Assembly (NCBI GenBank): GCA_017506865.1
Contig: JAFCMP010000036.1
Coordinates: forward strand, 186,001 to 250,000
Source of the DNA: Tribonema minus
Taxonomy: Eukaryota; Sar; Xanthophyceae; Tribonematales; Tribonemataceae
DNA: 64,000 nt
Direction: 5' to 3'
The translations under genes and the position numbers were made by a program. This document shows positions 1-64,000 of the stretch, in pieces (within the stretch, counting starts at the first letter, position 1; each line of letters opens with the position of its first letter). The notes under the pieces were generated by a model, which made no database searches, was not told where the DNA came from, and worked only from the letters and a program-made list of their open reading frames with translations.

Positions 1-94
1 CAGCTCACCCCAACCGCACGCTCAAGTCGATGCGACAACAAAGTAAATTGAACCTAAACAATCTCGATGTTATGCATGCTGCGCCGCGCGACAG

Positions 95-3000
95 GGCAAC
101 AACTGCCTGCGCGACGGGCGCGAGCTGGACCGCCTGCGCGCGCTGCCACGCCTCGCCATACTGGACACGGGCGGCAACGCGCTGGCGCAGCGGCGCGCGC
201 ACCGCGCACAGGCACTATTTGCGCTGCCCTCGCTCAAGGTGCGCAACGGCAGCGCGGCAGTGCGGCGCCGCGCCCCATCGTCCATGTTGTTGTTGTTGCA
301 CTTGCCCTCGCGCATCATATTGAATTGAATTCCGCTACTGCAGGCGCAACAACGCGCGCACCGCGCGCAGGCACTCTTCGCACTGCCCTCGCTCAAGGTG
401 CGCGACGGCAGCGCTGCCTTAGGGTTAGGGTTAGCGGTTTGCGGCGCCGCGCTTCATCATCGGTGTTGTCGTCAATGCACGTACTGCCCTTGCGCATTGC
501 AGTGGAGCGACTTTTGCTGCTGCAGGCGCTGCGCGCGTGCACTTGCGAGGCTCGGCACATGAACGTTTTCCACACAGCGCTGCGCTTTCTGCGTACCAGC
601 ACGAGGTGGACACAGGGTAAGGGTTATAGATAGGGTTAGTATTACGGCTACAGGTAAATTACATTTGTCAGAGTTTCGCTTTGTTAGTGCACAACAACAG
701 ACTAGGTTGGACTTGAAGCTGGTGCACGTTCCTCGGTGGCCAAGCGCTGCTGACGCCTAGATGCCAAGCCGTGCTGCATGTCACTGCGCCCTGCTGTTGC
801 AACACAGACAGTGGCGCGTACAAAAACAGCCGATTGCAGATTCATCATAGGTACTTCCGAAGTGCACGCGTGCATGTGGTGGGGGTGCGGCACAGAGTAA
901 AGCGGAACCTGGCTTCGCCTCTGACGCGCATGTACCTCAGTACGACACTCGTCCTGTTGCAGCAACTGCACTCGCGGTACATGTGGCAGCGCGACAACGC
1001 CGGGCAGACAGGCCCTTGTAAGTGCCTGCATAGATATTATGTGTACTTGAAGTAAGTACTTCTATATGACCAATTTTGTGCATGTATGCGTGTGGCAGGT
1101 GCTTGACGGACTAGGCGTTGGCGCGGGGGAGACGGATGCCGCACGGCAGCAGCTCGAGGGTGCTCTGACGGAGGACGCGCTGGCAACTGCTGTGGGACAC
1201 CGCGACCTGAACTCGCTCACAAGTCTGAGTCTCGATCAGGTAGTGCATTCATGAATCCACCAAGGGCGGTACAGCAGGGTGCCGTGGCCTGCATTTTTGC
1301 GCACGAGTCTGAGTTTCATCAGGTATAGGGTTAGGTTTAGGGTTAACTCGAGGGCGCGCTGATGAAGGACATGTCGTCGTGCCGACGACCGCCGTTGGGC
1401 ACCGCGACCTGAACTTGCTCACGAGTCTGAGTCTCGATCAGGTAATGCGTGCACCAATTCACGGAGGGCACTGATTGGGGCGCCGTGGCCTGAAATCGCT
1501 CATGAGCCTGAATTTTCATGAGGCATATGCATTCATGAATCTGTGAATTCATGAGTTCACGGATGACATGAATTGGGGCACTGCGACTGAGCTAGCTCAC
1601 CAGTCGGAGTCTGGATCGGGCATGCGTGTATGAACAATAATGACCGTTTGCATCTCGCGTTAAAGAATGTGGTATCGCTTGCACAATGCGCGGTACCGCG
1701 CTAACTAACCCTGACCCTGGCCTGGTGCTCCCGGCCCTACCGCCAGACTGCGTCTCGAGTGATTATGCGCCGAGAACCATGACATTTCCCATTTGAATGC
1801 ATGCTTCAGTGTTTTGACAATGTTTGCTTTGCCGAAGAGGATCTGACCGACAGGATCGCATCTAACTGGGCCACGGACATTGCACAAGATAGCATGGACA
1901 TTGAGCGGGTACAGAAAGCTGGCACCGATGAGGGTTAGGCGAGGGTTAGGATCGAGGCTAGTGACACGTAAGGGACACTTCAAGCATGAAGAAGCCACAA
2001 AGTTTGGTGGGACGCGGCGGGCTAGCATCACCGCCGTGCACAGCGTCTACCCGAGAGCAGCGTATGCCCATGCACCACATACCCCCCCCCCCCCCACTCA
2101 CCCCTACCCCAACGAGCCGAGCGTCCCTAACCCTAACCCTAACCCTAACCCTAACCCTAACCCTAACCCTAACCCTAACCCTAACCCTAACCCTAACCCT
2201 AACCCTAACCTTAACCCTAAGCGTGCCGCCTCACGTCCCCCACCGCCCCCTATCGCCCGCCCGTCGCCGCAGGGCAAGTGGCGCGACGTCAGCATCTTGG
2301 GTGCGCCGGGACTGCTGCTGCCGTCGCTCACGGCGCTGTCGCTGCGCGGCAACCGCCTGTCGGCGCTGCCGCCGCCGCTGTGCGCGCTGACGGCGCTCGA
2401 CGTGACGGCCAACCGCATCGGCGGCGTTGCTGCTGCTGCCGCCGCCGCCGCCAGTGAAGGCGATGCGCCGAGCCCCGCCGTGTGCTACCTTCAGCTGCAG
2501 GTGCGTGGCGCGTTGCACACCTGGCATGGCGCATCTAAAGCGTTTATGCAGCATTTGGGATGCGCTGTGCTGCATACGCGTCAGTGCTCAGTGCAGAGAC
2601 GCGGCTCGATGCGACCAGCAGGTGGCGCGCTGATGCGCAGGAAAATCTGAGCTGCCAGCGAGCGTCTGCGGAGTGCCGTGCCCGTTCTTGCAGGCTTGCT
2701 GCCCGCTTTTGCTGTTGCTCTGTTGAGCATCGCAATCGCCGTAAAACTGGCCTCTGGTGAGTTGATCGACAGCTGCTGGCAATGTGCCCATTGCACATGC
2801 CGTACGCTCGCTTCTCGGGTCAGAGTTCCGGCTCAAGGACTGTCGTCTCGCAACCACGCATTGTGTTATACCGACGATGGCCCTTGCACTGGAGCCGATG
2901 CCGTGCACGCGCACGGCTGTTCTTGCGCAGCGTGCCGCGCCAGGCGCCCGCTGCCGCCACCTCAATCCCAATCAGTCCTGGTCATGCATCATCATCACAA

Positions 3001-5162
3001 ATACAGGGTACGATGACCCAGGCATCACCGCGTCTCCATGTCGCATGCGCCGCATGCCAATGGCATGACCCCTCCTGCACCCCTAGCCCTAGCCCTAACC
3101 CTAACCCTCTGACCCTACTGCTCAGGTACAGCGCCGCACAACACTGCTCCAGATCGTAAGACAGCGGCTTTGCTTTCCGCGTGCGTCGTCCAGCCGCTGT
3201 TACTTCACCCCTTTCTCTAAGCCTAACCCTACCCTGCGCCGCGCAGGTGCTGCGCCTCGCGCGCAACCGCGTCTCTGACCTGCGCCTCCTGCCGCTGAGT
3301 GGCATGCCCGCGCTGTCAGTGCTCGACCTCAGCCGCAATGCCGCGGTCACCTCGCTGGTGGGCATCGGCGCCGCCACGGTGCGTCAACCTTTCGCTGTCT
3401 GCGTGCTTCGTTACGCATGATGAGCATGTCAGGGTTATACCCAGGATTTTTTTTGCAAAATGCAAATGACGCTTTGAAATGCGCATCTGCCTCACACAGG
3501 CAGACAGGGTGCCGCGCCCCCAAACGGATGCCGTGGACTCCTTGCGAGGCCTCACTACTCCCAATCAAAGCCCGACACGGCGGTTACCTCCCACTCTTGT
3601 GCCCATCAGAGCAGCCGCCCACTAATGAAATTGCTCAAGATGCCTGATGCTGATTTCACCTTTGGTTGCATGCGCGCCGTCGCACCTGTGTGCGCCGCGC
3701 AGACGCTGGTGGACCTGTGCCTGAACGGCTGCCGGCTGCGCACGCTCACGGGCGCGGCCGCGGCGCTGCAGGCGCTGAGCGCGCTCCGCAGGCTCTTCCT
3801 TGAGGTGAGCGCTGCTGCTCTCGCGTGTTAGCAAGGAATGCACGCACTTCACAAACGAGTAAACGAAAGGTACAACACAGGTCCATGAGTACAAAGTTAG
3901 CTCAGGCAGGGGCTGCTGCTGCCATCTGTTGAAGCTCAGACGCAGTGCGCGGCGGAGCTCATATTGCGGCCCACTGTGCACGATTTTGGGCTTGTGGTGA
4001 TGGCCGTCTCTCTTGTGGTGAGCGCTGCCATGGCATGCCGCAAAGCCACACGCTGCGCGTCGGCATCAAGCAGAGCAGCGGCAGGCATAATGCTGCGGCA
4101 TGAGTCGCCATACATCCGTCAACGCAACTGCACGCTCTCGCCGATCCTGCCAGTGCCGCCTACGCACACCGCCTGCTGCCGCCAAGCTGCACGCGCCGCC
4201 CATCATCACCGCTCATCATCCACCGACGCCGCCCCGTCCCCTCAGGACAACGTGCTGCGCGAGCTCGCCCCCCTGGGCGCGGCGGCGGCAGCGTCGCTGC
4301 AGACCCTCGCGCTCGCGCGCAACCGCCTGCCCGCCATGGCCAGCCTCGCCGCCCTCGGCGCGCTGCCAGCGCTGCGCCACCTGACGTTCGCCGGCAACAA
4401 GCACGCCGCCGCCGCTGCGCCGGCCGCCGCTGCCGCCGCCGTCGCCGCGGTGTCTACGCTGATGCCAGCACTCTTTCCGCGCCTTGCGACGCTGGACGGC
4501 GTGCCATGGTGTGACGTCGCGGCTGCGCCGCCGCCACTGCTGCCGGCGCTGCTGCCAAGCAATGGTGGCAATGGCGGAGGCAGCAGTGGCGGCAGTGGCG
4601 GCGGCAGCAGCGGCGGCGGCGGCAGCGGCGGCGGCGGCAGCGCTGCCTCTGCCTGCGACAGGCTGCAGGTGATGTCGTGCCAGGTGCTGCGGCTGCCCAC
4701 AGCGGGCGGCGTGCATCACGGCATGGGCGCAACTGACAGCAGGCATGGCACGGAAGGTGAGCGCGTTCGCTCGTGATAGCTATTCCTCTGACTGTGCTGT
4801 TTCGGTGATCAGGATGCGGTCTGCCCTCTGCTGCAGCACTGGTGAAAGTGAGTGGAGTAAACGCCTATGAACACAATCACGCAATGTCTGCGTAACAGAG
4901 TGCAGTAGCATAGAGCATACTACATGCTGCTACCTTGTCTCCGCAGTCATTGGTCCGCACACCCACAACCTTACACCCTCAACATAGTCGTCACCGACCC
5001 TTAGTGTCAGCACAGGCAATTCAAGCCCGCCGCACGCCTTTGTCACTGGTGCCAACGCGCAGGATCCACGCAAGCAGCAGCAGCGGCAGCGGCGCGGCTG
5101 GGGCTGCCGTCGCCGCCGCGCGCCATCCGCGTGCAGCGCGCCCGCTGCCGCCTCCGACGCCT

Positions 5163-5217
<55 letters not shown>

Positions 5218-5619
5218 CCGCAGCAGCAGCGCCGCACGCCGCCGCACGGCCGCTCGCGCAGCGCGGACCTCGGCTGCCAGCTGTCCATCACGCCGCAGCG
5301 CTCCTCACACGCAGAGCACTGCTGCGGCGTTGACGGCGGCGGCGGCGGCGGCGGCGGGCGCGCGTACGACAGCGTGGCGCGGTCGGCGGTGCGGGTGTCA
5401 AACGGCAGCGCCGCCGCTGCCGCCGCCGCCTCTGCTAGCGCGTCGCCGCTGCGGAGGTCCACGCTGCTGCGCGGCGACGGAGCTCGTCGCGATGCAGAGG
5501 CGTGGGGACGCGCTGCTGCGCAGACGCTCGAGCTCGGCGCGACTGACTCTTTATCACCCTTGCGCACCGTCCCGCGCGGCGGAGGCGGCGGCGGCAAGTC
5601 GCGCAGGTGCAGCGCGTGA
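95..5619 (+). CDS. Leucine-rich repeat protein, 5' end outside window
   Basis: Seven phase-consistent exons: 95-238, 1099-1239, 2273-2500, 3247-3378, 3703-3804, 4246-4756 and 5063-5619, giving at least 604 residues to a TGA. Exon 1 ends in an LRR-cap pattern (LDTGGN then LPSLK) that joins VLDG of exon 2. Exons 3 to 6 carry further LRR cores such as LTALSLRGNRLSALP, LSVLDLSRN and LQTLALARNRLP. Exon 6 then turns into a Gly/Ser-rich linker. The last exon has a run of 17 glutamines and Gly and Ala runs; it joins exon 6 in phase 1, which selects the glutamine frame. LRR modules usually bind proteins. I cannot assign a subfamily, and the domain order suggests a scaffold. The first exon's acceptor is only plausible, and more exons lie to the left. 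The stop could move if another intron follows the AG/GTGCAG near 5606. Confidence 0.82.
343..480 (+). repeat. Donor-side echo of LRR exon 1
   Basis: Bases 343-397 repeat the end of the exon that stops at 238 (LFALPSLK coding), again followed by a GTGCGC donor. The similarity continues into the intron. The copy contains a TTAGGGTTAGGGTTAG insertion at about 420-436 that the first copy lacks. Confidence 0.8.
1278..1620 (+). repeat. Decaying echo series of LRR exon 2 end and donor
   Basis: The exon end at 1239 (coding SLTSLSLDQ) is repeated at about 1343-1440 with an intact CAG/GTAATG donor. Weaker copies sit near 1278-1325, 1478-1523 and 1568-1620; each keeps the GCACCG/GCCGTGG...CTC..GAG..GAGTCTG skeleton but loses the donor. 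Confidence 0.7.
2125..2219 (+). repeat. Interstitial telomere-like array (CCCTAA)n
   Basis: About 15 consecutive CCCTAA units with one CCTTAA variant, inside the LRR intron just upstream of the exon starting at 2273. Genes continue on both sides, so this is not a chromosome end. Confidence 0.95.
5164..5214 (+). repeat. CAG trinucleotide repeat, coding polyglutamine
   Basis: Seventeen CAG codons in the last LRR exon. The splice phase of the preceding exon sets the glutamine frame rather than the polyalanine or polyserine frame. A likely length polymorphism. Confidence 0.85.
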
Positions 5620-7313
5620 TGCCCCCCCCCCCCAACCCCCCGCGTGCGCGCAACCCGACAACTTCCAGTTCAGCGCGTGCGGTTCTGGGTTTAGCGCAGG
5701 CGGCGGCTGCGTGTCCTGCACCACGAGCGGTGGAGGGTTGCGTCGCTGTCGACGTTGCGTGGGCTGCGGCTGTCGGCACGCATGCTTTTGAATATCTGTG
5801 GGCTCTGACACTGTAGAGCAGTGGCGCCACAAACCTCTTGAACAACCGCATCTCCGGCGCTGTTCCACCTTTGATCCTTTTGACAATGGTTCATTGCAGC
5901 CGAGCGAGCACTGAGTTTACCAAGCAACATAGTGAGTTTACGTCGGCATTCTTAGACGCACTGTTGCCACTTGACCTCCACTTGTATGCGTTGATCAACG
6001 CCACAGTCAATACAATATACACATGCCTGTCTGTGACAGCAATGCTGCCACTGCTTTTGCTGTGGCAATGGCGCACAGCAAGTCATTGCTGAGGTTGCCA
6101 TTATATGCCAATGTGCTGCTGCTGGCACTGCACCTTTCTGCCCGGATCATGTGTTGAGGAACGTTTGTGCGCGCACAATATATGTGATACGTTACATCAT
6201 GAACGCCACTGTTGCAAGCATGTCTGGCAGTTGCTCTACTGAGGCAACGGCACGTATTCTTGGCATGACTATAACACTGACGTGCGTGCAGCTGTCATGC
6301 AATGTATGCTCACAGTATGCCCCGATGAAATGCCTGTACGGGCCGCTCATAGTGCACATGCAATAACATGCGTGCCGGATGGCGAAATGGTGAAAAGTAG
6401 ATGGTGCGCCTATGACATGATGCCGCAGCGTCACGGTCGCCGCTGCTGCAATATAATGTCTTGCTATTGGCAGTGCTCTGCAAAGGCAACGAAGTCCTGA
6501 TAGACTTTCCAGTCATGTGATGTACTTGAAAGCATACACATGTTTGAAACCGACGAGGTGCTAACGCAGCCTGTGTCAGCGTTGGCACAGCTGACGACAC
6601 TGCCGTGCATGCAGCCACCACGCAATGTATGCACACAGTCTGACCCGATGCAATGCCCGTACGAGCCACTCACAATGCATGTGCAATGACATGCATGCCA
6701 AATTGCGGAGTGGTGAAAAGCACACGTGCACACAATGACATGATGCTGCAGCGTCACGGTCGCCGCCGCCGCACCGAATGTCTTGCTGTTGGCGCTGCTC
6801 TGCAAAGGCAATTGCTGCGGCATGCTCTGATGGCAGTGCCAGTAGTGTAGCTGCCATGTGATGTACTCGGCAGCATGCACAAGTCTGGAACTCATGATAT
6901 GCCAGTGCAGCGCATCCATGCTACACGTGCAGAGGCATCCATATGCACAAACGTACTTGGGAAAAAAATTAACAGAGTCCACGAGCACAGTGATTTCATG
7001 GTTGCACTGTGAATGGATCATCAATGACTGCTGCAACAAGGGCTGGGCAACAAGGCCCCTAGTCCAGTCCTGACGGTAAGAGATGCAGAGCCGCAGGCAT
7101 AACATCAGTCTTTTAAGCATTGAGAGGGGTCACAGAAGACAATTTGCGCGTCACGCACGTGCAGCGCAAGGATCGCGTGCTCGTTCAGACCTTACTTCAA
7201 AGTACATTTATTTCGTACCGGTGCAAACACGCAGGAAGCAAGCTCAGGTGCTGAGGTAAGATACAACATGGACGTGCATGTACGTGCATGCAAACGCGCC
7301 GACGACAACCTAC
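5620..7313. other. Convergent intergenic region with a degenerate tandem duplication
   Basis: This lies between the LRR stop and the ankyrin-gene stop. No coding exon is supported. A block at about 6283-6500 recurs at about 6602-6820. It includes GCAATGTATGC, TGGTGAAAAG, GACATGATG and CGTCACGGTCGCCGC in order. The duplication is roughly 320 bp apart and clearly diverged. Both 3' UTRs must fall here, but I see no clear polyadenylation signal. Confidence 0.6.
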
Positions 7314-10300
7314 TCACTTCCTCATTGCCAAAAGCTGGTACAAATACGGCAGGTGCGCAAGGTCGCCCGCGCTACGGCTGCTGCTGCCGCCGCCGCCACT
7401 ACTCGTGTACATGTCCCCCTGCCTCGTGAAGCTGGGATCAAAACTCCGCGCCATCTGCGCACTGCAATCGCCGCTGCCGCCGCCGCTGCCGCCTCCGCTG
7501 CCGCCTCCGCCGGTGTTCTCGCTTAGCTGCTCTGGATTCAGCGGCCAGCTCAGCGGCCGCGCGCTCGCGCCACCGCAGCCGCCCCTGTGAGCCACTCTTG
7601 CAGCGTGAGCCTCATCTGCCTTGCAAAAACCGAATGAACCAGAGCGCCCCTCGCTCCTCGGTGCGCAGCGCTGCGTCACGGCGCCGCCGCCGCTGCCGCC
7701 GCAGCTGCCGCCGCCGTCATCGTAGCCAGAGGCATGGCGATCCGCCGAGTCCCAGAAGGAGGCGCACAACGAACTGCCGACACCGCCACCAACCGTGGGC
7801 GCATCGCCGCTGCCATCATCACCCCCTTCGCCGTTCATGACGTGACTCTGACTCTGGTGCTGAGGCGCGCGCGCGGCCCGCAGCGCCGCCACCACGCCCT
7901 CGAGCCTGGCGCGCAGCGCGCCGTTCTCGCGGCGGAGCTGCGGAAAGGAGTGCGGCAGCAGCGGCGGAGGCGGCGGATCAGGCAAAGGGGCCACGGCGCA
8001 ACAAATTAGCAGCACGGGTGCTGCAAATCGTGTGCGCGACAGATGGAGCGGCAGTGGTGGCGGCTGTGGCGTGTGAAAGCGCTGCCTGCTGGCGAGCACT
8101 GCTGCGCCGCCGCGCTGCTGGTCGGTGACGCGTGCAACCCGCTCTGAGGTGCCCGCAGGCGCATCGCTTCGCTTCGCGGCGGCAGACAACGGTACTAGGT
8201 GTTGTATATTGCCGGAGCAGCACCGGACGCAGCACTGGTCCTCATCCTTTCAGACTCTCTGCCTGCAGTCAAGTCACTCTGACCGACCTCTTGTGGTACT
8301 GCTGCCTGATGTGGACACCAGCAAGAGGCCTGCGCGCTCGCCCAAATCATTTTGCGCTGCTTCTCAGGTCTGCCACCCAGCAGTTTGCAGCTCGTGGCGG
8401 CGGCTGCACACTGCACCGCCGCATGCGATCAGCCCCACGTCGATGCACCGCTTTGGTTGCGGCCTCAACTTGAAGAACCTTCGCGTAACCCAGGCGGAAG
8501 CCTGCATTGCTGACCCGCAAGCACCACAAGAGGTGTCAAGCCTGCATGCCCGCGCACACTGCTGCTGGCGCATCATTGCGCAACGCACCTGCTGCACATC
8601 GCCGCCCCCCTCCGCGCCCCCGCCGGCCGCCACCACGCTACCCTCCGGCGCCGCCGCAGCCACCGCCGCCGCCGCCAGTCCCGCGCCCGCTGCCGCGCGC
8701 TGCGTCAGCGCACGCGTCATGTGCGCCATGCACCGCTCCCGCTCCGCCAGCGCCGCCGCCACCGCCGCGTCCGCCGCTGCCACCGCCGCCGCCGCCGCTG
8801 CCACATCCGCGTCACAAGTGTCCACCTCCCGCAGCATTGCAACGACGACGGTGCCGCTGCTGCCGCCAGATGACCCTAGCGCTGCTGCCGGCGACGGCGC
8901 TGCCTCCGACGCTGCTGCTGCTGCTGCCGCCGTGTCATGAGTGCTGACGGGGTGCGCTGCAGCACTGCCATTCAGCGGCAGCGGCACCAGCATGTGGCTG
9001 TCGGGTAGGCTGGTATAGTCGACGTTGTGCTTGGCGAGCGCCGAGTTTGTGAGCGACGTGCCATCTTCTGTGTGCAAGGGGGCGGAGCACGGGGTGCCAA
9101 AGTTATGGAGCGGCAGTTGATAGGCGCATGCGGTATGCGCTTTGCACACCTCGCTGCCCCTACATTCAAGAGCACTGTGGGCCATACTATACTGCAAATA
9201 AGGTTTGAGCGGGCGCGCGTGTCGAGCACCGGCCCACGGCCTGCTGCGTGCAGTAAGGGATCAGCGCTGAGCACCGGCCCACGGCCTGCTGCGTGCAGTA
9301 AGGGATCAGCGCTGCCACTTGCCGCTCTTGACGTGGGTACCGGGAGTTTGCTATGCGACCACTCCGTGGCGGAGGACTTCGAAGCGTGCACCGCGGCTCC
9401 GTGACCATGCCTGCACCGCGCCCGCCAGCTGCGGAGGCTGTGCAAATACTGCGTGGAGGTGATCAACCCACCAGCCATGAATGCCATTGTTCCTTAAGCA
9501 CGTGCACAACACAGGTCTACGGCAGCGCGCACGTACCTGCAAAGAACTGCCCGCCGCTGGAGCCGCAGCTGCCACGCGACGCGGACGACGGCGACGGCTC
9601 GCGGCTGGCGCTGCTGCTGCTGCTGCCGCTGCCGTCGCTGCCACCGCCGCCCGCATCCCACGATAGCGCTGCGCCCCGCCGCGGCCCTCCGCTCCGCTCC
9701 ACTGCTGAGCACTGCTGACCCTGATTAGCCACCAACACGCCGGCCAGGTCTGACGGGTGCGCTGCCGGTACCGTTGCTGAGGGCGCGCGCTGCTGCTGGC
9801 CCGCTGGAACCACCTTACGGCCGGTGCCCAGCAGCGCCGCCGCCGCTGCTGCCGGCGCGTGCAGCGCCGCGCCGCCAGCGAAAGTGCGCTTCTGCTTCCG
9901 CCCCCCGGCAGTGGCGGCAGTGGCGTCGAACGGGTTCAGCTTTGCCGTGCCCGCCGCGACGTCCGCAGCAGGGTCGCTGCGCCCCTGGTGCTGCGGCTGC
10001 TGCCGGCGGTGCTGCGGCGCCTCCGCCGCCACCGCTGCTGCGCGCGCCTCACACAGCACGTCGAGCACTGCCTCGCGCTGCAGTGACTCTGCGACGGTCG
10101 GGTCGAAGTGGTCGCCGGGCTGGTGGCCATGCGAGTCCGTGGCGAGGGGATCGGCGCCGTACTGCAGCAGTGTCCTGCACACGTGGGCGAAAGGGCCGGC
10201 GGGGAGGGGGGGGGGAGGGGGAGTGGCGTGGGCTCACTGCGCTGGGGGGCAGCGCCGCGCAGAGCGCAGATGACTGACGGAGGGAAAACCGCACATGTCG

Positions 10301-11034
10301 TTGCGCCCGATGGGGGTTGCAGTGCTGCGGCCCATGGGGGTTGCAGCGGAGCTGCTGCTGCCAGTGGTCAATATCAAATGACATTGCTCAACAAGCTCTG
10401 TTCACATGCACTGTTCGCAGCGCACGCCCCACACCCGCCTGACAAATACGGCATTAAAACAAGACGCTACTTAGTCACTTCCTGATACCATAACAGACCG
10501 TGCGCAGAGACGCGCTGGCGCACCTGACCGCATCGACGTGCCCGTAGGAAGCGGCGTGGTGCAGGGGCGTGCCCTTGCCGCGCGTCTGCGCGCGCACGTC
10601 CGCACCATTGAACAGCATGTACGCGATGACCGGCACGTGCCCCTCCATGCACGCCCACGTGAGGGGGGTGCCGCCGTTCAGCGTCCGCGCCTCCAGCGGC
10701 GCTGACCTGATTTCCACCGGTCGCAGGGCAAGCAGGGAGTGTGAGGTAATGTCGCAGATGAGCGGTAGGCATAGCCGCGACGAGACAGCCGTTGACCAGC
10801 ACTGTGGAGAAACATGGTGGCTGTTTGAGTTGTGCTGAGGGAAGGAACCACTCACCTCTCTATCAACAGAGCCACCGCATCCAGCTTCCCTCTGAGACAG
10901 GCCCAATGCAGCGGAGTCGCCAGATATTTATCATCCTGGGCTGAGATCGAGCCTCCACTGTCCAGGTATTGGCGAAGCATGGACACTTCCCCTCGCTGCG
11001 CTGCCCGGAATGGATCCACCCGCTTCCAAGCCAT
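7314..11034 (-). CDS. Ankyrin-repeat protein with Ala/Gly-rich and short coiled-coil C-terminus
   Basis: Five exons: 11034-10856, 10706-10524, 10174-9537, 9067-8589 and 7937-7314, totalling 2,103 nt (700 residues). All junction phases agree (2, 2, 1, 0). Residues about 5-140 hold four to five ankyrin repeats, with the TPLHWACLRGKLDAVALL, TPLTWACMEGH, TPLHHAASYGHVDAV and LLQYGADPLATD signatures. The middle is Ala-rich. Exon 4 (AVAAALAERER region) and the start of exon 5 (LRRENGALRARLEG) look like short coiled coils. The tail is Gly/Ser-rich and ends LLAMRK. Ankyrin repeats mediate protein binding; the partner cannot be told. The start ATG sits in GCCATGGC context. No membrane segment or signal peptide is seen. 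Confidence 0.9.
9224..9313. repeat. Perfect 45-bp tandem duplication
   Basis: Bases 9224-9268 and 9269-9313 are identical. They lie in an intron of the ankyrin gene, away from its splice sites. The absence of mismatches implies a recent event or active homogenisation. Confidence 0.95.
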
Positions 11035-11770
11035 GGCTCCACGGCGTCAGGCTGGCGCCACGGCGTATTACGTAATCGGGAGCAGTGCCGTCAAGTCATG
11101 TAGAACGCCATGGGGCGGCCAAGGTTCTGCAGCACTGCCTTCGGCACATCCCTCAAGCGCAGTCGCCAGGCTCCATCAGTCATGAGGCAGAGTAAGTCGC
11201 CTCAACAGCATGAGTGTCGTCGTCACGCACACACACGAAATTAACACAAACTCCTTGTGCTCTCCGTGCTCTCAGAGTTCGCTGCTGCAATTGCGAGTTT
11301 TGCCGAGCGAGAGAGAGAGGCTATGTCGACGACGTTTCAGTGCGCCAGCTAATCAAATTGCACTTGCTCGTGCGAATAAATACGCTCAACACATATAAGC
11401 CGTACACAGCTGTCGCTCTGCTGTTATTTAAAATTTTTAAACACGTTTCTCCTCACGGTCACGAAACTTCAACCAAATCGTCGGAATTGAAGTTTGAGTC
11501 GGATCGAAGTTTGAGTGGAAGACGCAAGTGTGAAAAAGATTTGTTTACAAAGTGATTGCCTTGTGCCCTATTCCCAGTGCAAATGTACTCTACTTAGGGA
11601 GTGTTGCACATGTGCCTTGGGGAGACGCACCAGCTATACAACTGAGCACAGTAGTATATTACCTTACTTGCAGGTTTTGTAACTATTTAAAGAGATCCTA
11701 TGGCAGTACCAAGGAACGAACGTCAAGATCACGCACTATAAATGCTAGGAAAGCTAATTGGAAAAGCAAG
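11035..11770. other. Upstream region of the ankyrin gene
   Basis: No coding exon is supported. It is AT-richer than its surroundings, especially 11340-11560. It should contain the promoter and 5' UTR of the minus-strand ankyrin gene, but I cannot point to a specific element. Confidence 0.4.
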
Positions 11771-12312
11771 TACCGTATATGCCCGAGTTAACGCCCCCCC
11801 CGTGCGGGACTTTGCACAGCACGCCCATGGGCGTATACAGGGGGGGGGTCATGTACAAGGGGGGGGGGGGGCTTAGCTGCTCCATTTGAATTGCCAGCTA
11901 GCAGGGGGGGCGTTTACTAGGGCCGGAGGGAGCGCTTACAAGGTGCGAGCACAAGTTGTGGTGGCGATAGCGGACATCTCTGATAACGGCAATGGCGGTG
12001 CTGGCGAAGCTGCTGCAGCTACGTCAGCTCTTGTCAAGCGAGCATTGTTGCCTGTGTGACCATGCGTCGGCAGAAGAGAAAGCACTCAGAACGAAAACAT
12101 GAGTTCAAGTTCGGCTTGAAGTTCGGCTTAATTCGGCTTTGGGTGTGTGTGTGTGTTTTGCGAGGCCTTGCAACCATTTTGGTTGCTAAGGGGCGATTAC
12201 AAGGGGGGGGTGGGCGTTGTTGCCCACTTTGCCCTGGCAAGCACGCCCATGGGCGTTTACGAGGGGGGGGGGCCTGTACAAGGGGGGGGCGTTTACTGGG
12301 GCATATACGGTA
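11771..12312. mobile_element. MITE-like element, about 540 bp, TA-flanked terminal inverted repeats
   Basis: The left end reads TA-CCGTATATGCCC...AACGCCCCCCC and the right end is its reverse complement, ending GGGCATATACGG-TA. The terminal inverted repeats are about 28 bp. Internal subrepeats share ACGCCCATGGGCGT followed by long G runs (about 11820-11880 and 12240-12300). No transposase is evident. The TA duplication and short inverted repeats fit a non-autonomous Tc1/mariner-superfamily element, but that assignment is an inference. Confidence 0.75.
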
Positions 12313-12442
12313 GTTGTGAGTCGGAGCTTCAGGATGACACTCAGATTCTGAAGCGCGAGACACTTTAGGAATCACATTTGACATTGTATCATAGCTCATG
12401 ACAAGGAGCACACAGGTATTCTAGACAAAATGGTTGGTGGTA

Positions 12443-12541
12443 CATAGTCACGCTCGAGCAAAAAGGAAACTTATTCCCTCAGAACCAATCTACTTTGTCG
12501 CGTGAGGGAATAAGTTCCCTTTTTGCTCGAGCGTGACTATG
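12443..12541. repeat. Long near-perfect hairpin (39-bp arms, 21-base loop)
   Basis: Arms 12443-12481 and 12503-12541 are reverse complements at 38 of 39 positions. The arms contain CTCGAGC and an AAAAAGGAAAC tract. It lies directly downstream of the TA-flanked element. It could be a small foldback element or a precursor of a small RNA. Confidence 0.9.
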
Positions 12542-13512
12542 TCAAATGACCCAGGTCGCACTCGAACGCGGGACATTTCGTTTGGAACCAGCCAAATCTC
12601 CCTTCTCAACCACCAGAGTGGTTCGCGGTCCCTGGTCAACCAAAACTTCTGATGCTAATGTGCCCGGACACTTTTTGCCTCCTCCTGGGCGCTTGCGTGC
12701 ATCAAGTGTGCGGCAAGCCGTGATTAGTTGGCGGTAAGGCCATATGGACTCCAGCTTTACCACCAATACATCTGATTCTGCAGCCACGGGCACGAAGACC
12801 AACTTGGTCGGTTCCGACCCGGCCGTTGGTAGGTGCAAGAGCTACGGCGGGAGGGGCTGCACCTAGATTTGAAAACAGCGATGGCGTTGGCGTTGCGGCA
12901 GCAAGCGCGTGCGCTTCAGCGTGCCGCAAGTAGCCAGCAACATGCCATAGCAGTCATTGGAGAAAAGTGCGGCATGGTACGCAGCATGATGCACTGTCAG
13001 TGCAGATGCGATGTATTTACAGCATCCACGTGAGATGCTGCGCCTTGTCCTGATCTACTGTATGAGCCTGCTGCTGCTGCCGCTGCTGCGGGACGTAATC
13101 TATGTAAACACGCCGCTCAGCTGGGCGGGTGCTGGTCCCATTATCTATAGGGAAGCAGCAGGGCTGCACGGCAATGACTGCAGCACCTCCGTCGTTTGCC
13201 ACACGATCTCAGCGCTCCACCATCATCTTGCACAATGCTCAGGCCGGGCAGCCACGGCGGTGCTCAAACTGCAACTGGCGTCTGCACTCCTTCCGCGAAA
13301 CAAATGCTCGCTTTGCTTCCGTATTTGTGTCTCGACTGCTCTGTGTGTGCTGTGCTCTCGAACGCATCCCCTCTATATGGTGGAGCGCTGCGAGTCGGGA
13401 CGAAACTGGCCGCCGCCTGCTGGGCAGCTGGCCACAAAATGCGGAGGCGCGCGGCCTGGACCACCCAGGCTGCTCGCTGCCTCCAAACCACCTCAGGGCG
13501 GGAGTGGTCTCG
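12542..13512. other. Intergenic region downstream of fibrillin
   Basis: Several open frames of 60-170 codons exist but overlap on both strands and match nothing I recognise. One minus-strand frame (12838-12542) is the least repetitive; it lacks a supported start context and splice signals. Confidence 0.35.
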
Positions 13513-16500
13513 TCATTCCTCACGCCGCAAGATGAAGATGAACCGCGCATCAGGGTCTGTGCCCTCAATGCCGGCGAAGACAATCCGGAAATCCTGCGGA
13601 TGGGGATGGGGGGGGGGGGGGAGACAAAGTGACCCCTAGGCAGCTGATGGGGCACACACCAAGTACGGTAGGCAACTGCAAGGGGCAGGCAGTGTTTTTC
13701 AGCCAAGAATGTGACCGCACAGCATATTACAACGTCGACCTCAGAGGAACAGCTGCAGCAACTTCAACACTCATGGAGGCAAGGAAAAGGCAACTATCTC
13801 AGAACGCAAGTGCTGCAATCCATGTCGCTGTTACTGCAAAAGCGAGCTGTGTAAAGAGCGATCTGTGTAAGCGTGCGTTTTGAGCGACGCGTGCCAGCGG
13901 CTTACCTGGTCCAAGTAGGCCATGTTCCATATTCTTCTTTCAAAATCAGCGTCAAACTGCCAGGGAGAGCGGGGGGGGGGAGCAGGGAGGGAGGAGGGGG
14001 GGCACGCTTCCACGGTGTATGAGCAGCGCAATGCATGCTGTGCACAATGTCGGTGTTGCATGCTCCGGCAAAGTTGAAGAATGGAGTCAATGCATTGTCA
14101 TTGTCATCATACTGCATGCTCGATATGTCACGTGCAACGGCAAAATTGGATGGTCTAGTCAATCATTGTCACCATGATGCGTGCTGGGCGAGGAGAATCG
14201 ACCAGACCTTCTGCGATGGTTGCAAACCTCCACGCATGTGAAGCAGCGCGCTGATTGTCCCCTGTATCCAAGAATGGCATCTGCCAAGCATACGCGGTTG
14301 TACTGTAAACGCACCGGTGACCCTGATGTGTCGTCACTAAGAACGTTAATTGTGTGACAGTGTTTTGAGGTGAACATCTGACACATGCCGGCTTGTGATG
14401 ATGAAATACCAGCCCCTGCTCATCAACCTGCTCTCAGCCTCTGCAGCAACAGTTTATTAGCGGTAGCATCTTGGGACGGCGCAGCACACCATCCTGTGCG
14501 CCAGTAATGCACCATTATTGTGATTACAGATGGCATGGCTCAGCGAGCTTACTGATGAGCGCTGCTGAGCTCCCATCCCCCACGCACCTTCTTTTGTGCC
14601 ACCGTCAAGCCGCCGAGCTTGTTGTACACGTTGTCGAACTTGATGGCCCAGTCGTTGTCTGATATGATCTGGAGAGGCGAAGCCAACAGACGATGATAAG
14701 CAAAATAGGCAGCCGCGAGACAAATACATATACTGCTCTGTCATGACACAGTTGACATGAGACAATTGTGAGCACAACAACTGACAAGTGTCACAGGCGC
14801 ACAGCGTAAAATGTACAGCATGCCACCTCCGCGACACCCGCAACGTCATACCCTATATTGTGCATCTTCAAGCCCTAGTGCTCACCCCAATGTGCCGTCA
14901 ACCTCAAGCCCTAATTCTCACCTCGACGTGCGCCTCGAGCGCCCCCCGCACCGCCCAGCTCGGGCCCAGCTCCAGAATGTTGAAGATGCGACGCTCCTCT
15001 GGCCGGATGTCCTGCAGCACGTCCCCCACAAACGGGCCCAGCTTGCCGCTCGAGGGTCCCGGCACGTCGCTGTAGAGCATGCGCCACTTGCCTGGGCGCG
15101 GCAGCAGCGGTTTCACGGAGTGTGGGACAGGAGTCAGTGCGGTGCAGCGCGTAGGCAGCTAAAAGTGACTGGGAACTGCATGCGACTCAGAGCTGCTCAT
15201 GCGGTCCGCAACAAGTCCCACAATCGGGGGGCCGGGGGGGCGCCAGCGCCACCGCTAAGGGGCCAACCGCAGCAGCACTCGGCTGATGTAACTTGGCGTG
15301 CGACCTGCCAGCGGTGAACTGATACTGTGAGCCGCCGCTGCCATGCATGAGTTTTTGACGCGATGCGCAGTGCGGCGGTGATGCGCGCGCAGAGCGCTGT
15401 TTCACGTTGCACCCGGTCGCCGCGAGCAGATCGCAGCGCAGGCGCCCATGCATTTCGCAACTGACGGCGTCGGCGCCAAGAGTGTGCTGAGAGGCTGCCG
15501 GTGGCGCGCATTTGCGCACGGTGGGCGATGCTGGCATGCATGCTATGGCAGCAACAGAGCGCCTGATAAGCGCGATTCCTCAGTCTCAGTCTTCTACTAA
15601 CGTAAGCGGCGCCTGAGAGGGGTGACAACTCGCCACTGGCTGTCGCTCGCATATGCGCAACCGCGCCTGAGCATCACGCCACGCTGCTTCAGCATGCACT
15701 GTCTGACACCAGCCCCCGTGTGTGTCATTGCCGTTCTGGACTGAGCATTGCGGCGGCGGCAAGAGGACAAGGCATGCATACAGACCAGCCAATGCCTGAT
15801 GGGACTGAGCACTGCGAGAGCGGCAAGAGAATAAGGCGCGCGCGCGCATGCGTGCCCGCCATTGACGTTGCCGCCTTTGCCATACACACCATAGCGTGAT
15901 CGGACTGAGCGTTGCAACAGCGGCAACACAGCAAAGCGTGCGTGCGTACTACCTGCCATTGCCTGATTGGACTGAGCGCTGCTGCAGCAGCAACAAAAGA
16001 GACACGCACACACACCTGCCATGAGGCTGCTGCGCGCCGGCGCGTCCGTCGGGTTCATCTGCGTGAGCTGCTTTGCCAGGCCCACAATCAGCGTCCGCAG
16101 CTCCTCGGAAGCAGAAGTCCCATTCCTGCGCTCGGCAAAGCATCATGCACCAAGAGCAGCCCTGTCAACGAAGATGCACTGCAGATGATGTTTTCAAATG
16201 GCATTCATGTATTGTTGCTGACCCATAAAGAAACCTCCACACGCGCGCCTCCGGCCGTGGTTTACGCAGAATGCGATGCGGCACTCACTTTGTGACTGCG
16301 CAGAGCTGCGCGATCTGCCGCTTCAGCGACGCCGCATCGCTGCCTTTCGCCACCATCACCGCCCGGGCCTGCCGTGGGACAGCTGAGTTTGCACCCTGCA
16401 CAGCCGTCCTGGTTGACCGTGGATGAAAGCTCCGTGCTCCAGATGGTATGCGCCTGCGAGAAGGCCGTGTGAAGGTCTTGATGAGCTTGCTGAAGTGTCG

Positions 16501-17138
16501 CACGGAGCTCAAAGCTCACCGCAGCAGATGATCAATTGGTACAGTACTGTAGTCGTGAAACGGGTCTGAGGCACAGGTACAAAATTTCCTGAGGTGTCAG
16601 AGAGCACTAAACTAAGAAGGTCAGAGCGTCGCGCAGCTGCTCTTTCGTTTAATGTAGACTGATATCAAACCCAGCAGGGCGGGTACTGTATGTAGAACGT
16701 ACAGCTTTTTTAGGTTTTTGCACTCTGGATGCACCTCAAATGCATTGCGCAGTGTCATGCACGGAACGATGTGCTGAGCGGAGATATCAGACAATAACGC
16801 ACAAAGGCCAATGTGCAAAAGCACAATAGCCGCACAGGTCAACAGAGACATCGCAGCGACCGTCGCTGGGAGCAGCAGCCGAAGGCTCGCTCATGTGAAA
16901 CACGCACGTAGAGCTCGACCCGGCCAGAACGGAGATGAATAAATCCGTGGCAAGAGTGTTGGCACCACAATCACGGCAATCACGACGCGCTGGAGTGCAC
17001 GGAACGCGGAGCATGCATAACTTGAACTCGCAGCCAGAATGAATCCTTGAGTGTGTGTGCTCACCTGCCCGCCGCGAACGCAATCGCCTGCGCCAGTGAG
17101 ATCACCACCAACAGCGTCGTCAATGCTCCGCGATGCAT
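13513..17138 (-). CDS. Plastid lipid-associated protein / fibrillin (PAP-fibrillin family)
   Basis: Seven exons: 17138-17065, 16408-16289, 16125-16016, 15091-14922, 14668-14588, 13956-13906 and 13593-13513, totalling 687 nt (228 residues) with every phase matching. Family marks are LKRQIAQL near the N-terminus, GKWRMLYSDVPGPSSGKLG, NVYNKLGG, and a C-terminal YLDQDFRIV...IFILRR. Fibrillins are plastid lipid-binding proteins of plastoglobules and thylakoids. The first exon encodes a hydrophobic signal peptide (LLVVISLAQAIAFAAGR) with A20/F21 at the likely cleavage site. This matches the bipartite targeting peptides of complex red plastids, where phenylalanine follows the signal peptide. The poly-C tracts before the last two acceptors and the donor echoes after exon 3 are described separately. 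Confidence 0.92.
15700..16016 (-). repeat. Donor-side echo array after fibrillin exon 3
   Basis: The exon end ATGGCAG/GT at 16016 is followed on the minus strand by similar units with exon-like ends near 15953 (AATGGCAG/GTAGTA), 15856 (AATGGCGG/GC) and 15786 (TTGGCTG/GTCTG). Each unit also shares the GCTCAGTCC(A/G)ATCA(G/C)GC block and a TTGCCGC or TTGCTGC block. Confidence 0.75.
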
Positions 17139-17748
17139 GGTGCAGGTGTTTCGATGTGTGTGTTCACCAGCGGGAACCTCTGCGATTGACGACGTGGCAG
17201 CACTCCGGCACAGTGCCAGAACCCCCCTATTAAGGCGACTCTTGATTTGATTTGTCCACTGCCATCCCGCAGCTACTCTACGCGCGGACTTGAGAGAATT
17301 ATTGTCTCCCTGACATCACTGCCACAAGGCGTGACATACACTCACATGCACTCATAGGGCAATGTAGGGAGGGGGGTTCTATAGCTGTGAGCATATGTAT
17401 GTAGGCAAGTTGGGTCATGTGCTGACTTGGAAAGGTTGGCGCGTATTGTGTCAGCACTGAGCACCAGACGCAACTTCCATCAGTTAACATGTATACCAAG
17501 GCTGTGCAACACTTCAAACAAACAGCATCAAACAGACAGCAGGAAGAACTCTCACAAGCACTCGCAACACAGAACAATCTGCATGTACGACAGCACAAGC
17601 CCGTCCACACTCCACCACAAACGCCACTGCGCTGCGCTGCACACGCGGGCTTGACGGGAAACAAAAATGCACGATGCCACTGCCTACGGACCCATCTAAC
17701 CATGAAGCCAGCCAGCCCCCTCAATCACCCCGCTCTCGCCCGCCCCCC
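17139..17748. other. Intergenic region between fibrillin and thioredoxin
   Basis: Upstream of the fibrillin start and downstream of the thioredoxin stop, both on the minus strand. No exon is supported, and nothing regulatory can be named. Confidence 0.4.
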
Positions 17749-20488
17749 TTACAAGCCCTCTTCTGCATCGTCTGGCGCCGCGGCGCCCTCCGAGAGCTCC
17801 GCGACTTTCGCCTTGAGCACGTCTGGCCTGGCGCCCGAGAACTGCACACAGCAGAGGAGATCGGCCGGTGAGTTGGGCAGTCATCAGCACCGTGCGCACA
17901 TGTGCTGCACGGTGCGTGCGGCATGTGCACAGTGACGCCAACGCCTGCGAACCAGCGAACGAACCGCTACACACTCAGCGGTCAACAGGGCGTGTAGGCC
18001 GCACTGGCCACATTGCCCAATGCTAGGAGGGAGTTGAATTATCATCAGGGCCGCGCTGTCTCGCACGGTACGCAGCTGCAATGCCGCCGTTGAGAATTTG
18101 CACAGGCACGTGCACGCGCGTACGGCGCCGCTGCGACGCGACAAACAGCGCGTGGCGGCGACGGGCGTCATCAGGAACTGCACTGCGATATGTACTTTGA
18201 AGTATGCTCTTTCTGCGCGGCTTTGCGCACCTGGTGCACGACCTCCCCGCTCCGCAGGAAGATGAACGTTGGCATCTGGTAGACGTCGAAGTTGGAGGCG
18301 GTTTCCGAGTTCTGCGGCAGCACACAGTGGGCGAATCCGAATCAGCAGATCGCGCGGCGCGGCGCGGCGGCGCCGCGGCGGGCAGTGTGTGTCTCTGCTT
18401 GAAGTTTCTGAATTGGGTGTGCGCGTGGTGTGCGAGCTGCGCTGCGGACGGCAGCCGATCGTACCGACTGTCATCATGGGAATGCCTCGCCGCAGTAAGG
18501 CAGGTGCAGCGAACCACCCCTTGTCACCTAGAGCTCTACGATCTTTTGATTCCTTTCCATGGCTGGGTGTGCGGGCGCCGTCAGGTCGCCTAGCGCAGCG
18601 GAATCGTGACGCTGCGGCTGCTGCAGGCCTCTCCGCCATGCGGCGACGCTGCCGCTGCTCAGCGGAGCAAGGCGTCTCCTGCAGTGTGCCAGTGCGCATA
18701 CTTCAACTACAAGGGTTCGTCGACATAGCAGTTGCAGACACGTCTGAGCGCACACACGCCACCCTGCTGTTCATGCTACTAGTACATGGATTGTATAGAC
18801 GATGCGCCAAGCTGTTCATTGACGTCATACATTCACAGGCGTGTGCAGCTGCAGAATTAAACTGCCGCTGCGTATTGCATGTGTGCAACCAGTAAGTTTG
18901 TGTGCGGCGACATCGACGCAGGGACTACTGTAGCTAGGGTTACGGCCAGGTTTAGGGCTAGGGGTAGGGCTTGGGGGGAGGGGTTTCAAGGGCCTCACCT
19001 CATCCACGTCAACTTTAACAATGACTGCCTTGTCCCCCACGTCCGCGGCAATCTGCAGGGGCAGTGCAGCGGTTGGCACTGAGTTTTGCGCGCGCATGCC
19101 ATCCACGTTTTTGCGCACGTACACCATCTTATGTCAACCGATTGGTCGATACAGGCAATTATTGCAGGATTAGGGTCAGCATTAGGGTCAGCATTAGGGT
19201 TAGGCATTAGCGTCACGTGCCTCTTTGACGAGGCGCTGCAGAAGCTAGACTGCAAACGTTGTAGACCCCGTCAGGGAGGGTGAATATGCCTGCCTGTACA
19301 CAGCGACCAACAGACGCTTCTGTAGAACTCGAGCTTCTGCAGCATCCTCTCAGATAAATACGCAGACGTCGATCGACTTGTCGCTGTATTAAACTGACGC
19401 AAAGAGCACTGGCCAACGAAAGATCTTGCCGATTATACCGCTCCGGTGCGGCGGAGGTGGCGCGTCTCAGTGGTGATTCACTCCACCAAAAATCACGGGC
19501 ATGTTCACTCTAAGGTCGTTGTCGTCCTGGTCGAATTGCCTTGTTAATGCCTGCGAGCGCTCCCATCTCGTGCCATCGCTTTCACAATGACAGAGCGCAA
19601 TTGTAACATGAATGAATGTGAGTAAGAATTTGTGCACATTTCGACGAGCAACGCACCGATGCCGCAGGAATCATCATGCAATCGCTGGTGCTTGCTTCAG
19701 GTTGCACAAGCACCAGTACTTGTTCCAAATGCATGTCTCGGCCGGCTTACCATTTCCAGCACTGGCGTGATGGCCTGGCATGGCCCACACCACGTCGCCG
19801 TGAAATACAGCAGTACAAGCTGCAGCAGGAAGGCATAACAGCGTCCATAAGTGCGAGGACCAGGTTGGCAAAGGTCGAATGCAGCGCTGACTCGATGTGA
19901 TCCCAAATTTAAACAGTTACAATAATGAGCAATGTGAGTTGCAGAGAAGTTGCTTTTAAGGAAGGCAAAGTCTCCGCTATCTGCGAGAACCACTCACTGG
20001 CAGGACGCCTACTTGGCACGGGAGGTGGCAGTATTGACTCGCACTCCGACCTCAGAAGGTGCCGTTGGCCTGCATTGGCGAGCTATGAGGCCCCACTGAG
20101 CTCGGTGGTTGCAAAATAATGAGAAGAACGTTCCATAGAGTTCTGTCGCACAACAAAGTCACCAGCTACGTCTCGCGGCAACCTGACCTTGATGTTGAAG
20201 GACACGACTCATGGTTGAATTACGGCAGTTGTGCCGTGCGCACAGAGTTGTGACATACACTCAATATCTATTATTCACCTTGTCTCCAGCATCGCTGATT
20301 GTATCCTCGACCTCATCTAGCGTAGCCAGCTTGCGGACAAGTTCGCCACCTCCCCCTCGAAGCTTAACCCAACTGGCCTCATTCCGCGTGATCACCGTAG
20401 AGTGTTTGAACGTGCGGGCTGCTGATGTGGCAGCAACCACAATAAGTGCTAGCACAACCAGCAGCAGCGAGCTCGCCTTCGCCATCAT
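17749..20488 (-). CDS. Thioredoxin with N-terminal signal peptide
   Basis: Five exons: 20488-20279, 19819-19751, 19052-18999, 18311-18231 and 17841-17749, totalling 507 nt (168 residues), all phase 0. The active site WCGPC lies at residues 80-84, inside LLYFTATWCGPC. The KVDVDE strand, the cis-proline at 125 (QMPTFIFL) and a C-terminal FSGARPDVLK complete the fold. It would reduce disulfides in client proteins. The N-terminus MMAKASSLLLVVLALIVVAATSA is a signal peptide, so the protein enters the secretory system or, through a bipartite route, a complex plastid. No phenylalanine follows the likely cleavage site, so the plastid route is less certain than for fibrillin. About 45 residues separate the signal from the thioredoxin fold. 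The gene is divergent from RINT1, with 139 bp between starts. Confidence 0.95.
18515..18562 (+). repeat. Dispersed short repeat, copy 1
   Basis: Contains TTGTCACCTAGAGCTC followed by TACGATCTTTTGATTC. Other copies are at 48114-48184 (same strand) and 40266-40345 (opposite strand). This copy lies in a thioredoxin intron. Confidence 0.8.
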
Positions 20489-20627
20489 GCTTAGTTCGAG
20501 TTCACCAAGAGTTGATGTTGCTTGAAGATTGTTGACTCGCCTACTTGAGGTTCTGTTGACACAAAAAGACGCTCGAGTTGTGAGGTAGCAGAGCGATCTG
20601 CATGCGGTGCTGAATGTTCAGTCCAGC
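20489..20627. promoter_or_regulatory. Short bidirectional promoter region (thioredoxin / RINT1)
   Basis: Only 139 bp separates the thioredoxin ATG on the minus strand from the first RINT1 ATG on the plus strand. Promoter elements for both genes must lie here or inside their 5' ends. I see no TATA box. Confidence 0.5.
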
Positions 20628-23600
20628 ATGCAGCTGCAAAGGCACAGACTACAGCACGCCGTACAAATGACAGGGGGGAGAGGTAGCGACAGCATGTTCC
20701 AACAATCTCATCAAGATCTGCGAGAAGCTCAACTGCCGGACAGAGTTGACGAGCTGCCTGCAGTTGCCAAGTTCTTCCGGCGTGCCAAGACACAGCTCGA
20801 AGCGCGGCTGGCAGACCTCTGCAGCCAACTCGAAAGCACTCGAGACACTGCTGGTCTGGATGATGCCAGGCACACTTGCACAGAAGCTCTCGGAGCTTTG
20901 GAAAGGCTGCAGCAGCAATGCGCAGAGCTGCCTGCCCTGACGCCGCAGCAGAACGATTCAGCGGCCGTGCAGGAGCTGTGGGAGAAGTATCGGCAGCTCA
21001 GCCGGCAGCAGGAGTATCTGCAGGTGGGAATTGCACGGCATCGCGATTGAGCTGCACGCTGCACAGAAATGCTCAATGCCAAAGCACCAATTGCCGTCGA
21101 GCAGACGCTTACAAAAAGTACTGGTTGAAGATACAGCTTGTCTTGGACGTGATGTTGGGGAGTGTCAGCAGCTCAGCCGGCTGTGGCACCTTCTGCCACT
21201 TTGATCGCAGAGTTGCGATATGTGCTCGTCGTGTTGTACAGCTGGTGCATGGCCACACTCTGGCATACCCGATGTACTGCATGCAATTTGCACATGGCGC
21301 CGCAACGGTCACGCAAGCCCCAGGTCCTTCACCATTGCTATTACCGCTGCTGAGCACTGACGCGTATGATCCGACCTTGCCCTGACCTGCGCTACTCGCC
21401 GCATTTGTGCTGCTATGCAGACTGCTCAGAAGGCGCTGGCAGCATCGGATGCCATGCGAGCGCTGCTGCAGGTAAATCCTCTACTCTGTGAGGGCCACGG
21501 CGCTGCTGCGTCATGCGCAGGCTTACCGCCCCCCAGCTTCTGCGCAAGCAGCAGTGAAACCCAGTAGTTCGGCAGAGACAGCAGCAGCAGCAGCAACGGC
21601 AGCAGCAGCAGCAGCAGCAAACACACCAACACGCTGGAGTAGCAAGCGGGTCGCCGCGTGCATCGCCGTTTGCTGCATTCGGCGCTATTGCGCACGTGCG
21701 GTTCACCACAGCGATTCTACAAGCTTGCGTCCACACGCGCTCTCCTTGCCCACTACAAAGCGCTGGCGCTCATGCCCTCTGCCACCACACCACCCCCCGC
21801 CCATGTATGCCCCCCCCCCCCTCCCTCACCCCCGCTTGCAGGCGCCCGACACGCCGCCGACGCGCCTGGTCGACGCCTATGGCGCCCTCGCCGCCGCGCT
21901 GCAGCCGCTCTCCGGCCCGGACGATACGCACCCGCGGCTGCGCGCGTGCATGCGGCAGCGGCGCGCGCTCCTGCTGTCCCGCGCGCGCGCGCACCTGGCG
22001 CGGCGGCTGCTGCGCGGCAGCGGCGCCGGGCTGAGCGCTGCTGCTGCTGCTGCTGCCGCGGCGGCGGCGGCGGCGGCGGCGCGCGGCGCGCCGTTCGACG
22101 GCGAGCACGGCGGCGAGCGCGCGTGCGCGGACGCGTTCGCGCAGCTCGTGCGGCTGCAGTGCACGGAGGAGGGGGGTGACGCGGCGTGCGTGTGGGCGCT
22201 CGGTGAGGCCTGTTGCGGAGCGCTGCCGCCGCGCGTCGCTGATCGCTGCTGTGAAGGGGTTTGCGCCGCACGTGACGGCGGCGGAGCGGCGGCGCGCTGC
22301 GCGATGCACAGCTCACAGCGGTGATGCGCGGTAGTCGTACTTTAAAGTCTTGGCTGACTGTTGCATACGCATGTAGGTGCGACTTACTGGGAATTCCAAT
22401 TTGCTGCAAACTGGTTTTCCAAGTGGCAGTCTGCACAAGCCTCGTGTAGGTGGGGTCACTGACTGCCCTCTCGATGTCTCTGTGTCTCTGCTGCCTCTGT
22501 CGCGTGCGGCTGCAGACTATATGATGCAGTCCTGCGCGATCAGGTGAGAGCACCCGGCGGTCCACTGTTACAGCGGCAGCGCATAAACTCGCAGTCATCC
22601 ACAGTACCTCGTTGATAATGGCACTTGTTTCTGAGGTACGCAACGGCCGCGACCACCTGTAGGTGCCTCCAAACGCCTGCTGGCATCAGACTTCAACTTA
22701 AAGCTACATAGGGCAACGATAAGGATCAGATGTAGGATAGCGGCGGAATGTCGCGTGCACATGCACGCAGCAGATGACGTCTCAGGTGACGCTGCCATTG
22801 CCTGCACGACTCCAGCGGGCCGCTGTCATCACACAGTGCTGTCCGTGTAGGCGGAAGCTGCTGTTGAAGTACACACATCATGTTCGGCTGTTGAAGTACA
22901 CATGGTGTGCGGCTGTGCACAGGTCTTTGAGGTACACATCATGTGTGGCTGTTGAGGTACACTCGTGATGTGCGTCTGTTGAAGTAGCCATCATGTTCGG
23001 CACGCCGCGCGCCGGTGCGCAAATGCCGGGGCACATCGTTGAGCGCTGCGGCTGCGAAACGCGCTGTGCACGCCCTCGTTGCGTGCGCCATCGGGGTCAG
23101 GGGCGACGAAGCACGCACCTGCTGCAGCGGTCCCGTGATGATGCGGTTGGCATTGTGTGCACCGAGAGTTGTGCATCAGTGCTCACCGTGTTTATATGCG
23201 CATGACGTGCATGCAGTGTGTGTGCGCGCGTGTGTGCAAAGCATGTACGCACAGGGGGCACATGCATATGCTAGGTAGGTATAGAGTCTGTGTGAATGTA
23301 GTATGCATGCGTATGGTGTGAGTATCTTGTTCGTGTCGCAGAGAAACAACACTTTGCAGCACACGCATCTTTTCAGGATATTCATGCCTTCAAGCGCCGT
23401 GCATTGCATGATTTTCTTGTGATGAACAGATTCCGGTACCACTTTGAGGGAGATCGACCCACCAACAGGGCAGACAGGCCAGAGTGGATGTACTCGTTCT
23501 TGCTGAAGACGCTGGGTGCGCAACTGCCGGCGCTGAGGGATCAACTTCAACAGGTGACTCTCCTACCAATGCACCTTACCCTCAAGATGCCTGCACCGCG

Positions 23601-26600
23601 AGTATGTCAGATTCGCATATGACACGTGGGAAGTGTCGCGTCGCGTGAACACACGCGCACGCAAATACACGCACAGCCATGCCCCCCCCCCCACACACAA
23701 GGCACACCCACACGTGCACACAAAGGAACACTCACGCACGGGCGCGCGCGCACACACACGCTCAGCGTTACAGAGCCACTTGTGATGCGCACATGATGCG
23801 TGGTACCATCGAAACCGTTCCGCATTAAACACCTAATCTTGGGGTTAGGTCATGGTTTGCTCTGCATCAACTTCACCAGGTGACTCTCAACGGACGCACA
23901 TCACCTCATGAGGCCTGCACCGCGAGCATGTCAGCGCAGCACTGCTGCAGCCTACGCGTGCGGCCGCAGCGCGCCCGTTACGCCGCCGCTGCCGCAGTCG
24001 CCGCCGCTGCCGCAGGCGCGCGACGCAGCATCGCTAACCCCCCACGCGACCCTCCCCTTTCCTGATTTTCCAGGCGCTGAGCAGCGCTGCGGAGGGCACG
24101 CGGCTGGCGCGCCTAGACTGCGCGGGGTACTTTGCGCGGGGCCTGGCGCTGCTGGCGCGCAAGTGGGTGAGTATTTTTAGGGTCAGGTAGGGTTTAGACC
24201 TGAGGTTGGGGGTTGGGGGGTACGGAGTCTCGGAGCGTTGTGGCGGCCTTGCGTCCGCGCGGCGGCGCGCGCAAGTGGGTGCGTACTGCTAGGGCTAGGG
24301 TTAGAGGTACTTTGCGCGGGGCCGCGCGCTGCTGGCGCGGCAATGGGTGCGTACTTCTAGGGTTAGGTAGGCCTGAGGTTGTGGTGGGGGGTTAAAGGGG
24401 GACTCGGAGCACTGTGGCCCTGCGTCTGCCCTGCAGCGCACGCTCGTCCGACTGCTTGAATCGCCAGCGCCGGCAGCCGCGCACTTGATGGCGCACCCCA
24501 GGTTTGACTGCTGGCTGGCCGCGATGTGCTGGCTGCGGTGGTACTTGCGGGGGGGAGGGGGAAGGGGGGGGGGGGGGGGGGGAGGGGGTAGCTGGAGCTT
24601 TTTCGGTGTCGAACGACGATTGTACCAGAGTTTGACATGAGTTTTACGGGCGTGGGGGTTGGGGGGGCTTGTTGTCTTGCGGTCTCACGCATAACGCCGC
24701 CGGCGCCGCGATAACGAGCGGACAACGACGCCGCAGTGTAGAAACATGCGCACCGGAGCACAGACGGCTTTGCGCTTGCGCAGCGCATGGAGGCGGACAC
24801 AGCAGCGGACACAACCGCCTGGACACCGCTCGCGACGGCGACAGACGCGCTGCACGGATGAGCGCTGCTGCGCATGTCGAGGGGTGGCCGCGGTGCAATG
24901 TTGGGGGGGCAGGCAACGGGGAGGCGGGTGCGCACGCCGTCTTTTCCCAGTGAGGTCCACAGCAGGCAACGGAGCACTGCTGCAGAGTGACCCCTGCGCG
25001 CCGTTTCATTTTAGCGATTGGCAGTGATGGGCGTGCCTGCATCCGACGCGAGGACGCTCGACGCCGCAGTGCGCCATCACAGCGTACATACCTGCGTAGA
25101 GTCAAGGCGGCACTCGGCGGTGCGAACGGGACGTTTGTGCGGTGTCTACGCGGGCACAGCGGCCGGGGGGGGGGGGGGGGGGGACGCTGCCATCAAACCC
25201 ACGTGCCCATGTCAAAAGCCACGGTGTGTGCTGCGTGGCACATGCGTCTCAAGTGCCGCCCTGCACAGCGCCGACTGCGCCGATCATGTGCCCAATGGCG
25301 CCAGCAATCAAGGCGAGCACTGACTGTGCGACGCGTTGACGGTGGCAACGCTCGTCGCTGCCTCGCGGGCGTGCCCAGCTCCTCCAAACCCTGGGTTCTA
25401 ATTCCAAGCGTTAGACCTGACCGTAAACTCTAACCCTAGCCCTCGTGTTTTGTCCCAACGGTCACCGCTCCCAGCTCCGCAAAAAACCTGGGTCCCAACT
25501 GCAAGCGTGAGACCTGACAGTAAACCCTCACCCCTAGCCCTTGGTTCTACTTGCAACGGTCACCGCTTGCGTGTGATTGCACTGCTGTGAACCCTGGGTT
25601 CCAACTTCAAGTGTGAGACTGAAACCTTAACTCTAGCCCTCGAATTTCGTCCCAACGGTCACGGCTCCCAGATCCGCAACAAACCTGGGTTCCAATTGCA
25701 AGCGTGTAGACCCTAATCCTAGTCCTTGATTCTAACCCTGAGGTTGCCGTTTGCACACATGCAGCTGCGCGATAACCTGGAAGCCATCCTGTCCGACAGA
25801 GCGCTGCTGGCGCACGCGGTGGAGGAGACGATCCGGTTCGAGCACGCGCTGGAGGCCGAGGTGACGCTCACTGCACAGTATGTATGTATACATGCATGTG
25901 TGTATGTGCACAGAATGTACTTTTGTGTGTGTCTTGCAGTATGAATACGTGTACGTGCACGTACAGTAGATACATGTTTGAGTTTCTTGCAGTATAATCT
26001 ATGTACGTGTTACCTATAACTGTGCAGTCCAGCAAAATGGAATGAGTCTTTTCTCCAACATGCAGACACACACAGAGAGAGAGGGTGTGTGTGTGTGATC
26101 GTCCCGAAGGGGGTCATCTTGACATTTTATGTCCTGCCAGATGAAAGTCTTCAATGTATTATTTTTGCCATCCATGAAACTAGGCTCTCGCTTCTGCCAT
26201 GCGGCAGAAGCATGACCTACCGGCCAGCAAAAGTGAAGAGGCAGCATCGGGCCTGTGCATGTTCATCGTCACCACAACGAGCGGTGTACCTCATAGTACA
26301 ATTGATGGACTGTGAGAGCTCAACAGCGCTTCCGCGCCTCCCATCAAGAACTACTGCGCATTGCTGCTCCCATGTCCATCCACGCCAATCAGCGGTGGCA
26401 CGTCACGTTCATCAGGCACACTTGCACACTTGCACTAGAAGTTGAGAAGCAAGCCGACGCGACCGCAGCAGCATCGCGGCGACTGCGATCACTCCAGGCG
26501 CGCGCCTCTCCTGCACGCCCGCCGCCCCTGCGCTGCTGCCGCAGCATATTACGGCAGGCGCGCTACGGCGATGATTGGCGCCCCATGCCCCCTGCCTGCG

Positions 26601-29600
26601 CTGCTCTCGCATGCGCGGTGTCACATTCCCCGCTCAAGCTTGAACTTGATGAGTGAGCATCGGAAGCTCAGTCATAGAACGCGACTGCAGCGATGCCATG
26701 GCCTTTGAACGTTCATTAACGCTATCCCTCACTCGTGCATACCTGCCCTTGCAGGTGCGGTACGGCGAGATGGGCGCCCTGTACCCCTGGCTGCAGTGGC
26801 CGCGCTGCATTCACGTGCTGAGCCGCCACCCTCTGCGCTTCAAGCTATGGCTGAGCGTCGACCAGGTCAGTTTTGCAGGAGTGTCACTTTCTCAAAGTTG
26901 AAGTGTGTTGACCAGGTCAATTTCAGGGCACGAGTATCGCTTCCTCAGACTTGAAGCAACTACGGCCTGAGCACTGACCTCGTTGGTTCTTGCAGCAGGC
27001 GTGATTGACTCGTAGTGCAAAGCGGCGGTTGCTGCCGCTGCTTCCCTCGCAGCATGTGACTGAGCGTCTACCAGGTCAGTTGTGCTCCGGGCATGGGGGG
27101 ACTGGTTTTTTGCGCCCTCTAGAAGCAACTTTGCACGCCACTCGCTTCCTCACGCTCCGCAGGATTCCCTTGACATTAGAGTACCGTAGTCGACAGCACA
27201 AGCGCCACGCAGCGCGGCGCCGCGGCGAAACGACGTCTCGCTGCCGCCTGCTGCCGCGTGTGCTGCCCGAGGGTACAGTGGATGCATGTCATTCAGCAGC
27301 GATGGACGGCGTGCGACTCCATGCAAAACGGTGGTCGCGCCCGGGACAGCGGGTTAAGGTTAAGGTCAGGCAGGGCGGGGACAAGTACTACGGTTGAGAC
27401 GACCATCTCACGCCGCCGCGAGCCGTCGCACGCGCCAGAGCAACAGCCAGGTGCACGACGAGCACCAACCAGCACCTCACACTGCAGGCTGCCGCTGGTG
27501 GCAAGAGCACCAGCGCGCACGCGCACTTCACAGCCGTTTCGCCATCGTGAAACCGCCGCCGCTCCTGTCGCCCCGCGCGCGCAGGAGCTCGCGCGCGCCG
27601 TCTGCTATGCCGTGCAGTCGGACGACGCGGCGTGGGCGCCGGCCGGCGGCGAGCTGAGCGCTGCTGCCGGCGGCGCTGCTGCTGCTGCTGCCGCTGCGTC
27701 CACGGCCGCGACGCACGCCGCGCGGCGCTTCGCGCTGCTGTTCGCCTCCGTCACGCAGCGGTACGTAGCGGCATGGCAGGTCCAACGGTGGTTGGTGCCT
27801 TGACATTCAGCACGGCTATGCGGGCTGCGTCTGCTTCGCTTTTGTCCAGAGCTGGGGATGAGTGTGCGAGGCGTGATTGCCTACCAGCCAGGGCTCTGCT
27901 GCAGCTGCGTGCCTCGTTGTTGTTGGCCTGTGCCAATCAACAAGCGATTAGCTTTACGCCTCTGCTTTCCCAAGTCTCTCCGCAAACATTTCGCTTTTAT
28001 ACGCCTGTTCCCCCTGCGGATGCGTACGGGACGGGCGTGGCTGCGTGTCATACCCTGTTCGGATGCGGTCCTCTCGCGCCTGCATGGGTGGCGCACCGCA
28101 TGAGCTGCGCTGCGTGTGCTGCACACACCCTCTACTGCTGACAGCACCATGGTGGCAACAGAAAGCCGTATGCTTGCAACTGCTCCACCGTTGCTCGCCG
28201 CCGCCTGGGCGGGCACTCTGCCCACAGTAATTTTTTCGTGTGTAGTCCTGGGTGTTGCGGTGGCACTCGCGTGGCAGCGCCAGCGCGCCAATCCACGCAC
28301 TCTCTGGTGGCGCCTCTGCTCCGCCGTCACTCAGACCTGACCTTGAAGCGGCGCTGCGCTGTTCCGCATGCTTGATGACAGTCTTCAACTTTCTGCTGCC
28401 AGCATTTGCTCTGATTGATGGCAACTGTGTGCCCACGGCTCAGCGGCTCAGCGGCTGCTCGCCGTCTGCGGTGCAGCTGCAGCCTGTGACCACGCTCGAT
28501 GGGCTTGCGCAGACAGCAGCTTCAGTTGACTGCGTGCTGCTGCATTCTCGCTGCCTCTTCAAGTGCACACACTGAAGGCTCGTTGTGCGCCGCTCTGCGT
28601 GCCGTTGCGTCCGCAGCTACAGCCTGCTAGCGGGGCCGTCACAGCAGCACGATCAACAGCTGGACTTCGTCAACCAGATCCAGCGCCCCCTGCTTGAATC
28701 GTTTGCATCGGCCATCGCCGCGCGAGCAAGGGTGGGTGTGCGCGTCACCTGCGGAAGTTTGGGTCTGCCTTGTGTGCTGGCGCTGTTTCTGGCTGTTTTT
28801 TGCCGTTCAGCAAGTAGCACGTGTTTCGTAATGTGCACATTATTTGTACATGCACGTTGTGCTTACATAGTTTCTGATCCCCCAAAGAAGTACACGAGAC
28901 ACATTGCGTAGGTTCACGGTTTTCAGTCAAATTTTTCCTCCAGCAAGTACTTGCGCATGATACGAGAATTGCCTGATGGACACATAGAAAAGTGCCACAA
29001 TGGGCGATCAACTATTTTGATTTAGCAGCTCGTGTCCATGCGCATCACACGATGCAACGCAGAGGGCATTTGCATCTGAGCACTGCTGCAGCATCTGTGT
29101 CAGCGCTCTGCTGCGTCAGTGCTAATGATGCAATGGGGTTGATATTCGTCCCAATACCTACTTCTGACACCATCTTGACCGAGATACACACACTTGCATT
29201 TCCACCGGCCGCGATTTTGTGCATGCAATTTACGTTGTGGTAAAGTCACTGACTCCCCCCCCCCCTCACCCCTCCCTTGTGACCGTGCCTCGCAGGCATG
29301 CGATCTACCGCGCTTGTACACTCTGCCGGAGGGCGACATGATTGCCAGGTAATCCGGAAAACGTCTGCCAATGCGATGCATAAGAAACGCCCAGTGCGGA
29401 CTCACCGCACGTAGCCCTAACCCTAACCCTGATTGACAGCAGCAACGCGCGCGCCCGTGTGCGGCAATGCGCTGGGAGTGTGACTCGCTGCGTGCGAGCG
29501 GCTGCATCGGAGCACCGCCACCGCCGCGCGTTCTTTGCGCCGCCGCAGTGACAGATGCTGCATCGCCATGCTGCAGCGCGGCGCTGCCCTCGCCGTGCGC

Positions 29601-32600
29601 CGCGCACGCCCTCTGCCCACATGCCATGACGCTGAGTAGTCACAGCGGCTTTCACCGGCCTGATATGTGCGTGCCGCGGAGCGCCGCTGTCCTGAGACCG
29701 ACCAGCCGCTGCCTGTTGCGCAAGCACGTTGCGCTTCCAGAGCGAGCGAGCGCCGCTGCGCTCAACTGCTGTGACTACCCGCCTATGTTAGGGGTAGCGC
29801 CCGCGCGCAACAACGATCACCGCCCGTTGCGGCCGCCGATTCATTGGCCTTGCTATACGCGGCCACGGAGCGTTGCTGAGCGTTGCTGTCGCAGTGACGG
29901 CCAGCCGCCGTCTCTCGCACAAGTACGTTGTGCATAATTGCCGTTGCTCACTGCGTGCCCTTCTGTTAGTGACAGTTTGTCTGCCTGTGCCTCGCAATGC
30001 CACCCTCTGAGGCCGCTCGCTGTCTCTTGCACGAGCATGTTGGGCGTACCTTGCCTTTGCTCACTGCGTGCCGTTCCGGCTTTGTTTGCGTGTCTTGCGA
30101 TGCCCCCGCCCGTCGCATGACCAGATGGCGGTCATACTGCGCGCTCGTGGCCTCCGCGGCCTTCGTCCGGACCATGCTCAGCGACGCGGAGGTGAGGTTA
30201 CAGTTGAAGTAGAGCCCGGCCCTTGTTCGACACCGAGGTGCATCGCCTGCGCCCGGCTGATGTAGTACACACACCAAAGTATATGTTCTTGCATGGCACA
30301 CTCGACTCCACTGGCTGTTTCAGGGTAAAGTTTGAGGAGCATGTACGTAACATAGAATTGAACAACCCGTGGAGGCAGCCGTGTCAGTGTTCACGGCTCA
30401 CCTGTTGTTGTCTGAAAGACGTGGAAGTACGTGGAGACATCGCCCTGGAGTGCGCGTGCGCAAGGCACATATCCGGTCTCAACGCTTGCTAGCAAAGAGC
30501 GCTCACGGCTGTACTCATGGCGCGGAGTTGGATTTGCTGTGATTCGCGGCGCTTCCATGAAACCGCGTCGGACTTGACTGACGCAGATCCGCAACCGCAC
30601 GCATGCCGGCCCACCCACCCACAAAAAGCCTCACGCTTTTGAGATGTCCTGGTCGGCGCCAATTTTGCACTTCGCCGCTTTCACTACTGAGACAGAGCTT
30701 TCATGTACATTGCGCTCAAGGTGCGCGTGCTCAACGCCTGATCGCCGTTCCGACTTCGCTGTTCCGCTGTGCGCGCGCAGGACGAGACGCTGTTCGTCGA
30801 GCTGTCGCGAGCTGCGCGCGCGGCGCAGGTGAGCGCTGCCGCCGCACAGCTACTGAGCACTGCAATGACGCAGCAATGGTCCGTGCCGTGGGTATCAAAT
30901 GATTCCATTCGGACTTCACATCCAGAGTTCTCAGCTGTCAGGAAGCTTTGGAGCACTGCCATTCACGCCAATGCCGCCCCCCCTTTTGCTGTGCTACTGG
31001 TGTCCGAGAAGCGTGGACGTGTTGCGAGGCATGCACTTGTTTCCACACGTTGCTGACCCGCGCGCACCCAACACGCTGTGATCATGCCTGGGGACAGCAG
31101 GGCAGAGTGGCGCAAAAGCCAGTACCGTCAATGGCATTGTCAAAGAGACTTTTGAGTGCACCAAAAAGTAGCAATCGTCGATGGCAAGGCTTCAAAGTGA
31201 ACATCAACATGTCAAAGTGCATGTCAAAGTGCATACTTTGACATCTCTGTCTCAAGGCTGTGCCACGCATTACAAACCCCCGCATATCCAACACGGTATC
31301 ACTGGGCACAAGGACAGCAGGACGAGGGTAGCGCACAAGGGCCAGTACTGGTTGCTTCGAACTGCATGCATACATGCTGGTATGCGCTTCAGGCGCGCAT
31401 CAAGGGTTAGGGTTAGGGCTAGAGTGGTGAAGCGTCCAAACGCTCCTCGAGCGCTGTGGACCTGGGTCTTACCGTCCCCTCAAGGCTGTGCCAACAAAGC
31501 ATTCTTACATACATACTCTTGCTACGGTAGGAAACGGCACGCAGAGTGGCACAAAAGCTCATGTATACACGCAGCGACGATGCAGTGTTGTATTGCTAGT
31601 ATGTGGGGAGGGAAGGGGCAGGAGCCGCTGACAGTGTTACCACCTGACACACGTGTACAGGACAGGGTCATGTCAGCGCTCCACAGCATCATCGCCGCTG
31701 CCGCCTCTCTGCCTCAGTAACTCTGAGCTGAATGCCCCGTCCCCCCATTGCTGGCAGCCTACAACACCGATTCTTGCGTGGTTCTCGCATCCTCCCTTCA
31801 CCCTTTTGTGTGTTGTGGGCTTTTATTTTTTTTTGTTCTCGCATGCTCATTCCATCTGTGCGCGTGTGTGCGTGCTGCGTGCGCACGCGCAACAGCAGCG
31901 GGAGAGGGCCAGCCGGCACGAGCGCTTCTCGCCAACCAGGGCAGCGTCCACCGCGATGAGCGCTGCCTCCAGCGTCACGCAGCAGGTATGTACTTCGAAG
32001 TATGTACCTTAGGGTTAGGGTTGAGGTTGAGATTAGGGTTTCGCGGTGAGTTCACCGCGATGAGCGCTGCCTCCAGCGTCACGCAGCAGGTATGTATGTA
32101 CCTTAGGGTTAGGGTTAGGGTTGAGGGTAGGGTTTCGGGGTGAGTTCAACGCGATGAGCGCTGCCTCCAGCGTCACGCAGCAGGAATGTATGTAAGCTGG
32201 GGTGAGGGTTGGTGCCATCCTCCGCATCGTCGTCACACTTCCTCCGTTGGGGTTAGCGCAAGCGCCTTTAAGACCGTGCGCCCGCAAGCCCCGTGCGCGA
32301 CGCCGCCTGAGTCGCGCCGCACGCGGAGAACTGCTATCATAAAGAGGGTAGGTAGGGTTAGTGTTAGGAGCGTCACATGTGAGATGCGCTGCCCGCGGCG
32401 TCCCGCTTACCTCGGCTCACCTGCTTCGGCAGCTGGAGCTTTCGTGCGAAACGTTGACGCCTGCACCAGCAGCTTTGTCTGAAAGCGCATGCCCCGTGAC
32501 TCGTTAACTGCTGCACCCCGGCACGCGCAGCCCGCGCGCCAGAATTAGGATCAGGGTTAAGGTTAAGGTTAGGGTCAGGGTTTAGGGTGGAGTCCGCGTT

Positions 32601-35600
32601 CCAGCACTCTCTTGCTGTAGCAATTCAAGTGTGAGACCAATAATTGAGTGCGAGTGCAGCGCTTCGTTCTGTCAACTTCATCTAAAACTTCAAGCTGTGA
32701 CTCTCTGCGTCACCGCCTCAGGTCATGGAGTACGCCAGTGACCCGCCCACCATCATCGGGCCAACCAGAGCGGTGAGCCCAGAAACAGGGGCCGAAGTGC
32801 ATTTTTTTATTATTGCCGTGGCTGCAATTCACCGCTGGCGTTCTGCAGGGACCTTGCATCAGCACTACTACTATTAGCAAGGTCGTCCCCAAGAGTGGGC
32901 AACGGACTTGAAGTAGAGTTTGGCTCAAACACACAGCATGTTTGATTCGAAATGCACTTTTGTGATTCGTAGTTTGGTTGCAGGTGCTGAAACAGGCGTG
33001 CAATCGTTTTTTTTCGATTCAAAACTGTGTACGCGAAGCTCAAACTGGCTTTCAACTTGTTTCACAACATGGTTTTTCAGCGTCAACATCAGAGTTGGGA
33101 AATTTACTTTCAAAAACACCAACCTCACAATGCTTGCTCGCTCACATGTCCACAATATCCGATTTTTCTTGTCCATCAAGACAGCCGGGCATGAGCGCAT
33201 CATCCCAAGAAATTGGATTGATCATTACGGCGATTCCTTCTTGAAGATTGACCTCCCATACCGCGCTCTTCATCTGCATCGTACATGCGGAGTCCTCAAC
33301 CCATGTCCTGGCTCATTCCTGGACATTGTGAGTGCTAGCGGCACTGGGAGCCATGTGCCTCCAATCGCCGCTCTGATTGTCTATCACTGCTCAGGCTGAG
33401 CGCTGCACACGGCTTCTCCGTTGTCGTGCGCACGCGCGCACGTGGCAACGAGTGCCACCACTTGACTAGGTAGGGCTGGAACTAGAGTCATGGTCAGCAG
33501 AAACCCAACCCCATCTCAGCGCACACCACCTGCTGTAGTACGCGAATCACACCTTGCCGCCTGCCTACACTGCCAACCTCTGCAGGTGTTTGCGGCCGTG
33601 GGCACAATTCGAAGCGCCGCCAACACCATGCGGCCGCTGCTGCGGCACGCGCAGAGGTCGCCGCCGCCGCCGCCGCTGCCGCCGGCACCGCTGCCTCCGC
33701 TTGCAGGTGACCTCGCATGCAAATGCACACATGCCGCGATCACAGGTACTTCGCGACAGAGATTGGTCAGGGATCCAGCATAAATGGTCGACGCCAAGCT
33801 TGCTGCGATAGGAGTTGGCGAAAGTCTTGTTACAGAATGAGACAATGCTCAACCATCCAGCATAAATGGTCGACGCCAAGCTTGCTGCAATAGGAGTTGG
33901 CGAAAGTCTTGTTACAGAATGAGACAATGCTCAACCACGCGGCCGCAGTGTCCACGTGCGTGCCGCAGTGCACAGCAGTGCTCAGTGCTCCTGGAGTTAG
34001 GGCTAGGGTTAGGATAAGGCTTAGGTTTACATGCACGCGCACGAGGCAGCGCGAATTGCACATCTGTCACATGCAGCCTTGTGCGGAAATGGACAGTGCC
34101 TGACGCTTCTTGGCGATACCTGCAGCATGTACCTACTGAAAGGCACTTGAATGAACCATTATGGTTTGAAGCAGGGCTACTTCTGAAAGCAGCATCTTGC
34201 TCATGGCGCACCTATCGCTCCTGACGGCAGCACCTGACTGCAACAGCGCCACTGCCATCGTCTCAGTGACATCTGCAGGCGCATGCTGCGCACTCTCCGG
34301 CTGCGGACGGACAGTTCTCACTGTTTTTGGAGTGTGACGTTGGCAGATAATGGTGGTGCCAGCGGCTTGCCCGCCGCTGCGGAAGCTGTGGTCATGGCGC
34401 GCCCCGAGCCTTCAAAGAGCGCCATCTGTAATTGCGCACTGCCCTGCGCAGCACACGCTGCACACCCTCTACTCGCAGGATGGAACTGTTAGAATATGGA
34501 CCAGTTCCTGCTTCTGTCACAATCATCTGGTACGGGGGGGGGGGGTTCAGACCCAGCAGTTTCATACCACGTATCAGGCGTGTTCTCGGCAATGTCCGTT
34601 ACTTGGCGGTTACATCTGTCGTCTGACGGTTACATTCTGCTTTGTGTGTCCAGTAATATTCACTCTCGTAAGCCCAGCACCCGCGGTCTGGCGATGCCTC
34701 TCGGCCTCCTCTGCTGCCTGTGCTAGTGCGCAACACCGCATTTCTAACGGATCATCTCACTGTTCACACTCCATTGCGATTGCAGACGAGGATGCTGCGA
34801 CCACCGCAGCGGAAACGGAAGTCACGGCACAACCCGAGCCCCCGCCGCCGGTGGCGACGGCAACGACGGACGCCAAGCGCAGCGGCTTCGTGTTTGAGAG
34901 CGAAGCCGAGCGCTACTCGGCAATGACAAGCGCGCTGCTCGCCGACGCCATCCAGGTAAGCAGCGCAATAATTTGCCCATAACTTCACTTGCATGCGCTG
35001 ACGAATTCGCCTGCACGCGCCGATTCGATCACCGCGGAGCCCGTGCGGAACCCTTAGTGACACCCCCCCCTCTTCCCCCCCCCCTTCCGCCCCCCCCTTC
35101 TGGTCCCACAGAAACTGGCGGCGCCAGTGCTCAGCGCGCTCGTGCGCGACCTGGACCAGCAGTCGCGCGCCGACGCGGCGCAGCAGGAGGAGTACGCGGC
35201 GGCGGCGGCGCAGCCCGGCGCGGCGGCGGCGGCGGCGCTGCTGCGGCTGCAGCTGCTGCTGAGCGCGGCTGCGGGCGGCGCGCTGTCGCAGGTGGGTGGA
35301 GCGTCAACGTTGAAGTATGATAGAGACTTGCTGTGAAGTACAGGTAGAGGCGGAATCAGGGGCACAAGGGCGTTAGCGTTGGGGCTGACAGTGCGACGTG
35401 GCGTTTTGCGCGTTGCACGCCGAGAACTGGTGCCTTGCGGGATGATTCACGTTTACATACGGGCAGTCATTTAATGTTACAGCAGAGAGCTTGGGCTTGC
35501 AAGTTCGCAAGGCGCTATGCGCGTTTGAGGTTTGTCGCATGTTCAAGCGCCACAGGCTGTGATATCATCAATAACCTACATTTAGACGCCAAGAGGACTG

Positions 35601-37815
35601 CAGCGGGTGGCACACCAAGGCTCATGTATAACACATAGCAATGACATATTGTCGTTGGTATTGGAGGCAAGGCGTCGAAGCCGTTATAACACCGACGACT
35701 TGCATTCTCTGGTGTGCTCACAGGCGCTGCTGCGACAACTGGCGGGCTGCGTCGCCCGCGAGATCGACAACGACGTGCTGCAGGAGCTCGCCGAAGGCCA
35801 CCGCTACATCACGCAGGTACGTGTGGACTTGTATTGGTTTTAGTTACGATAGCCTACCAGCTAGTACTCTGCCACAGTTGTGTGCCAAGTCTCGCTGGTC
35901 GCTGCCAAGCAAGGAGTGATGCACATGCTGCTGCCTCTCTCCACCACTCTTTGCAAGAACTTCATGCTCCGTAAGCCCATTTCAGCCAGGTACACGTCAG
36001 CACGAATACTGGGCTGTGTTGCAGCACCGGCGTTCAAGCTCTCAGCGCGCAGTGCAGACTGGGTTGCTGCACAGGATGTGAACCCTTGAATCAACTTGGG
36101 GGCGTTAATGAATGCAAGTCCCTGAGTACACATCAGTGCTCAACAGCAAATGCTTTGCCCGGACACTTTCCGGTGCGTGAGCCTCACACATCACCAGCAC
36201 TTTGATCAGCAATCATGGGGGGCTCGTACCCAGTCTCCCGCAGCAGGGTGCAACTTGATCTGTCAGGCTCTCAGACCGGGGAGTGGGGAGCATGGCATGG
36301 CGGGCAGGGTAAGATGTCATAGGTCAGGCGAGCAGCAGCACTCAGCGGCGAGTTGTTGCCGCCCCATTGCGGACCCACGGCAGTTCGTGCAGCACCTGCT
36401 GCATCCCATGGTCTCGCACGTGCCGCTGCATCAGCGTGTCGCGGCACTGATGGGCATGGACGAATCGCAATGCTGGTGTGATGGAGAATGATTGGGCTTG
36501 AAATGGACGTGCCTGTCTTTTAAAACATCAGAAGCGCTCCACCTCAAACCTGCGGACAGTGTGCATTGGAGCAGAACGGCGCCGCCGTGTGGCAGCACCT
36601 CTGCAGCACATGCAGCGCTTCTTGTGAGATTATAACTCCAAATACCTCAAATGCCTGCAATCAACTTTTGTGAGCGTCAACTTCCACATCAAATATTTGA
36701 CTTCAATGTCGTTGTGCAGGCCGCGGGCCGCCGTTTCGCCGCGAGCGCTGACGTCTAACCCTAACCTTAACCCTAGAGCCACAGGTCAGGCGGCCAAAAG
36801 CACTCAGCGATGTGTTGTTGCAGCCAACAACTGAAGTTTGTGATCTTAACTCCAACATCAGATGTTCAACTTCAATGTTGTGCAGGCGGCGGGCCGCCGT
36901 TTTGCCGCAAGCGTCGACGTCGTGCGCGCCGTGCAGCACCTGCTGCAACCCATGGTCTTGTGCGTGCCGCTGCATCAGCGCGTCGCGACACATGCAGCGC
37001 TACTCATGAGATTGTCAGCTCCAACCACACGGCTTTGTGAATGTGAATGTCAACTTCATCATTTAAGTATCTAACTTCAACATTGCTGTGCAGGCCGCGG
37101 GGCGCCGCTTCGCCGCGAGCGTCGACGTCGCGCGCGCCGTGCTGGAGCGGCACTGCGCGCAGGCGACGGGGCTGGGGCGCCTGACGGAGTGCGGAGCGCT
37201 GCTGGCGCTGCCCAAGCCGCAGGCGACGTCGCTGCACGACGCGCTGCTGACGGTGCGCAGTGTTGTTTGTGTAGCTGAGGGGGACAGGCGTTGCGCAGCA
37301 CAATGTGGAGTTTGTGTGGAGGGACTTTTGTGTGTGCAGCTGCAGTGTGCACTGCTGAGGGGAACTGGCGTTGCGCAACACAATGTAGAGTTCATGTGGA
37401 GGGATTTTCGGGTTTGCAGCTGCAGTGTGCATTGCTGAGGACAACTGGCATTGCGCACTTGTCGTGGACGCAACCGCACCCATCTCGGTCGCTTGCAACG
37501 CTCACGTACCACCGGGACGCTTGCAGATCGACAACACTGGGACGCACACCAGGGTCGAATTGACCATCAGTGCAATGCGAGCATTCCTCGATTTAGTTGC
37601 TGCGAAGCTCATGTAACTTTCATCATGTGCTCCCTCGCTGCTTGGCACCTCGCCAGGTGGACGTGCGCGACGAGACGACGCACCGGCAGGCGGTCAACAT
37701 GCTGGAGAGCGTATCGGTGTTCAGCTTGCAGCCCGCAGAGGCGGTGGCGCTGCTCAGCAAGCGGCAGGGCGGCAGGCCCGGCGCGCACGCCGCGAGTGGC
37801 GTGACAGCGCTGTGA
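20628..37815 (+). CDS. RINT1: RINT1/TIP20 family vesicle-tethering protein
   Basis: Twenty exons: 20628-21023, 21421-21471, 21842-22202, 23360-23553, 24074-24166, 25765-25860, 26755-26865, 27585-27760, 28617-28731, 29296-29348, 30125-30191, 30781-30828, 31896-31985, 32722-32772, 33586-33706, 34786-34955, 35112-35291, 35724-35816, 37094-37252 and 37657-37815. The sum is 2,784 nt (927 residues) and all phases agree. The family core is RFRYHFEGDRPTNRADRPEW in exon 4. Then come the RGLALLARKW helix, VEETIRFEHALE, FALLFASVTQRY, DQQLDFVNQIQRPLLESF and a C-terminal ESVSVFSLQPAEAVALLSKR. RINT1 works with ZW10 and NAG in the NRZ/Dsl1 tether for Golgi-to-ER COPI vesicles. The N-terminal third is a predicted coiled coil (LEARLADLCSQLE). 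The ATG at 20628 is the first in frame; later ATGs at 20667 and 20694 are possible. Exons 13 to 15 are the weakest by homology. Confidence 0.9.
23553..24346 (+). repeat. Donor-side echoes of RINT1 exons 4 and 5
   Basis: The exon 4 end (23553, ATCAACTTCAACAG/GTGACTCTC) recurs at 23879, followed by the same CCTGCACCGCGAG block. The exon 5 end (24166, TACTTTGCGCGGGGC...AAGTGG/GTGAG) recurs at 24278 and 24346 with intact GTGCGTACT donors. TAGGG-type bases separate the copies. Confidence 0.8.
26865..27080 (+). repeat. Donor-side echoes of RINT1 exon 7
   Basis: The exon end GTCGACCAG/GTCAGT at 26865 is repeated at 26915 (GTTGACCAG/GTCAAT) and at 27074 (TGAGCGTCTACCAG/GTCAGT). Confidence 0.7.
31950..32190 (+). 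repeat. Triple exact copy of RINT1 exon 13 end
   Basis: A stretch of about 35 bases, GCGATGAGCGCTGCC...CAGCAG, occurs three times without change, ending at 31985, 32089 and 32183. The first two are followed by GTATGTA and the third by GAATGTA, which destroys its donor. TTAGGG-type bases fill the spacers. Confidence 0.9.
33773..33936. repeat. 82-bp tandem duplication in a RINT1 intron
   Basis: Units 33773-33854 and 33855-33936 differ at one base (GCGATA against GCAATA). Confidence 0.95.
36280..37140 (+). repeat. Acceptor-side echo array before RINT1 exon 19
   Basis: The acceptor and exon start used at 37094 (GTGCAG/GCCGCGGG-GCCGCTTCGCC) have earlier copies starting at 36720 and 36886. A fourth diverged copy of the downstream part lies near 36380-36460 (CAGCACCTGCTGCA, CCGCTGCATCAGCG). 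The unit is about 170-210 bp and includes the TTCAACTTCAATGTTG-type intron end. The copy at 36886 stays open for more than 40 codons. Confidence 0.75.
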
Positions 37816-38578
37816 TCACTACAATATTTATTTCAATGAACAGAATGCTTTCGAGTTGCCTGGTGCTTGGTGGTCGCTGGCGGTGCACGCTGCTGCGCAT
37901 CAGACACTGTGAGCTACAGTAGTATGGTCTTGCTGACTTGAAATCGTTGCCATCACACTGCTCATCGTGGCATGCTGTGTTGGTGCACATCCTGTCTCAC
38001 GAGCGCTGTGGCGCTCGCACGAGCTGTAGGCGATCCGCCAACTGTCCAACTTGAAGCTGCCTCAGTGATTCAATGGCATCGCTCATCTCGTGCACATTGT
38101 GCGCCTCACGCCCGCTTGGGCTTTTTCGCAACCACTAAGCTGCGATGGTAGCCGTGCCAAGTGCGGGAAGTCACATCTTGAAGTGCATTGAATGCGGGCA
38201 CTGCGTTCTTGTTGCGACTTGGCCCTTCAACAAGACAACAGTAAGCAGTACAGCATCATATCAATCTACAGCAAAGAGTACCGGTGATAATCAAACAAGC
38301 ATCAAGATGCTATCCGACACGTTGAAGACTGTGATACTAAGCGTGCAGCATCAGTGAGCATCGGCGGCACACCGCACAGGCCCGCAACAGCTGCACAGCT
38401 CACTTAATTCCACAAATTGCTACATACCGTCAGTCGGGTCACAGCAAGGCGAACAAACACAGGCTTGAGCACAGTCGCTGTCGCTGCGCGCAGAGACGAT
38501 CCGCGCAGAGAGCTGGGATGGAGTGTATCTATTGAGGCAATGGGCGGCAGGCGCAGCGCACGCAGTGGATATACATGT
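37816..38578. other. Convergent intergenic region RINT1 / NudC-like
   Basis: Both genes end here. No exon or structural RNA is supported. Confidence 0.4.
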
Positions 38579-40168
38579 TCAGCTGGCGTCTGTCTGCTTG
38601 AGCAGCGCGCGCCAGTACCCGGGCCTGCGCATGCGCAAGGGAGAGCACCGAAAGACACTGGTGAACAAGGCAGTCATCACCGCGAGAGCTGCGCGCGAGT
38701 CAGCGGAACAGCGCCTCCGACACAAAAGCGGCAGATCGGCTGAAGCTGTGTCCATGCTTGAGTACAAGTGCATGCACACGGCGAGCTACTCTGGTGCGGT
38801 GCATGCAGGGTCCGTGCGCACGCGCAAGAGAGAGCAGCGGAACACATGGTAAACAGGCAGTCAGCACCGCGAGAGCTGCGCGCGAATCAGCGCATGAGCT
38901 GCGCATGAGTTAGCCTCCGACAAGGAGTGTGCCGTCGCACGCATGCATGCATGCATACGCATGCACACGGATAACTAACCCTTTGTTGTCAGGCGGCGCA
39001 TGCGGCGCAAACAGCAGACAAGGCGGCGCGCCGTTCAACGGAGTGATGTCTGTGCGATGATGGCAGATCTGATCTGAGACGGACCTACAGGCACTGCCTT
39101 GGAGCGGCGGTGTGCACCTTAACGGTATGCATGCCCGTCGGTGGTACTCAGTGACAGGGCCTACCTGGCACATATGCGCGCCCTTGCGCCTGCAAAGACG
39201 TGCCGTCACATAGGCTGAAAACAATGATCTTCAATGATTGCATGGCTGTGCGGTATTGTATTGAAGGCACACTACTTCCTTGAAGTACAGACTGTTGTCA
39301 AAATAGTGAAGAAATGACCACAGCGCTGGTCTGCTTTCTTGTGCGGACCTGGTCGATGGTTCGCTCTGTGAGCTGCATCCACAACACGTGGCAGCGTTCG
39401 CCAGCCGGCACTGGTCAATGACAAGCTCTCTTACACTATGACCCGCACTTGAGCCCCGCAAAGACATGGTGCCATGAAGTCGTTACGCAGAAGAAATAAC
39501 CTATTTTTATATCAGGTGGGTGCGCGGACCAAACACATGCCGCTAATGTTTACACTGATGCACATTATTTCAGTGGTTGCACGCACCTGGTTGACGGTTC
39601 GCTCTTTGTGAGCTGTATCCATACAACGCGGCGCTCCCCCTCGTCCTCTATTTGCCAGTTGCACCCCTCCCGGTCGACCGACTTGTAGAGCTGCGAACAG
39701 CGGCGGCGGCGACGAAACGTCATGCATGGCGATGACGGTGTGACACGATTTGGGGACGATTGCAATACAAATGATGTCAGCATTACGCACAAGGATGGCC
39801 ACAGCCTGACGGCGCAGTCATGAAACATGCGCGTTCGCTCGACAGGTGGCAGGCATGCAGGGGCGTCGCTACTGCTGCCCACCGCGCTGCATGACAGTAG
39901 AACTTGACAATAAAATTGTTACCATCTGACGGCGGGCGCGGCGTATCATGACATCGTAGTCACTTGACCCACGCTATGTCATTGACAATGCTCCGGTAAC
40001 ATTCTGTTCGCTGTGTCATTTGGTAACGTAAGCAGACCTACAGTACATACGCACCTCCCCACTAAGGACCACCTCCTTTTTTATTGTGACAGTGATCCTG
40101 CTGGTGCCGGTCAGCGTGAACCCAATGTCGCTCCTTCCAAGCTCTGCAGGTCACACAGACGACGCGCG

Positions 40169-40201
<33 letters not shown>

Positions 40202-42289
40202 AACACCAGCTATTACTTTTGCATGCGTTCGCGCCATTTTCAACATGGTGGCTATATCTGTACCCCTGCCTGTAATGAAAAACGAATCAAAAAGATCGTT
40301 GAGCTCTAGGTGACAAGTGATGGTTAGCCGCAAGTGCCTTCAACCAATAACCGTGGTTGCCGCTGCTGCAGTCATTGGCCACGAGTCAAACAGTGCCGTA
40401 ATATAATACTTCAGAAGTAAGAGATTGCATCCTATTCGAATGCGCTTTCGAAGCAGCCATTGCATTGTGTGACACAAGCCACAGCACTGCGCAAGGAAGG
40501 GGGGGGGGGGGGGGGGGGGGCACTGGATTGATGCGCACGCAGTGCATACGCATGGCTGCTGCTCAGCAAACTGCACCTACTTGTACGGTTGAACCATACT
40601 GCCATGCATACAAGAGCACGATACATTGATCATGACATTGCCATCGAACATGATGAATGCGATACCATCACGCAGTGTGCGGCCGCTGCAATGCACGGCC
40701 ACAAGCCAACAAGACGCCCTTACGGAACAAGCCATGTACTTGTTGAAGTACATTTACTTTTTGAAGGCTTGCACACTCAAAGCGCCGCGCCGCATCAACG
40801 GGGGACCCCACATGCATCTGAACATGCACAGGAGAACCGCCCCACGCTGGCTCACCATCCTGTTATTTTATACAAATTGAAACAGACACCACATGAGTGG
40901 TCGATAGCTGATTCAGTGTGCGCTTTGATGTACATTTCAAAGTACAGCACAGAGGAAACTTGTGAAGTGCATCCTTCCAAGGTGCCAAGCTGAAAGCACC
41001 TCGCAGAGCAAGTGAGTGGGGAGTAGGTTCACGGTGTGTGCATACAAGGGTTAGTGCCACTCACCTTTCGGTACTGACAGGAAGATCTCGACTTCGTCGT
41101 CCGACTGTGTCCACCGCAGCGGAAGTTGCTGCGCGCATCAATCAGCGGGGGAGCACGAGTTCCAGGTTGAACGTTATCACAGGAGCTGATGCTTCAAGTT
41201 TGAAGTGTGTGGCTGAAACTATCTCGCACCGTGCACGGGGAGACGCGTGCATACATGCGCTCATAAGCCATATTGACAAGCAAACTGCCGCCTCGCGCAG
41301 CAAGCAACGGCTATAGCGGAGGTGATGGCGGCGTGCGGCAGCGTTAGGTGCCAGGGGGGCGCACGCGACAGAACGGCAGCAGCAATTAGCAGCGAGCGTG
41401 TGACACGGCCGATTATCTGGCGCTGAAACCCTTACCCTAACCCTATCAGGTGATCATCTGCTGCGGAGCGGCGCAGCGAGGCTGCGCGGTCACGTCAGCG
41501 GCGGCTGCTGCACAAGAGCTTCAAGCAGCGTGCGGCGACAGGCAGAGCAGCACAGGCGCGCACAGCAGCGCTCGGCAACTCATAGTCAGAATCGGAGTTG
41601 TATGAGAGCGGTACATTGGCGTTCCAGCAACGGCCTCACAGAGCATGCGTGCGTGAAAGCATGCTTGCCGATCGTATTGGTGCATGATGCGCCTGTACTG
41701 CACGCAGGCGCGCGCCAGCGCTGAGCGCTGCCAGCTGCAGCATCGCCGGCCGGCAGCGCCGCTGCGGCTGCGCGCGCACGACGCGCCCTGACTGCTGCTG
41801 ACGCCACACGGCCGCAGCGCCCAAACAGCGTCCATATTTATGCACTACGCAATAGAGAGAGCGCCTCAGAATTGTACGGTTGACAGCATTGCTGCCATGA
41901 ATTGAGCGCTGCCAGCGGCTGCCGAGCATCAGCAGGCCAGCACGCGCACGATGGCCTGCACCGCGCCACCGCATGTGAAGCACACGTGAACTGCAAGCGT
42001 ACCGCACCGCACCGCACCGCGCCTCAGAAGTTCACGCCGGAAGTGCCAACAGCGTAAACGAGAGCAGCGCACCACGCGCGCGCCCGGCACCAGCAGCAGC
42101 GCTCAGCACAACGCGACCCGCCCTCACCTCCGGCCCGGGCTCGCCCGCTGCGCTGCCTTCGGCGCCGCCCTGCGCGGCAGCGGCGGGTGGCGCAGCGGCG
42201 GCGGCGGCGGCACGCGCCGCCGGTGCCGCCGCCGCCCCCGGCGCGCCCGGCGCTGGAGTTTTGAGCAGCGAGTCCAGGATGTCATCGAC
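38579..42289 (-). CDS. NudC-like CS-domain (p23 fold) protein, N-terminus not found
   Basis: Five exons are supported: 42289-42128, 41128-41065, 40143-40055, 39690-39587 and 38624-38579, giving 154 residues to a TGA with matching phases. The CS domain reads LRWTQSDDEVEIFLSVPK, then GFTLTGTSRITVTIK, SGELYKSVDREGCNWQIED, VVWIQLTK and YWRALLK. This is the NudC pattern (W-Q-S/T-x-x-E-V...G-E-L...W-x-I-E-D...Y-W). NudC proteins act as Hsp90-linked co-chaperones, some at dynein. The first listed exon (VDDILDSLLKTP followed by an Ala/Pro-rich linker) starts at an acceptor, so at least one 5' exon lies above 42289. I could not choose among candidates at 42300-42700. A donor echo follows exon 4 of this list, and an acceptor-side duplication precedes the last exon. 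Confidence 0.83.
38661..38925 (-). repeat. Tandem duplication of the intron end before the last NudC exon
   Basis: The block 38661-38722 (CACCGCGAGAGCTGCGCGCGAGTCAGCG...CTCCGACA) recurs at 38848-38925. The region beside the acceptor (CGCATGCGCAAGGGAGAGCA) recurs at about 38818-38838. The unit is near 190 bp. Confidence 0.75.
39349..39600 (-). repeat. Donor-side echo of the fourth NudC exon
   Basis: On the minus strand the exon end CAGCTCACAAAGAGCGAACC...CAACCAG/GTGCG (ending 39587) is copied as CAGCTCACAGAGCGAACC...CGACCAG/GTCCG (ending 39349). Confidence 0.82.
40170..40199 (-). promoter_or_regulatory. 30-base poly-C polypyrimidine tract of a 3' splice site
   Basis: Thirty consecutive G on the plus strand are C on the gene strand, 26 bases before the acceptor of the NudC exon starting at 40143. 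Confidence 0.75.
40266..40345 (-). repeat. Dispersed short repeat, copy 2 (inverted)
   Basis: The reverse complement carries GGCTAACCATCACTTGTCACC, TAGAGCTC and ACGATCTTTTTGATTCG, shared with 48114-48184 and 18515-18562. It lies in a NudC intron. Confidence 0.8.
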
Positions 42290-43485
42290 CTGGCGCACGA
42301 AAAAATGGCGAGGCAGGGTTAGGGTTCCACGGCACGGAGGGGATCTACGCAGTTCAGGTTTGGCCAATGACTCCACCCGAGGTGGACGCGCAGCTTAGGG
42401 TCAGAGTTAGAGTTGGGGTTAGAGTTAGGGTTAGCATGCGCGGAAGAACTGCGGCGGCGCTGCATGCGGCGCTGCGAGCGGCGCGCGCCGCGGATACGTG
42501 ACGCGGCCAGCGGCAGCGGCAGCAGCAGCAGCGAGCCCGACCATGAGTGGCAAGACAGCAGCTGCCGCGGGCGGCAATGGGGCAGCCAACGCCAACTGCG
42601 TTCGCAACCGCCCGCCGCACCGCAGCAGCAGAGCAGCAGGCGCGTTCTGTGAAAGCAGGTGCGCCGCAGCCCCTGGTCCAGTGTGCGCAGCAGCTGCCCT
42701 GGACGTTTACATGGTGCAGACACGCGCACACACAAGGACAGTGTGCGGGCCTGCTCATCACGCCCTAACCCTACTTCAAGTTCAAACTTCAATGCCAGCC
42801 CTGGCGTGGGCTCACTCTTCGCACCCGGCCGCTGACAAATGTGCATCTGGTGGAGGTACGTGTGCAGCCGGCGCGCGCGCGCGGTGCAGCTGTGCGGCGC
42901 AGCATCGGCTAGCGCGTGGCAACAGATGACGCCTCCACTTCCACTTTCAAAAGATAGTGCAATGACATTATTGAGCTGCATAGGCCATCCGCCTGCTTGT
43001 TGGCATCCGCGAGTCTGTTGAATTGAAGTTTCGTCGCATCAGCATGTGAAATGATGATACCCGTGTTCTGACAAACGAGGAAAGGGTATGCTTACTAGCA
43101 CAGGAACTGGCCACATGGTGGAAGTGTCAGTTTGCAAGTCCGTCTGTGCCAAAGACTGTATGTCATGCACCACGCGTGCCGATGACATGCCTGATCTGAC
43201 TGACAAGGGCCGACAGGCCCTGACGCAGCACCGCGGATGTCCTCAGGGGCTTTTGTTGACAGCCTGCCCGTGCAGCCATCTGCCAATACTCTTGCATGTG
43301 CCTGATGCCTCAAGCTGGCCATGATATAGGTAGCTCTGATAAGCGAGCTTCGCAACGACGCCAATCGAAACAACGAGGCTAGTCCCCAAACCCCTGGAAG
43401 AGGAAGCTGCGCCACACCTCCTATCACAGTGGAACTGACAGTCTATCATTCCACGGACAATCCCTGCTTGACCCTAAACCTAACC
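42290..43485. other. Region upstream of NudC-like exons, unassigned
   Basis: This probably holds the missing first exon(s) of the NudC-like gene and the 3' UTR of the small membrane protein. Long open frames at 42319-42981 overlap on both strands and none is favoured by splice phase. TTAGGG-like repeats occur at 42316-42325 and 42395-42435. Confidence 0.4.
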
Positions 43486-44549
43486 CTACGAGCCCGCCTC
43501 GTCGCCAGGCTCGCTCATGCCAGCAGCGGCAGTACGCGCTAGATCAGCACGAGCCCTCTTATTGCCCTGGACGTGGTGCTGCAAACTTTTGTCCGCAGTG
43601 TCTTTGTCGTCCATGGATTGATGCTCTACAGGTACCTGACCTGCTATTGCAGTTTGTGAGATGCCAGTTGCCCTCAAGCTGACCTGGAACTTCAAGTCCT
43701 GACTGGCCTCAGGTACATATCTTACGCTTGGGAGTGATGCAAATCAATTTTTGTCAGTCAAAATAGCAGCATTTTTTAGCATACATGCCACGATCCGCCT
43801 GACTCTGATGGGCATAGATACTTAGATGGTAGCCTTGCAAGATGCTTCCGTAATATACAGAGGAGGACCAGATTCACGGCCATGGAGCCAGGCATGTTCT
43901 TCTTCTGAAAATATGTAGGGAGCTTTAAGGAGCATACTGCTAGACAAAGAATGTCATGATTGAAACCACCACCGCTCCCTTTGTTCATATAAGGTGCAAC
44001 TTCAATATGCCAGCTCAGCAAAAAACGTAGTACAGTACAACAACCATGTCATACGGTAATGTCATCATCGGTGCTAGAATACTCTACATATTATTGACCG
44101 AAATCCACATACGAACATCTGATGTGGTTCTTGACAGAAGCTCCCGAGGAAGTAGCTGACGTACTCACCAGACCGCGTGTGTCGTGTCAATTCGCCGCAT
44201 CAGTTGTGCAGATGTTGCTTGCTGCTGCGTACTTGATAATATACATAGCAGGCCCCATTTTTTAACTGCAGTCTGATGTGAGTATTGCGCGGTGCCGGCT
44301 GCATCTAGTTGTACCATTCAGGGGTCAGCGTTCAGAGGTAGCTGCACTTACGTCGCCGCCGCCCTTATCCTTCTGCTGCTTGCGCTGCACTCTCCTCTCC
44401 TCCCTTAGCCTCTCCTTCTTGTCCTCAGGGCTCTCCGCCTTGAATGCCTGCAGGCTCGCCATGGACAGCGCCAGGATCGCCAGGATCGCAAACCACCAGG
44501 TGCCCATGAAGGCGCCCACCGTACCGAACACAGACGTGTCCTCGCTCAT
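43486..44549 (-). CDS. Small single-pass membrane protein with charged coiled-coil tail
   Basis: Two exons, 44549-44352 and 43635-43486, make a 115-residue protein. The start MSEDTSVFGTVGAFMGT leads into one hydrophobic segment at about residues 18-36 (WWFAILAILALSMASLQAF). A highly charged helix follows (PEDKKERLREERRVQRKQQK), then a hydrophilic tail ending PGDEAGS. The layout suggests a short N-out or N-lumenal anchor with a cytosolic coiled coil. I do not recognise the family. The second exon was selected because its acceptor (GGTCAG/GTACC) keeps phase 0; a small extra exon between the two cannot be excluded. Confidence 0.72.
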
Positions 44550-44948
44550 TGTGATGTCTGGGTAAGAGCAGCAGCTGTCCGACCTCCGCCTCCCGGGATC
44601 CCGCCTGTAGCACTTGACTCGACCACTGCCCGCTCTCTCTCTGTGGGCGCAAGTGTTCAACACCTTGAAGTTTCAAGTTCGCTCTTTAACGATTTTTCAA
44701 CTGCCACCTTACACACCTGAGTATCTTTTCATAGCACGAGAGACGGCAGGCATTGGCTTAAGTACCAGCTCCAACAGTAGCTCCAGCAGAATAGTTGGTA
44801 ACAGCACTCAACGAGAGGTCTCAGCACATCACAGCTGCTCGTGCGATCTTCCTTGAAAAAGCCTGCACGGGGAACGCAATCATATCCAGCAGCTCAAATG
44901 GTATCAGCTTCTGCAAAGTTATTTGAGCGGCATCCATAGCAGTTTCGA
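44550..44948. promoter_or_regulatory. Divergent promoter region
   Basis: It separates two start codons on opposite strands by 399 bp. No named element is visible. Confidence 0.4.
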
Positions 44949-47637
44949 ATGAGGACTACCCTTCGCAGCCTACGGGACAGGCAACCCCAACAGGATAAGG
45001 CAGAGCGCGCAGAGCATCCCGCAGATGAACCGCTGTTCGCAGAGCCCAAGCAAGCTCGCAAGTCCGGAAGAGCTGCCACTGCTGGCGATGACGATGCATT
45101 CTACAGTGACAGCAAAGCGCGTCAAACAATAGAGCTGGCGCCGCTACGAGCCAAAGATGATCCTGATGACAAACATCAGGGTCTCGAGGTGAGATGAACA
45201 TGGCAGTGGCTTGGCACCAGAGCACATTTCATAAGTGTAGGTGCTTGAATGGTCTGCGCTGCCAATGCGCGTGCTAACACAGCAGTCGGTGTTGACCTCA
45301 CTCATGTACTGTGAGCGCATCATACCTGAACAGTCCGGTGATCACCCCGTATGTATGCGTGCTAGCAGTGACGGTCCTGCGCATGCCATTGTGACATTGC
45401 AAGATTTGTGCCATCAGCCGTGGTAGGCAACAATCCGCCTTCTGCTCATAGTGCGGTTGCATACAATTTCTGCCACTAATGGCGCCCGTTACGCAAGCCT
45501 CCTGCGCCTGACTGTCGCTTACGCCTGCGCCACCACTGCCGCCTGCTGCTGTGCCCATCCGTCTTGGTGCGCTTCCAGGAGCAACCGGCCTCCGCCAGCC
45601 GCCACTCCATCAACACCGGTAAGCAATCACGTGGCAATGAACGGCAGCGCTCAGGGCATTGACTCATCTGCACATCGCCACTTTCTGTTTATGAGAGCGC
45701 TGCCTGCTGCGCGCCATTCTCGCACGTGCACTTGTGCCGTCCGAACTTGAAGTTAGGCCCAGCATTAAAACCACGTCATTCATGCTCATGGCGCCCACTG
45801 CTTAATGTGCCGCGTGTCGCTCTCCGCCTTGCCTGCCTGTACGGACTCTACATGCGTCCACGTGCGCAGGCGCAGCGAGCCACGACAGGTGCGCCGTGCA
45901 TCGCTTTGATCAGTGCTCAGCATTGCTCCATGCTCGTGCGGGGGAACCTGATCATCTTGCCATCAATACTCGCCCTGGCGCCTCGCATCACTCGGCTTAG
46001 TATGCAGGCCTCATCCGTGTTGACTTGTGCAGTTCTCCATTAGCGCAGCCAGGTCTGTGTGCGCTGCCGTAACTTGCGGCGGACCTCCACTGCTGTCATT
46101 GGTGCACTTCAACTTCAACTTGTCATGCTGAAGCCTTTCACGCCCCGCCTGCGTTGTGGTCCCGTAGCTGCGCGCCAACAACCGCATTGACTGTGCATTC
46201 CTGCGACGCCTGCATGCGCTGCGCTGGTAAGCTCACCGCTTGCGCACTTGACGTTCACGCACAATGTACAGGGAGAACAGCGCTCGCGCCAGGCGATCTG
46301 AACCGAGGGACGACAAACCAGGGCCGCCGCCGCTTGCCAGGTGGGCGCCACGCTTGTGGTGCTCTGATACAGTCTCATCAGTCTGATTAGAAATAAGACT
46401 GAACCTGGTCACAGATGGAAATGGTTGCACAACCTTCTCACGAAGCGCGCTTTCTGTGATGTGAGCGCATACGTTGCAGAAGCACGCAGTGTCACGAACA
46501 TGTCCGACCGGCGGTGGTGGCGCGGCGCGCCACCACGCGTCCGCTTGCTGCCGTCGCCGTCGCACGCTCTTGACACACGCGCTTGCTTGCGCACCGCAAC
46601 TCGTCTCAACAACGCTGTTGTCACGACACAAACACCGGGCTGCCGCCACCGCTATGCGTTGGGCTATGCCACCGCACATGCTTCTCAGTTCCATAGTGGC
46701 CTCCGCGTCCCCGTCGCGCCGCCGCTGCTGATAGACGGGGGGTGTGTGTGCTCTGCGATATGGATTGATAGGAACCGGACTTTGACTCTGTCTCACACTC
46801 GCCCTCACGAGTCGTGGGGCACGCCCGCAGCGCCGCGCGGCAGCGCTGCAGCATTCAGAGTCGTCTCGGGTGTGCCGCCCCGTGCTGCGCAGGAAAACTG
46901 CCAACAACGAGCCCCCTTAGCGCCATGACTTCAACGCCACAACACCTCAACTTCACGCCTGTGGCATGCCTTTCCTCCCCTCCTCTATCCGCCGTTGCAG
47001 CGCCCACGCCAGCCAGAAACTCGCCACAACGAAACCCTACAACTTCACACGTGTAACTACCCCCCCCCCCCTGCCGTGCTGTGCAGGCCCTCCACCACCG
47101 CCGAGCCGCGGGCCAGCCACGGCGACCGCGGCAGCGGAAGCGCGGCGGCGGCGCGCGCCTCGGGCACGTCGAGCGTCGCGCAGCGCCTGCGCGAGCTGGG
47201 GTACCTGCGCGCGCCGCCAGAGTCTGCCGCCGTCGCTGCTGCCGCCGCTGCAGACGCTGCACAGGTGCGTTTTGCCGTGCTGTGGTGGTGATGCTCAGCA
47301 GGGTGTGTCGCCAGTGCTCAGCGCGTTGTGGGGCGTCCGCGGCTGCGTGCATTGTGCTGCGCCTACGGTGCGGCAAGGCAGTTGCAGTATTATATACTTG
47401 CGCAGCGCCTGCGCGAGCTGGGGTACCTGCGCGCGCCGCCGGAATCTGGTGCGGCCGCCGCCGCTGCTACCGCCGCTGCCGCAGATGCTGCGCAGGTGCG
47501 TTGGTTGTGCTGTGGTGTTGCGGGGTGTCCGCGGCTGCGTCTTGTTGTGCCGCTGTGATGCTTTGTCTTTGGTGCGGCAGGGAAGTTTGCTGCATGCTGG
47601 TGAACTGACCATTGGCGGGGGGGGGGAGGGGGGATGA
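44949..47637 (+). CDS. Unknown, mostly disordered protein
   Basis: Phase-consistent exons are 44949-45188, 45283-45348, 45579-45618, 45870-45888 and 47087-47264, with a possible last exon at 47581-47637 ending in TGA. The N-terminal 80 residues are polar and charged (RSLRDRQPQQDKAE, GDDDAFYSDSKARQTIEL). Exon 2 encodes LTSLMYCERIIPEQSG. The large exon carries Ser/Gly/Ala-rich sequence, the helix SVAQRLRELGYLRAPPES and an Ala run. No family is recognised. The 19-nt exon at 45870 is supported only because it fits both phases. The 3' end is uncertain, since B9D2 begins at 48621. The end of the large exon is echoed 230 bp downstream. Confidence 0.55.
47401..47494 (+). repeat. Donor-side echo of the exon ending at 47264
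   Basis: The stretch coding AQRLRELGYLRAPPES plus the Ala run is copied with an intact CGCAG/GTGCGTT donor. The similarity extends over the next roughly 100 intron bases (TGCTGTGGTG, GTCCGCGGCTGCGT, GGTGCGGCA). Confidence 0.9.
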
Positions 47638-48007
47638 GAAGCGCGCCAGGGGGGGGGGGGGCTCAAGAGAGACTGCGCTGGCACCTAGTGTACACCATCG
47701 ATGATTATTGAAGCAGGTGGTTGGATGAAGTGTTTGCACAAACATACAACTATCTTGTCGCTCTGACCTGCGTAGTGCTGTCATTGGGGCTTCCAGTAGT
47801 TGCTTCATTTTCCGCAAACATGGCGACTCGCGAGGCCTGCTGGGCGACGTCGACCGCCCGCAGATGCGGACTAAATCACCCGCAGTAGCAGGGTCCAGAA
47901 TAACCTCTGCAGTTCAAATTTACTACCTGTGTCTCGCATGCGGGCAGTCGGGCTGCAGATCCGGCGTGCCCGGCGCGCGCATAAAGCCACACGCCTTTGA
48001 CAGGCAT

Positions 48008-48620
48008 GCCTACATGCCCACTTTCGCTGCGCCACTCTCCTGCAGTGCCCTCCTTGGTACTGATCGTCACTTGAGGGCCAACATGCACAGCAGCGGCGAC
48101 CACGGTCATTCGTGGAAGGCACTCAAGTTGACGGCTAACCACACCTTGTCACCTAGAGCTCTACGATCTTTGATCCGTTTTCATGCACATGAGCGCGGCG
48201 TCGCTCTCTTCGTGCCCAGGCAAAGGCGCGGCAGGCGCCGCAGAAGGTGCCTGCGAAGCCACTTTCATTATCTTGTTGTGCCGTCACGCACGCAGCGTTC
48301 CCCGATTTTGAGCATTCGATACAAGTGTACCCCTGCTGCAGCCCCCTTCTTATCCAGATCCTTATGCAAACATGCACACACACGCCGCGCCCGCTCCCTG
48401 CGCGCCCAGGCAAAGGCGCGGAAGGCACCGCCCGGAACCGCTGTTAGGGTTACGGTTAGGGTTAGGCATACCTACATGCCCGCATTCGCTTCGCCACTCT
48501 CCTGCAGTGGCCCCCTTGCTAGCCCTCATCGCCACTTCAGGACCAACATGCGCACACACGCTACGCCGCTCTCTTCATGCCCAGGCAAAGGCGCGGAAAG
48601 CGCCGCCGGCGCGCTTAAGG
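48008..48620 (+). repeat. Repeated upstream region of B9D2
   Basis: CCTACATGCCC...TCGCCACTCTCCTGCAGTG at about 48008 recurs at about 48470. GCCCAGGCAAAGGCGCGG recurs near 48217, 48406 and 48579. A GTTAGGGTTACGGTTAGGG stretch at 48445-48468 sits exactly where one copy ends and the next begins. The last copy abuts the B9D2 start codon, so promoter or 5' UTR sequence has been duplicated. Confidence 0.8.
48114..48184 (+). repeat. Dispersed short repeat, copy 3
   Basis: Contains GGCTAACCACACCTTGTCACC, TAGAGCTC and TACGATCTTTGATCCGTTTTC, shared with 18515-18562 and, inverted, 40266-40345. Confidence 0.8.
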
Positions 48621-51539
48621 ATGGTCGCTGCACACGTGCCCGAGATGCACGTCATCGGAGAGATACTGGGTGAGCGTCGTCGCCCTCTCTGCAGTTGAAG
48701 TTTTTCTTGCACAGTTGAAGTTTTCTGAGTAGTGTGACACTTCCACGCCGCGCCGCCCTTGCCCATCGCGCGCGCGACGTGGTGGAACTTCGTCCTCACC
48801 CAAGTTGAAGGTTTACAAGTTGAAGGTTGTTCACACATTTGAAATTTTGATGAGGCTGGCCAACTGCTCCCAAACTTCATCTGCAACGACCACTGGCCGT
48901 AGAGGCAGCGGCAGCGACCGTGTCGTTGCAAGAGGCGCAACAGCATCAGGCACAGGATGCGCGACCAGTAGCGGGTCGCGGCAACCGCAGCGTTTCGCCC
49001 TCATCGTGCATCGCCATGCCTGGAAAGAAAGTGCTGAGCAGCAGGTCTCGTCTGTGCAGCGATGCTGTGATGTGTCAGTGCGGCGGCGCGCGCGCTGCCA
49101 TTTCGCACAACGTTTTCGGGTGCCGGCGCACTCTGCTGTGTGGGGGTAACGCTAGTGGGGTCGGTTCACAGGTCTTGACCACTGAACGTGCAACTCATAC
49201 TGGCCTCCTCCTTGGGGCCTGTGGCAAGTGCAAGGCCGTGAGCGCGGCCGCTTTGAAGCGCGGACTTTGTGTGGAGCTGAGCGCTGCTGCCTGACTCCTG
49301 AGCGGTGCTGCATGGTGATCTTTTCCTACGGTCTCCAAAAGAGGTGATTGCAACCTCTGTGCATGCGCGCGTGCTGTTGCTGCCGCCGCCGCTGCCGCCG
49401 CCGCTGCTGCTGCCGCTGATGTTGCTGTTGCTGCTGCTGCCGCCGCCGCTGCTGCTGCCGCTGATGTTACTGTTGGTGCTGCTGCTGCTGCTGCTGCCGC
49501 TGCTGCTGCCGCTGATGTCGCTGTTGCTGCTGCTGTGCGCAGGCGGTGTCGGGTTCGGCACGGGTGTTTCCTGCATGTATCGCGTGGAGGCAGGCAAGGT
49601 GAGCAGTGCTTCGCTCTGTTGCTAGCGTGGAGTCAGGCTCAGGGTGTGGGTTGCGTTAGGTCATGACTCACGGGTCACGGCAGACATGCAGTTAGAGCAG
49701 CTGGGCCGTCAATGCGAGCAATCACGATGAATCGCGTCATTAGACGTGATGTGCGTGTTCTGCATGGAGGCAGTCAAGGTGAGCAGCGCTCCGCTCGCTT
49801 GCCAGTTCGGGGTCAGAATCAATGTTTGGGTTGCGTCACGTTGTCAGAGCACACATAGCTTAGGATCAAAACAACGTAATGTCGACGGGAGTGGTCAGCA
49901 TTTGTGTCGTTGCGATGTGACGTGCCAGCCCTCCGCTTGCGCCCGACGGGGCCAAATGCCTACAACAGCTACATGCGTGCATAGGATACACGTATCTACA
50001 CGCCTTCCACTTGAGGGTGCATTTGTCGGCGTTGCAGTGCTCGGTGCTCAGTCCGGCTATGCCCCCCCCCCCCCCCCCCATGCAGAACTGGACGCTGCTC
50101 TGCGGCCACGACGCGGGGCACACGCAGGTGGCATATGCGGTGAGAGCATGTAGACATTTACATGCTGTGGGGTATGTGAAGATGCGGCGGCGCATGGAGC
50201 GTATGCAACGGTGATTTCAAGTACATGCTTGCACAGGATTGGCGAACCCCGTACGCTGAGATTTTATGTGCAGGCAGAAACGAATGGCTTTGGATGCCCT
50301 CCGCGTAGAGTGTTTTCGCACTTCAAGTGCGCACCTCAAATATATACCACCAGGTTTGACGTACTTGAAGTACCCGACAAACCCAGGTTGACAGGATGGG
50401 CGATTCCCAGCCACAACTTCAAGCTGCAAGCAAGAACAATTTACTCAGATGATGCCCCCCCTCCCCCCCCTCTCCCGTCCCCCGCCGGCCCCCTTCCCCA
50501 GGACCCGGAAGAGCTGGCCCCCTGGAACCACCCCCTGGACGTCCACTACACCACCAAGAGCATGCAGGGGTGGCCGCGCCTCGTCATGCAGGTCTGGCGG
50601 CTCGACGAGTTCGGCCGCATGGCCGTGCAGGGCTACGGCTTTGCGCACCTCCCGTGCGCGGCGGGCGCCGCGGAGGTCGCGGTTCCGTGCTGGCGCCCCG
50701 TGGGCTCCGTGCAGGAGGCAAGTGTGGTGTTGGTTGAGCGCTGAGTTTTGGGCACATATAGGGTAGGTATATAGTGACTGCGCGGCGGAGGTCGCGGTGC
50801 CGTGCTGGCGCCCCGTGGGCTCCGTGTAGGAGGCGAGTGGCGTTGAGCGCTGATGCTTTGCGTGCATGTAGGTAGGAATACGGTACTGCGCCGCGGAGGT
50901 CGCGGTGCCGTGCTGGTGCCCTGTGGGCTCCGTGCAGGAGGCAAGTGGCGACTCTGATGCTGTTCCGGCGTGTGTATGTACACTGCTGCGGTGCCGCGCC
51001 GGCAGGCCCATTCTTGCAGTGGGCGCATGCGCTTGTAGAGCGCTGCTGTTGCTTTATGTATGCTGGCATACCGTGTGGCGGAGGCGGCGGTGCCGTGCTG
51101 GCGCCCCGTGGGCTCCGTGCAGGAGGCGAGTCGTGGTTGTTGAGCGCTGATGATGCTTTTACTGTGCACGTGTGGGTACACTGTGGCGGTGCCGTTGTGG
51201 GCTTCGTGCAGGAGGTAAGCGGTGCTCTTGAGCGCTGCTGACACGTTGTTGTGCTAACGCGCATGTAGGTAGGTATGGCACTTGTGGGGCGGAGGTGGCG
51301 GTGCCGTGCTGGCGGCCCGTCGGCTCCATGAAGGAGGTGCTTGGTTGAGCGCTGCTGCCTCTGCTGCTGACACCTTGCCTCTACATTCGCACTCGCGCGC
51401 ATTGTGTGATCGGCGCAGTACACTCCGGAATGACGATACACTGTGCAACACAGCAGCAACGCGCGCGGTCGGCCGTAGCGCAGCCACTCATTCACACCAT
51501 GCGCGTGCTGCAGTCCCCATCCGAGTGCACCATCTGACG

Positions 51540-51570
<31 letters not shown>

Positions 51571-52243
51571 CTGCCCCCTCTGCAGGAGATTGCGTCGTTC
51601 TTTCTGGGGACCGCGCCGCAGCTCAGGAGTGACGAGGTCTTGTTCAACATGGCCTGGTGCGTGCTTTTTGCTCGCCGAACCGTCACCCTAGGTCATGCAC
51701 TGTTTCTGCTTTGCTAGAGAACAGCAGGCTGGCCAGGTGCACAGACAGCGCATCTCAGGTGTGGCAATGATGTATTGACGTGTTGCTGGCATAGCCGAAG
51801 CGGGATGCGTTATTTGCGCCTGGAGGAGGCCAGCCAGCAGCCTTGTGCTTGTGCGTAACCAAAGTTATCCGCGTCGCTTTGTACTGGCCGCTGTTGCATC
51901 CACGCGCTTATCCGCAGTCCCCCCCCCCCCCCCCCCCCCCTGTGTGTGAACAGCAACAACAGAGCGGATTGTCTGCCTTACACCGCGACGGTGACACACG
52001 AACATGTGCAGCAACTTGCATCAGCGGAGTCACATACGCTTTCATGAATTGCACCAACATCTCCGAGACGCCGAGATTTCCACACTACTCCACTGCATGC
52101 GAATCTGAGCATGTGTGCGCGCGCAATGCTCTGTCGCGCGCAGGGACCAGCGCTGCCAGCTCACCACGGCGCCGTCGGGGACCATTATTCTGCAGCTGAA
52201 CATCCTGCTACGCGACATGCGCGATCAGAATGTGGACACATGA
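48621..52243 (+). CDS. B9D2: B9 domain-containing protein 2 (ciliary transition zone)
   Basis: Six exons: 48621-48669, 49543-49598, 50086-50127, 50502-50717, 51586-51656 and 52144-52243, totalling 534 nt (177 residues), close to the usual 175 or so of the family. It starts MVAAHVPEMHVIGEILGG, and M9 is an alternative start. The B9 domain (C2-like) shows HPLDVHYTTKSMQGWPRL, QVWRLDEFGRMAVQGYGF, CWRPVGS and the C-terminal GTIILQLNILLRDM. B9D2 forms the B9/MKS module with B9D1 and MKS1 at the transition zone, gating entry to cilia. The intron after 50717 has a GC donor (GAG/GCAAGT), the only GC-AG intron in my models. It is followed by five copies of that exon end. The exon 5 acceptor is preceded by 30 cytosines. 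Confidence 0.95.
49375..49540 (+). repeat. CTG/CCG-type triplet-rich intron tract
   Basis: Imperfect (CTG, CCG, TTG)n with a longer period (GCTGCTGCCGCTGATGTTGC repeated three times), ending at the acceptor of the exon at 49543. It may act as an extended polypyrimidine-like region. Confidence 0.7.
50718..51336 (+). repeat. Five-copy donor-side echo array of B9D2 exon 4
   Basis: The last about 45 bases of the exon (GCGGAGGTCGCGGT, CCGTGCTGGCGCCCC, GGGCTCCGTGCAGGAG) recur with ends at 50832, 50940, 51125, 51214 and 51336. The base pair after each end is GC, GC, GC, GT and GT. The real exon end (50717) uses GC. Confidence 0.92.
51540..51569 (+). promoter_or_regulatory. 30-base poly-C polypyrimidine tract of a 3' splice site
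   Basis: A run of 30 cytosines, then GCTGCCCCCTCTGCAG, before the B9D2 exon at 51586. A similar run of 18 C (50062-50079) precedes the exon at 50086. Confidence 0.8.
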
Positions 52244-53192
52244 CACGCAAGCACGGACGTCGCACTGTGTCCATGCGCACTCTCTCTCTTGTTTCTTTGT
52301 TTTGCCATTGCGCTGCTGGCATTGTGCAAACTGTCCACACCATCAGCCGCTGCCAGACTTGTTTGTGGCATGAGGTGGCAGCATTGATGCACTTTGTGTG
52401 AAGCAGACAATGTTTCAAATGGGGCTGGGGCAATGCTGTGGGTGGGCCCCTGTGTAGTCCTCCCCCTCCCACTTGTGTCCCTGAGGGGGGTGTTTACATG
52501 TGCAAACTGAAGAAAATTGTTGTTCTTGGTCCTGTGGATGCACAAAAGTGCAGCTTCGCTGCATTACCCATGGGTCCTTCTTGCGTGCATATTGCAACAC
52601 ATACGACCAGGACTGGGGCCAGCGAGACGCACGATGTCCAGTCAAGCGGTTCCTGTCGAGATGCCAGATTGAGTCAACTGGATTGTAACATATTGTATGC
52701 GTGATGCAAGCCGTGCATAGAAACAAAATGTTACTGCAGAATGTTTCGGGGGCGCCACGCATGGGTCTTACATTGGTGGCGCAGTAGCAGCAACGAAGTC
52801 GCTATTGCACATCAATCACCAACATCACTCAGCACACTAAACTTTGTGCCCGAGGACGGTCTATGGCGTATGGAGCCATCGCGCAGTGCTCAGCACGTCC
52901 CACACTCGTCAGGCATGCCCAGGCATTGCTTCACACCGGGCATCTGGCGTACAAGTAGGTGTGAAGGCGTGCCTTCAGCCTTCAGGCATGTATTGCAGAA
53001 ACGCACACACCAAGCGCAGCCGCGTATGACCTCACAGCGCCTGTATTGTGATCTCTATCGGCTACATTGTGGTGCAAACGGATGCAAGCGGGCTGCCGAA
53101 GGCTGTGACCCTTGAGCCTGCAGGTGTCGCTGCCGCCGCTGCGTCTGCTGCTGCCACACAAATACCAACACACACTATAGACGCAGCAGCGC
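52244..53192. other. Convergent intergenic region B9D2 / FolD
   Basis: Both genes end at its borders. Open frames of 60-124 codons overlap on both strands without recognisable content. Confidence 0.4.
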
Positions 53193-56100
53193 TCATACGC
53201 TCGGGACCTTGCTAGCCGACCCAACGTCCATATCGCCCGCGGGCCGCTTCGCCCCTGCGGTGCCGTTCGCGCTAGCGGCAGCAGCAGCGCTGGCTGCGCC
53301 GCCGCCGCTGCCGCCGGCAGCAGCAGCTGCGCGCGCCGCGCCGCTGACCGTGTTGCGCATGAGCATCGCCACCGTCATGGGGCCGACGCCGCCGGGCACG
53401 GGCGTGATCTTGGACGCGCGCTGCTTGGCGGCGGCGAAGTCGACGTCGCCAACCATGCGGTAGCTGCGGCGGCGCGCATTGCACGTCGAATGTCATGAGA
53501 TTGAACCACTGAAAATGGGGAAGAGGCATTCGGGCGTGGAGTCTTTGCGAAGAGCCTGGCGGTGCCGCGCATGCGGTGCAGCGCGCATTTCGAGTACGGA
53601 CAGCGCTAACGCTAACCCTAACCCTAACCCTGAGGAAGCGCGCGCAACGCTCGAAAGCACGGCATGGGTCCACGCCGCAGTGCTGAAGCTGCCGCTGAGC
53701 TCCGACGGCGCACCAGCGTCTGCAGGGCACATGCAGCCCGCAGCACACGACTTTGGCGTGGAAGCTGAGGTGTGCACCAAATCACGCGCTGTTGGGGTCA
53801 GCAGTAGTCGCCTCTAGGGTTAGGGCTTGGATCAGGCGTGTTTCCTTGGGGAGTGCTGTCCACGCTGCTGATGCCAATGTCAGTCGCCGCCACACATCGA
53901 GCCTGGTTTTCGAATGCACGAAGATCAGTCCTTGCTGTTCTAGAGGTGCAGAGCAGACGGCCTCCCGCGACTCTTCTGCGACGACGAGCGCTGCTGCAGC
54001 GCCCAGCCGTGGTGACATGGCACCGCATAAGGGGGGGAGGCTGCCCTGCCAAATGTCCACACAAGCCTGATATCTCGGTGGTAAAGCCAGGGTTCACCAA
54101 GCAGCGAGCTGAGGCGTGCTGCGCACTCACCCAGCCTTGCGCGTCGCGTCGTCGACTGTTGATGCCGACGTCGATCACCCTCCCTCAAGCCCCATCTAAA
54201 GCTGACACTGGTCACCACGAGCTTCAAAACTCACCTCAAACACTACCTCTCATTCTCATTCTAGCGCAACGCTTTCATCCCAGCTCACCCATATCCCTCG
54301 CTATGCTCACCCTGCTTTCTTAGTGGCGTCGTCGACGCTATTGATGCCGACGTCGATCACCACCGCGCCGGGCTTGATCCAGTCGCCCTTGACGAGCTCC
54401 GCCTTGCCGACGGCGGCCACGACGATGTCCGCCGCGCGCACCGCCTGCGGGGCCAAGCAGCACGCCTCAACCATGAGTTCACACCACGTGCGTGGCTGTG
54501 CGCTGCGCGAGCGTGTACTGCGCATCTGTACTGCGACTGAATCCTGCACCGGGCGTGTAGTGATGTCTTACGAGCCGTCGCGGCACTTGAAGTTTGCGCT
54601 GCGACGGCAACGCTCAGCAGCGCTGCTGCTCCGCATCTGCGGCGGTGCACGAGTAGAGGTGCATTGCGCAAGGACATTTGTACAGTGCAACGATATAGCA
54701 CTGCTCATCGCCTCATGTGTGTCGCGATACCTAGAGATGTTTCATGCCCGTGGCAACGCAAGGCAGCGCTTTTCAAGACGGCGAGCAGCATGCGCTGCCA
54801 CGTCAAAGCGCGTGCAGCGAATGGCAAGCTACGTGTCAGTGGCACAGCTGTGCACAACGGTAATCGCGGCGACGCGAGGCATGAGCAGCATGGGCGCAGG
54901 GATGCTGGTGCTGCTGATGACACCGGATAAATTACACGGCACCAGAGTACGCAAAAAACAAGGCGGGTGCGATGGCAAAGCTCAGCACCCCACGCACGCA
55001 CCTCCTCCGCGTCGGTGGAGCGGCTGTGCACGATGGTTGCTGGTGCCGCTGATGATACAGAATATACACTACATGGCACCAAAGTGGGCAAAAGCAAGCG
55101 GAGTGCGGTGACAACGCTCAACACCCAGCACGCACCTCCTCCACGTCGGTGGACCGGCTGTGCACGATGGTGACGGTCGCGTCGCGCTTCATGAGCAGCA
55201 TCGCCGTGGGGATGCCCACGAGGTTGCTGCGGCCAAGGACGACGGCGCGCTTGCCGGCGATCTGCACGCCGCTGCGTGAGAGGAGAGAGCGCATGTGCAA
55301 AAAACAGTGGTGAGCGCAAGACAGCACACGCATGCATACGAGAAACCAGGAGCTGTGCAGCCTGTGCAGAGCTTGCTACGTTATGATTGGATGCTTGTAT
55401 AGGGAGTATCGCCCATGGGATGACAGCGTGCTTGCCGGCAATCTGCACGCCGCTGCGTTGACGGAGGGCGAGGTAGCGTGTGCGCGAAAAGCGTGAGGGC
55501 GCGTGCGCGCAAAGCGTACGGCAGCACACACGCTTGGGAAATGCGGAGCTGTGCAGGCTGCGCAGAACTCTCGGCACCGCAATTGAATGCTACGAGACAT
55601 TGACCAGTGTTGGTAGCACCACTGTGGCAATGCTACGGCGGAGGACCACGGCGCGGGCCGGAGGGAAGGAGAGTGTGTGCGTGCCGGTGACCGAACGACA
55701 CCCAAGTTGTGTGCAAGGTGTAGGGTTAGGGTTAGGGTCAGCGTGTCGCATCATCGATGACGAGAGTTTACGGTGAACTGCACGCCGCTGCACGAGAAAG
55801 AGTGTGCAAGTCGCATTCGGCAACCTTACTCTGAGGAAGTGAGAGAAGAGCATAGCAACATGCGCATAGCTTTCAGCTTCTGCATCAAGAAGGCGACAGG
55901 CGCTTCATTTCGCACGAGGCTGCAGCGTGTGGCAGAAAACTGCATGTTGAACATGACACGGCCAACGCGAGGTGCACATGAAAGTGATGACATGTACGCA
56001 ATGGAAGTTGATCAGATTTCATGAACAGTAAGCATGCGATGCATACGATCCTTCCGTCGAGCTGCCCCACACAGCCCTGCGGCGTCACCAATATCAAATC

Positions 56101-59100
56101 AAGTGTATCACCATTCCACTACGTCAAACGACAATGACGTAAAACAAATAACGTCGACTAGTCTGCACAATGGCAACGCACGTCTACATACGTACCTTCA
56201 ATCGAGCAGTTCCACGCAGCCCTACGGCGTGGGCGGCACCAACATCACAATAAGAACTTCTATATCACCACCCAATTATGTCAGACACAGTGATGCCGTG
56301 ACACAACGTCAACCAATGAGTGCGCGGCGGCGATGCGCATCCACATGCGTACCTTCCGTCCACAATAACCACGCAAAAAGAGAATGTCAACAATGTGTGC
56401 ACAACGACAACGCGCACCTACATACATACCTTCGATCGAGCAGTTCGACGCAGCCCTGTGGCGTGGGCGGCACGTGGAAGTCGAGCTCGTCAAAGGCCCA
56501 CGCGAGCCGCTTCGCGCCCTGCGCCGCGCGCCCCATGCTGAGCGCTGCCACATTTAGCGGGTGAAGGCCATCCACGTCCTGTGCCGCAGATTCGGGGGGG
56601 CAGGGGGGGGGGGGGGGAGGGGGGGAGCAAGGGTCAGAAGTCATGTGCAAATCGGAAAGGTCGTATGTCAATAGGAAGATGCAGACGGACTCAGAAAAGC
56701 ATTCCACACTGTGGAGGCTTGGTCTCATTGAGCGCTGCCGTGAGGAATCGTCGTCAATTGTGCTTGTGCTTCTCTAACACTTCAAGTAACGTCAGTGGTG
56801 AAGCAGGGTATGCGTAAACAAACACCAACACACGAACTCGTACGTAAGCAAAAGGAGAAGTGCCCCCTCCCCCTGTCCAAATCCTGCATAGATCCAGAGG
56901 CACTGCAAGGGGGGGAGTCACGCGCGAAGTTGAGAGTTGTACCTGCTCTGCAATGCATTTGTCAAGGAGACGGCGCAGACATACGCACACAAAGTCCCAA
57001 GCACACACTCGCATCAGCGCCGAACGGGGACTGCGCCAGAGGCTGCGCGACGCGCGGTCGTCTTCACGTCGCGCACATGCCACCAAGTGAGGCGGGCGCG
57101 ATGGCTGCATGTGCTGAGCGTTGTGGCTTTCTGCGTTGCCACGGCTCGCACTCGTGCAGTCCACATGCACTCATGCCCCCCTCCCCCCCCCCCTTCCCCT
57201 CAAAGAGCTGCTATTTGATAAAGCTGCCAGCTGCAGGCAGCGCCGCCGCCCCCTTCGCGGCGAGCGTTGCCGCCGCAGCAGACGCTGCGCCAACTGCTGA
57301 GCGTCATCAGCCGCGCCAGCAGCCATGCAGGCGCATGCCCTTGCGCACTCGCCACCTGCACGCCAATGTCATCTCAGGGTTAGAGTAAGGGTTAGGCCCT
57401 GACCCTGACTCTAACAAGCAGGGGAGCCCTAACCCTGACCCTAGGGAGCGTGTGTGCATACCCATCCCCAAGCATACCTCCGCCAGCGCCGCCGCCCTCG
57501 CAGGTCACGAGAAACAGAACGCCGCGGGCGCAGTCACACAGCGCATGTGCGTGCGTACAGCGTTGCGGCCGCGCGCGCCGCTTCTTCTGCGCATCCCCCG
57601 CTCAGGGTTAGGATTTGAACTGGATCAGAACTAGGGTTAGGGATAGGGGGACCCTGCGCCCCACCTTCTGCGGGTCGATGGCGTCCAGCACCGCGCGCGC
57701 TTAGGTTTAGGAATGGGAATTGGGCTTAGGATTAGGGCTAGGGAGACCCTATGCCCACCTTTTGCGGGTCAATGGCGTCCAGCACCGCGCGCGTAGGTTT
57801 AGGAATGGGGTGTAGGGTTGGGGTTAGGGGGACCTGCGCTCCACCTTTGGCAGGTCGACGGCGTACAAGTTTAGGAATGGGAATTGGGGTTAAGTCTAGG
57901 GTCAGGGTTAGGGCTAGACAGACCCTGTGCCCACCTTTTGCGGGTCGATGGCGTCCAGCACCGCGCGCTCGTCGATGTGCTTGGGCACCGGCAGCTGCAC
58001 GAGGACGCCGTGCACGTCGCGCCGCGCGTTGAACTCGCGTATGCGCCTGACGCGGCGCGGCAAGGGGGTAGGTATGAGAGGGGTAGGGTATGATGGCGGC
58101 GCGCATGGGGTGGGGGCGGGGCGGGGGGTAGGGTTGGGGGGGGTAGGGTAGGGTAAGGCGGCGGCGCGCGAGGGGCAGCGCATGTTAAACGAGGACGCCG
58201 TGCACGTCGCGCCGCGCATTGAACTCGCGTATGCGCCTGACAACGGCGGCACGGCGCGGCGAGGGGGTAGGGGTAAGGGCAAGGGGGCATGTAGGTATGA
58301 CGGCGGCGCGCATGGGGGGTAGGCTTGGGGGCAGGGTAGGGGTATGACTACGACGCACAAGGGGTAGGGCACAGGTTAAGCGGCGGCGCATCGTGGCGGC
58401 GCGCATGTATGGCGTGGCGAAAATCGAGCTTACTGAGATCAAGGGTTGAGAGCTGGGCGGGACGGGCTTCTGTCAGGTGTTGCTGAAAGCGATGGGCAGC
58501 AGAAAACAAGTGCCCGGCGTCCCATTGACGTACAGTGATGTGACGTACGTGTGCATAGTATGCACTGCATACATGTGTGACAAGCAGTGCCAGTGGCGTT
58601 GCGGTGCGCAGTGGCCGCAGCGGCGGAGCTGGGACACGCGCTTGCCACGATATGTTGCCACGATACGTTGATGGCAGGACTGAGCCGCGGAGCACGCCTC
58701 GTTGAACTGCACTTATTGCACTGAAAACTGCAATTTGTACAGAGGCCTGCCCTCGTTTTGTGCGGCAGCTGCAGGCTCTTGTACGCCCCTGTCACTGTAC
58801 TTGCAGGCAGCAGTTGCCTGCTGGTGATGATGGGGCCTGTGCCCTCAGTGATGAATGATCAGCCGCACAGCAACTGGGGTTGTGATCGAGACGCATAGTG
58901 GGCGTGCACTGATGAGCTAACTGCTCCACTTGATCAAATTCGACTGAAGGTCTGCTTGAACAATGGACTCCAGTTCAGCATGGAGACAGAGACAAACGGT
59001 TTGTCCGTCGTGCATGTTTTCCCTGCTTGTGTCCTATGTGCGCTGAGCGCCACATGTACCTGCTGGTTCTGCGTTCAGAAACACTTGTACTTCAGAAGAT

Positions 59101-60266
59101 ATGACTGCGCTGCCCTGAGAAAATGGCATCTGTGAACTTTCTTCAAGATGGCTTAGGGCTAGGGGTAGGGCTAGCAGGGTCGCCACAACGCATCTACTCA
59201 ATGACCGGTGCTGGCGAAATCACTAATGTGTTTTGATCAGATACATCCCGCCCAGCCAAAAGGCAAGCATACTTTCGTCGCAGCTAAACGCAACCTCTTG
59301 CCTGCGCACACGACTGTGCCACGCAGCTGGACAAAGAAGCTGCGCCAAACTGACAATACTCACTCACTCAACGACTCTCACAGTCACCGATCTGCACCGC
59401 ACTCACGTGATGAGCTCCTCCTGCGTGGTGTCCTCCGGCAGATCGCACCCAAAGCTCGCCACGCCTATCTCCTCGCACGCTTTCCGCTTCATGCGCACAT
59501 ATGTGGCGGAGTCCTTGCGCGCCCCTGACGGCACCATTTAGGGTTAGGGTTTGACTCAGGGACAAGTGCCTCATTACGTGAGAGTTGTTTATAGCAGAGT
59601 TGCGTCAACAGGTGCAGCCCTGCACGCCATGTACATGCACTGCCTTTTGCGCGCATGTACGCAAAAGCGAGGGCGATGACGAAGACTGGTTTTGGGCCTT
59701 TGTGACCTTAAGCAATGCATGCTCAGCAGGAGCAGATGTGCAAGGCACGCCTGCAAATATGGGGAGTAGCTAGCCACTTTCTAGCAGCAATGTATGCGAT
59801 GCAGTTGCAGCTGAAGACGATGCACATAGCCGATAGGCTTAACAGCAGCAAAGTTGAAGTTCTGCAAAAATCACCAGACGGCAGCATGCCAATGCGGCCA
59901 CGATGAATTCCTCGAGAATTCAGGCATCAAGGCAAATAGTCTCTAGGTACCCAGAATATAGTGGCAATGGAATTGTGCGATAACACGGTTGCCTAGGCCG
60001 GTCTCTTGCATACCAGGAGCGCAAGTTTTTCGTCACTGCGCTGTCGACATGTAATCAGTGTTTCTGTACTTTTGAGCAAGAAGCTGAACCGGTGGCACCA
60101 TCTCAAAAAGATTACGACGCCTTCGCGCAGTCTCACCTACTAGCACCACTGCCAACCCAGGGGTCACTTCATAGCGCGCTTTGAGCTGGGCCACTTGTTC
60201 CTTCAGCTCCTGCCTCACTGCAGCTGCGACTGCTTTGCCGTCTATGACCTCTGCTTCTGTCGCCAT
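53193..60266 (-). CDS. folD: Methylenetetrahydrofolate dehydrogenase/cyclohydrolase (FolD type)
   Basis: Seven exons: 60266-60137, 59524-59407, 58046-57935, 56578-56430, 55271-55136, 54444-54311 and 53463-53193, totalling 1,050 nt (349 residues), all phases agreeing. It converts 5,10-methylene-THF to 10-formyl-THF with NAD(P). Motifs: [35 protein letters not shown] with Tyr52 and the catalytic Lys56; [15 protein letters not shown] with Gln100; DVDGLHPLN at 121-129; the nucleotide-binding GRSNLVGIP at 183-191; VVIDVGIN; and [15 protein letters not shown] near 281-294. The start is fixed by the N-terminal IDGK; no targeting peptide precedes it, so a cytosolic enzyme is likely. A tail of about 45 Ala/Gly-rich residues after the last helix is unusual, as is a small insertion ([16 protein letters not shown]) in exon 4. 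Introns 3 to 6 are crowded with splice-junction echoes. Confidence 0.97.
53830..54135 (-). repeat. Donor-side echoes of FolD exon 6
   Basis: The exon end at 54311 (coding [16 protein letters not shown]) is copied as ATCGACGTCGGCATCAAC...GCGCAAGGCTGG/GTGAG ending at 54131. A weaker copy (GACATTGGCATCAGCAGCGT) lies near 53840-53885. Confidence 0.85.
54995..55800 (-). repeat. Acceptor- and donor-side echoes around FolD exon 5
   Basis: The acceptor side CAG/CGGCGTGCAGAT..CCGGCAAG starts at 55271 (real), 55452 and 55787 (shortest). The donor side CGCTCCACCGACG(T/C)GGAGGAG/GTGCGTG ends at 55136 (real) and 55002. One exon is therefore echoed on both flanks. Confidence 0.85.
56045..56365 (-). repeat. 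Donor-side echoes of FolD exon 4
   Basis: The exon end (56430; coding [22 protein letters not shown]) recurs with ends at 56353 (GGAAG/GTACGC), 56195 (CTGCTCGATTGAAG/GTACGT) and 56051 (CGGAAG/GATCGT, donor lost). Confidence 0.85.
57360..57480 (+). repeat. Interstitial telomere-like repeats in a FolD intron
   Basis: CAGGGTTAGAGTAAGGGTTAGG, then CCCTGACCCTGACTCTAA and CCCTAACCCTGACCCTAG. Both orientations occur side by side, forming a degenerate inverted arrangement. Confidence 0.8.
57655..57935 (-). repeat. Four-step donor ladder at FolD exon 3, 86-94 bp period
   Basis: Exon ends GACGCCAT(C/T)GACCCGCA(A/G)AAG/GTGGG lie at 57935 (real), 57845 (diverged, CCAAAG/GTGGAG), 57759 and 57665. CCCTAA-like and CCTAAACCTA bases follow each copy on the gene strand. 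Confidence 0.92.
58187..58262 (-). repeat. Acceptor-side echo of FolD exon 3
   Basis: On the minus strand TCAG/GCGCATACGCGAGTTCAA and the following GCGCGGCGCGACGTGCACGG are copied upstream of the real acceptor at 58046. The copied exon part stops after about 45 bases. Confidence 0.9.
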
Positions 60267-60634
60267 GGCTCGAATCAGCGCTGGTCGGGATAGGAAAGCT
60301 GTGGCAGGGAGCAGAGATACAACACAACAGGCACACTAGATCCTCTGTGTTCAGATCCACCCCTTGAACATCAACGTGCACATGACGAAGGTTCAACTCG
60401 GCTGCACTTGCTACAGCAGCAGCAGCACTTGCGGTAATACGATTTCCTACCTGTTTTGATGCCGTGACGAGCCAGCGCCATGCAGTGGGCGGCCAGCCGT
60501 GAGATCTCAAAATTCTGCAACATGATCCATCCGTGAGATGTCCCCCCTCGCCCCCCCAACTGTTTCAACTGTAGTAACGGCTGGTCTCGCTCATGCTTCA
60601 GTTGGGCCCCCCCAAGGATACGCGTTCATGAGGC
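60267..60634. promoter_or_regulatory. Divergent promoter region FolD / trypsin-like ORF
   Basis: 368 bp between opposite start codons. No specific element is recognised. Confidence 0.4.
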
Positions 60635-61348
60635 ATGGGGACGCAGGCTGTGCTGCAAAGGAGCTCGATTTTAGAAGCCCAGCGTCGAAGAGCCCCCTCT
60701 TCAGCGAATGCCGATGCTGTATGCTTGGTGACCTCTGCTGCATGCCAAGGCACAGGGTTTCTCGTCACATACGGGGGCAGAACATGCCTGGTGATGGGAC
60801 AGCACCTGTGCCAGACCCCAAGTGCGGCAGCAGCAGTGCTGGCCGAGGCCTGTCCTCGCGGGGGAGGCGCTGCTGTTGCTGTATGCCTGAACCCTCGCAA
60901 GCTCTTCTTAAGGACCACCGGCGACAGAGATTTGCCGATGGATCTGGCCATCTGCGCAGCAGCACCAGCCGTAGATGTACATGTCTGTACAGTGGGAGAG
61001 GAGTCGCTGAATGACATAGGCAAAGCCGAGCTCGTGCTGGTAGGATACAGCAATGGACCTCTGAAAAAGAGGTACCAAGTACGGGTGGAATCCTGCAGCC
61101 ATGGCTGGCTCACCTACAGCAGGCCCGTGCAGGACTGCCTACACGGCAGCCCGCTGTTCTCAGGTGATCACTGTTTCAATGATCATGTGTTGAAGACTGG
61201 ATACGCTCATCAGTGTGTTCTGTGTACCAAGAATCTTTGGCTCAGTGCCTTCTTGGCTGCACGAGAGCTGGGACTCCGAGGCGGTGGGGCGCTTCGTTCT
61301 TGCGTGGTCGTCATATTCGTGAGCCCTTGTGGTGCCATTAAAGTGTGA
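60635..61348 (+). CDS. Trypsin-like (chymotrypsin-fold) serine protease-like protein
   Basis: An intronless frame of 237 codons with non-repetitive composition, unusual here. It shows the skeleton of trypsin-like peptidases: GTGFLVTYGGRTCLVMGQH with His57, PMDLAICAA with Asp103, VLVGYSNG, and CLHGSPLF with Ser172. The usual G-x-S-G serine motif is replaced by H-G-S-P, so activity is uncertain. No signal peptide or membrane segment is seen. It may instead be the first exon of a longer gene, because TTC/GTGAGC at 61317 is a good donor. Its phase 0 does not directly fit the next plus-strand exon at 61833. Confidence 0.6.
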   Translation: MGTQAVLQRSSILEAQRRRAPSSANADAVCLVTSAACQGTGFLVTYGGRTCLVMGQHLCQTPSAAAAVLAEACPRGGGAAVAVCLNPRKLFLRTTGDRDLPMDLAICAAAPAVDVHVCTVGEESLNDIGKAELVLVGYSNGPLKKRYQVRVESCSHGWLTYSRPVQDCLHGSPLFSGDHCFNDHVLKTGYAHQCVLCTKNLWLSAFLAARELGLRGGGALRSCVVVIFVSPCGAIKV

Positions 61349-61542
61349 GCTTCAAGTAGAAATTATAATGTGCTACAGTCAGTCTGCCTCACAGCTGGAG
61401 TATTCGGACTCAACTCCTTGTTCATGTTCCGAATTTCAACCTGCGACGCACCTGGCTATGTACTCTGATTTGCCCTTGTGCAGCTGCTTGCACTTGCCGA
61501 ATGTGGATGATGTGTGTGTCGCTCATATATCTTCAAAGTGTG

Positions 61543-61767
61543 TTATTCCCTGTCTGGTGCTGCTTGGATGCATGAAGCAGCTGACACCAGGAGGCTCACT
61601 AACAGCGCAGTAGCTTTGCCAGGCCGTGGATCGGGGACATGCATAGCACGCAAGAGTCTTGCGTCGAGGGTCATCTCGACATCGATCTCAAAGGATTCGC
61701 GAAATGCCAACCGCATTGCCTCGTGCTGCGCCTTGCGGCACGCGCTAAAGCTGTAACTTTGGCAAAG
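61543..61767 (-). CDS. Possible terminal exon of an unidentified minus-strand gene
   Basis: After an acceptor-like TGTGTGCAG, 74 codons run to a stop without low-complexity sequence: LCQSYSFSACRKAQHEAMRL, RESFEIDVEMTLDARLL and so on. No upstream exon was found, and a plus-strand exon begins only 66 bp away. It may be a chance frame. Confidence 0.25.
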   Translation of the reverse strand, partial: LCQSYSFSACRKAQHEAMRLAFRESFEIDVEMTLDARLLRAMHVPDPRPGKATALLVSLLVSAASCIQAAPDRE

Positions 61768-61832
61768 CTGCACACACAATGCACACATGTGACGCTGAGC
61801 TGTGACATCCCACTTGTTGAGCGCTGCCGCAG

Positions 61833-63533
61833 CGGCCACCGGCGAGCTCGTGGCGGTGCACATTCAGACCGCGCTGAGCGGAGAAGCCGACCGCGCCGTG
61901 CTGGCCGCCCACCTGTTCCGCCAGACGCGCAGCCACTTTGCGCCGTACGCACCGCCCGCTTGCGCATTGGCAGCAGCACCGGACATGCAGGTAGCGCCAG
62001 CAAAGTTTTGCATATCGAGGTCGCAGTTGAGATGGCGACGATGATATGTGTCAGAGCTCATCATTGGTATGTCACGGCATTCTGCGCTGGACAAGGCTGC
62101 TGCACGCATGGCGTGATGTGCTGCTCGTCGTCCTGGCAGCGGCAGTTGGCATAGTGCAAACGTCTGCTTCAACCCCCATGCCTGAACCGTTTCTCTGTGC
62201 GGCTTGAGCGTGCTATACTCAATTCGACATGTTGCGAACCCGCTCGCACCTGATCGAAACCCATAAAATTCCCTATGAGACACCTCTGACATTGAGTATT
62301 TGTGTCGAATTTACGTTCCTGCGAGGGCTCGACACTCATTATGACCGTCGCTTGTCAGCATCTCCTCCTGTGTGGCAATGTACGGGTGTCTTCTCACATC
62401 CGCAATCTCGCCATTGCACGCACACGCATTCCGTTACAGGAAGCTGCGCCATACAGCGGCGACGCGACCGACCCCCCCTCCAGGGCCAGGTGGCTGCTGC
62501 TCTGCGGCGGCGGTGGTGGCGGCGGCGGCGCAGCGCCGCCGTGCCCAGACAACACGCCTGACAGCGCACTCGCCACCGCAGCCGGCACCGGTACTCCTCC
62601 AGCACTGTCCGGCAGCAATGGGAGCGAAGCGTGTGCGGGTGAGCAGCCGGCAGGAGCCACGGCAGCGACGCGCGACGCCGTCTTGCAGGTGCTGCTGAGC
62701 GGCGCTGCCTCTGTCGCGGATGTGTTGGAGTGGCTGGCGACGTGCGCTGGCGGCAGCGGCGGCAGCGGCGGCGGCGGCGGCGGCGGCAGCAGTGGCGGCA
62801 ACGGCGCCGCGGCGACACTGCTGGAGGAAGTGAGGGCTGCGCTGCCGCCGGACAGGTGAGGCACGGAGTGCGGAGCCGTGAGCTGCTCAGCACTGGATTA
62901 TTGCACGGTACTGGCGCGCCGTTTCACTGCGGTGAATCGCTATCTGTTGCAGCAGAGGAATGGAGGAGAATGTGGTGGTGGTATTGACAGAATCGGCGGT
63001 GGGTGTCTGTGGTGTGCTGCGTCGAGATTCTGGACCGCGGTGCTAGTCTAACCCTAACCCTAGCAGCGGATTTGTTGACAGGCCCGGGCATAGTCGGCAG
63101 CGGCTGGCCTGCAGCCACTGTCTTGTGCATTGAGGTGTCATGCTCCGCTCATGAAAGTCGCTGCTGGGTATAAACATGTCCTCAGCACGGTGCCTATCCT
63201 CTGGGCAAAATGACCGATAATACTTCACATGCTGGTGCAAGAAGTCAATTGTCAGTGTCGTTGAAGAGTATCGAAGCGCACGATGGTCGCGCCTGCTACT
63301 GGAGCTAGTAGGCTGCCTTGCAGGGCGAGTCTGCGCAGCAATTGAAGTTGCCGTTCACGCCCGCTTCACACCCTGATTGAAGTTGCGGTGTGCATGCATT
63401 GCAGGGCAAGCCTGCGCAGCGATCTGGACCTGCAGCTCGCCAGGTGGCGGCAGACAGATGCGGCGGCAGTGGCAGCTGCGCCAGCCACCGCGCGCGCCCG
63501 CGGCGGCGCGCGCGCAAGTGTCAAGATGTCCAG
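61833..63533 (+). CDS. Unknown Ala/Gly-rich protein, partial (both ends missing)
   Basis: Three exons fit in phase: 61833-61990, 62440-62855 and 63405-63533, and the last ends in a donor (CCAG/GTCAGA), so the gene runs past the window. Exon 1 reads TGELVAVHIQTALSGEADRA and HLFRQTRSHFAPYAPP. Exon 2 has EAAPYSGDATDPPSRARWLL, a Gly run, DAVLQVLLSGAASVADVLEW and a long Gly/Ser run. Exon 3 has SLRSDLDLQLARWRQTDAA. Helices broken by glycine linkers are apparent, but no family is recognised. The 5' exon is missing and would have to end in phase 1. Confidence 0.6.
63308..63340 (+). repeat. Acceptor-side echo of the exon at 63405
   Basis: GCCTTGCAGGGCGAGTCTGCGCAGCAATTG precedes the real CATTGCAGGGCAAGCCTGCGCAGCGATCTG by 91 bp. 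The spacer also repeats TTGAAGTTGC. Confidence 0.75.
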
Positions 63534-64000
63534 GTCAGAGGGCCAACAATGCTCGTATACGTCGTCTGTTGGGTGTTACGCATTGCCATGCTGTGCGTTG
63601 GCGCTGCCCTCACATTGTGTACCACCTGTCGCATTGACGCAAAGGCGGGGTGCCGTTACGCAGTCGGTGCCACCGTGCAGCATGACGTGTGTGGTCGCAC
63701 ATAAGCAGACTTATGTACACACTTGGAAAGGCAAAGAGCGGAAATGCTGCTGCAGTGGTGGAGCTACAAGCACCCCCCTTGCGCACACAGCCTCTTAGAT
63801 GTGGGATGAATGCCTGGCTCCAACTCTTTCAACCAGTGTGTCATCATAGTTTTTTTTTATTATTGTTAGGAACTGCCACAAGCTATCATTGCCATCCGTG
63901 AGTGTGAGCGCGGCGGCAGTCGCACCAAAGGCAGCATGGGTCATCAACGCAACCCACTTCAAGTGCAAGAGCTGCCTGTGACGCTCCGCATGATGCAGTG
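63534..64000. other. Intron or downstream sequence at the right edge
   Basis: No further exon can be supported before the window ends. Confidence 0.35.

Follow-up and report, generated by a model that had tools for sequence, protein, structure and literature searches.

The window considered here is a 64,000-nucleotide stretch of the Tribonema minus assembly (contig JAFCMP010000036.1, positions 186,001 to 250,000). Its gene models include an LRR-like gene, named by eye (the model with exon 95..238), a TIP-1 family gene (20860-37815, + strand), named via the public protein P0121, a gene with a B9-domain exon, and a tetrahydrofolate dehydrogenase/cyclohydrolase gene, whose model is a 100% match to the public Tribonema minus protein P0001. 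Copies of exon ends, referred to here as echoes, lie in the introns next to some of the exons, as follows.

95..238 (+), exon of the LRR-like gene with echoed donor; echo junction 397; pair 181-347 / 340-529 at 71% identity
340..529 (+), echo copy of the donor end of exon 95-238, from self-comparison
1099..1239 (+), exon with echoed donor; echo junctions 1441, 1619 and, weakly, 1322
1347..1541 (+), echo copies of the donor end of exon 1099-1239, from self-comparison
24074..24166 (+), TIP-1 family exon, its donor echoed with a junction at 24346
24306..24443 (+), copy of the 24166 donor end, 93% in the exon part
26755..26865 (+), exon flanked by echoes, one of its acceptor at 26557 (score 44) and a weak one of its donor at 27074 (score 38)
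31896..31985 (+), exon, donor echoed; the public protein reads across the junction
32050..32210 (+), 31985 donor echoed twice (97% and 95%), with spacers rich in TTAGGG-like repeats
33773..33937 (.), young, exact 82-bp tandem duplication inside an intron, without a junction; the presumed generating event
36670..36990 (+), two echoes of acceptor 37094; junctions 36719 and 36885, the second echo, at 36886-36985, being coding in the public gene model
37094..37252 (+), exon with echoed acceptor, from gene model and echo scan
39344..39392 (-), echo of the donor of exon 39587-39690, from self-comparison and echo scan
47087..47495 (+), donor surrounded by the tandem pair 47178-47290 / 47400-47520, each copy called as an exon
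48182..48607 (+), echoes 48219 and 48409 of acceptor 48585 in a small array, from self-comparison and echo scan
50502..50717 (+), exon encoding a B9 domain (PF07162), its predicted donor being GC
50780..51358 (+), B9 exon end echoed five times in an array, with junctions at 50832, 50940, 51125, 51214, 51336
54900..55037 (-), in the tetrahydrofolate dehydrogenase/cyclohydrolase gene, copy of the donor end of exon 55136-55271
55136..55271 (-), exon with donor and acceptor both echoed; over its junctions the protein is the same as P0001
55418..55569 (-), copy of the acceptor end of exon 55136-55271, from self-comparison and echo scan
56137..56239 (-), echo of the donor of exon 56430-56578, from self-comparison and echo scan
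57632..57867 (-), echoes 57664, 57758 and, weakly, 57844 of the donor of exon 57935-58046, with telomere-like spacers between them
57935..58046 (-), exon with donor and acceptor both echoed; over its junctions the protein is the same as P0001
58189..58341 (-), copy of the acceptor end of exon 57935-58046, 98%

TTAGGG-like tracts are visible by eye in some of the spacers.

Self-comparison covered the window and sampled loci, 344 kb in total, from the 158 Mb assembly. Gene models were self-trained and junctions are those predicted from them; models and junction counts leave out L001, which overlaps the window, and L016, a suspected contaminant with a GC content of.69. For the strict exon set, false exons (themselves echoes) and weak exons were removed, and 233 of 322 were kept.

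Near local repeats in the 344 kb are overwhelmingly direct, with 328 on the same strand and 9 inverted, as is to be expected of small tandem duplications, which are direct, same-strand and short-distance, and as the initial annotation of this DNA had described. The window itself contains 51 same-strand pairs, 46 of them at offsets of 69-619 bp, and 13 inverted pairs, three of which, at offset 0, are self-palindromes. Among strict exons, 78 of 417 junctions have a copy of the exon end in the adjacent intron; about one fifth of splice junctions are thus accompanied by a decaying copy. The reverse-strand control gave 3 of 411 junctions at a score of at least 34, 1 of 411 at a score of at least 44, and about 0.1% in 30-bp windows. 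Therefore, a chance origin of the echoes is excluded. With echoes counted at a score of at least 34 and no more than 1 kb away in the adjacent intron, 23 of the 113 window junctions have at least one, although for three of these the predicted 'exon', located in the 50.7-51.3 kb array, is an echo itself; the strict exon set gives 18 of 84 (14 at a score of at least 44). The earlier figure of at least 15 loci stands, but their distribution over nine gene models does not, since six models and a weak seventh were found.

Both donors (59 of 286) and acceptors (64 of 296) are echoed, as had been claimed, and the best echo lies 100-250 bp away in 86 of 122 cases (quartiles 139, 180 and 247 bp), close to the 60-240 bp proposed earlier. 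Whole-exon tandem duplication is likewise a local duplication in genes, whereas the Tribonema copy usually takes in one exon end only. One copy extends over at least two junctions in 2 of 140 arrays, and 17 of the 140 have junctions in both copies, some of them also whole-exon (e.g. L017); for most arrays, therefore, the copy does not hold both splice sites of an exon, in agreement with the rarity of full-exon copies noted before. The same pattern is present in the sampled loci beyond the window, and near same-strand pairs occurred in 19 of the 20 contigs first sampled. Moreover, the copies differ by about 10% in the exon part and 23% in the spacer, with many indels, and an assembly artefact is hardly credible.

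Spacer homology and divergence were compared in 85 echoes (score of at least 44, exons no shorter than 60 bp). Homology between spacers reaches z>1.65 in 68% of them (61% against a same-intron null) and z>3 in 53%, and 22 lack spacer homology (z<1). Since 68% of the spacers are significantly similar, the majority of echoes resemble ordinary tandem duplications that cross a junction. Divergence (d) is.104 in the exon part and.232 in the spacer. In the 43 echoes with clear spacer homology, substitution is.185 in the spacer and.090 in the exon part, a ratio of 2.0, as predicted by one-sided constraint, and spacer indels are 3.4 times those of the exon part. Because the ratio is only 2.0 in this clear-homology half, conservation of the echoes beyond neutrality was dropped as the main reading. 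Base composition was rejected as the cause of the faster spacers, as 78 intron-only tandem pairs have.147-.178 substitutions per site, nearly alike at all GC contents. Repeat-induced point mutation was also rejected, there being no strong C-to-T excess (C to T.032, G to A.036, T to C.054 per site), as was telomeric filler: spacers carry.62 TTAGGG and.34 CCCTAA per kb, so close to the values for all introns (.52 and.44) that there is no clear enrichment.

The graded decay described previously is seen, and the copies fit neutral decay. In the exon parts pN/pS is 0.43, with 137 frameshifting and 9 in-frame gaps and 19 stops, and a frameshift or stop disables 68 of 195 copies. It had been suggested that echoes might act as decoy or backup splice sites, and selection might retain them as such or as alternative sites: 89 of 105 donor copies keep GT or GC, 81 of 101 acceptor copies keep AG, and the public TIP-1 model codes one echo. 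However, these dinucleotides are retained at about the level that neutral decay would leave, pN/pS fits a neutral copy, and the reading frame and amino-acid constraint of functional alternative exons are not kept in the gaps and stops counted above. A function of this kind is very improbable.

Young, exact tandem units were seen both away from junctions, in introns (window 33773-33937; L028) or outside exons (L007), and spanning one (L004, L017), in a comparison that used 76 of 126 junction pairs. Among single-pair events, 18 of 72 have a gap of at most 5 bp, several young cases being adjacent, and in the rest the spacers have diverged or find no match. Of the two copies, the one predicted to hold the functional junction lies upstream for 44 of 60 donors and downstream for 29 of 43 acceptors.

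The density of copies is higher at exon ends than at other places in the introns, the comparison by which the initial annotation had proposed to judge its claim of anchoring. In 46-bp windows at a score of at least 54, strict exons gave.118 at the exon end and.015,.056,.069 (partly echoes themselves) and.026 at intron positions +8, +60, +150 and +300; in 30-bp windows of strict long exons the exonic value of.144 falls to.018-.025 on the intron side. The step became sharper once false and weak exons had been removed, and although high-GC windows retain more copies, exon ends are still ahead after GC matching. Matches extend into the intron by a median of 13 bp (37 donors) and 10.5 bp (42 acceptors), and into the exon by 51 and 48.5 bp, respectively. 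Junction-spanning arrays make up 41 of 100, a ratio that leaves aside the 17 arrays with junctions in both copies, versus 25% in a random-duplication simulation (p 7e-4).

With moderate confidence, the echoes can be explained by small tandem duplications together with a selection filter and unequal decay. Small direct duplications, mostly at offsets of 100-250 bp, pile up throughout the introns of Tribonema minus and would probably arise by fill-in and joining of staggered breaks. Duplications within exons or of whole exons would mostly be purged by selection, whereas one that covers a single junction would be nearly harmless, because the outer splice site (upstream donor or downstream acceptor) still works and defines the same exon. 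The second copy would then land in the intron and decay neutrally. Its exon-derived part may remain recognisable for longer because the partner exon is under purifying selection, while both spacer copies drift, and the outcome would resemble copying aimed at splice sites.

Simulated donors with random unit placement, d of.12±.05 per copy and a doubled spacer rate gave exon d.090 and spacer d.217. The simulations are of donors only and the strict observed profiles pool donors and acceptors; on that footing the ratios of exon end to +8, +60 and +150 (score of at least 54) were 5.7, 2.1 and 1.6 versus 7.9, 2.1 and 1.7 observed, and that to +300 was 2.7 versus 4.5, while the +8 ratio at a score of at least 40 overshoots (4.4 versus 2.5). 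At equal rates and the observed exon divergence, the +8 ratio at a score of at least 54 was 1.8-2.4, versus 4.6 observed for all donors and 7.9 for the strict set; older bursts reach 3.4, but exon divergence is then too high, and spacer d is.143-.165 at exon d.089-.107. Constant-birth and burst models with equal rates were rejected since they miss the observed ratios jointly with the observed exon divergence. Selection and unequal decay would appear to give most of the apparent anchoring with one fitted assumption, namely that intron spacers diverge roughly two-fold faster than exon-derived copies, as the fit requires. Counted against plain duplication are the 41% of junction-spanning arrays versus the 25% expected, the spacer indels, which exceed two-fold, the 22 of 85 echoes without spacer homology, which it does not predict, and the faster spacers, for which base composition does not account.

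Breakage or template switching aimed at exon boundaries, with copies ending just past the splice site, was among the possible mechanisms put forward in the initial annotation. The sharp step, the short matches in introns, the excess of junction-spanning arrays and the quarter of echoes without spacer homology all agree with it, and the excess itself stands. The mechanism is nevertheless weakened because homology continues beyond the splice signals in 68% of spacers, the duplicated unit usually running well past the junction. Moreover, the step falls where the exon partner is constrained, the simulation with doubled spacer rate yields most of it, and junction-free duplications are common, with 59 of 135 arrays inside genes neither junction-spanning nor mostly coding. 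There is no need for a splice-site-targeted process, and such targeting is decidedly unlikely.

It is also conceivable, if rather doubtful, that exon ends are actively re-copied into introns by exon-limited conversion or boundary-directed template switching, junctions being origins of local copying. In the exon-limited form, which is unlikely, a constrained exon would keep rewriting its intronic echo after a junction-spanning duplication, through gene conversion or template switching in which a transcript might take part; the exon part would thus remain young as the spacer grew older. Exon-part identity is independent of surviving flank homology (.923 with it, n = 21;.905 without, n = 64; p.16), the observed spacer d exceeds the.143-.165 predicted from the exon clock, and a recently reset neutral copy would give a pN/pS near 0.5. 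The exon part is more alike than the intron part among intronic copies in 43 of 45 arrays, though these were found via the exon part, a search that inflates the contrast; 27 copies found via the intron part have identities of.80 (exon) and.88 (intron). Ordinary conversion should, however, homogenise spacers and intron-only pairs too, and the ratio of only 2.0 in echoes with clear spacer homology tells against rewriting. A spliced-mRNA template is unlikely, because matches continue past the junction into the first intron bases (52 of the 85 echoes used).

Tolerated tandem duplication has partial counterparts elsewhere. In human and mouse cell experiments, CST-Pol alpha-primase fills in double-strand breaks with 3' overhangs, which leads to small tandem duplications, described as short (<100 bp) insertions (PMC8355091). 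Duplication of this kind depends on 53BP1, Shieldin, CST, Pol alpha and end joining. The Tribonema copies are similarly direct, local and same-strand, and some young ones are exactly adjacent; unlike those described there, they are dense and lie mostly at offsets of 100-250 bp. In the account given of the potato RdRp gene, an intron was gained by tandem genomic duplication of an intron-exon structure, and a second duplication, of 83 bp, lies inside an intron (PMC4974935). The duplication spans a splice junction in both systems, but the potato case as reported concerns one gene and yields a new intron and exon, whereas in Tribonema about one fifth of junctions are involved and the copies appear intronic. 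The Rogers model, as cited in PMC4974935, derives intron gain from a duplicated AGGT-containing exon segment, and shares with the echoes an intragenic tandem duplication tolerated via splicing. In that model one exonic segment supplies donor and acceptor, whereas here donors are repeated as donors and acceptors as acceptors: a donor-only copy was paired with an acceptor-only copy in 0 of the 17 arrays where each copy has a predicted junction, those with one in a single copy having no bearing on this test. As with introners, described as dispersed families (PMC9860276), many introns are affected at once, but only 5 of 85 Tribonema spacers and 3 of 85 echoes match elsewhere in the sample of about 0.35 Mb, outside telomere-type repeats, which speaks against a dispersed intron family and the mobile process once suggested.

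If the echoes are ordinary tolerated duplications, the genome amounts to an extensive natural archive of small tandem duplications, in which neutral rates, mutation spectra and duplication sizes could be read from one genome, because each echo pairs a constrained with a neutral copy; the echoes would also be raw material for intron and exon gain. If re-copying were true instead, it would establish splice junctions as sites that seed the copying of DNA nearby. Annotators should be cautious, since an echo is already treated as coding in the public TIP-1 gene model.

Tribonema is a xanthophyte, and the assembly that holds the window (G000:C36:186001-250000) comprises 158.18 Mb in 554 contigs. Gene models were obtained with a splice-aware hidden Markov model, self-trained from a seed of kinesin exons found by genome search. 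Over 344 kb, the model yielded 421 exons (322 confident) and 582 predicted junctions, all of which are model-based. Predicted donors are GT in 234 cases and GC in 52 of the 286 confident ones; that of the B9 exon, at window 50717, is of the GC type.

Local repeats within 1 kb are overwhelmingly same-strand (328 pairs vs 9 inverted pairs in the 344 kb), and near same-strand pairs are present in nineteen of the twenty 10-kb loci sampled first, the exception being L016. A copy of the exon end in the adjacent intron, here termed an echo, was found at 123 of the 582 junctions (59/286 donors and 64/296 acceptors). With strict exons, i.e. those of at least 80 bp with a coding score of at least 12 and not themselves within a copy, echoes occur at 78/417 junctions vs 3/411 in the reverse-strand control. 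The exon-boundary echo pattern claimed in the initial annotation is real and strong. The window alone has 23 echoed junctions out of 113 (18/84 for strict exons). In the kinesin gene of locus L027, located by homology, tandem pairs lie over six predicted junctions, and in the tetrahydrofolate dehydrogenase/cyclohydrolase (folate) gene six junctions belonging to four internal exons are echoed.

The folate gene model (263 residues submitted) shows 100% identity over 98% to T. minus protein P0001, a separate public annotation whose protein sequence is the same as that of the model across the echoed junctions. A second window gene (20860-37815) matches the T. minus TIP-1 family protein P0121 (88% over 60%). 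The sequence AAGRRFAASVDV is present twice in P0121 and one of these copies is encoded by an echo (window 36886-36985); therefore, the public gene model counts an echo as coding sequence. Pfam named only the B9 domain, and the label 'LRR-like' was assigned by eye.

Comparison of exons with their echoes gave pN of.065 and pS of.150. Gaps between them are mostly frame-shifting (137/146), nineteen stops were found, and 68 of 195 copies carry a frameshift or a stop, a pattern consistent with constraint on the exon and neutrality of its copy, the two having similar clocks. Splice dinucleotides are kept in 89/105 donor and 81/101 acceptor copies. The echoes are thus non-coding, and nothing indicates that they are retained. 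The mutation spectrum has a transition bias and a moderate CpG excess.

Anchoring was measured in fixed windows, so that the extent was not chosen from the match. In strict long exons, the fraction of 30-bp windows with a nearby same-strand copy drops from.144 at the exon end to.025 where the intron starts and.018 a further 6 bp in; 90 bp inside the exon, it is.047. For 46-bp windows (score of at least 54, strict exons), the values are.118 at the exon end and.015,.056,.069, and.026 at +8, +60, +150, and +300 bp; the signal between +100 and +200 is partly the echoes themselves. Of the 140 arrays, 41 carry a single junction confined to one copy, vs 25.0±4.5 under random array placement, and the junction share is 41/100 vs 25% when selection and decay are simulated forward.

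Significant similarity between the spacer past the true junction and the sequence past the echo is seen in 68% of 85 echoes (61% when the null is drawn within that intron), and strong similarity in 53%. In the 43 strong cases, spacer substitutions are 2.0 times those of the exon part, the value for two free copies vs one, and indels 3.4 times. The similarity is gone in 22/85 cases (z<1); exon identity is.923 with similar flanks and.905 without, with no clear difference (p.16). Matches reach into the intron by medians of 13 and 10.5 bp, and per-position agreement in 30 donors is.95 in the exon and drops to about.7 over the initial dozen intron bases. Searching via the first intron bases returned 27 copies vs 85 via the exon end, i.e. 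three times fewer. A dispersed repeat in a spacer at locus L009 also occurs in the window and at L030, L003, and L012, with matches of at most 98 bp and 80-90% identity from locus to locus.

A null in which tandem duplications fall at random, exons are constrained, and exon and intron rates are equal, simulated for donors, gave exon-end/+8 ratios of 1.4-2.4 by stringency, at exon divergence of.089-.107. Observed ratios are 2.3 to 4.6 for all donors and 2.5 to 7.9 for strict exons, where donors and acceptors are pooled. Equal-rate models with an older burst came nearer to these ratios with exon parts that were too divergent, and no equal-rate model matched the spacer divergence. Doubling the intron rate gave exon divergence of.090 (observed.104), spacer divergence of.217 (.232), and, at a score of at least 54, +8, +60, +150, and +300 ratios of 5.7, 2.1, 1.6, and 2.7 (7.9, 2.1, 1.7, and 4.5); at a score of at least 40, it overshoots the +8 ratio (4.4 vs 2.5). 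The fit is fair, with the factor of two fitted, not derived, and GC content does not supply this rate gap.

The economical account is that this genome's load of small tandem duplications is very high and that survivorship favours those at splice junctions. A residual bias of about two-fold remains beyond this account, as does about a quarter of the echoes, which have no detectable duplicated spacer. Re-copying of the echo from the exon would itself slow the divergence of exon-derived copies, just as the fitted gap does, and is therefore a live rival. The duplications would probably stem from breaks with 3' overhangs, which are known to lead to small tandem duplications via CST-guided Pol alpha fill-in (PMC8355091). 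One junction-spanning duplication is described for a potato gene (PMC4974935). Among the titles and abstract openings listed, with few subscription papers covered, there is no report of echoes at such scale or in Tribonema.

The introns also contain scattered telomere-type words, TTAGGG and CCCTAA (.52 and.44 per kb), of which exons are nearly free (.08 and 0); one such site is window 2125-2220. Telomere-repeat 9-mers are 150-390 times above Markov expectation, and the introns of the sampled loci show a 20-32-fold over-representation of words such as ACTTCAAGT, ACTTGAAGT, GTTGAAGTT, and AACTTCAAC. L016 (G000:C35:100001-110000), with GC of.69 and neither telomere words nor near tandem pairs, is possibly a contaminant. 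Kinase matches on contigs C90/C179 and on C144/C223/C278 have equal or nearly equal scores, in matching order for C90/C179, which suggests allelic or duplicated contigs within the assembly.
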